Positions 1 to 64,000 of a DNA stretch of 64,000 nt are shown piece by piece. The translations under genes and the position numbers were made by a program. Source of the DNA: Taeniopygia guttata (taxonomy: Eukaryota > Chordata > Aves > Passeriformes > Estrildidae). The stretch lies in assembly GCF_048771995.1 (NCBI RefSeq), contig NC_133060.1, forward strand, positions 951,501 through 1,015,500, read 5' to 3'. The first letter of the stretch is position 1; each line of letters begins with the position of its first letter. Under the pieces are notes generated by a model, which ran no database searches, was not told the DNA's origin, and worked only from the letters and a program-made list of their open reading frames with translations.

Positions 1-59
1 TCCCCATGTCCCCAAAACCCCAAATCTCCAACCCAAAACCCCAAAAACCCCCAAAATCC

Positions 60-800
60 CCAAAAAAACCCCAAATCTCACCTGGTCCTGCCGGTCCTGC
101 GGTGTCCCCGCGGTGTCCCGCTGCTGTCCCCGATGTCCCCTGTCCTGTCCCCTGTCCTGTCCCCGCTGTCCCCTCCCGTGTCCCCGGTCCCGTCCCCCGC
201 CGTGTCCCCGCTGTCCCCATGTCCCCAAAACCCCCAAAAAATCCCAAAAAAACCCCAAAAATCCCCAAACCTCACCTGGTCCTGCCGGTCCTGCGGCGTC
301 CCCGCGGTGTCCCGGTGCCGTCCCCTGTCCTGTCCCCCGGTGTCCCCATGTCCCCAAAACCCCAAATCTCCCCCAGAAACCCCCAAAAATCCCCAAAAAC
401 CCCCAAAATCCCCAAATCTCACCTGGTCCTGCCGGTCCTGCGGTGTCCCGGTGCTGTCCCCGGTGCTGTCCCCGATGTCCCCGCTGTCCCCTCCCGTGTC
501 CCCTGTCCTGTCCCCGATGTCCCCATGTCCCCAAAACCCCAAATCTCCCCAAAAATCCCCAAATCTCACCTGGTCCTGCCGGTCCTGCGGCGTCCCCGCG
601 GTGTCCCGGTGCTGTCCCCGGTGCTGTCCCCGGTGTCCCCTGTCCTGTCCCCGCTGTCCCCTCCCGTGTCCCCTGTCCTGTCCCCCGGTGTCCCCAAAAC
701 CCCAAATCTCCCCCAGAAACCCCCAAAAAATCCCAAAAAAACTCCAAAAATCCCCAAATCTCACCTGGTCCTGCCGGTCCTGCGGCGTCCCCGCGGTGTC
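60..800 (-). repeat. Tandem array of the RNF39-like exon 3' edge plus its donor
   Basis: Five copies of a 147-195 bp unit are present. Each contains the exon edge (reverse strand GGACCGGCAGGACCAG) joined to a GTGAGA donor and a C/A-rich intron piece. The GT dinucleotides fall at 763-764, 568-569, 421-422, 274-275 and 80-81, giving spacings of 195, 147, 147 and 194. The exon-side parts carry GTCCCCG repeats that stay open in several frames, which explains the long proline-rich translations here. Confidence 0.85.
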
Positions 801-1171
801 CCGGCGCTGTCGCCGCTGCTGTCCCCTGTCCTGTCCCCGCTGTCCCCTCCCGTGTCCCCGCTGTCCCCCGCCAGCCGCCGCGCGATCCGCGCCTCCACCG
901 CCAGCGCCACCGCGGTGCGGACGCGGCCCGGGGCGCAGGGACGGCGACACTGGGGACAGCGGGGCCAGCCCGGGGGGGACGCTGGGGACACCGGGGACAG
1001 CCCGGGGGACATTGGGGACATTGGGGACAGCGGGGGCAGCAGGCAGCGGCGGCAGCAGCGGTGCTCGCACGGCAGCAGCACCGGGTCCCGCAGCGCGGCC
1101 CCGCAGCGCGGACACGACGTGGCGGCGGCCAAAGCGGCCAAAGGACCGCGGGACGCGGCGGGAGGCGACAT
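765..1171 (-). CDS. RNF39: RNF39-like RING-finger protein, first coding exon (partial)
   Basis: The exon reads on the minus strand from ATG 1171. A C3HC4 RING is visible at about residues 20-75: CPRC (20-23), C35, H37, C40, C43 and CPQC (72-75), with a proline-rich insert of about 28 residues inside it. The stretch DPVLLPCEH and the following VALAVEARIARRLA closely resemble human RNF39 (DPVLLACEH, then VRLAVEVRISREL), which lies in the same MHC class I framework. The protein is probably an E3 ubiquitin ligase. I end the exon at the first GT donor (763-764), in phase 2, but identical donors recur at 568, 421, 274 and 80, so the real 3' end is uncertain. The B30.2 part expected of RNF39 is not in the window. 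A TRIM-family first exon is the alternative. No promoter was recognised. Confidence 0.55.
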
Positions 1172-1174
1172 CGG

Positions 1175-2215
1175 GGACAGGGGGGACAGAGGGACAGAGG
1201 GGACACGGAGGGGACAGCGGGACAGAGGGGAGGGCGCGGGGGTGGCACCGCCGGGGACAGGGGAGGGGACAGGAGGGACACAAACACGGGACACGCGGGT
1301 GAATCGGAATTTGGGGACAGGGAGGGACAGGGGAGGGGACACAGGGGAGAGGAGGGGACAGGGGTGGCACCGCTGGGGACAGGGAGGGGACAGGACACAA
1401 ACACGGGACACGAGGGTGACACGGGGGTGAATCGGAATTTGGGGACAGGGAGGGGACAGAGAGGGGACAGGGGTGGCACCGCCGGGGACAGGGAGGGGAC
1501 ACGCGGGTGACACGGAGACACATCGGAATTTGGGGACAGGCGGGGACAGGGGAGGGGACAGGAGGGACACAAACACGGGACACGCGGGTGACACGGAGAC
1601 ACATCGGAATTTGGGGACAGGGAGGGACAGGGGAGGGGACAGAGGAGGGGACAGGAGGGACACAAACAAACACGGGACACGAGGGTGACACGAGAGTGAC
1701 ATTGGAATTTGGGGACAGGGAGGGACAGAGGAGGGGACAGGGGAGGGACCGGAGGACACAAACACGGGACACGAGGGTGACATCGGAATTTGGGGACACG
1801 CGGGTGACACGGAGCCACATCGGAATTTGGGGACAGGGGAGGGGACAGCGAGGAGAGGAGGGGACAGGGGTGGCACCGCCGGGGACAGGCGGGGACAGGG
1901 GAGGGGAGAGGAGGGACACAAACAAACACGGGACACGCGGGTGACATCGGAATTTGGGGACAGGGAGGGGACAGAGGAGGGGACAGGAGGGACACAAACA
2001 CGGGACACGAGGGTGACACGGAGCCACATCGGAATTTGGGGACAGGGAGGGACAGGAGGGACACAAACACGGGACACGCGAGTGACATCGGAATTTGGGG
2101 ACAGGGAGGGGACAGGGGTGGGGACAGGGGTGGCACCGCCGAGGACAGGGGAGGGGACAGGAGGGACACAAACACGGGACACGAGGGTGACACGAGGGTG
2201 ACATCGGAATTTGGG
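1175..2215. repeat. Minisatellite upstream of the RNF39-like exon
   Basis: This is a G-rich tandem repeat of roughly 65-100 bp units. The recurring pieces are GGGACACAAACACGGGACAC, CATCGGAATTTGGGGACAG and GGTGGCACCGCCGGGGACAG, in about a dozen imperfect copies. Long open frames cross it on both strands but none resembles a protein family. It separates the divergently transcribed RNF39-like exon from RPP21. The last 150 bp before RPP21 (2215-2340) is AT-richer, with a repeated GGGATAATTT-type motif. Confidence 0.85.
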
Positions 2216-2377
2216 GACAGTTTCGGGATAATTCGCGAATAATTTCTGAAGAATTTGGGAATAATTTGAGGATAATTTACGAATAAATTTGGAATAAATT
2301 AGGGATAATTTGGGAATAATTTGGGGAGGTCCCCACCAGGGGGGTCCCAAAGTGGTGGAAAAGACCCCAAAACTGCA

Positions 2378-2416
2378 CCGGAAGTGACGTAACGGCACAG
2401 CGCGGTGCTGACCAAT
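2378..2416 (+). promoter_or_regulatory. RPP21 core promoter: ETS/CRE composite and CCAAT box
   Basis: CCGGAAGTGACGTAA at 2378-2392 joins an ETS site to a CRE-like TGACGTAA, and CCAAT lies at 2412-2416. The RPP21 ATG follows 44 bp later and there is no TATA box. This is a typical housekeeping promoter arrangement. Confidence 0.6.
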
Positions 2417-2459
2417 AGGGAGCCGCGGCCACGCCCACGAGGGGCGGGGCCAGGGGAAG

Positions 2460-4853
2460 ATGGCGGCGCCCGTGAGGGACCGGGAGGCGCTGCAGAGGCT
2501 GAACTTCCTCTTCCAGGTGCGGATTTTGGGGATTTTTGGGGAATTTTGGGGGATTTAGGGGTGGCCCAGGGGCTGGGGGGTTGTGGGGAGGGGTCTGCGC
2601 CCCCAAAATCCCCCAAAATCCTCCCCCAAATCCCCAAAACCCCCAAAATCCCCCCAAAATCCCCCAAATCCCCCAAAATCCTCCCCCAAGTGCCCCAAAT
2701 CCCCAAAAATCCCCCCCAAACCCCCCAAAATCCCTTCCTACACCCTGAAAATCCCCCCAAAAAATCCCCAAAACCCCTAAAAAAAAATCCCCCAGTATCC
2801 CCCAAAACTCCCTCTAAAATGCCCCAAAGTTTCCCCAATTTCCCCAAAGCGCCCCAGAAATCCTCCAAAAATCCAACCCACACCCAAAAAAAAATCCCCA
2901 AAACCCCTAAAAAAAAAAAACCCCCCAAATCCCCCAGAACTCCCTCCAAAAACCCCAAATTTATCCCAATTTTCCCGCCATCCCCTAAATTTTCCCCCTG
3001 AAAAAAATCTCCAGAACGCCGCAAAAAATCCCAAAAAATATCCCCAAAAATCCCCCAAAAATCCTTGAAAAAGCCCAAATTTCCCCCAATTTTCCTGCAA
3101 TCCCCTAAATTTGCCCTAAAAAATCTCCAGAAAAAAATTCCAAAAAATACCCCCAAAAATCCCCCAAAATCCCCCAGAACTCCCTCCAAAAAGCCCAAAT
3201 TTCCCCCAATTTTCCCGCCATCCCCTAAATTTGCCCTAAAAAATCTCCAGAAAAAAATCCCAAAAATCCTTGAAAAATCCCCCAAAAATTCTCGAAAAAG
3301 CCCAAATTTCCCCCAATTTTCCTGCCATCCCCTAAATTTGCCCTAAAAAATCTCCAGAAAAGAATCCCAAAAAATCCCCATAAAAATCCCCCCAAAATGC
3401 CCCAAAAAAGCCCCAATTTTCCCCAATTTTTCCCGGATTTTCCCAATTTTTCCCCGAATTTTCCCAAATTTTCCCCGAATTTTCCCAAATTTTCCCCGAA
3501 TTTTCCCAAATTTTCCCCGATTTTCCCGAATTTTCCCCAATTTTCCCCGATTTCCCCCGTCCCCGCGTTGGGCGCCACCCCAGGCGGCGCACTGGGCGCA
3601 GCGGCGCAGCCCCGGCCTGGCGCGGTTCCTGCTGCGCACCCAGCGGGCGGCGGCGCGGCGCCTCGTGCTGCGCATGTGAGTGGGGAGATCCGGCAAATTC
3701 GGGCGGTTTCAGGGCGTTTCGGGGGCTTTGGGAAGTTTGGGGGGATTCGGGAAAAATTGGGAAAAAATTGGGAAAAAATTGGAAAAAAATTGGGAAAAAT
3801 TTGGGCGAATTTTGGAAAATTTAAGTGAATTTGGGGGGATTTAAACTGAATTTGGGATGTGGGAAAGTTTTGGAAAATTTAAGTGAATTTGGGGGGAATT
3901 TAAACTGAATTTGGGATGTGGGAAAATTGTGGGGTGTTTTTGGGTTATTTTGGGGTGATTTGGAGTGATTTCAGGTAATTTTGGGGTGGTTTGGGGTGAT
4001 TTTGAGGTGATTTTGGGGTGGTTTCAGGTGATTTAGGGTGGTTATGGGGTGTTTTCGGGTAATTTTGGGGTGGTTTGGGGTGATTTTGGGGTGATTTTGG
4101 GAGGTTTTGGGGGCGTTTCTCTCTCCGCAGGGCCCCGGGGGTCAAACGCCGCCTCTGCCGCCGCTGCTGCTCCCTCCTGCTGCCGGGGGAGGGGAGCGGG
4201 ACCCGCCTCAGAGGTGGGGAAATTTGGGGGGTTTGGGGGAATTTGGGGGGTTTGGGGGAATTTGGGGGGTTTGGGGTGGTTTGGGGGAGATTTTTGTGGA
4301 ATTTGGAGGATTTGGATGCATTTTGAGGAGGATTCGGGGTTGATTTGGGGATTTTTGGGGGATTTTGGGGAATTCTGGGTGGCTCTGGGAGACTTTGGGG
4401 AGGTTTGAGGGGATTTAGGGGTGACATTGGGGAGATTTGGGGGCAATTTTGGGTGGATTTGGGGGCTTTTGGGGCAGTTTGAGGGGAATTGGGGCGTTTT
4501 TGGGAGATTTGGGGGATTTTAGGGGCGATTTTGGGGATTTTTTTGGCATTATTGGGTATCTGGGCGTGGCTTTGTCTGACCACACCCCCTGCCCCGCCCC
4601 AGGGCGTGGCCAGCCCCGCCTCGTCCTGCGCTGCCTCACCTGCGGCCACGGGCGGCGCTACCTGTGCCCACCTGAGCCACGCCCACCCGAGCCACGCCCA
4701 CCCGAGCCACGCCCACCCGGCCAGGACACGCCCACGGGTCAGTGGGGGCGGGGCTTGGGAGGGAAAAGGGGCGTGGCCACGTACAAACATGGCAGCGCGT
4801 GTGGGCGTGGCCTAACAATGACCTCACTCCCAGGCCCCTCACCTGTGCTCTGA
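2460..4853 (+). CDS. RPP21: RPP21, ribonuclease P/MRP protein subunit p21
   Basis: Zinc-ribbon subunit of nuclear RNase P, which removes tRNA 5' leaders, and of RNase MRP. The coding exons are 2460-2516, 3584-3675, 4131-4213 and 4603-4853, giving 160 aa against about 154 in human. The start MAAPVRDREALQRLNFLFQ nearly matches human MAGPVKDREAFQRLNFLYQ. The zinc ligands are C59, C62, C88 and C91 (CRRC...CLTC), with conserved RLVLR and VKR.LC between. After C91 the sequence diverges into PPEPR repeats made by a 15-bp CCACGCCCACCCGAG minisatellite. A GTCAGT donor at 4738 and an acceptor at 4831-4832 could instead remove this tail, so the C-terminus is the weak part of the model. The gene is tail to tail with GNL1. 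Confidence 0.88.
2525..4590 (+). repeat. Strand-asymmetric low-complexity repeats in RPP21 introns
   Basis: Intron 1 (2517-3583) becomes C/A-rich on the plus strand (CCCCAAAATCCCC-type units, then TTTTCCCGAATTTTCCCC). It includes an 85-130 bp unit repeated near 2950-3350. Introns 2 and 3 (3676-4130, 4214-4602) are the G/T-rich complement type (GGTGATTTTGGGG, AATTTGGGGGG). Exon 2 therefore sits between arrays of partly complementary sequence. Confidence 0.7.
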
Positions 4854-4895
4854 TTGGTCGCCGCCTCGCAGGAACCAGCCAATCAGCCGTGCAGA

Positions 4896-4901
4896 AATAA
4901 A
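4896..4901 (+). terminator. RPP21 polyadenylation signal
   Basis: AATAAA lies 42 bp past the RPP21 stop and is the first such signal after it. It is three bases from the GNL1 signal on the other strand. Confidence 0.75.
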
Positions 4902-4904
4902 CGC

Positions 4905-4910
4905 TTTATT
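4905..4910 (-). terminator. GNL1 polyadenylation signal
   Basis: TTTATT on the plus strand is AATAAA on the minus strand, 62 bp beyond the GNL1 stop. Cleavage 10-30 bp downstream would fall inside the RPP21 3' UTR or last exon, so the two mature mRNAs should overlap. Confidence 0.75.
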
Positions 4911-4971
4911 CCGTATGGCGATATGCTAATCCGCGCGCTCCGATTGGCTCCTCCGCGGGAGGGGGCGTGGC

Positions 4972-7900
4972 TCAGCACTCGTCCTCCCCCAGCAGCGCGA
5001 AGGGGTTGGGGGCGGGGCTGGGAGGGGGCGTGGCCTGCTCGGACTCCTCCCCCTCGTCCTCGGAGCTGGGGGCGGGGCCAGCGGGGGGCGGGGCGCTGGC
5101 CCCGCCCCCTGTCATGGCCGCCAGGGCCGCGGTGTCGGGGTGGAGCTCCCAACGCTCTGCGGGGATTTTGGGTCACAAATCCACCATTTTGGGACTTTTT
5201 GGGTCCCAAATCCCCGATTTTGATTTTTTTTTTTTTTAGGTACTATATACCTCCCAAATTTCTAAATTCTGGATTTTTTAAGGCACCAAATCCCACATTT
5301 TTGACTTTTTTTGGGTGCCTAATCCCCTAAAAATCCCAATTTCGGATGTTAAATCTCCCAGTTTTGGGACTTTTTGGGTCTCAAATCCCTGATTTTGATT
5401 TTTTTTTTCTGGTACTATATACCTTCCAAATTTCTAAATTTCATATTTTGCAAGGTACCAAATCCCAGATTTTTGACTTTTTTTGGGTGCCAAATCCACT
5501 AAAAATCCCAATTTCGGGTCTGAAATCTCCCGAGTTTTTGACTTTGTAGGTCTCAAATCCCCAATTTTTGACTTTTTTGCGTACAAAAAGCGCCCCAAAT
5601 CCCCCAAAACTGCCCCAAAAGCCCCCAAAAACGCCGATTTTGGGGGTTTTTTGGTACCTTTCTCCTGGGAGTAGCCCGGGGGCCGGAAGCAGAGGCGCAG
5701 CCGCCCCTCGGCCGCCAGCCGCAGGAGCCCGTTGGCCGCGCGCGCCACGTCGTTGCGAGCCGCCCGCGCCGTCTTGTAGCCCCTCTTCTCTGCCCAGGCT
5801 GGGGGAAACACCCAAAAATGTCCCAGAAAATCAGCAAAAACACCCCAGAAACTCAGCAAAAACACCCCCAAAAAATCACAGAAAACGCAGCAAAAACACC
5901 CCAAAAAATCAGCAAAAACACCCCCAAAAAATCACAGAATATGCAGCAAAAACACCCCAAAAAATCAGCAAAAACACCCCCAAAAAATCACAGAAAACGC
6001 AGCAAAAACACCCCAAAAAAAATCACAAAAAACGCAGCAAAAACACCCCCAAAAAAATCACCAAAAACGCAGCAAAAACGCCCCAAAAAATCAGCAAAAA
6101 CACCCCCAAAAAATCACAAGAAACGCAGCAAAAACACCCCAAAAAAATCACAAAAAACGAAGCAAAAACGCCCCCAAAAAATCAGCAAAAATGCCCCAAA
6201 AATATCCCAAAAACTCAGTAAAACACCCCAAATACTCAGCAAAAAAACCCCCAAAATAGCAGGAGAAAGATCCCGAAAAACTCAGCCAAAACACCCCAAA
6301 AATGCCCTGAACCCCCCAAAACCCGTAAAATTCCCCCCCAAAATCCCAAATATTCCCAAATAAACCCAGAAAAAAATTCACAAATAATTCCAAATAAATC
6401 CCAAACGTTCCCCATTTTTCCGCTGCTAAGTGCCCAGAAATGCCCCAAAACCCCCAAAATTCCCGAAATTCCAGAAGATTCCGGAACATTCCGGAAGGTT
6501 CCGTCCCACCTTCGCAGAGCTCCCAGGTACATTATGTAAATATATTCAGGAATATTCTGGGACATTCCGGAAGGTTCCGGAAGGTTCCGGAAGGTTCCGT
6601 CCCACCTTCGCAGAGCTCCCAGGTACATTATGTAAATACGTTCAGGAATATTCCGGGACATTCCGGGACATTCTGGAACATTCCGTCCCACCTTCGCAGA
6701 GCTCCCAGGCCGTCCAGCCGCCGTCGCCGGGGGGGCGCAGCTGCAGCAGGGGGGGCAGGGCCAGGCGGGACCCCAAAAACCCCACGGCCGAGTAGGGGTC
6801 CTGCAGCTGCGCGATGGGGTACACGCCTGCCAGGACCTGGGAGAGGAGAAATACCACGGGGTAATGGGGTACAGCCCTGCCAGGACCTGGGACAGAGAAA
6901 TACCACGGGGTAATGGGGTACACCCCTGCCAGGACCTGGGACAGAGAAATACCACGGGGTAATGGGGTACAGCCCTGCCAGGACCTGGGACAGAAAAATA
7001 ATGGGGTACACCCCTGCCAGGACCTGGGACAGGGAAATACCATAGGGTAATGGGGTACACCCCTGCCAGGACCTGTGAACAGAGTGAAAATGGGGTACAC
7101 CCCTGCCAGGACCTGGAACAGAAATATAATGGGGTACACCCCTGCCAGGACCTGCGGAGAAAGAGATAATGGGGTACAGGATTGGGGTACAGCCCTTCCA
7201 GGACCTGTGAAAGGAGAAATACCACGGGGTAATGGGGTATACCCCTGCCAGGACCTGGGACAGACAAATACCACGGGGTAATGGGCATTTCGGGGTCACA
7301 CCTGGGGATTTTGGGGTCACACCTGGGGATTTCGGGGTCACACCTGGGGATTTTGGGGTCACACCTGGGGATTTTGGGGTCACACCTGGGGGTTTCGGGG
7401 TCACACCTGGGGTGTTTTGGGGTCACACCTGGGGGTTTGGGGCTCACCTGCAGCTTGGGCGGGGCGCGCGAGGGGAAGGCGAGGCCGGGGCAGGGTCAGG
7501 GTCACACCTGGGGATTTCGGGCTCACACCTGGGCATTTTGGGGTCACACCTGAGGATTTTGGGGTCCCAGCTGGAGATTTTGGGCTCACACCTGGATTTA
7601 AGACTCACCTGCAGCTCGGGCGGGGCCCGCGAGGGGAACACCAGGCCGGGGCAGTCGCAGAGCCGCACCGCGGCCGTCAGGAAGTGGGTCTGGAAGTAGC
7701 GGGTGCGGCCGGGGGCGCGGGACACGCCCACCGCGCCCCGCCCCAGCAGCGCGTTCAGCACCGACGACTTCCCCGCGTTCGGCAGCCCTGGGCGGGGCCG
7801 GGCGCACCTGAGCGGGACACGCCCACCCAGGCCACACCCACAGAGAGCCACGCCCACCTGGGACACACCCACAGAGAGCCACGCCCACCCAGACCACACC

Positions 7901-10900
7901 CACAGAGCCACGCCCACCCAGACCACACCCAGAGAGCCACGCCCATCTGAACCACGCCCACAGAGAGCCACGCCCACCTGGGACACACCCACAGAGAGCC
8001 ACACCCACATGGGACACACCCACAGAGAGACACGCCCACATGGGACACACCCACAATGATCCACGCCCACTCTGACCACACCCACAGGGAGCCACGCCCA
8101 CATGGGACACACCCACAGAGAGCCACGCCCACCTGGGACACACCCAAAGAGAGCCACGCCCACCATGACCACACCCACAATGAGCCACGCCCAGCTGAAC
8201 CACACCCACAGAGAGCCACGCCCACCTGGGACACACCCACAGAGAGCCACACCCACATAGGACACACCCACAGAGAGCCACGCCCACAGAGAGCCACGCC
8301 CATGTGGGACACACCCACAGAGAGCCACGCCCACATGGGACACACCCACAGAGAGCCACACCCACCCAGACCACACCCACAGAGAGCCACGCCCACCTGG
8401 GACACACCCATAATGAGCCACGCCCACCTGAACCACACCCACAGAGCGCCAAACCCACCTGGGACACACCCACAATGAGCCACACCCACCTGGACCACAC
8501 CCACCTGAGCCGCGCCCACAGGGGAAACGCCCACAATGAGCCACACCCACTTTGACCACACCCAGTGACCACGCCCCCTGGACCACACCCAGTGACCACG
8601 CCCCCGGCCCCGCCCCCCGGCCCCGCCCGCTCACCGACGCAGCCCAGCGTCAGCACGCCGTGCCGGTACCGCTCCCACTGCCGGGGCAGGGCCGCGCCCC
8701 CGGGCCCCGCCCCCTCCTCCTCCTCCTCATCTTCCTCCCCGCACGGCGGCTCCTCCCCCTCCTCATCCTCATCATCGTCATCGTCATCTTCGTCATCGTC
8801 ATCCTCCTCCTCCTCCTCCTCCGGGGGGCGCTGCTCCACCCGCTCCAGCCGCGCCCGCCAGCTGCTGAGATCCACTGGGAACAGGGGGTGGCACTGGGGG
8901 CACTGGGGGCACTGGGAATGGGGACTGGGGATACTGGGGGGACTGGGGATAGTCACACAGCCCTTCCAGGACCCTCAAACCCCCCCAGGACCCCCAAACC
9001 CCCCCAGGACCCCCAAACCCCCCCCCAGGACCCCTCTCCATAAACCTGCCCCCCAAACCCCCCCCCAGGACCCCAAAACCCCCCCAGGACCCCCAAAACC
9101 CCCCCAGGACCCCCAAAACCACCCCCAGGACCCCTCCCCACGGACCTGCCCCCCAAACCCCCCCCAGGACCCCCAAAACCCCCCCCAGGACCCCTCCCTA
9201 TGGACCTGACCCCCCCAAAACCCCCCCCAGGACTCCCAAAACCCACACAGGACCCCCAATACCCCCCCCTAGGACCCCCAAAACCCCCCCCAGGACCCCT
9301 CCCCACGGACCTGCCCCCCAAAACCCCCCCAGGACCCCAAAACCCCCCCCCCGGACCCCCAAAACCCCCCCCCCGGACCCCCAAACCCCCCCCAGGACCC
9401 CCAAAACCCCCCCCCCGGACCCCCAAACCCCCCCCAGGACCCCCAACCCGCCCCCAGGACCCCTCCCCACAGACCTGCCCCCCCCACGATCTCCTCGCAG
9501 GCCTCCAGCAGCAGTCGGGGTCCCACGGCGCGGCTCCAGCGACCCCCCCTCTTCTTCTGCCTCTTCTGCAGCCCTGGGGACCCCAAAAATGGCCAAAATC
9601 ACCCCAAAAACAGCCCTGGAGACCCCAAAACCAGTCAGGGCGACCTCAAATCCCCTCAGTGTTACCCAAAACCACCTGGATCCCCCCAGTTCCACCTCAA
9701 ACCCAACTAAAACTCCCCAATTCCACCCTAAACCCCCCCAAACCCACTCAATTCCACCCCAAACCCCTTAAAGTCCCTGAAGTCCCCCCAATTCCACCCC
9801 AAAATCCCCCCAAACCCCCCAGTGGGTACCGGGGCCGGGAGCCGGGGGCAGCCATGCCGGGCCTGCAGGAGGTGGGACACAAAAACCCCAAAATCCCCAT
9901 TTTCAGCCCCAATCCCGTACCGGGGCCGGGCCGGGCACAGCCGTGCCGGGCCTGCAGGAGGTGTGACCCAAAAACCCCAAAATCCCCATTTTCAGCCCCA
10001 ATCCCGTACCAGGTCCGGGCTGGGCGCAGCCGTGCCAGGCCTGCAGGAGGTGTGACCCAAAAACCCCCAAAATCCCCATTTTCAGCCCCAATCCCATACT
10101 GGGGCTGGGGGCTGGGCACAGCCGTGCCAGGCCCGCAGGAGGTGGGACACAAAAACCCCAAAATCCCCATTTTCAGCCCAAATCCCGTACCAGGGCTGGG
10201 CACAGCCATGCCAGGCCTGCAGGAGGTGTGACCCAAAAACCCCAAAATCCCCATTTTCAGCCCCAATCCCGTACCGGGGCCGGGGGCTGGGCCCGGGGCG
10301 GTGCAGAACGGGACCACCCGGGCCGGGCCGTGCCGGGCCCGCAGCAGGTGGGACCCAAAAACCCCAAAATCCCCATTTTCAGCCCCAATCCCGTACCGGT
10401 ACCGGGGCCGGGGGCCGGGCCGGGCGCGGTGCAGAACGGGACCACCCGGGCCGGGCCGTGCCGGGCCCGCAGCAGGTGGCCCCCAAAACCCCCAAAATCC
10501 CCCGTTTTCACCCCAAATGCCGTACCGGGGCCGGGGGCCGGGCCAGGCGCGGTGCAGAACGGGACCACCCGGGCCGGGCCGTGCCGGGCCCGCAGCAGGT
10601 GGGACACAAAAACCCCAAAATCCCCATTTTCAGCCCCAATCCCGTACCGGGGCTGGGCCGTGCCGTGCCGGGCGCACAGAAGATGTGACCCAAAAACCCC
10701 AAAATCCCCATTTTCAGCCCCAATGCCGTACCGGGGCCGGGGGCCGGGCCCACAGGAGGTGTGACCCAAACCCCCAAAATCCCCCATTTTCACCCCAAAT
10801 CCCTTACCGGGGCCAGGGGCCGGGCCGGGCGCGGTGCAGAACGGGACCACCCGGGCCGGGCCGTGCCGGGCCCGCAGCAGGTGGCTCCAGGCCGTGGCCA

Positions 10901-13900
10901 CCGCGGGCGGCACCAGGTCCACCTTGTTGAGGATGAGGATGAGGCCCTTGGCCAGGTCCTGCGAGACGTGGGCGGCCAGAGCGGGCGGCACCCCCAGCGC
11001 CTGCGGACAGTCAGGGGACACTCAGGGGGACAGTCAGGGGACACGGGGACACTCAGGGGGCACTTGGGGACAGTCAGGGGACACTCAGGGGGACAGTCAG
11101 GGGACACGGGGACACTCAGGGGGCACTTGGGGACAGTCAGGGGACACAGGGACAGTCAGGGGACACTTGGGGACACTCAGGGGACAGTCAGGGGGCAGGG
11201 GGACACTCAGGGGGCAGGGGGACAGTCAGGGGACACTTGGGGACACTCAGGGGGCACTCGGGGACAGTCAGGGGCAGGGGGACAGTCAGGGGACACTTGG
11301 GGACAGTCAGGGGACACTTGGGGACAGTCAGGGGACACGGGGACACTCAGGGGCAGGGGGACACTCGGGGGACACTTGGGGACAGTCAGGGGGCACTTGG
11401 GGACAGTCAGGGGACACGGGGACACTCGGGGGCAGGGGGACACTCGGGGACACTTGGGGACAGTCAGGGGACACTTGGGGACACTCAGGGGACACTTGGG
11501 GACACTCGGGGACACTCAGGGACAGTCAGGGGGCAGGGGGACACTCGGGGACGTGGGGGGGACAGTCAGGGGGCAGGGGGACAGGGATGGGGACACTTGG
11601 GGACAGTCAGGGGGCACAGGGGACACTTGGGGACGTGGTGGGGACACGAGAACAGGGATGGGGACACGGGGACAATCAGGGGTCACGGACACTCAGGGGA
11701 CACAGGGACAGTCAAAGAACAAACACAGGACAGTGACAGCGAGGACACAGGTGACACCCAGGTGACACCCAGGTGACACAGGTGACACCCAGGTGACACC
11801 CAGGTGACACAGGTACCACAGGTACCACAGCACACACCGGGTGCCGAGCGTCGGCGATGACCAGCACGATGTCGGACATCTCCAGCACCCGCCACAGCTG
11901 CCGCCACGTCTGGGGACAGCGCGGGGACAGCAGTGAGCCTTCGGTGTCCCCAAACCCCCCATAACGTCCCCAGAATGTCCCCAAACCCCCCTGCCGCGTC
12001 CCCCGGCGCTGTCACCTCCAGGTTGTGCTCGAAGGGGGCCAGGCCGGCGCTGTCGCCGTCCCCCAGCCCCCGCAGGAACTCCCGGAACGCCGCCTCCTCC
12101 CGCGCCCGCAGCGCCTCGGGGCTCATCCCGAAGCTCCAGGGAGGGCGCCGGGGGAAGTCCAGCCCTGGGGACACAGCCGGGGGCACACGGGGTCACCTTT
12201 GGGGTGGTGGCATCCCCCAGGGCCACTGGAACCCTTCCAGTGGTCATTTTGTCCTTCCCAGTGGTGACTTTGTCCTTCCCAGTGGTCATTTCATCCCTCC
12301 CAGTGACCACTTTGTCCTTCCAATGGTCACTTTGTTCTTCCCAGTGGTCACTTTGTCCCTTCCAGTGGCCACTTTGTCCTTCCCAGTGGCCACTTTGTCC
12401 TTCCAATGGTCACTTTGTCCTTCCCAGTGGTCACTTTGTCCCTACCAGTGGCCACTTTGTCCTTCCAATAGTTGCCTCATCTTTCCCAGTGGTCATTTCA
12501 TCCCTCCCAGTGGCCACTTTGTCCTTCCAATGGTCACTTTGTCCCTCCCAGTGGCCATTTTCCCTCCCAGTGGCCATTTCCCCCCCGGTAGCCGCCCCCC
12601 AGCCCCAGTAGCCGCCCCCCGGCCCCGGTAGCCGCCCCCCGGCCCCGGTAGCCGCCCCCCGGCCCCGGCAGCCGCTCACCGGGGCCGTAGATGCGGTCGG
12701 GGTCCAGCTCCATGGCGCTCTCGGGCAGCAGCTCCAGCAGCTCCTGCTGGGCCCGGCGCCGGCTCCGCTCCAGGGCCTCGGCCCGGGGCCCCCCCAGCTG
12801 CAGCCGGAACCTGGGGGGCACCGGGGGCACCCCGGGGTCACCAGGGGCACCCCGGGGTCACCCACCCACTCTGCGCCTGGACACCCGGGATCCAGGCCGA
12901 GTTTTCCCTCCCGCCTGGGATCCCGGTGAAATCCAGGCCGGGCTTTCTCCCATTCCCAACTGCACCCCAAATCCAGGCCAGGCTTTCCCCCATTCCTATT
13001 CCCACCCTAAATCCAGGCCGGGCTTTCCCCCATTCCCACTCCCACCCCAATTCCCCCCCCCATTCCCACCCCCATTCCCACCCCAATTCCCACCCCCATT
13101 CCCACCCCCATTCCCTCAGTTTCCCCATTCCCACCCCAATTCCCACCCCAATTCCCTCAGTTTCCCCATTCCCACCCCAATTCCCCCATTCCCACCCCAA
13201 TTCCCTCAGTTTCCCCATTCCCACCCCAATTCCCTCAGTTTCCTCATTCCCACCCCAATTCCCACCCCCATTCCCTCAGTTTCCCCATTCCCACCCCAAT
13301 TCCCACCCCAATTCCCTCAGTTTCCCCATTCCCACCCCATTCCCACCCCCATTCCCACCCCAATTCCCACCCCCATTCCCTCAGTTTCCCCATTCCCACC
13401 CCCATTCCCTCAGTTTCCCCACTCCCACCCCAATTTCCCCCACCTCACCTGCCGGGGTCGTGCCGCCGGGGGGGCTCCGTTTGGGGGTCTCCGGGGGATC
13501 CATCGCCGCCCCTCTCGCCGCTCCCGCTGCGGCTGCCGGGGCCCGGTGCCGGCCCGGCCGGGGCATCTGCGGCCACCGGGACGGGGGGTGGGTCAGGGGG
13601 GTCCTGGGGGTCACAGTGCCCTTCCCGAGGGGTCCCAGCCCCCATTCCTGGGGTCTTTCCCCTCACGATCCGGGGGTCCCAACCCCCATTCCTGGGGGGC
13701 TTTCCCCTCACGATCCGGGGGTCCCAGCCCCCATTCCTGGGGGGCTTTCCCCTCACGATCCGGGGGTCCCAACCCTCAATCCCGAGGGGCTTTCCCCTCA
13801 TATTCTGAAGGTTCCAGGCCCCATTCCCGGGGCTCTCTCTCCCCATCCCCATTCCCAGCCCCATCCCCGGGTGTCCCAGCCCCATCCCCGGGTGTCCCAG

Positions 13901-14102
13901 CCCCATCCCCATTCCCAGCCCCATTCCCGGGTGTCCCAGCCCCATCCCCGGGTGTCCCAGCCCCATTCCCGGGTGTCCCAGCCCCATCCCCGGGTCTCCC
14001 AGCCCCATTCCCATCCCTTTTCTCACCGCCCCGTTTGCGCTCCCGCCGCTCCCGGAGCTGCTGCTTTTTCTGCTTGGCGCTGAACGGCCGCTTGCGGGGC
14101 AT
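4972..14102 (-). CDS. GNL1: GNL1, HSR1-type circularly permuted GTPase
   Basis: Nucleolar/cytoplasmic GTPase of the HSR1/YlqF group, with a ribosome-linked role inferred from the family. The twelve coding exons on the minus strand are 14027-14102, 13449-13566, 12680-12810, 12016-12164, 11838-11909, 10808-11000, 9475-9573, 8635-8874, 7609-7787, 6692-6836, 5658-5798 and 4972-5156. They total 575 aa against 607 in human, with all phases closing. The start MPRKRPFSAKQKKQQL matches human. The motif order is permuted as expected: DARHP (about 178-182), NKVD (207-210), GLPNAGKSS (360-368) and DCPG (404-407). An acidic linker of pure D/E runs covers about 298-333. The C-terminus NPFALLGEDEC is nearly the human end. 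It shares a bidirectional promoter with ABCF1. Four of its splice junctions lie in junction-duplicating repeats. Confidence 0.96.
5800..6340. repeat. A-rich tandem repeat, GNL1 intron 11
   Basis: Units of about 25-55 bp (AACGCAGCAAAAACACCCC, AAAAAATCAGCAAAAACACC, AAAAAATCACAGAAAACGC) repeat about 12 times on the plus strand. It begins next to the exon 11 acceptor. Confidence 0.85.
6499..6692 (-). repeat. Duplicated GNL1 exon 10 donor edge
   Basis: The exon 10 end (reverse strand GAGCTCTGCGAAG followed by GTGGGACGG) occurs at the genuine site (6692) and twice more downstream in the intron, near 6597-6630 and 6501-6531. The copies are separated by CATTCCGGAAGGTTC and TATTCAGGAATATTC repeats. 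Each extra copy keeps a GT donor. Confidence 0.85.
6831..7262 (-). repeat. Array of GNL1 exon 10 acceptor edges
   Basis: About ten copies of a 38-56 bp unit are present, each with pyrimidines, CCAG or a near match, then the exon start encoding VLAGVYPI. The genuine exon 10 begins at 6836. The upstream copies, ending near 7249, read VLAGVYPITPWYF or similar. Some have lost the acceptor AG (CCTGTGA and CCTGCGG variants on the plus strand) and most keep it. Confidence 0.9.
7281..7608 (-). repeat. GGGGTCACACCTGGGGATTT repeats with a copy of the exon 9 edge
   Basis: A 21-bp unit is tandemly repeated about 14 times in GNL1 intron 9. Within it, 7443-7495 is a diverged copy of the 3' end of exon 9 and its donor (plus strand CTCACCTGCAGCTTGGGCGG against the genuine CTCACCTGCAGCTCGGGCGG at 7604). 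Confidence 0.85.
7803..8575. repeat. CACCC-box minisatellite, GNL1 intron 8
   Basis: A 17-33 bp unit (AGCCACGCCCACCTGGGAC, ACACCCACAGAG) is repeated for about 770 bp. It contains dozens of CCACGCCC and CCACACCC boxes, the core bound by KLF/Sp zinc fingers. It fills nearly the whole intron. Confidence 0.9.
8958..9475 (-). repeat. C-rich array with copies of the GNL1 exon 7 donor
   Basis: CCCCCCCAGGACCCCCAAAA repeats fill GNL1 intron 7. Near 9045, 9145, 9196 and 9310 the array carries ACCTGCCCCCC-type blocks that match the genuine exon 7 donor at 9473-9475 (reverse strand GGGGGGCAG then GTCYGTGGGG). The donor edge is thus copied three or four times. Confidence 0.75.
9823..10815 (-). repeat. 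Eleven-copy array of the GNL1 exon 6 donor edge
   Basis: Units of 80-127 bp each hold the 3' part of exon 6 (encoding HLLRARHGPARVVPFCTAPG or a truncated form) joined to a GTACGG or GTAAGG donor and a stretch of AAAATGGGGATTTTGGGG-type intron. Donor positions lie near 10805 (genuine, GTAAGG), 10727, 10646, 10522, 10395, 10272, 10187, 10096, 10006, 9917 and 9827. Copies nearest the genuine exon keep most coding text, and distal ones are shorter. Confidence 0.9.
11006..11820. repeat. GGGGACAGTCAGGGGACACTT minisatellite, GNL1 intron 5
   Basis: A 12-26 bp unit is repeated about 30 times, then CACCCAGGTGACA repeats run from 11745 to 11810, ending beside the exon 5 donor. No protein family appears in the long open frames. 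Confidence 0.9.
12225..12660. repeat. CAGTGGTCACTTTGTCCTTC repeat, GNL1 intron 3
   Basis: A unit of about 24 bp is repeated about 16 times to 12570, followed by CCCCGGTAGCCGCCCCCCGG repeats to 12670. Confidence 0.9.
12980..13430. repeat. CATTCCCACCCCAATTCCC repeat, GNL1 intron 2
   Basis: Units of 12-25 bp, CATTCCCACCCC alternating with CCTCAGTTTCC, fill the intron. Confidence 0.9.
13610..14018. repeat. Two minisatellites, GNL1 intron 1
   Basis: Four copies of a 45-bp unit (CACGATCCGGGGGTCCC...CCCATTCCTGGGG) are followed by about ten copies of a 21-bp unit (CATCCCCGGGTGTCCCAGCC). Confidence 0.9.
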
Positions 14103-14454
14103 GACGGGAGCGCACCTGACGGGACGGGGCCGAGCTCCGCCAATAGGCGCAAAGGGGCGGGGACACGCCCGGGGGAGGAGCCAATAGGATGGCGTATCGC
14201 CTCAGCGCTGCAGCGTGATTGACAGGCCGGATGTCTAATACCAGCGCGGCGCACGCGGCGGGGCGGGTTTGACCAATAGGAAAACGCGTTACCTCAGGGG
14301 TGGGCGGGACAAAAACAGGCTAGCCAATAGCGACAGAGGCGCGTGGGAGGGAGGTGGGGCTGACGGAGGAGCGGACCAATGGGAGGAGGCGGCGCGAGGC
14401 GGAAGCGGCACGGCGCGGCGGTGGCGGCGCATGCGCAGTGCGCGGTGCCCGGCC
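14103..14454. promoter_or_regulatory. Bidirectional GNL1/ABCF1 promoter with five CCAAT boxes
   Basis: The 352 bp between the two start codons holds CCAAT at 14140, 14181, 14273, 14324 and 14376, all on the plus strand, four of them as CCAATAG. There is an NRF1-like GCGCATGCGC overlap at 14428-14437, GC boxes and no TATA. It serves two head-to-head genes. PRR3, which lies between them in human, is not present. Confidence 0.8.
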
Positions 14455-33777
<19,323 letters not shown>

Positions 33778-34130
33778 CCCCCGCAGTGACCGGAGTGGCC
33801 AGAGTGACCCTCAGAATGACCACAGTGACCATTGGAGTGACCAGAGTGACCATCAGAGTGGCTGTGGTCACTGGGGTGACTGTGGTGACCATCGGAGTGA
33901 CTGCAGTGACCACAGTGACCATTGGAGTGACTGTGGTGACCACACTGGCCGCAGTGACCACTGCAGTGACCACAGTGACCGCAGTGACCATCAGAGTGAC
34001 CAAACTGGCCGCAGTGACCACTGAAGTGACCACAGTGACCATCAGAGTGGCTGTGGTCACTGGGGTGACCGTGGTGACCTTTGGAGTGACCGCAGTGACC
34101 ACTGAAGTGACCGCGCTGACCAGCGTGGGG
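33778..34130 (+). repeat. GTGACCACAGTGACC repeat forming the ABCF1 3' UTR
   Basis: A 12-15 bp unit starts three bases after the ABCF1 stop and makes up nearly all of the 3' UTR. It contains many TGAC cores and a stop in each frame. Confidence 0.9.
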
Positions 34131-34180
34131 CGCTCTGGTCCCTGCAGTGTCCAGTCGGGGGCGCCGCGGACAAGGGGAGG

Positions 34181-34186
34181 AATAAA
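34181..34186 (+). terminator. ABCF1 polyadenylation signal
   Basis: AATAAA lies 404 bp past the ABCF1 stop and is the first signal in the 3' UTR. Confidence 0.75.
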
Positions 34187-34199
34187 CGGTGGTGGTGCA

Positions 34200-34500
34200 A
34201 TGGCGGAGTGGGCGTGGTCAGTGTGGGCGTGGTCAGTGTGGGCGTGGCCGGTGTGGGCGTGGTCTGTGTGGGTGTGGTCAGTGTGGGCGTGGTCAGCGTG
34301 GGCGTGGTCAGTGTGGGCGTGGCCAGTGTGGGCGTGGTCAGTGCGGCGCCATCCTCGCCCCCTCCCTTTGGGATTTCCGGAGTGACCCGATGACCCCGAT
34401 GACCCCAGGGTGACCCGATGACCCCAGGGTGACCCCAGGGTGACCCCCGAGTGACCCCGCCCCTCCCCCACAGAGCGCACTCTCTCTCGTTTTCGGGGTT
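34200..34500. repeat. GTGGGCGTGGTCAGT repeat between ABCF1 and PPP1R10
   Basis: Ten copies of a 15-bp unit run to 34345, then GTGACCCCAGGGTGACC repeats to 34460. There is no gene; this is the gap between the convergent 3' ends. Confidence 0.9.
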
Positions 34501-34511
34501 TCTCCCCAAAC

Positions 34512-34517
34512 TTTATT
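34512..34517 (-). terminator. PPP1R10 polyadenylation signal
   Basis: Plus-strand TTTATT gives AATAAA on the minus strand, closing a PPP1R10 3' UTR of about 1.6 kb (34495-36100). That UTR holds C/G homopolymer blocks (34550-34780) and a CCCCAAAAATGGGAATTT repeat (35030-35930). Further AATAAA-like sites near 34823 could serve as an earlier alternative. Confidence 0.6.
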
Positions 34518-36100
34518 AATAATGTACAAAATATACAAAAGGGGGGGCGGCCCCTCCCCCCCCGGCCAAAGTTTTCACAGAAAACAGCGTCCGGCGCGGC
34601 CCCTCCCCCACCCCGCCCCTCCCCCACCCCCCTGCCCCTCCCCCCCCCCCCAGGCGGCGGCGGCGGCGGAGTGGGGGAGGGGAGTGGGGGAGGGGCGGCG
34701 GCCCCAACTGAGGGGGGAGGGGAGGGTGGGGGGAGGGGCGGGGTGGGGGAGGGGAAATCCCCTCATCCCCTCCCCCCCCCTAAAATGGGGCAGAGTTGGA
34801 CCCGGTGGGGGAGGGGTGGTGGTGATGAATAAATAATTATTAATGAGTAATTAATAATTAGCGATCTACCCTCCCCCCCCGGGGTGACGTCACCTTTTGG
34901 GGGGAGGTCCAGCCCCCCCGCAAAGGGGGAGGGGCACCCCAGGGTGGGGGAGGGGAGGTCGAGGAGGGGGGTTTGGGTGCTGGAAATGGAAGGGTTTGAC
35001 CCAAAATTTAAAATTTGGAGCCCTGAGGGTGCTGAAACCCCAAAAAAGGAAAAATTTCGCCCCAAAAATGAGAATTTGTGCCCCCAAAATGGGAATTTGC
35101 GCCCCAAAAATGGGATTTTGTGCCCTAAAATGAGAATTTGTGCCCCCAAAAAAGAGAATTTCTGCCCAAAACGGGAATTTCTGCTTTAAAATGGGAATTT
35201 GTGCCCCAAAAATCGAAATTTGTGCCCCAAAAATGAGAATTCCTGCCCCAAAAATGAGAATTTCTGCCCCGAAATGGGAATTCCTGACCCCGGGGCAGAT
35301 GTTTTACCCCCAAAATTGAAGTTTTTTTAAGCCCTGAAGAGGTTAAACCCCAAGAATGGGGATTTTTCTACCCCCAAAGTGACAATTTTTTTCCCCTAAG
35401 GGGGAAATTTGCACCACATAAATCAGAATTTGCCCCAAAATCGGCTATTTCTGCCCCAAAAATTGAATATTTTACCCCTTGGGGAGGGATTTTAACCCAG
35501 AAATTGGAATTTCCACCCCATAAATGGCAATTTTTACTCCTGGCAGAGAATTTCTGCCACTGGGGAGGGAATTCCACCCCCAAAACTCCAACTTCCACCC
35601 CAAAAATTTGAATTTTGGCCCCATAAATGAAAGTTTCTCTCCATTGGGAGGGATTTGCACCCTTAACTTACAATTTACACCCCTGAACTCCAGTTTTGCC
35701 CCCCTAAATTTTAATTTCTGCCCCAAAACTGACAATTCCTCTCCCAAAATTCCAATTTCCACCCCATAAAGGAGCGTTTCCCCCCCCTAAACTTCAATTT
35801 CTACCCCAAACTTTTAATTTTTACCCTAAACTCCAATTTTTACCTCAAATTTCCAATTTCTACCCCAAACTTCCAATTTTTACCCCAAATTTCCAATTTT
35901 TACCCCAAATCTCCACCTCCTCCCCCCAAACCCCATCACCACCACCACCGCACCGCCGGAATTTGCTTTTTTCCCCTTTTTTTCTCCGTTTTTCCCCCAT
36001 TTTCACCCCCCCACCCCGAGGCCTCACAGAAGCCATAACCGGGGTGGGGGCGGGTTTTTCTGGGGTGGATTTGGGTGTTTTTGGGGTGTTTTTGGGGTTC

Positions 36101-39100
36101 TCAGGGCAGGGGGGGCCCGTTGACGCCGGGGTGGTAGAAGGCACAGTTGTTCTCGTACCTGCAGCTGCCCTTGAGCATGAAGTGGCGGCACACGGCGCGG
36201 CTCGACATGTCTGGGGGAGACAAAAGGGGGGGGGCGCGTCAGGCGCCGGCCCCCGGCCCCAAAACGGCCCAAAACGGCCCCAAAAACGGCCCCAAAACCG
36301 GCCCGGAGCCGCCCCGGCACCGGCGGCTCCGGGGGGGGAGGAGGAGGGAGGGGAGGAAAGGGTTAAAAAGGTTTGGGGTAAAGAGTGACCCCGGCCGGCC
36401 TTGAAATCCTCGAAATCGTATGAAATGGCCCCAAAATCATCTGAAACGGCCCCAAAATGGCTCAAAAATGTCCCCAAAATGGCCAAAAGGGCCCCAAAAT
36501 GGCTCCGGAATGGGCTCGGGACGGCCTCAAAATGGCGGCGGGGTGGGGACGCGATTTTGGGGGGTTTTGGGAGGATTTTGGGAGGTTTCAGGGGAAGTTT
36601 GGGGGTTTAAAGGGAAGGGGGTGAACCCCTGACCCCAAAATGATCCCAAACCACCCCAAAAAAGGCCCAAAATGGCCCCAAAATGATCCAAAATGGCTCC
36701 AGGACGGCCTCAAAATGGCGGCGGGTCTGTGAGGGAGAGGAGGATTGGGACACAAATTTTGGGGGTTTTAAAGAAGATTTTGGGGTTTGAATAGGAGGGG
36801 AATAAACCCCAGACCCCAGAATGGCCCCAAAATTCACCAGAAATGGCCCCAAAACAGGCCTCAAGATGGCGGCTCCCTGAGGAGGATGGGGGACACGATT
36901 TTGGGGGGTTTTGGGGAGTTTTAAGGGGATTTTGGGGATTTAAGGAGGATCTTGGAGTGTAAAGGTGAAGGGGATGAACCCCTGGCCCCAAAAAAGCCCC
37001 AAAATTGCCAAAAAATGACCCAAAAGTGGTGCCAGGGCAGGCCCAGCATGGCAGCTGTGGGAAGGAGGAAAGGAAGGGGTTAAAAAGGCCTTTAAAAGAG
37101 AATTTTGGGGGTTTTAAAGAGAATTTTGTGGGGTTTCAGGAGGATTTGGTGGGCTTAAAGAGAAGGGGGTGAACCCGTGACCCAAAAAAAACAAAAAACG
37201 GCCCCAAAATGGACCCAGAGCAGCCTCAAAGCAGCAGCTCTGGGGAAGAGGATGGAAACAGAATTTGGGGGTTTTAAAGGAGGATTTTGGGGTTTTTAAG
37301 GAGGATTTTCAGTTTTCAAGGAAGATTTTAGGGTTTGAAGGAGAACTTTGAAGTTCTTAAGGAGGATTTTGGGTTTTTACGGAAGACTTGGGATTTTTTA
37401 GGAGGATTTTGGTGGGGTTAGAGGGTAGGGGGGGTGAATTCCCAGCCCCAAAACGCTCCTGGATCGAGCCCGGAGAAGCCGCGGGAGGAAAAAAATGGGG
37501 TTAAAAATGAAGATTTTGGGGCTGGGGGGAGCAGGGTCCCTGTCCCCAGAACTAGGAGGGGCTGGGTGGATTTTGGGTGGGGGGGACCCCAAGCCCAGAA
37601 CTACAACTCCCAGAATCCTTTGCACAACAATTGCATGAACTACAGCTCCCAGCAAGCCTCGCTGCCCACAACTGCAGAACTACAGCTCCCAGCACCCCTT
37701 GCGGCCGCATTAGCGCCGGGTTTAGGCCCCACCAGGTGTCAGAGGCCTCCTCAGGCCTGTTTTTGGGCCCCACCGCTAAGGCCTGCAGCACACCTGGGGC
37801 TGAACTACAACTCCCAGCATGCTTTGATCCCCCCCTCCCCCAAATGAGCTGAACTACAGTTCCCAGAAACCCACACAGCAGAGTCAAACCCCCACCAGGC
37901 CTCAGCGGCTCCAGTGAGGAGCTGCTCCTGACTCCCATCACCCCCAAAGGACCCAAACTACAACTCCCAGCATCCCCTTTGGCCGCAAGTCCAAAACTAC
38001 AACTCCCAGCGGCCTTTGCAGCCGTTTTGCCACACCCCTGTCCCTTGCCAGCATGTCTCGCGGCCGCTTTGCAGGCGCCAAACTACAACTCCCAGCATGC
38101 CCTGCTCAGCACCGACCACCAAACTACAGCTCCCAGCATGCCCCGCGGCCCCTCCCACCACAGCCGCCATGAGGGCCGGGGGTCCCTCCCCATTTTGGGG
38201 GGTCCCTCCCCATTTTAAGGGGTCTTTCAGCCATTTTGGGGCAGGGGTCCCCTCCCAGTCTTAGAGGGTCTTTCAGCCATTTTGGGGAGGGGTCTCTCAC
38301 TTGCCCTGGAGCCATTTTGGGGTGGGGAGGATTTCCCCTATTTCTGGGGGGAACTCCAGAACTCCTCGCTGCCCTTTTTGGGGGGGCGGGGGGTCCCTCA
38401 CCGCCATCACCCCCGTTTTGGGGAGGGGTCCCTCGCTGCCCTGGAGCCATTTTGGGGCGGGGAGGATTTTCCCCATTGCTGAGGGGAACTCCAGAACTCC
38501 CCACTGCCCTTTTTGGGGAGGGGTCCCCCATCGCCATCACCCCCAGTCTGGGGGGGGGGAGGTCTCATTCTGCCCTCAGCCCCATTTTGGGGGGGGTCTC
38601 ATCCCCATTTTTGAGGGGGTCTCAGCCCCATTTTTGGGGGGATCTCATCCCCATTTTTGGGGAGGTCTCAGTCCCATTTTTGGGGGGGGGTCTCAGCCCC
38701 ATTTTAGGGGGGGGTTTCAGCCCAATTTGGGGGGGTCTCAGCCTCATTTGGGGTCCCTCAGCCCCATTTTGGTGGGCCCCTCACCACCATTACCGCCATT
38801 TTGGGGAGGGTCCCTCAGCCCCATTTTGGGAAGGGGGGGGTCCCTCAGCCCCATTTTGCGGTGGGGGTTGGGGTCCCTCAGCCCCATTTTGGGGTGGGGT
38901 TGGGGTCCCTCAGCCCCATTTCGGGGGGGTCCCTCAGCCCCATTTTGGGGAGGGGGGGGTCCCTCAGCCCCATTTTGCGGGGGGGTCCCTCAGCCCCATT
39001 TCGGGGGGTGGGGTTGGGGTCCCTCAGCCCCATTTCGGGGGGGTCCCTCAGCCCCATTTTGGGTGGGGGGGTCCCTCAGCCCCATTTCGGGGGGGTCCCT

Positions 39101-42100
39101 CAGCCCATTTCGGGGGGGTCCCTCAGCCCATTTCGGGGGGGGGTCCCTCAGCCCCATTTCGGGGGGTCCCTCAGCCCCATTTTAAGAAGGGGGGGGGTCC
39201 CTCAGCCCCATTTCGGGGGGGTCCCTCAGCCCCATTTCGGGGGGTCCCTCAGCCCCATTTCGGGGTTCAGAGCCCCATGGGGGGTCTGCGCCAGTCGTGG
39301 CCCCTCCCCCAGGGCCCGGGGGGCTCCATGGGCTGCATGGGGGGGGGCGGGGGGTGGTGCGGGGGTGGGGGAGGGGGCTCGCCGCCGCCGCCCCCCCTCC
39401 AGCGGGGGGGCAGGAAGGGCGGGGGCGGGGGGGGCGGGGAGGGGGCGCCCACGGGCCCCTCCCAGCCGGGGCCGGGCCCCCCCCACAGCCAGGCGCCCCC
39501 CCCCCAATTTACCTCCGCCGTGGCCTCCGCCGTGGCCCCGGGGGGGGGGGTGGTCTCTGCCGTGCTCGCCGTGGGGCGGGGGGGGCCCCCCCCGGGACCC
39601 CCCCCCCTCCGCCGCCGCCGTTGGGGGGGGGTCCCCCGCTGCGCCCCCCGCCCCGGCAGCGGTACGGGGGGGGCGGGGGGGCTCGGCGCCGCCGCGACCC
39701 CCCCGGGGAGGGGGGCGGTGGAACGGGGGAGGGGGCGGCCCCCCCCCGCCCCCCCCTCCCCCGCGCATCCCCCCCCCCGCCCCCGCCGTTGGGGGGGGGG
39801 GCCCCCCCGCAGGCCGCCCCCTCCCCCGCCCCCGTCGGGACCCTCCCCCCAGAAGTCGCCGCGCTGGGGGGGGGGCGGGCCCATCATCCGCGGCCCCCCC
39901 GGCAGCCCCGGGGGCAGGCCCGGCCCGGCCCCGGCCCCGCCGCCGCCGCCGTGAGGGCCTGAGGAGAGAGGAGAGGAGAGGAGAGAGCGGGGTTAGAACG
40001 TGTGGGGGGTTTGGGAGTGTTTCTGAGGGGTTTGGGGAGTTTCGGGGGGTTTGGGGAGTTTGAGACTGTTTCTGAGGGGTTTGGGGAGTTTCGGGGGTTT
40101 GGAGTGTTTCTCAGGGGTTTCAGGGGTTTGGGCATTTTTTTGTGGGACTTTTTTGGAATTTTTTTTTTTTTTTTTTATGCGGGATTTTTTGGGCAGTTGT
40201 GTGGGATTTTTTTTGTATTTCATGGGGATGTTTTTTAATTCTTGGGATTTTTTGTGGTGGTGTGCAAGTTTTGGGTTTTTTGGGGATTTTTTTGGGATTT
40301 TTTTTTTTTTTGCGGGATTTTTTTGGAATTTTTTTCATTTTTGCAGAATTTTTTTTTGATTTTTTAGGGTAGTTCTGGGGGGTTTTTTGTATTTCATGGG
40401 GATGTTTTTTAATTCTTGGGATTTTTTTGTGGTTTTGTGCAAGTTTTGGGTTTTTTTTGGGGATTTTTTTGGGATTTTCGTGGTGGGTTTTTTTTATGAT
40501 TTTTTGGGGAATTTTTTGGGGATTTTTGTGGTGGGTTTTTTTAATGATTTTTTTGGGGATCTTTATTTTAATTTTGGGGATTTTTTTGTGGTTTTGTGCA
40601 AGTTTTGGGGTTTTTTTGGGTATTTTTTTTGGATTTTCGGGGTTGGGTTTTTGTATGATTTTTTGGGGATTTTTTTTTAATTTTTGGGATTTTGGGGGAT
40701 TTTTTAGAGTTTTTTTTTGGATTTTTTTAAATTTTGATGTGTTTTTTGGGATTTTTTTTTTTCGTTTTTTAATTTTAATTTTTGGGGGAGTTTTGGTGGG
40801 TTTTTTGCGATTTTTAAATTTTTATTATATTTTCGGAACCTTTTGGGGATTTTTTTGTATTTTTGGGTTTTTTTTTTTTTTTTTGTATTTTCTGGGTTTT
40901 TGTGGGGGATTTGGGGTTTTTTTTGGGATTTGGTAATTTGGGGAGGGGGCGCTTACCCGGCATGGGCCCCCCCGGGGGGAAGTGCTGCATCTTGGGCGGG
41001 GGGAAGCCGTTCATGGGGCCGGGGCCCAGCAGCCCGTGGGGAACTGCAGAAATCGGGGAAAAAACAAAAAAACGGGGTCAGGGGGACCCCAAAACACCCC
41101 CCAAGGAGGGGTGAGGACACCTTAAGTCACCCCAATTTAGAGACCCCCCAAATTTACCCAAAATTAAGGGGGTTAACCTCAATTAGAGACCCCCAAATTT
41201 ACCCCAAATTAAGGGGCTCTTTCCCCTTTAAGGGACGCCCAGGTGACCCCAGTTTAAGGGACACCTGCCCCAGGTCACCCCAATTTTAGGGGGTGTCCCC
41301 AGTTGCCCAGAGCACCCCAAAATCCCTCTCAGGGACACTGGACGTTGTCCCCAAGGTGTCCCCAAGCCCAGAGAACCCCAAAATCCCTGTCAGAACCCCA
41401 GGACGGTGTCCCCAGCTGTCCCCAAGGTGTCCCCAAGGTGTCCCTGGCTGTCCCCAAGATGTTCCCAAGATGTCCCTGGGTGTCCCCAAGGTGTCCCAGG
41501 CTGTCCCCAGGCTGTCCCCAAGCCCAGAGCTCTCTGCTATCCCTGTCAGGACCCCAGGACAGTGTCCCCAGCTGTCCCCAAGATGTCCCTGGGTGTCCCC
41601 AAGGTGTCCCCAAGCTGTCCCCAGGCTGTCCCCAGGCCCAGAGCTCTCTGCTATCCCTGTCAGGACCCCAGGACAGTGTCCCCAGGCTGTCCCCAAGTGT
41701 CCCCAGGCAGTCCCTGATGTCCCCAAGGTGTCCCCAAGCTGTCCCCAAGGTGTCCCCAAGTGTCCCCAGGCTGCCCCCAGGCCCAGAGCTCTCTGCTATC
41801 CCTGTCAGGACCCCGGGACGGTGTCCCCAGCTGTCCCCAAGGTGTCCCCAAGTGTCCCCAGGCTGTCCCCAAGTGTCCCCAGGCAGTCCCTGGTGTCCCC
41901 AAGGTGTCCCCAGCTGACCCTAAGCTGTCCCCCGGATGTCCCTGGGTGTCCCCAAGGTGTCCCCAGCTGTCCCCAGGCTGTCCCCAAGCCCAGAGCTCTC
42001 CGCTATCCCTGTCAGAACCCCAGGATGGTGTCCCCAAGCTGTCCCCAGGCTGTCCCCAAGGTGTCCCCAAGTGTCCCCAGGCTGTCCCTGGGTGTCCCCA

Positions 42101-45100
42101 AGGTGCCCCCAGCTGTCCCCAAGCTGTCCCTGGGTGTCCCCAAGCTGTCCCCAAGGTGTCCCCAGGTGTCCCCAAGCTGCCCCCAGCTGTCCCTGGGTGT
42201 CCCCAAGTGTCCCCAAGTGTCCCCAAGGTGTCCCCAGGCTGTCCCCCAGCCCAGAGCTCTCCGCTATCCCTGTCAGGACCCCGGGACAGTGTCCCCAAGG
42301 TGTCCCCAAGTGTCCCCAAGGCAGTCCCTGGGTGTCCCCAAGCTGTCCCCCTGCTGTCCCTGGGTGTCCCCAAGTGTCCCAAGCTGTCCCCAAGCTGTCC
42401 CAGGTGTCCCTCACCTCCCCCGGGCCCCCCCGGCGGCTGGCTGCCCAGGTTGCCCAGCAGGTGTTTGATCTTGTCCGAGTAGTCCGGCTGCTTCAGCAGC
42501 TCCTCGGCCTTGTGGCTGCTGGGGCCGCCCTGCGGGGAGAGAAACGGGGAGAAAATGAGAAAAAAGGGGGAAAACGGGAGAAAAAATGAGAAAAAAGGGT
42601 GAAAACAGCGGGAAACGGGAGAAAAAATGAGAAAAAAGGGGGAAAATGGGAGAAAAAATGAGAAAAAAGGGGGGAAACGGTGGGAAACAGGAGAAAAAAT
42701 GAGAAAAAAACGTTAAAAATGTGGGGAAATTGGGAGAAAATTAGAAAAAAGGGTAAAAATGTGGGGAAATGGGGAGAAAATTAGAAAAAAGGGTAAAAAC
42801 AGGAAAAGGGGAGAAACGGGAAGGAAATGAGAAAAAAGGAGGAAAAAGCATAAAGATGGGGGAAAGTGGGAGAAAAAATGAGAAAAAAGGTCAAAACGGG
42901 GGGAAATTGGAGAAAAAATGTAAAAAAGGGTAAAATGGGGGAATTGGGGAATAATGGGGAAAGAATGGGAGAAAATGAGAACAAAATGAGAAAAAAGGGA
43001 AAAAATAGGGGAAAAACGGGGAAATGGGGGAGAAATGGGAGAAAATGAGAACAGAGAAAAAATGGGGGAAAATGGGGGAGCAATGAGAAAAACTGAGTAA
43101 AAAGGGAGAAAACGGGGGGGAATGGGGAACAAAGGGGAAAAAGGGGCAAAAATGGGAAGGAAACCAGAAAAAAAGGGCTAAAACCAAGCAGAAACTTGGT
43201 TTTAGGAGAAAAACGATAAAAAAAAAAAGAGAAAAAATGGGAAAAAAGGGGAACATATGGGGAAATAGGGGGAAAATGGGAAAACAGCAAGAAAAAAGGG
43301 CTAAAATGGGGAAAACGAGGAAAAATGAGAAAAAAGGGCAAAACCCAGGCCAAAACAGGAAAAACAGGGAAAAAAACAAGAATAAAAGAGCAAAAAAACA
43401 ATAAAAAATATGAGAAAAAAAATGGAAATACTGGAATAAAGGCAACAACTAGGGAAAAAAGGACAAAGGGATTAAAGGGGAAAAAAAAGAAGGAAAAAAG
43501 ATGAGGAAAAGACAAAAAAAGTGGGGAAAAAAGGGGGAATTAGGGAAAGAACACAGTGGGGAAAGGTGAAAACGGGGGTTCCACCCTTTTATTCCCCCCC
43601 AGTGTGTGACCCCACAGATTTTGGGGGGGTTGCAAACTGGGATTTCCCAATTTTGGGGGTGATCCCCAATTTATGACCTTTCCCACGCCCCGCTAGATTT
43701 TGAAGCACCCCAAATTTGGGGTTCCAAGAATGGGGGGGTGAGCCCCAATTTATAACCCCAAATCCCGATTTTGGGATTCCCACGATGGGGGTGACCCCCC
43801 ACCCTCCCCAAATTTCGGGGCAGCCCGTTTTTTGGGGGGTTACCATGATGGAGCTGAGGATCTCCTGCATGTTGATGGGGGCGTTTTGGGGGGGTCCTGG
43901 GGGGCCCTTGCCCGCCCCGACGCTGCCCATGAGGTTGGCAAGGACCGGGGGCAGCTTGGCCCCCGCGCCCGGCTCCGGGGAGGCGGCGGAGTTCCCGGGA
44001 TCCAGCCCCTCGGGATAGGCCCCGTCCTCGCCGGAGCAGTCCTGGGGGGGCACAAACGGGGGGTCAGGAACGGCATTTCGGGGATTTTTAACTTTTTTAA
44101 ACTTTTTTTGGTTTATTTTTTTTTCCCAGAGCTTACCTCATCCAAGGGGATGAGTTTGGGTGGGAGCGGCTCGTAGGATTCCGGGTCGGGCTCGTGGGGG
44201 CTGTCGGGAATGCTGAGGGGTGAAAAAAGCTCAGTGGGTTTTTCTGGGATCACAAAGGATTTTTTTCCCATTTTCCCCCCTATTTTTGCTCTTTTTTTCT
44301 CATTTTTTCCCCATTTCCCTCCAGTTTTGCTGGGGTTTTGCCCTTTTTTCTTGTTTTTTCCCCACTTCCCTCCCTTTCCCCCTCATTTCTGCCCTTTTTT
44401 TCTCATTTTTCTCCATTTTCCCCTGGGTTTTACCCCTTTTCTCTCATTTTTTCCCATTTTCCACCCATTTTTTCTCATTTTTTCTCACTGGGGGCCCAAA
44501 GGCTTCATAGCCCACATTTCCAGGTTTACGTTTTCCAGTTCTGCATGTGCCAGAAATACTGAATTTTCCACAAGCTTGGGCGTCCTTCAGAATGGTCCCA
44601 AAATGTACCCAAAACGTTCCCCAAAATGGCACAAAGTGATCCCAAAATGGTCTCCAAAAAGAGGCTCAAAGTGACATAGTAAGCACCTAAAATGTCCATG
44701 AAATTGGCACCAAAAGCTAAAAAAAGACTCAGAGCCTCCTGAAAAAGAGGCTCAAATCATCCCCAAAATTGTGCCCAAAGCATCCCAAAATTGGCCCCAA
44801 AAAGTGCTCCTAAAACTGCACCCAAAATATCCCCAAAAAGGGATTTAAAGTGTTCCTAAAATGACCTCCAAAAAGGCCTGCAATGTACTCCCAAACTGTC
44901 TCAGAAAGAGCCTCTAAGTGTTCCCAAAAAGGTCAATAACCTGTCCCCAAAAGTGCCTCCAAAATGTCTCCTAAAGCATCCTCAGGACGGCCTCAAAAGT
45001 CCTCACAAAATGGCCCCCAAGTCCCTCACACAATGGTGTCCAAAGCCCTTACAAAATGGATCCCAAAACCATCACAAAAATGGCACCCAAAGTGCCTCCA

Positions 45101-48100
45101 AAGCCCTCACAAAATGTTGTCCAAAGTGTCCCCAGAACAGCCTCCAAAGCCGTCACAAAATCGACCCCAAACCCCTCACAAAATGACCCTTGAAGTCTCC
45201 AAAATATGGACTCCTAAGTCACTACAAAATGACCCCCAAAGCCCTCACAAAATGGATCCCAGAACCTTCACAAAATGGCACCCAAAGTGTCCCCAGAACA
45301 GCCCCCAAAGCCCTCACAAAACAGCACCAAAGCCCTCACAAAATCACCCCTGAAGTCCCCACAAAATGGCGCCCAAAGTCCTCACAAAATAACCCCTGAA
45401 GTCCCCACAAAATGGCGCCCAAAGCCCTCACAAAATAACCCCTGAAGTCCCCACAAAATGGCGCCCAAAGCCCTCACAAAATAACCCCTGAAGTCCCCAC
45501 AAAATGGCGCCCAAAGCCCTCACAAAATAACCCCTGAAGTGCCCACAAAATGGCGCCCAAAGCCCTCACAAAATCACCCCTGAAGTGCCCACAAAATGGC
45601 GCCCAAAGCCCTCACAAAATAACCCCTGAAGTGCCCACAAAATGGCGCCCAAAGCCCTCACAAAATAACCCCTGAAGTCCCCACAAAATGGCGCCCAAAG
45701 CCCTCACAAAATCACCCCTGAAGTCCCCACAAAATGGCGCCCAAAGCCCTCACAAAAACGGCCCCCAAATCACCTTCACCACCCCGACATTTGGGCTCAG
45801 AACACCACAAATCCCCCATTCCCCATCGCCAAAAGGGGATCCGGGACACGCCACCTCCCAGAACCCCAAATCCCCCACAAACACCCCCAGAAACGCCCCC
45901 CTCACCTCTCCTTGGAGAGGAAGATCTCCTGCAGGATGCCCTTGACGCGCTCGGCCTGCGTGAAGCGCTCGCGGCTGCCGCTGCCGGGGATGACGAGCGG
46001 CGCCGGCAGCTCCAGGGCCTTGGGGTAGATCCAGGGCACCTTCTCCTCCATGGAGTCGTGGCTGAGGCGCCGCGCCGTCTCGAAGGCGTGCCGGTCCTTC
46101 AGCATCTCCCGCTTGGCCGCTTCGCCAAAGTCCTTGATCTTGTTCACGTTCACTGTGCGGGGAGAGGAAGTTTAGGATCAGTTTGGGAAGAAAGCGTGGG
46201 GATTGTCTTGTTCTGGATTGGCCGGGTTGGAAATGTTTAAAAATGGCAGCCAAAGGGGTTTCAAAATGGCAGCCAAAGGGGTTTCAAAATGGCAGCCAAA
46301 GTGTTCAAAAAAAGGGACTTGAAGTGCTCAGAAAATAGGGCCCAAAGTGTCCACAAAATGGAGCCCAAAGTGTCCACAAAATGGCACCAAACTGTCCCAC
46401 AAAAACAGACAGAAATTGCTCCCATAAAGGGACCCAAAGCTTCCTGAAATGGCACCCAAAGTATCCATAAAATGTTCTCTAAAATGTTTTTAAAAGGGAA
46501 CCCAAATTGTCCCTAAAATGATTCCAAAATGGCATCAAATATTCCCACAAAATGTCCCTGTAAAATATCTCAAAATGGCGTCCACAGGGTCCCACAAAAA
46601 GGGGCCCAAAGCCTCCCACAAAATGGCCCCGAAAGGATCCCAGAGCGGCCCCAGAGCTCCCTGGAAGGGTGCCCGGGGTTCTCCAGGGCGTTTTGGGGTG
46701 AATCCCGGCCGTTTTGGGCTCACCCCGCTCGGTCTCGTCCAGCTCAAAGTAGAAATACTCGCGCAGCCGCCCCTCCTCGGGCCACGACACCGATTTCTTC
46801 TTGCGGGTCCTGCGCGGGGCCGGGCCGCCCTCGGAGGGGACATCGGTGGCCTTGGGGTCACCCCCCGCTTCTGACGAGCCTGAGGGGATGGCAGGAGGGA
46901 TCAGCAAAGGGGAAGCCCAAAAATTAGGAGTTTGAGCCTAAAATGGCACTCGGGGAGGGGCAAAGTGACCCCAAAATGGGTCCTGGGGTCGTTGGCAGGG
47001 AGGGATGCAAAATGGCACCCGATGGTCCTGAAAGAGGAACTAAGAGTGCTCCTAAAATGGCCCCAAACTCCCCTAAACTTACCCTAAACAGTGCCAATCC
47101 CACCCAAACCGTCCCCAAACCCAAAGCATCCCCAAACACACCCTAAACTCTCCCCAAACTGATCCTAAACAGCCCAAATCCTACCCAAACTGTCCCCAAA
47201 CCCACACAAACATCTCCAACTGTCCCCAAACCCACCCTAAACTCTCCCAAATCCCCCCAAACTGACCCCAAACAGCACCAATCCTACCCAAACTGTCCCC
47301 AAACCCACACAAACATCTCAAACTGTCCCCAAACCCACCCTAAACAGCACCAATCCTACCCAAACTGTCCTCAAACCCACACAAACCGTCTCAAACTGTC
47401 CCCACACCCACCCTAAACTCTCCCAAATCCCCTCAATCTGACCCTAAACAGCCCCAATTCCACCCAAACTGTCCCCAAACCCACACAAACATCTCAAACT
47501 GTCCCCAAACCCACCCTAAACAGCACCAATCCTACCCAAACTGTCCTCAAACCCACACAAACCGTCTCAAACTGTCCCCACACCCACCCTAAACTCTCCC
47601 AAATCCCCTCAATCTGACCCTAAACAGCCCCAATTCCACCCAAACTGTCCCCAAACCCACACAAACATCTCAAACTGTCCCCACACCCACCCTAAACAGC
47701 ACCAATCCTACCCAAACTGTCCCCAAACCCACACAAACATCTCAAACTGTCCCCACACCCACCCTAAACTCTCCCAAATCCCCTCAATCTGACCCTAAAC
47801 AGGCCCAATCCCACCCAAACTGTCCCCAAACCTGCAGAAACCATCCCAAAACCACCCAAAACGTCCCCAGTCCGTACCGGTGTCCATGGGCTCGGGCACC
47901 TCGATGGCCGGCACCGGCGTCCCCGGCCGGTCCGTGTCCATGGGCTCCGCGGCCGCCGGCTCTGGGGACGAGGGTTTGGCCGTGCTGGGCTCCGGCGCTG
48001 GCTTCCCCTCGAAGGGGCTGGGCTGGGGGGACACAAGGTGGGTCAGAACGGGGTGTTTTCACCCCAAAATGACTCCCAAAGCATTCCCCAAATGGTTCAT

Positions 48101-51100
48101 GAGGCGTTCACAAAATGGCGTCTGTGGCGCTCTCAAAATGGAAGCCAAATTGGCCACAAAATGGCTGCCAAAGTGTCCCCAAAATGGTCCTCAAGTTGTT
48201 CCCAAAATGGCCCCCAAATTGGCATCCTAAAAAGCCACGCAACATCCCCAAAAAAGGATTTAAAACTGCAACAAAATGGCCTCAAAAATGGTCTCAAAAC
48301 AGTCCACAAATTACCCCAAAAGTGTTCCTAAAAAATTATTCAAAATATTTACAAATTAGCCCCTGAAAGTGTGCCTGAAATAACCCCCAAAGTGTCCCCA
48401 AAAAGGGACTTGAGGTACCCTTAAAATGGCTTTTAAAGTTTTCCTAAAATGTCCCAAAATGACCCCAAAATGCCCCTCACCTTGGCTGCTGTTGGGGACA
48501 GAACTTTCTTCTTCTTTTTGATTTTGATGCCGGGGACGGGCGCCGAGTTCAGGGCATCCAGGAACCCGAGGCCTTCCATGGCTGGGGGAGCAGAGAGAGG
48601 TCACCAAAAAACCCCAAATTCACCCCAAAACAGGTCCCAAACCTGCCTCAAAATGGTGCCCAAATTGCCCCGAAAATGGTGCCCAAATCTCCCCTAAAAA
48701 AGGATCCCAAATGGCACCAAAATGACCCCAAAATGAAACCAGAAATGGCACCAGAATCAACCCCAAAATAGCACCAAAATGACCTCAATATGGCACCAGA
48801 AATGGCACCAGAATCAACCCCCAAATTAGCACAAAAATTACTCCAAAATGGCACCAAAATAACCCCAAAATGACCCCCAAACCCCCCAAACCTCCCAAAC
48901 TCACGCTGCGGGGGGATGATCTTCACTTTGATCTCCTTGGCCGCATTTGGGGCCGTGTTCAGGGGTTTGTATTTCTTCTCTGCCAGAGGAGCCTCCCCGG
49001 GGGCTGTCGGGGCGCTGGGGGGAGGAAAAAGGGTCAGGACCCCCCAAAACCACCCCAAAACCCCTGAGATTTCCCTCAAAATGGCCCCAAACCCGTCCCC
49101 AATGGCCCTGAAAATGTCCCCAAAATAGATCCCTGAGATTGTCCCAAAAACACCCTGAAGGCACCCCTAAAATGACCCCAAAACCACCCCTAAAACTGTA
49201 CCCCCCCAAATGGCCCAGAGACACCCAAAATATCCCCAGCACTACCCCGAGAAAAACCCCAAAACCACCCCAAAAAAACCCCAAAACTACCCCCAAAATA
49301 ATCCTGAAACATCTCCAGAACTGCCTCAAACCAGCCCCAAAAATCTCCAGAAATTCCCCAAAATCAGCCCCAAAAGCAGCTCTGAGACCCCAAAATGGCT
49401 CTGAAACCCTAAAACTGGCCCAAAATCCCCTAAAATGCCCCCAAATCCCACCTCTGTCTCTTCACCGGGACGGGTTTCAGGCTGTATTTGTCGGACGAGG
49501 CCGAGTTCAGTTTCTTCACTGGCACCAGGGACGGCGTCTCCAGCTCCAGCCCTGAGGGGAAAAAAGGCTCAGAAATCCCCAAAACGGCCCCAAAAATCCC
49601 CCAAACAGCTCAAAAACCAGCCCTAAAATGGCCCAAAATCGTTACAACCCCAATAGTGGAGCTTGAGCTCCGAATTCCCCAAAATCAATGCCAAATTCAT
49701 CTCAAATTTCCCTCAGCAAGCTCCAAACACATCCTAAGTTCCCCAGTTTTAGCACAAATTCCTCAAAAGAGCCTAAAAATCCCAAAACCAGCCCCAAATG
49801 TCCCTTAAAACCACTCCTAAATTCCAAACCCACCCCCAAAATCCCTTAAAATGGCCCAAATCAACCCCAAATTCCCAAAACCAGTCTCAATTTCTCTTAA
49901 AACCAGCTCTAAATTCCCAAAAACCACCCCAAACTCCCCTAAAACAGCCCAAACCCACCCCAAATTCCTAAAACCAGCCCAAATTTCCCTTAAAACCACT
50001 AAATTCCCAAAAAATACCCAAACCCGCCCCAAATCCCACCTGTGGAGCGGAACTTGGCGTGGCTGGGGGCCGTGGTCCGCAGGGATTTGGGTTTTTCCCG
50101 TTTTTTTTCGGGAATTTCCTCATTTTTGGCCTCGTTTTTGGTCTCCTGGGGCTTCTCCGGGACTGGGGTTTTGCTTTTGTTTTCCTCTTTCCTCTTCTTC
50201 TTATCCCGTTCTGGGGTGGGAAAAGGGGGTGAGGGGATTTCAGGGGAATTTTGGAAGGGATTCTGGGGAGTTTTTGGGGGAATTTTGGGGGATTTTGGGG
50301 CTCACCTGTGGGTTGAGAGCTGCTCTGGGAGCGGATCACCCCCATCCAGTCGCTGACCAGGATGGAGGCCAGGCGCCGGAGCTCTGAGGGGTTAATTAGG
50401 ATTAATCATTAATTAATCAGGGAATAATCAAGCAGCGGTGGGGAGGGGGACCTAGAGGAGGTTTAGGGGGATTTGGGGGGAGGTCCAAGGGGAGTTTTGG
50501 GGGATTTCAGAGGGGGTTTGGGAGTTTCAGAGGGATCGGTGCTGAGTTTTGGGGGGTTTAAGGGGGGATTTGGGGGTTTCAGAGGGATCAGTGATGATTT
50601 TTGGGGGGCCTGAGGGGGTTTTGGGGGTTCTCAGGGAGATTTTGGGGTTTTTCAGGGAGGTTTTTGGGGATCTCAGGGGGATTTTGGGGTTTTTTGGGGG
50701 TCCCTGCTCACCCTCATCATCGCTGGACTTGCTGAGCTGCTTCACCAGCTTGGCTGTGTTGTTCTGCAAAGGAAATGGGGGCTCAGGGGGGACAAAGGGA
50801 CACCAGAGGTGACAAAAGCCACCTGTGATATCCCCAAGTACCACCTGAGTGTCCCCAAGTGCCACCCCAGTGTCCCCAAAGCCCCCAGAAGGGCCTTAAA
50901 TGACACAAAAATCACTTTGGAGTGGGACAAAAAACCCTCAGCAGCAACAAAAACCATCTGTGGTTTCCCCAAGAGACACCTCAGTGTCCCCAAGTGCCAT
51001 CTGAGGGTCCCTAAATGCCACCCGAGTGTCCCCAAAGCCCCCAGGAGGGCCTTAAATGACACAAAAATCACTTTAAATGAGACAAAAGCCACTCTGGGAG

Positions 51101-52613
51101 TGACAAAAGCCACCCAAGTGTCCCCAAAAACCAGCTGTGATGTCCCCAGGTGCCACCCGAGGGGACCAGACCTGCTTGAGGTGGTCGACGGTGAGCGGGA
51201 GGTGCTGCAGGGTGAGCAGCAGCTGCTGCAGGAAGGGGACGTTGTTGGCGGCCTTGGAGCCCGTCAGCCACGTGTTGAGCAGCTTGTAGCCCCCGATCCG
51301 GATGAACCTGAGGGGAAAAGTGGGAATTGTGCACAGATCCAGACAGGAAAACATTAATTTTGTCAAAATCCACCTGAAATAAAAAAAAACCCCGTCGAAA
51401 TATGCCTAAATCCAACTGAAATCCAAAAAAAACCCCGTCGAAATCTGCCTAAATAAAAAAAAAATCCTGTCAAAGTCCACCTGAAATTCAATTTTCCATG
51501 GGGTTACTGAGCCAGGATGAACCTGAGGGGAAAAAGTGGGAATTGTGTCCAGATCCAAACAGGAAAACACTAATTCTGTCACAATTCACCTGAAATCCAA
51601 AAAAACCCAGTCGAAATCTGCCTAAATAAAAAAAAATCCTGTCAAAATCCACCTGAAATTCAATTTTCTATGTGGTTTCTAAGGTAGGATGAACCTGAGG
51701 GAAAAAAGTGGGAATTGTGTCCAGATCCAGCTGGGAAAACCTTAATTCTGTCAAAATCCACCTGAAATCCAAAAAAAAATCCTGTCAAAATCCACCTAAA
51801 ATTCAATTTTCCATGTGGTTACTGAGCCAGAATGAAACTGAAGGGAAAAAGTTGGAATTCTGGAAGGATCTGTTCAAGAAGACCTCAAAATCCACCCAAA
51901 CCTACCCAAATTTCCCCAAAATTCCCTCAAAAATCCCTTTTTTCCACGTGCTTAGTAGGTCTGAGGATGAAATCTGAGGGAAAAAAAGTTGGAATTCTCT
52001 AAGGATCTGGCCAGGAAAACCTCGAAACCCACCCAAACCCACTCAAATTTCCCCAAAACCCCCTCAAAAATCCCATTTTTCCACGTGTTTACTAGGTCTG
52101 AGGGTGAAAACTGAGGGAAAAAAAGTTGGAATTCTGCCCTGATCTGGCTGGGGAAACCAGGAATCCACCCAAAATCCCCTCAAAAATGCCATTTTTCCCT
52201 GTGTTTACTAGGTCCGAGCATGAAATCTGAGGGAAAAAAGTTGGAATTCTGGCAGGATCTGGCCAGGAAAACCTTGAACCCACCCAAATTTCCCCAAAAT
52301 CCCCAGAAAAATGCCATTTTTCACGTGCTTACTTGGCCAGGATGTCCTGGGCCCGGGTCTGCAGGAGGATGTTCAGGTAAATGCAGCGACTCACCATCTT
52401 CTGGGAGTCCTTCATGAGGCTAATTAACAGCAATTAATAACAATTAGTGGTCACAAATCCCAAAAAAGGGTGCATAGAGCCAAAAACGGAGGATTTTGGG
52501 TCTGACCTGAATATTTTGGAGATGCCATCCATGGTTTTGACCTCCCCATCCCGGCCCAGGAAACAATCGAGGCCCTTGAGGAGCTCCTTGGGGTCGATGG
52601 GGCCGGAGCCCAT
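36101..52613 (-). CDS. PPP1R10: PPP1R10 (PNUTS), nuclear PP1-targeting subunit
   Basis: Nuclear scaffold that holds PP1 with WDR82/TOX4 and acts in transcription termination. The coding exons are 52507-52613, 52333-52419, 51172-51307, 50712-50763, 50306-50383, 50040-50210, 49452-49551, 48905-49014, 48481-48581, 47878-48022, 46724-46879, 45906-46152, 44137-44212, 43844-44041, 42415-42529, 40957-41043, 39513-39958 and 36101-36210. They total about 840 aa (human 940). [16 protein letters not shown] is identical to human. A TFIIS-N-like region covers about 70-150. The PP1 RVxF-type motif is KSVSW (391-395). A G/R/P-rich region precedes a C-terminal CCCH finger ([20 protein letters not shown]). 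Most of the human HRPHEGPGG repeats are missing. The exon 39513-39958 changes frame near a nine-C run (39769-39778), one base short, most simply a homopolymer sequencing error. The donor at 39511-39512 (GTAAAT) restores [13 protein letters not shown] exactly. Confidence 0.94.
36400..37440 (-). repeat. 140-190 bp tandem units, PPP1R10 intron 17 (part)
   Basis: About six diverged copies of a unit carry CCCCAAAATGGCC..., CAAAATGGCGGC, GGTTTTAAAGGAGATTTTGG and GGGGGTGAACCCCTGACCCC. No gene is visible. Confidence 0.8.
37600..38141 (+). promoter_or_regulatory. Cluster of nine ACTACA..TCCCAG motifs
   Basis: Nine copies of ACTACARYTCCCAG start at 37600, 37639, 37679, 37804, 37853, 37957, 37996, 38082 and 38123, all on the plus strand. 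Several extend to the full ACTACAACTCCCAGCATGC. This is the SBS-type element known to bind ZNF143 and THAP11/HCFC1, normally found once or twice in promoters. The repeats lie in the last intron of PPP1R10. Confidence 0.85.
38165..39265 (-). repeat. GGTCCCTCAGCCCCATTTCGG repeat, PPP1R10 intron 17 (part)
   Basis: A 22-30 bp unit is repeated about 35 times. It keeps a long open frame on both strands, but there is no recognisable protein and the PPP1R10 frame leaves the exon at 39513. Confidence 0.9.
39960..40950. repeat. T/G-rich tract, PPP1R10 intron 16
   Basis: GGGGATTTTTTTGGGATTTT-type sequence contains two related copies of about 190-200 bp (TTTCATGGGGATGTTTTTTAATTCTTGG at 40218 and 40394). 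Confidence 0.8.
41290..42410 (-). repeat. CCCAAGGTGTCCCC minisatellite with higher-order unit, PPP1R10 intron 15
   Basis: 12-bp GTCCCCAAGGTG units are interrupted about seven times by a block beginning CAGAGCTCTCTGCTATCCCT and ending GGACAGTGTCCCC. The higher-order period is about 115-250 bp. Confidence 0.92.
42540..43570 (+). repeat. Purine tract of about 1 kb, PPP1R10 intron 14
   Basis: GGGAGAAAAAATGAGAAAAAAGG repeats make a plus strand that is almost wholly A/G. In the minus-strand transcript it is a 1-kb pyrimidine tract ahead of the exon 42415-42529 acceptor. The homopurine mirror-like structure could form triplex DNA. Confidence 0.85.
44630..45780 (-). repeat. AAATGGCGCCCAAAGCCCTC repeat, PPP1R10 intron 12
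   Basis: About nine close copies of a 52-bp unit (CACAAAATAACCCCTGAAGT plus CCCACAAAATGGCGCCCAAAG) run from 45330 to 45760. More diverged CCCAAAATG-type relatives extend back to 44590. No gene is visible. Confidence 0.92.
46200..46640. repeat. Diverged AAAATGGCACCCAAAGTGTC repeats, PPP1R10 intron 11
   Basis: These are loose 20-30 bp units of the same AAAATGG..CAAAGTG family as in intron 12. I see nothing else. Confidence 0.7.
47060..47870 (-). repeat. CCCAAACTGTCCCCAAACCC array, PPP1R10 intron 10
   Basis: About 178-bp higher-order units are built from short CCCAAACTGTCCCC blocks. Copies beginning near 47400 and 47578 are almost identical. Confidence 0.9.
48040..48480. repeat. Diverged CCCAAAATGGCTCCCAAAG repeats, PPP1R10 intron 9
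   Basis: Short AAAATGGCxxCAAAGTG-type units. The same family, with CAAAATGGCACCAGAAATGG, fills intron 8 (48582-48904). Looser CCCCAAAACC repeats fill introns 7 and 6 (49015-49451, 49552-50039). No genes are visible. Confidence 0.7.
50800..51130. repeat. CCACCTGAGTGTCCCCAAGTG repeat, PPP1R10 intron 3
   Basis: A 17-20 bp unit lies inside two larger copies about 130 bp apart (each with GGAGGGCCTTAAATGACACA-like text at 50891 and 51043). Confidence 0.85.
51300..52330 (-). repeat. Tandem units carrying the PPP1R10 exon 3 acceptor edge
   Basis: About seven units of 110-210 bp fill intron 2. Each contains the exon start seen at the genuine acceptor (plus strand GATGAACCTGAGGGGAAAA at 51301), with copies near 51517, 51688, 51830, 51967, 52101 and 52217. 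They are increasingly diverged with distance from the genuine site. Some also resemble the exon 2 donor text (TTACTxGGCCAGGATG). Confidence 0.85.
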
Positions 52614-52629
52614 GGCAGGAACAGCCTGG

Positions 52630-53780
52630 AAAAAGGGGGAAAATGGGAAAAAATGAGATAAAAAGAGAAAAAAGGAGATATAATGGGAAAAAAACAGGGA
52701 AGAAAGGGGAAAAAATGGGAAAAAACAGGGGAAAAAGGGCAAAGAATGGGAAAAAACGGGGAAAAAGGGGGGAAAGAATGGGAAAAAACGGGAAAAAAGA
52801 GAAAGAATGGGAAAAAAACAGGAAAAAGAGGGAAAGAATGGAAAAAAAAACAGGAAAAAAGAGGAAAGAATGGGAAAAAACAGGAAAAATGGGAAAGGAA
52901 GAAAAAACCAGGAAATTTGGAAATAATGGGAAAAACAGGAAAAAAAGGGGGAAAGGATGGAAAAAAACAGTAAAAAAACAAGAAATAATGGGAAAAAGGG
53001 GGGGAAAGGGTTAGGAGTGGGGGAGAGGTGGGAAAATCACAGTATGTAAAACTTCTGGGGGTGAAATGAGAGGTGAGAGAAAAACTGGCAATAAAATAGG
53101 GAAATTTGCTCTAAAAAGGAGGAAATGGACCTCAAAAAGGTAAGGAATAACCCCAAATGTGGGGAACTTGATCCTGAAAATGAGGAATTTAGACTAAAAG
53201 ATGAGAAGCAAGCCTAAAAAAGGAAATTGAAGCTAAAGAAGTGGAAAACAACCCCAGAAAGTTCATGAAATCAACCTCAAAAAGAAGGAAATGAAATGTA
53301 AAATGGAAGGTAGGAAATGGATCTCAAAATGAGGGAAATTAACTCCAAATGCTGGAGAAACACATCAAAATACTGGAAACAACCCTGAAAATGTGGGAAT
53401 CAACCCCAAAAAGCTGGAAAACACTACTAAAAATGGGAAAACACCACTAAAAAATGGGAAATCAACCTCAAAGTGCTGGAAATTGCCCCCAAGGTAGAAA
53501 AGAGTTTTAAAAAGCAGGAAATTGGCCCCAAAAAGCAGGAAAAGCACCCCAAAAAGCTGGAAATCGAGCCTAACATGATGGAAAACCACAATAAAAGTGA
53601 GAAGTTCAACCCCAAATTGGGAAATAACTGCAAAAGCTCCAAAACCAACCTCAAAAAGCTGGAAAATGACCAAAAAAAGCTGGAAAATGACCCCAAAAAG
53701 GATCCCAGAGACCCCCCAAGAGTCACAGCCCCCCCCTCCCCCTCTCATGTCATTCCAATGAGCTCATTTATTGATTAATA
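52630..53780 (+). repeat. Purine-rich sequence, PPP1R10 intron 1 (3' part)
   Basis: GGGAAAAAACAGGAAAAAGAGG repeats run to 53000. Looser GGAAATGACCCCAAAAAG repeats then run to 53710. No exon was recognised. Confidence 0.75.
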
Positions 53781-54540
53781 AAGAAATTAATTAAAAATTA
53801 ACACTGGGGATGATGATTTAGGGTCACAGCATGGGGAGGACACAAACCCTGAGTTTCCCCCCCATCACATTTTTAATTTAAAAGTGAATTAAACTCATTT
53901 ACAAAAAAAAAAACAGACAAAAATCTGTCATTCTCACCATTTTCCCTCCTAATTTCATTAATTTTTTGTTAATTAACAAGCAGAACGAGGGTCCAGGGGG
54001 GGCATTTCAATCACAACCCTCCCCCAAAGTTAATTAACCAGGGGTTAATTAACAAGCTGCCATTTGAGGAGGGGCCATATTTGGGGGTGCCACACACCCC
54101 CAGTCTCAGGCCATAATTAAACCCTCTGACTAATGAACCAGCCGTTAATTAACACCTTGTTAATGAAGGCCAACCCCCCCCCCCCTTAATGACCCGACGC
54201 TCATTGACCCCAATCCGGGCCCCCCTCCCCCTTCCTGGGGGGATTTCAGGCTCTGACATCATTAATCACCACTAATTAAAGCTTAATTATGACCCAGTTT
54301 CCTTAATGAGGGCAGGCAGAGGAGCTGGGGAGGTTTTTTGGGGTTAAAACCTCACAAAAATCTCCATTTTTGGGGTGAAAAAACCTCAATTTTCAGGGTG
54401 GGGCAGCACCCAGAGCTGGGGGTCATTAAGTCCCCCCCCCCCAGTGTTAAATAATTATTCAGCCCCCAATTATGAGATTAATTAGGGGGGGTCAGCAATG
54501 CCACCCCTCTGCAAAGACACAAGAGAAAGTTAAACCAGCA
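53780..54540. other. AT-rich island with many TTAATTAA/TAATTA sites
   Basis: This stretch stands out from the GC-rich surroundings and from the repeats. It is not tandemly repeated but is dense in TAATTA, TTAATTAA and AATAAT cores. It lies in intron 1 of PPP1R10 and no coding potential was seen. From 54540 to 55310 the intron is ordinary unique sequence ending in an A-rich run (55256-55300). Confidence 0.5.
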
Positions 54541-55316
54541 CAACCCCCCCAAAAAATGAAATGGGAAACCCCAAAATTGGGAACTTTAACCCCAAATTCT
54601 CACTGTGACCTTTGACCTCCCAACCAAAATGAGCGGGGGGGACCCAAAGCCCCCCTGGAGGGGGGTCCCAGCAGTGGGGGAGGGGCAAAACCCCCTCCCC
54701 CAAAAGATTTTTGGGGTCCCACGCTGGCAAAGCCCCACCTGCCCCCCCTTAAAGGAGCTGGGGGCCCCAAAATCCCCCCAAAAAGGGAAAAAAATCCCCC
54801 AAAAAGGGGAAAAATCCCATTTTTGAAGGAGAGGACAATTCCCAGCTCGTTAAATTGAGGGGTGGGTCAAGGTCTGACCCTCCCCTCCCCGAAATTCGGA
54901 TTTTACAGCATTTTTGACTCATTTTACCCCCAAAAAATGGAGTTTTTTATGGGGGGGAAATTTAGGGAGAGGCTGCCCGTGCCCCCCCCCAATAGGAAAT
55001 GCTACCACTGGGGAGAAAAGGCAGAATTTGGGGGGAATTAAAGCCAAATAAATGGATTTATCAAAAATCTGAATTCTCCAAAGAGATCTCTGTGGTTTTT
55101 TACCCATACCTGTGAAATTTTGGGGGTAAAAAAAGGAGGAAAAGCCCAACTCCCGACTGCCGCATGCACCAGGAGAGGGTAAAGGGGGGGGGAAAAAGGG
55201 AATTTTGGATGTTTAAAAACCCTGGATCCAAAGGCCGTGAAATGGAATTAAGCCCAAAAAAAAAAAAAAAAAAAAAAACAAAAAACAAAAAAAAAAAAAG
55301 GATTTTTTTTGCTTAC

Positions 55317-55362
55317 CCGGCTGTGGCTGTTCCCTCCCTTTGCTGAAGTAAAGCTTCCTAAG
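55317..55362 (-). other. Candidate non-coding leader exon of PPP1R10
   Basis: On the minus strand a CCCGTTTTTGCAG acceptor, a 46-nt segment rich in AGGGAGGGAACAGCC text, and a GTAAGC donor occur in order. Both sites are near consensus and there is no ATG in the segment. It would splice from the 57963 donor to the acceptor before the ATG exon (52626-52627). The rest of this intron (55370-57950) shows only T- and A-rich low-complexity sequence. Confidence 0.45.
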
Positions 55363-57962
55363 CTGCAAAAACGGGGCAAAACCATTGAAAATCGGGGAAA
55401 AAAATGGAGTTTTGGGGGTGTTTTCCCTCCCAAAATTCCTATTTTTTTTTTTGTTTTTGCTTTTCTTTTTTTGGCTGGTTTTGGTGTGTGTGAGGGAAGG
55501 GGGGTGAAGCCCAGTGGTAGCATTTCCCTGTCACGATAAATTCAAAGTTACCAAAAGCTCCAGGACATTCCCAAATTCCCCAAAACCCCCCCAAAATAAA
55601 CCCACAAAAAAAGAAAAAAAAAAAAGGGGGGGAAAGGGAACAGAGCAAACAAAAAAAAAAATTCTGTGGAAAAAGGGGGGGAAAAAGAGCATTTTGTGGG
55701 TCCTGGGGGTGGAAGGGGGGGGGTTAAAAAAGGGATTTTGGGGAAAAAAAGGGATTTGGAGGGGTAAAAAATGGAATTTTAAGGGGGGGCCCCACAGTGG
55801 GAGGGGCATCAACGGCAAGGCCTCGGCGCCATTTTAGAGCTGGGAAAAAAACAACCAAATTCGGGGGTTTTAAAGGAGATTTTAGGGAATTTTGAGGAAT
55901 TTTTGGGGTTTTAAAAGCGGGGGGGGGACACACAGACACAAGCGACAAAGAGAAACGCGTTAAACCCCCTTTTCCCCCACCAATTAAATGTTAAAATTCC
56001 CCCCAAAATTAGGATTTAACCCCGCCAAAATGAAGGAATTTAAAGAGGGGGGGTTAGGAAATCATCGGGGGGGTTGGAGCTGTAACAAAAACCCCAAAGC
56101 CGCGAAGGAATGAGGGGAAAAATTCCGAATTCGGGCAAAACAAAGAGCGGGCGCCATTTTGGGGCTGCCCAGGGAGAGGCTCTGAGGGGAGGGGGGGGGG
56201 AAACGCTTTAAAGTGAATTTCTGAGGGGAAAAAATCCGAATTTGGGAAAAGCTCGGCCTGCCTAGCAACCTTTATTGCTAGATCGTCACCCCCCAAACCC
56301 CGATTTCAGCCGAACCCCAAAAACCTCAATTTTTTTTACCCCTTCCCCCTCCCCACCCCGCGTTTCTCAGCGCAAAAAACAATCCTAAAATGGCACCTAA
56401 AAAATAAAAATAGGAAATAAATCAGCTTTTTTTTTTTGTTCCCTTTGGAAATTTCCAATCTCCCCCCTCCGCGCGTTTTTTTTCCTCCCTTTCCCCCCCC
56501 TCCAACCCTTTTTGATTTTTTTTTCTATATTTTTTGCAATCTTTATGTACAGATTGCTCGCCGGGAATGCCCCGAAAATTCCCCAAATTCCGTCTCCCCC
56601 ACCGCGCGATTTTTTTCGGGTTTTTTTGCTTTTTTGGGGCCATTTTCCAGCTTTTTTAAGGAGGTTTTTTGGGGCTTTTTTTTTTGCGGGATTTTTTTGT
56701 TTTTTAAACCGTGGGAGCTGCTCGTGGACCCCTCCTCCTCCGAAACCGCTTTTTTCTCCCGAAATCCCCCCAAAATTTCCATTTTCACCACCTTTTGGCA
56801 CAGCCCACGTCCTCCTCAAGCACACGGGGGGCTCTTCCTCCCGCTAGTTTTGCTCTTTGTGACAAATAAATAACTTTTTAAAGGGTTTTTTTCTTGTATT
56901 TTTAAAGGGTGGGGGGGAGCCTGCTGAAAATTCAACACTTACTATCCAATTTTTTTTCTCAGCCGACAGCGCTTCAAGGTTTGGATTTTGGCATTTGGAG
57001 GTGGTGTTAAAGCCAAAAAATTCGTTTGATTTTAATCATGGCTTTTAAAAAAACGCAGCAACTTTTTTTTTGCAGCTTGACGGGTATTTTGGTATTTTTA
57101 AAAGGTTTTTTTTTTGTTTTCCTTGGGTTTTGTTTGTTTTTTAAAGCCCTAAAGGAGTGGATCGAGCTAAACCGGTCGAGCTAGAAACCAAAAAAAAAAA
57201 AATTAGTATTAAAAAAAAAAAGTTGCTTGGGTTTTTTTTTTTTGCTCGAAAAAAAAAAGTGGGTTTTGCCTTTGTTTTTTTGTTTTTTGGGGGGGAAAGA
57301 AGAGGGAAATATGTTTTTTAAAGTGGCAGTTTCCTTCGGGTTTGGAACGGCTTCCAAGGACGGTCCAAAGGACGGAGAGGCTGCGGCGGCTCTTCACGGC
57401 AAAGGGGGACAGAAAACCTGCTTTTTTCCTTCCCCTCTTTGGTGGATATATATTTTTTTGTTGTTTTGTTGGCGTTTTGTATTGTATTTTGTATTGTTTG
57501 TATTGGTTTTTCTCTCGTGGCAAAGGCGACGGCGTCTCTCAAGACCAACCAAACCTGGAGCGGGGAAAGGAGAAATAAAAGGGGAGGGGGAGGGGGAAGG
57601 TGGGGGATGGGCATAACGACAAAAAAAGGGGAAAAATTGAAAAAAAAAAAAAAGAAATTAGAAGCGAAGAAGAAAAGACACGAAACGATTAGAAGCTGTT
57701 ATCCCCGGGGAGAATTTAGAGCTTTAAAGGGGGAAAAAGGGGAAAAAAATAACGAGGAAACGCCCTTGGAAGGGGGGGGAGCTCAGCCCTGAGGGCGGCG
57801 GCGGCTTCGGAGGGGCTTCGGGACGGGGCAAGCCGCGTTTTTCCCCCAACAAACGAAGCTTGGCGTTACAAGAGCCCCCCTAAAGCCAAAAAAAACGGGG
57901 AAAACCCCCCCGCGCCCCTTCCCCGCCCGCAAAGCCCCGGCCCAGCGCAGATCATTACTCAC

Positions 57963-58013
57963 CTCCACCAGCCCTCAGAATGGCGGCCGCACCGCCGGGC
58001 GCGGCCTTTTATA
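57963..58013 (-). promoter_or_regulatory. PPP1R10 TATA box and first non-coding exon
   Basis: TATAAAAG on the minus strand at 58013-58006 is a canonical TATA box. A start about 30 bp downstream (57976-57984) gives a short leader ending at a strong GTGAGT donor (57957-57962). That leader would join the 12-nt leader upstream of the ATG in the exon 52507-52625. Confidence 0.65.
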
Positions 58014-58284
58014 CCGAGCCACGCCCCCGCCGCGCCGCGCCACGCCTCCCGCCCGCTGAGCCGCCCCACGGCGCCTGCGCGGGGCTCGCTGCGCGCACGC
58101 GCAAAGCCGCGCGCTATGGCCGCGGGCCGTGTGGCGCAGTTTTAATTCGGGGCAGGGTGGGCGGGAGCGGCGCTGCGCATGCGCGGCCGCCCTCAGGCCA
58201 AGGGGTGGGGCGGCCAACATGGCGGCGCCCCGCCCCGCCGTGAGGGAGAGGCGCGGGGCGGGGCGGGGCGGCGCGGGAGGAAAG
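58014..58284. promoter_or_regulatory. Bidirectional PPP1R10/MRPS18B CpG promoter
   Basis: This GC-rich, CpG-dense gap holds an NRF1 palindrome TGCGCATGCGC (58174-58184), a second NRF1-like GCGCACGCGC (58092-58101), GC boxes, and YY1-type AAGATGGCGGC across the MRPS18B start plus AACATGGCGGC at 58216. NRF1 and YY1 sites suit a mitochondrial ribosomal gene. Confidence 0.7.
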
Positions 58285-61200
58285 ATGGCGGCGGCCTGGG
58301 CGGCGGCGGCGGCGCTGCTGAGGGCGGCGGGCGGCGCCGGGAGGGCGCGGTGGGCTCAGGTGGGGCGGGGAGCGGCGGGAGGGGACGCGGGGGGGTGCGG
58401 GAAGGAAAAAGAAAAGCGGGAAGGGGGACGGGGGGGGGGAAGGGCAGCGCGCGCCACGTGCGGCGGGCGGGGCCAGTGACGTCACGGTGCGGCGGAGGGG
58501 GTTGGCTTCTGTGAGGGAGAGAGGGCGTGGTTTTCCCGTGAGGTGTTACGTCATCGCTGTGACGTCACGTCGTGCTGTTGCCCGTCTGTGTGACGTCATA
58601 GCGATCCTTCCCAGCCCCCCTCACCCTTATGAGGGGTGGGTGGGGGGGAGCGCCAGGTGTGACGTCACCGCCCTGGCTGCAGCTGTGATGTCATCGCAGA
58701 CTGCATCTGTGATGTCATCGCGGACCATGGCTGTGACGTCATAGCCCTGCCCGTGGCTGTGGCATCACTGTTGTAACCGCGGCTGTGATGTCATCACTGC
58801 CTGCGGCTGTGACGTCACCGCCCTGACCGCAGTTATGACATCATCACTGCCCGTGGCTGTGACATCACCGCCCTGGCTGCAGTTATGATGTCATCACTGT
58901 CTGCGGCTGTGACATCACTGCCCTGGCTGCAGTTATGATGTCATCACTGCCCCCAGTGTGACATCACCACCCTGACCGCAGTAATGACGTCATCACTGCC
59001 CACGGCTGTGACATCACTGCCCTGACCGCAGTTATGTCATCATCACTGTTTTCGGCTGTGACGTCACCGCCCTGGCCGCAGTTATGACGTCATCACTGTC
59101 TGCGGCTGTGACATCACCGCCCTGGCCGCAGTTATGACGTCATCACTGCCTGTGGCTGTGACGTCACCGCCCTGGCTGCAGTTATGACATCATCACTGCC
59201 CACGGCTGTGACGTCACCGCCCTGGCTGCAGTTATGATGTCATCACCGCCCTGACCGCAGTTATGATGTCATCACTGCCCCCAGTGTGACATCACCGCCC
59301 TGACCGCAGTTATGACATCATCACTGCCCATGGCTGTGACATCACCGCCCTGGCCGCAGTTATGACGTCATCACTGCCCGCGGCTGTGACGTCACCGCCC
59401 TGACCACAGTGATGACGTCATCACCCCTCCCCAGGCCCTCCCCCGCCTCTGCAGCACCCGGGGCCCCCCCGAGCCCCCCCCGGCCGCGCCCTCCCCGTAC
59501 CTGGAGCGGCCCTGGGCGTACCTGGAGAGCGAAGGTGTGTGGGGGGAGGGGAGGGGAGGGGGCCCTGGGGGTTGGGGGTCCCCAAAACCCCGGGAATTCA
59601 CCCCAAACTGCCCCTCAGAGTACCGGGCGGCCTACGGGGACAGCCCGGTGTGGCACGGCTACCGGCGCAACCACAAGGGCTCCGTGCCGCCCCAGCGCGC
59701 CCGCAAGGCCTGCCTGGTGAGGGACTGGGGGCACTGGGGGGACTGGGGGGGACTGGGAGGGAATTGGGGGGGACTGGGAGGGAATTGGGGGGGACTGGGA
59801 GGGACTGGGAGGGAATTGGGGGGCACTGGGAGGGACTGGGAGGGAATTGGGGGGCACTGGGAGGGACTGGGGGGGACTGGGAGGGACTGGGAGGGAATTG
59901 GGGGGCACTGGGAGGGACTGGGTGGCACTGGGGGGGTGCTGGGGGGCACTGGGAGGGACTGGGAGGGTGATGGGGGGCACTGGGAGGGTGCTGGGAGGGA
60001 CTGGGAGCACTGGGAGGGAATTGGGGGGCACTGGGAGGGACTGGGAGGGTGCTGGGAGGGACTGGGGGGGCACTGGGGGGGACTGGGGGGGACTGGGAGG
60101 GACTGGGAGGGAATTGGGGGGCACTGGGAGGGACTGGGAGGGAATTGGGGGGCACTGGGAGGGACTGGGAGGGAATTGGGGGGCACTGGGAGGGACTGGG
60201 AGGGAATTGGGGGGCACTGGGAGGGACTGGGGGCACTGGGAGGGACTGGGAGGGAATTGGGGGGGACTGGGAGGGTGATGGGAGGGACTGGGTGGCACTG
60301 GGAGGGTGCTGGGGGGGACTGGGAGGGACTGGGAGGGAATTGGGGGGCACTGGGAGGGTGCTGGGAGGGACTGGGATGTTTTGGGGGTTACTGGGACTGA
60401 CTGGGGGGTTACTGGGATACTTGGGGGGTTACTGGGATATTTGGGGGGTTACTGGGATTTTTGGGGGGTCACTGGGACTGACTGGTTCTGACTGGTTTGT
60501 CACCCCCCAGCGCCGGGGCAGGCCCGTGGGGAACCCCTGTCCCCTGTGCCGGGACCGGAACCTGCTCGTGGATTTTCGGGTGAATTTACTCTCTTTTTTT
60601 ACCAAATTCATCTCTTTTTTTACCATTTCGCTCCTTTTTTTACCCAATTTCACCTCCTTCTCACCCCGTTTCCCTCCCTCCAGAACGTGAAGCTGCTGGA
60701 CCAGTTCATCTGCCCCCATTCCGGGGTCATCTTCCACCCCATCCACACAGGTGAGGGCACACCTGAGGGTGACCTTCGTGTCCTTGAGGTCACCTTCATG
60801 TCCTTGGGGTCACCTCTGTGTCCTTGGGGTCACCCTCATGTCCTTGGGGTCACCTCTGTGTCCTTGGGGTCACCCTCATGACCTTGGGGTCATTTTCACA
60901 TCCTTGGGGTCACCTTCATGTCCTTGGGGTCACCTCTGTGACCTTGGGGTCACCTTCACATCCTCGGGGTCACTTCTGTGTCCTTGGGGTCACCTTCATG
61001 ACCTTGGGGTCACCCTCATGACCTTGGGGTCACCTTCACCAAGGACACAGAGGTGACCCCAAGGACATGAAGGTGACCCCAAGGACATAGAGGTGACCCC
61101 AAGGTCATGAAGGTGACCCCAAGGACACAGGTGACCCCGAGGACACAGAGGTGACCCCAGGGACATGAAGGTGACCCCAAGGTCATGAAGGTGACCCCAA

Positions 61201-62011
61201 GGATGTGAAGGTGACCCCAAGGATGTGAAGGTGACCCCAAGGTCATGAGGGTGACCCCAATGGCACAGAGGTGACCCCAAGGTCATGAAGGTGACCCCAA
61301 GGATGTGAAAATGACCCCAAGGTCATGAGGGTGACCCCAATGGCACAGAGGTGACCCCAAGGACACAGAAGTGACCCCAAGGACACAGAAGTGACCCCAA
61401 GGACACAGAGGGGACCCCAAGGACACAGAGGTGACCCCGAGGACACAGAGGTGACCTCAAGGACACAAAGGTGACCCTGAGGACATAAAGCTGATCTCAG
61501 GGACACAGAGGTGACCCCAAGGTCACGGAGGTGACCCCCAGGAGATGAAGGTGGCCCCGAGCACACCTTTATGTCCCTGTTGTCACCTTTACGTCCCCGG
61601 TGTCCCCCCGGGCTGTCCCTGACCGCGTTTCCCCTCAGGGATCTGCATGAAGCAGCACCGGCGCCTCTCCCAGGCCATCGCCCAGGCCCAGGCCCACGGT
61701 AAAACCCCAAACCTCCATTCTGAACCCATCCCGCCCCTCCGCGCGCCCCCCAACCCCCCAGCCCCCGCCCAGGGCTCCTGTGGCTGCAGGTGCCCTTCGT
61801 GCCCGTGCCCGACGAGGATTTCTCCAACCGGCACGCCGCCGTGGGCCGAACGCCGCCGGCGCCCGCGCTGAGGGAGCCGCGCCGTGCCTGGTACCCCTGG
61901 TACGAGCGGTGGCAGCCGCCCGCCGCCGAGCTGGCCCGCGTGCGCCGCCTGTACCGCGGCTTCCTCCGGGAGGAGCACCCCGACACCGCCCCGAGCCCCT
62001 CGGGGAAATAA
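58285..62011 (+). CDS. MRPS18B: MRPS18B, mitochondrial small-ribosome subunit protein mS40
   Basis: bS18-family protein of the mitochondrial small ribosomal subunit. The coding exons are 58285-58359, 59435-59534, 59619-59716, 60511-60579, 60684-60750, 61639-61698 and 61773-62011, totalling 235 aa (human 258) with all phases closing. An Ala/Arg-rich N-terminus with few acids fits a mitochondrial presequence. The conserved core runs [19 protein letters not shown], then [10 protein letters not shown] and [18 protein letters not shown], then [15 protein letters not shown]. The cysteines C101, C104, C124 and C139 are as in human. [12 protein letters not shown] and LRRLYRG-like text follow. In exon 7 I chose the acceptor at 61771-61772, because it gives HGLLWLQVP against human HGLLIYHIP. 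The stop lies inside the polyadenylation signal. Confidence 0.93.
58548..59424 (+). repeat. CRE-bearing minisatellite, MRPS18B intron 1
   Basis: A 55-60 bp unit has two half-units, GGCTGTGACGTCACCGCCCT and GCAGTTATGACGTCATCACTG, repeated for almost 900 bp. About 14 perfect TGACGTCA sites and about 20 one-base variants (TGACATCA, TGATGTCA) are present. Confidence 0.93.
59717..60500 (+). repeat. GGGAGGGACTGGGAGGGAATT repeat, MRPS18B intron 3
   Basis: Units of 10-13 bp (GGGACTGGGAG, GGGGGGCACTG) start at the donor itself, with higher-order periods of about 55 bp. The strand carries continuous G3+ runs, so it is a strong G-quadruplex candidate. A TTACTGGGATATTTGGGGGG variant ends the intron. Confidence 0.92.
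60751..61560. repeat. Head-to-head inverted minisatellite, MRPS18B intron 5
   Basis: 60760-61035 is a 20-22 bp repeat TCCTTGGGGTCACCTTCATG. From about 61036 to 61540 the same unit runs on the opposite strand (ATGAAGGTGACCCCAAGGAC). The switch near 61035 makes an inverted repeat with a left arm of about 270 bp. The array starts just after the exon 5 donor. Confidence 0.93.
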
Positions 62012-62012
62012 A
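62007..62012 (+). terminator. MRPS18B polyadenylation signal containing the stop codon
   Basis: The end reads GGG AAA TAA AAC, and AATAAA (62007-62012) overlaps the TAA stop (62009-62011). With normal cleavage spacing the 3' UTR would be only some 10-30 nt. No other AATAAA was noticed before ATAT1. Confidence 0.7.
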
Positions 62013-62084
62013 ACGGGTGAAAATCCCCCAGAAATCGGCGTTTTTCTTTCGGGGAAACTGAGGCACTGGGCCAAGATGGCGGCT

Positions 62085-62530
62085 GGGCTGTCAAACAGCC
62101 AGCAGCGATTGGCTGATGGTTGCTAGGGGCGGGGCTTGGTTGCTAAGGGGGAAAAAAAAGTAAAACAACCAGCAGCGATTGGCTGGCGGTTGCTAAGGGC
62201 GGGACTCGGTTGCTAGAGGACTGTCAAAAAGCCAGCCGCGATTGGCTGGCGGTTGCTAAGGGCGGGAGTTGGTTGCTAAGGACTGGCGCGGCAGGGACAA
62301 CGATTGGCTGGCGGTTGCTAAGGGCGGGACTCGGTTGCTAAAGACGGGCGCGGCAGGGACAACGATTGGCTGACGGTTGCTAAGGGCGGGATTCGGTTGC
62401 TAGGGGGCTGTCAAACAGCCAGCAGCGATTGGCTGGCGGTTGCTAAGGGCGGGAGTTGGTTGCTAAGGACGGCAGAAGGCAGCGCACCGATTGGCCGGCT
62501 GTTTGGCGGGCCGGGCCGCGATTGGCTGAT
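62085..62530 (+). promoter_or_regulatory. Tandem CCAAT/GTTGCTA promoter array upstream of ATAT1
   Basis: A unit of about 61-63 bp (GCGATTGGCTGGCGGTTGCTAAGG, GCGGGACTCGGTTGCTA) is repeated about seven times. I count eight ATTGG (inverted CCAAT, NF-Y type) and twelve GTTGCTA, which resembles an RFX X-box half-site. The last ATTGG lies about 105 bp before the ATAT1 ATG. Confidence 0.8.
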
Positions 62531-62627
62531 GCCCCTGCGGGGGGCGTGGCTCCGTTGCCGCCCGGGCGCGGCCGTGGCGGTGGCGGCGGCGGGGCCGGGC
62601 CCGGGGCTCGGGGCTCAGGGCTCGGCC

Positions 62628-63884
62628 ATGGAGTTCCCTTTCGACCTGGCCCCGGTGCTGGGGCCCGAGCGCTTCTGCGTGGTGGATCAGCACCTGCGGC
62701 CCGCGGGGCGCGGCGGCGGCGGCGGCGCCGAGCGGTACCAGGGGGAGGGAAGGGGGCGGGGCGGTCCTGATGGGTTTTGTGAGGGGAAAGGGGTTCTGAG
62801 GGGTTTTGTGTGGGGAAAGGGGTTCTGAGGGGTTTCTGTGAGGGGAACGGGGCTCCGAGGGGATTTTGTGAGGGGAAAGGGGTTCTGATGGATTTTGTGA
62901 GGGGAAAGGGGTTCTGAGGGGTTTCTGTGAGGGGAACGGGGCTCTGAGGGGATTTTGTGAGGGGAAAGGGGTTCTGAGGGGTTTCTGTGAGGGGAAAGGG
63001 GTTCTGAGGGGATTTTGTGAGGGGAAAGGGGTTCTGAGGGGATTTTGTGAGGGGAAAGGGGTTCTGAGGGGTTTCTGTGAGGGGAACGGGGCTCTGAGGG
63101 GATTTTGTGAGGGGAACGCGGTCCTGAGGGGTTTTGTGGGGGAAAAACGGCTCTGAGGGGATTTTGTGAGTGATTTTATGAGGGGACAGCGATGCCCTCA
63201 CGGCTCCTCTGGTGTCCCCCCGCAGGGAGCAGCAGCTGGAGCAGCGGCTGAGGACGGTGATCGATGAGCTGGGCAAGGCCTCGGCCAAGGTGGGGACACT
63301 GGGGACACTGGGGGGGACACTGGGAGGTCAGAGGGGGGTCCAATGGGGAAATTTGGGGGTCCCAAGGAGAAATTTGGGGATCCCAGGGGGAATTAGGGGG
63401 TCCCAGAGGGAAATTAGGGGGATCCAGGGGGGGACTGGGGCGTCCCAGAGGTAACTGGGGGGTCCCAGGAGGGAAGTGGGGGGTCCCAGGAGGGAAGTGG
63501 GGGGTCCCATGGGGAAATTTGGGGGTCTCAAGGGGAATTAGGGGGTTCCCGGGGGGAATTGGGGGGTCCCAGAGGGAATTGGGGGGTCCCAAGGAGAAAT
63601 TTGGGGGTCCCAAGGAGAAATTTGGGGTCCCAAAGGGAAATTTTGTGGTCCCAGGGGGGAATTGGGGGGTCCCAAGAAGGAATTTGGGGGTCCCAGGGGG
63701 AATGTGGGGGGGTCCCAGGGGAAATTTGGGGTCCCATGGGGAATGTGGGGGGTCTAGGGGGAATTTGGGGGTCATGGGGGGTCCCGTGTCCCCCCAGGCA
63801 GGCCCAGGGCCTCTCCACGCCCGTGACCAGCGCGGCGCGGATGGAGAGCAACAGGCACGTGCTGTACATGCTGAGGGACACCCG
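62628..63884 (+). CDS. ATAT1: ATAT1, alpha-tubulin N-acetyltransferase 1 (5' part)
   Basis: Acetylates Lys40 of alpha-tubulin inside microtubules and cilia. Three coding exons are in the window: 62628-62734, 63226-63289 and 63802-63884, covering the first 84 residues and two bases. Exon 3 ends in phase 2 at a GTGAGA donor and the gene leaves the window. MEFPFDLAPVLGPERFCVVDQHLRP matches human [47 protein letters not shown] and RMESNRHVLYMLRD are also close matches. For exon 3 I use the acceptor AG at 63800-63801 (phase-correct), not the AG four bases upstream, which would break the frame. The acetyl-CoA binding region is beyond the end. Confidence 0.93.
62760..63215 (+). repeat. GGGGAAAGGGGTTCTGAGGGG repeat, ATAT1 intron 1
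   Basis: A unit of about 29-31 bp (TTTTGTGAGGGGAAAGGGGTTCTGAGGGG) is repeated about 14 times. Confidence 0.92.
63300..63795 (+). repeat. GGGGTCCCAGGGGGAATTTGG repeat, ATAT1 intron 2
   Basis: A 20-23 bp unit begins just after the exon 2 donor and fills the intron. From 63890 to the window end is CCCCAAAATATCCCC-type sequence of intron 3. Confidence 0.9.
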
Positions 63885-64000
63885 GTGAGACCCCAAAACC
63901 ACCCCAAAATCACCCCAAAGCATCTCCAAAACAGCCCCAAAATATCCCCTGAATATCCCCAAAACATCCCCAAAAATATCCCCAAAAATATCCCCTAAAT

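What the first reader, a model, noticed from the sequence alone, without database searches (positions are those of the whole stretch)
60..52330. Splice-junction minisatellites: tandem repeats that copy exon edges with their splice sites
At about twelve junctions in four genes (RNF39-like exon 1 donor; GNL1 exon 6, 7, 9 and 10 donors and exon 10 acceptor; ABCF1 exon 11, 14 and 16 donors and exon 13 and 18 acceptors; PPP1R10 exon 3 acceptor) the repeat unit spans the exon-intron boundary. The intron thus carries 1-10 spare copies of a donor or acceptor plus 15-70 bp of coding text. So many independent cases in 60 kb suggest a mechanism that starts at GC-rich splice junctions, such as slippage, R-loops or transcription-linked breaks. 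They may also offer redundant or alternative splice sites. I know of no description of this as a class.
Basis: partly seen in the sequence, partly recalled or inferred. Interest (0 to 1): 0.85.

Follow-up and report, generated by a model that had tools for sequence, protein, structure and literature searches.

The report
Exon-edge tandem repeats in bird introns
In a repeat-choked stretch of a small, probably bird chromosome, local tandem repeats in introns sometimes swallow the neighbouring exon edge and copy its splice site; this is real, was described in chicken in 2026 as "exon stuttering", and here it happens no more often at splice junctions than repeat edges fall elsewhere in introns.

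Summary
Shuffled introns give 0-1 of 96. The class is already in print: Hron et al. 2026 (PMC12954441) describe it on chicken dot chromosomes as "sequence stuttering", with "exon stuttering" for copies that carry an exon edge and its splice site. The proposed start at GC-rich junctions is not supported: 12 spanning arrays observed, 13.0 +/- 3.4 expected of ordinary array edges; repeat density rises from exon into intron without a peak at the junction; GC around the 12 equals that around the other 84, although their exon sides lean richer (p=0.08). Two ABCF paralogues on other chromosomes show none of it. Best reading: chromosome-wide local tandem duplication filtered by selection; edge-spanning duplications are tolerated because one junction stays intact and the spares leave with the intron. 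If used, 41 of 48 spare sites would shift the frame or meet a stop; RNA and length polymorphism were not available.

The parts
765..1171 (-). RNF39-like exon 1 coding part, from a proposed ATG to the donor; RING motif
69..860 (-). array from RNF39-like exon 1 donor: true donor plus 4 spare copies in the window, up to 96 bp of exon copied, running on left of the window
   Evidence: 7 further approximate matches in L009
4972..14102 (-). GNL1 gene, 12 coding exons
6468..6710 (-). GNL1 exon 10 donor array, 2 spare copies
6814..7285 (-). GNL1 exon 10 acceptor array, 9 spare copies, unit about 49 bp
   Evidence: 8 copies in the blastn screen
7440..7655 (-). GNL1 exon 9 donor, one spare copy with 46 bp of exon
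8991..9483 (-). GNL1 exon 7 donor array, 4 spare copies
   Evidence: not found by the blastn screen
9826..10886 (-). GNL1 exon 6 donor array, 8 spare copies at 7 edits or fewer (10 at 9 or fewer), up to 78 bp of exon; true donor GTAAGG, 8 of 10 copies GTACGG
17518..33777 (+). ABCF1 gene, 20 modelled exons (N-terminal exons uncertain)
   Evidence: model; 542-residue gapless match to ABCF1 of PDB 5zxd
20415..20900 (+).
   Evidence: 3 copies in the blastn screen
22370..23181 (+).
24548..24740 (+).
26793..27375 (+).
28225..28887 (+).
36101..52625 (-). PPP1R10 gene, 18 modelled exons
   Evidence: model; first 522 residues match PPP1R10 of PDB 9ci7, 3.3e-79; PF08711 TFIIS-like helical bundle; C-terminal CCCH motif
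51292..51710 (-). PPP1R10 exon 3 acceptor, 2 spare copies at 7 edits or fewer (5 at 9 or fewer)
   Evidence: not found by the blastn screen

Best explanation
This is exon stuttering, the border-spanning form of the 'sequence stuttering' known from chicken dot chromosomes. Local tandem duplication and array turnover fill the non-coding DNA of this chromosome (shown: arrays cover about half or more of each readable piece sampled). They have no demonstrable affinity for splice junctions (shown here: the junction rate equals the array-edge rate). Duplications inside exons are removed by selection; those with one end in an exon and one in the intron survive because the junction next to the exon body still splices and the extra copies leave with the intron (inferred). 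A zone just upstream of acceptors is kept freer of repeats, as expected if branch point and pyrimidine tract are constrained (depletion shown, cause inferred). The molecular step that makes the duplications (replication slippage, G4- or R-loop-linked breaks, meiotic conversion between repeats) is not settled here.
For: Twelve of 96 junctions have a straddling copy on the intron side; intron-interior boundaries have a copy on one given side in 67% and on one side only (an array edge) in 13.6%. Random sets of 96 intron boundaries give 13.0 +/- 3.4 edges, P(>=12)=0.66. At 4, 5, 6 and 7 edits junctions have 8, 10, 12, 12 and array edges predict 13.4, 13.7, 13.1, 11.6, no excess at any. TRF arrays in introns predict 18.1, or 10.6 if the whole 30-mer must fit in the terminal unit. 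Repeat fraction from exon into intron: donors 0.08, 0.09, 0.12, 0.14, 0.18, 0.33, 0.58, 0.63, 0.66, 0.80, 0.79; acceptors 0.03 rising to 0.76; no peak at the border. Exon interiors 12% repeated, intron interiors 81%. At 16-30 bp into the intron donors 0.58, acceptors 0.32 (p=0.004, one of four bins tested, unadjusted); no clear difference in the 61-150 bp bins. All 9 border-anchored blastn cases start at the border, as tandem duplication demands. TRF coverage 0.48-1.00 in 8 of 9 further 10-kb pieces of the same scaffold, the ninth being all N. ABCF paralogues on C11 and C3: 0 repeated 30-mers in or within 60 bp of 20 tblastn segments, some of which overlap each other. The same phenotype is published in chicken.
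Against: Only 96 junctions of four neighbouring genes: the exact 95% interval of 12/96 is 6.6-20.8%, 0.49 to 1.53 times the array-edge rate. The array-edge null is an approximation: arrays that would have run into exons are missing from the data. Splice dinucleotides survive in 46 of 48 spare copies, above GT 0.73 and AG 0.60 at comparable intron array edges; a constrained reference copy may explain this, but I did not prove it. The exon side of the 12 is somewhat richer in GC than that of the other 84 (p=0.07-0.08 at 50 and 100 bp). The donor-acceptor difference in spanning copies themselves (8 of 47, 4 of 49) is not significant (p=0.23). No length polymorphism and no RNA could be examined.
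Confidence: 0.8

Rival explanations
1. A process that starts at GC-rich splice junctions (slippage, R-loops or transcription-linked breaks at the border) produces the arrays, so junctions are hot spots.
For: Twelve cases in about 50 kb look many. Sense-strand G over C in 27 of 40 introns of 150 bp or more (p=0.038) and G4-motif coverage 0.28 sense against 0.125 antisense leave a transcription link for arrays in general possible. Exon sides of the 12 lean GC-richer, 0.723 against 0.665 (p=0.079).
Against: Junction rate equals the array-edge rate; no peak at the border; GC over both sides is the same at the 12 and the other 84; 13 of 40 introns do not have G over C on the sense strand; coding exons (GC 0.66-0.79) carry few repeats.
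Confidence: 0.07
2. The spare donors and acceptors are kept because they serve as redundant or alternative splice sites.
For: GT or AG kept in 46 of 48 copies at 7 edits or fewer, complete in 11 of 12 arrays, against 0.73 (183 GT boundaries) and 0.60 (167 AG boundaries) at control edges. RNF39-like copies are identical to the true junction over 30 bp in two of four cases.
Against: Only 20 of 48 copies lie a multiple of three away and 7 of 48 extend the frame without a stop. Of 67 copies scored (9 edits or fewer, including doubtful ABCF1 e9 background repeats) 49 are weaker than the true site, 8 equal, 10 stronger. The ABCF1 e11 copies have lost GT. True-site constraint alone raises apparent retention: exon half 0.885, rest of intron half 0.829, splice dinucleotide 0.958.
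Confidence: 0.06
3. Assembly artefact: false duplication or misjoined repeats.
For: The scaffold carries N stretches (L013 all N, L015 2500 N), and DNA of this kind is reported hard to sequence and assemble (passages of PMC6792250).
Against: Copies mostly differ from one another by scattered substitutions and indels and by unit length, which false duplication would not give; ABCF1 aligns without a gap over 542 residues; the general structure was verified with raw nanopore reads in chicken PHF8.
Confidence: 0.03

Closest known systems
Sequence stuttering / exon stuttering on chicken dot chromosomes (Hron et al. 2026, Genome Biol Evol 18:evag038, PMC12954441; read: abstract, results section 7, first part of section 8, discussion, screen method; elsewhere passages)
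   Same: Imperfect direct tandem copies of an exon edge with its donor or acceptor in the adjacent intron; coding exon intact; exon part 20-187 bp (median 36) there, 23-96 bp here (longest per junction, 9 border-anchored cases); 1-44 copies there, 1-9 at 7 edits or fewer here; introns full of tandem repeats; related gene elsewhere free of them.
   Different: The paper itself says that local repeat expansions were seen in some other birds, so a second bird is not new in kind. Length variation among individuals, part of the published definition, is untested here. The test against array edges is mine; I did not see it in the sections read.
GC-rich hidden avian genes with tandem-repeat introns and G4 motifs (Beauclair et al. 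2019, PMC6792250; passages read)
   Same: GC-rich coding sequence, introns of tandem repeats, G4-type motifs.
   Different: In the passages seen, no copying of exon edges with splice sites is described.
Intron gain by tandem genomic duplication (PMC4974935; search listing and start of abstract only)
   Same: Tandem duplication that involves coding text and splice sites.
   Different: There a duplication is linked to a new intron; here the copies lie inside existing introns.

Membership tests
sequence/exon stuttering (Hron et al. 2026) | introns repetitive, filled with local imperfect tandem repeats | tested here: met
   intron-interior 30-mers with a local copy 81%; non-redundant TRF arrays assigned to introns add up to 65% of intron bases
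sequence/exon stuttering (Hron et al. 2026) | direct tandem copies of a coding-exon edge with its splice site in the adjacent intron | tested here: met
   12 of 96 junctions; 9 border-anchored by blastn screen; 7 at the published 42.1-bit cut-off
sequence/exon stuttering (Hron et al. 2026) | source lies at the exon border | tested here: met
   distance 0 in 9 of 11 junctions with hits; the 2 others (55 and 108 nt away) are weak, 28-30 bits
sequence/exon stuttering (Hron et al. 2026) | coding regions stay intact | tested here: met
   open joined models for GNL1 and for ABCF1 from exon 4 on; ABCF1 gapless against 5zxd over 542 aa. Exception: the joined PPP1R10 model reads the last exon in the wrong frame after exon 17
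sequence/exon stuttering (Hron et al. 2026) | absent from related genes on other chromosomes | tested here: met
   ABCF paralogues on C11 and C3: 0 repeated 30-mers at 20 tblastn segments; no paralogue of the other three genes was tested
sequence/exon stuttering (Hron et al. 2026) | located on a dot chromosome | tested here: inconclusive
   scaffold C37 (4.9 Mb) is repeat-dense, but not every small scaffold is (C34 0.11, C36 0.04, one 10-kb piece each) and dot identity was not established
sequence/exon stuttering (Hron et al. 2026) | intron length varies among individuals | not testable with these tools
   one assembly only
intron gain by tandem duplication | a new intron arises inside a former exon | not tested
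   intron positions were not compared with other vertebrates

The most novel reading that the evidence does not exclude
The spare splice sites are not all neutral debris: some arrays keep working donors or acceptors under selection, or are re-copied from the true junction, giving genes on such chromosomes a reservoir of redundant sites and, at GNL1 exon 6, GNL1 exon 10 and ABCF1 exon 8, possible in-frame extensions of the protein.
Probability: 0.08. Interest if true: 0.65.

Novelty: new member of a known kind. Interest (0 to 1): 0.38.

Why it matters
It documents, with exact exon models, the GNL1-ABCF1-PPP1R10 block as an instance of a phenomenon reported in 2026 from chicken dot chromosomes (the authors mention local repeat expansions in some other birds too). 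It adds a simple test that I did not see in the sections read: exon-edge copying needs no junction-directed mechanism, because its rate is what array edges alone predict. That moves the open question from splice junctions to why whole chromosomes of this kind are so prone to local tandem duplication.

Tried and rejected
Rejected: junction-directed origin; general use of spare sites; chance; assembly artefact as the main cause.

Led nowhere or stayed weak: retention of splice dinucleotides in copies is suggestive but confounded by constraint on the reference copy and by shared ancestry of copies within an array. Donor matches of ABCF1 e9 at 8-9 edits (12 of its 13) look like background CAGGTG repeats and are not among the 48 copies. 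TRF alone finds only 6 of 96 straddling arrays, so it is less sensitive than the edit-distance test. Of the six literature searches, the one with four terms on splice site, tandem duplication, exon-intron junction and minisatellite found 0 papers, and one on minisatellites and splice donors found 2 that by title are unrelated. Sense-strand G bias is real but not universal.

Not done: a genome-wide screen of this assembly, comparison with other birds, RNA, length polymorphism, conservation of intron positions.
Full report
What the window is. The window lies at G000:C37:951501-1015500 in a 1.14-Gb assembly of 41 contigs. Tandem Repeats Finder covers 56% of the window. Of nine other 10-kb pieces of C37 one is all N and eight have 48-100% coverage; four pieces of C1, C5 and C15 have 0-1%, one piece each of C20, C28, C34 and C36 4-11%, and one each of C33, C35 and C38 56-77%. 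One of the C1 pieces (L018) is nevertheless 99% repeated at the 30-mer level, apparently a longer-unit satellite.

Genes. From six-frame translations I built exon models: an RNF39-like exon 1 (minus strand), GNL1 (12 exons, minus), ABCF1 (20 modelled exons, plus) and PPP1R10 (18 modelled exons, minus). ABCF1 matches the ABCF1 chain of PDB 5zxd over 542 residues without a gap, which checks its junctions from the exon 5 donor on. The first part of PPP1R10 matches 9ci7. GNL1 has MMR_HSR1 and resembles LSG1/GNL GTPases. The RNF39-like exon has a RING match only. Left out before counting: a doubtful early ABCF1 exon near 16.7 kb, the donor of the exon at 18168, and untranslated exons. That leaves 47 donors and 49 acceptors.

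Noticed in passing
window 36101-52625, 4972-14102, 17518-33777 (introns): Many introns are dominated by motifs of extreme strand asymmetry (sense GC skew from -0.79 to +0.76 in the 40 introns of 150 bp or more); G exceeds C on the sense strand in 27 of the 40, and G4-type motifs cover 0.28 of sense and 0.125 of antisense.
   Followed up: partly
window 39513-39958 (-): PPP1R10 exon 17 is a G/C homopolymer-rich stretch after which the joined model reads the last exon in the wrong frame; an indel in the assembly or an unmodelled intron could explain it.
   Followed up: no
window 26999-27375 (+): The three spare ABCF1 e11 donors read GG, GC, GC instead of GT while their flanks are partly kept (6-9 edits in 30).
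   Followed up: partly
L018 (C1:20000001-20010000): 99% of 30-mers have a copy within 800 bp but TRF (periods up to 500) finds nothing: probably a satellite with a unit of 500-800 bp.
   Followed up: no
L014 (C37:200001-210000): One tandem array covers the whole 10-kb piece.
   Followed up: no
L009 (left flank of the window): The RNF39-like exon 1 donor array runs on beyond the window, with 7 more approximate donor matches, two of them 1.3 kb away.
   Followed up: partly
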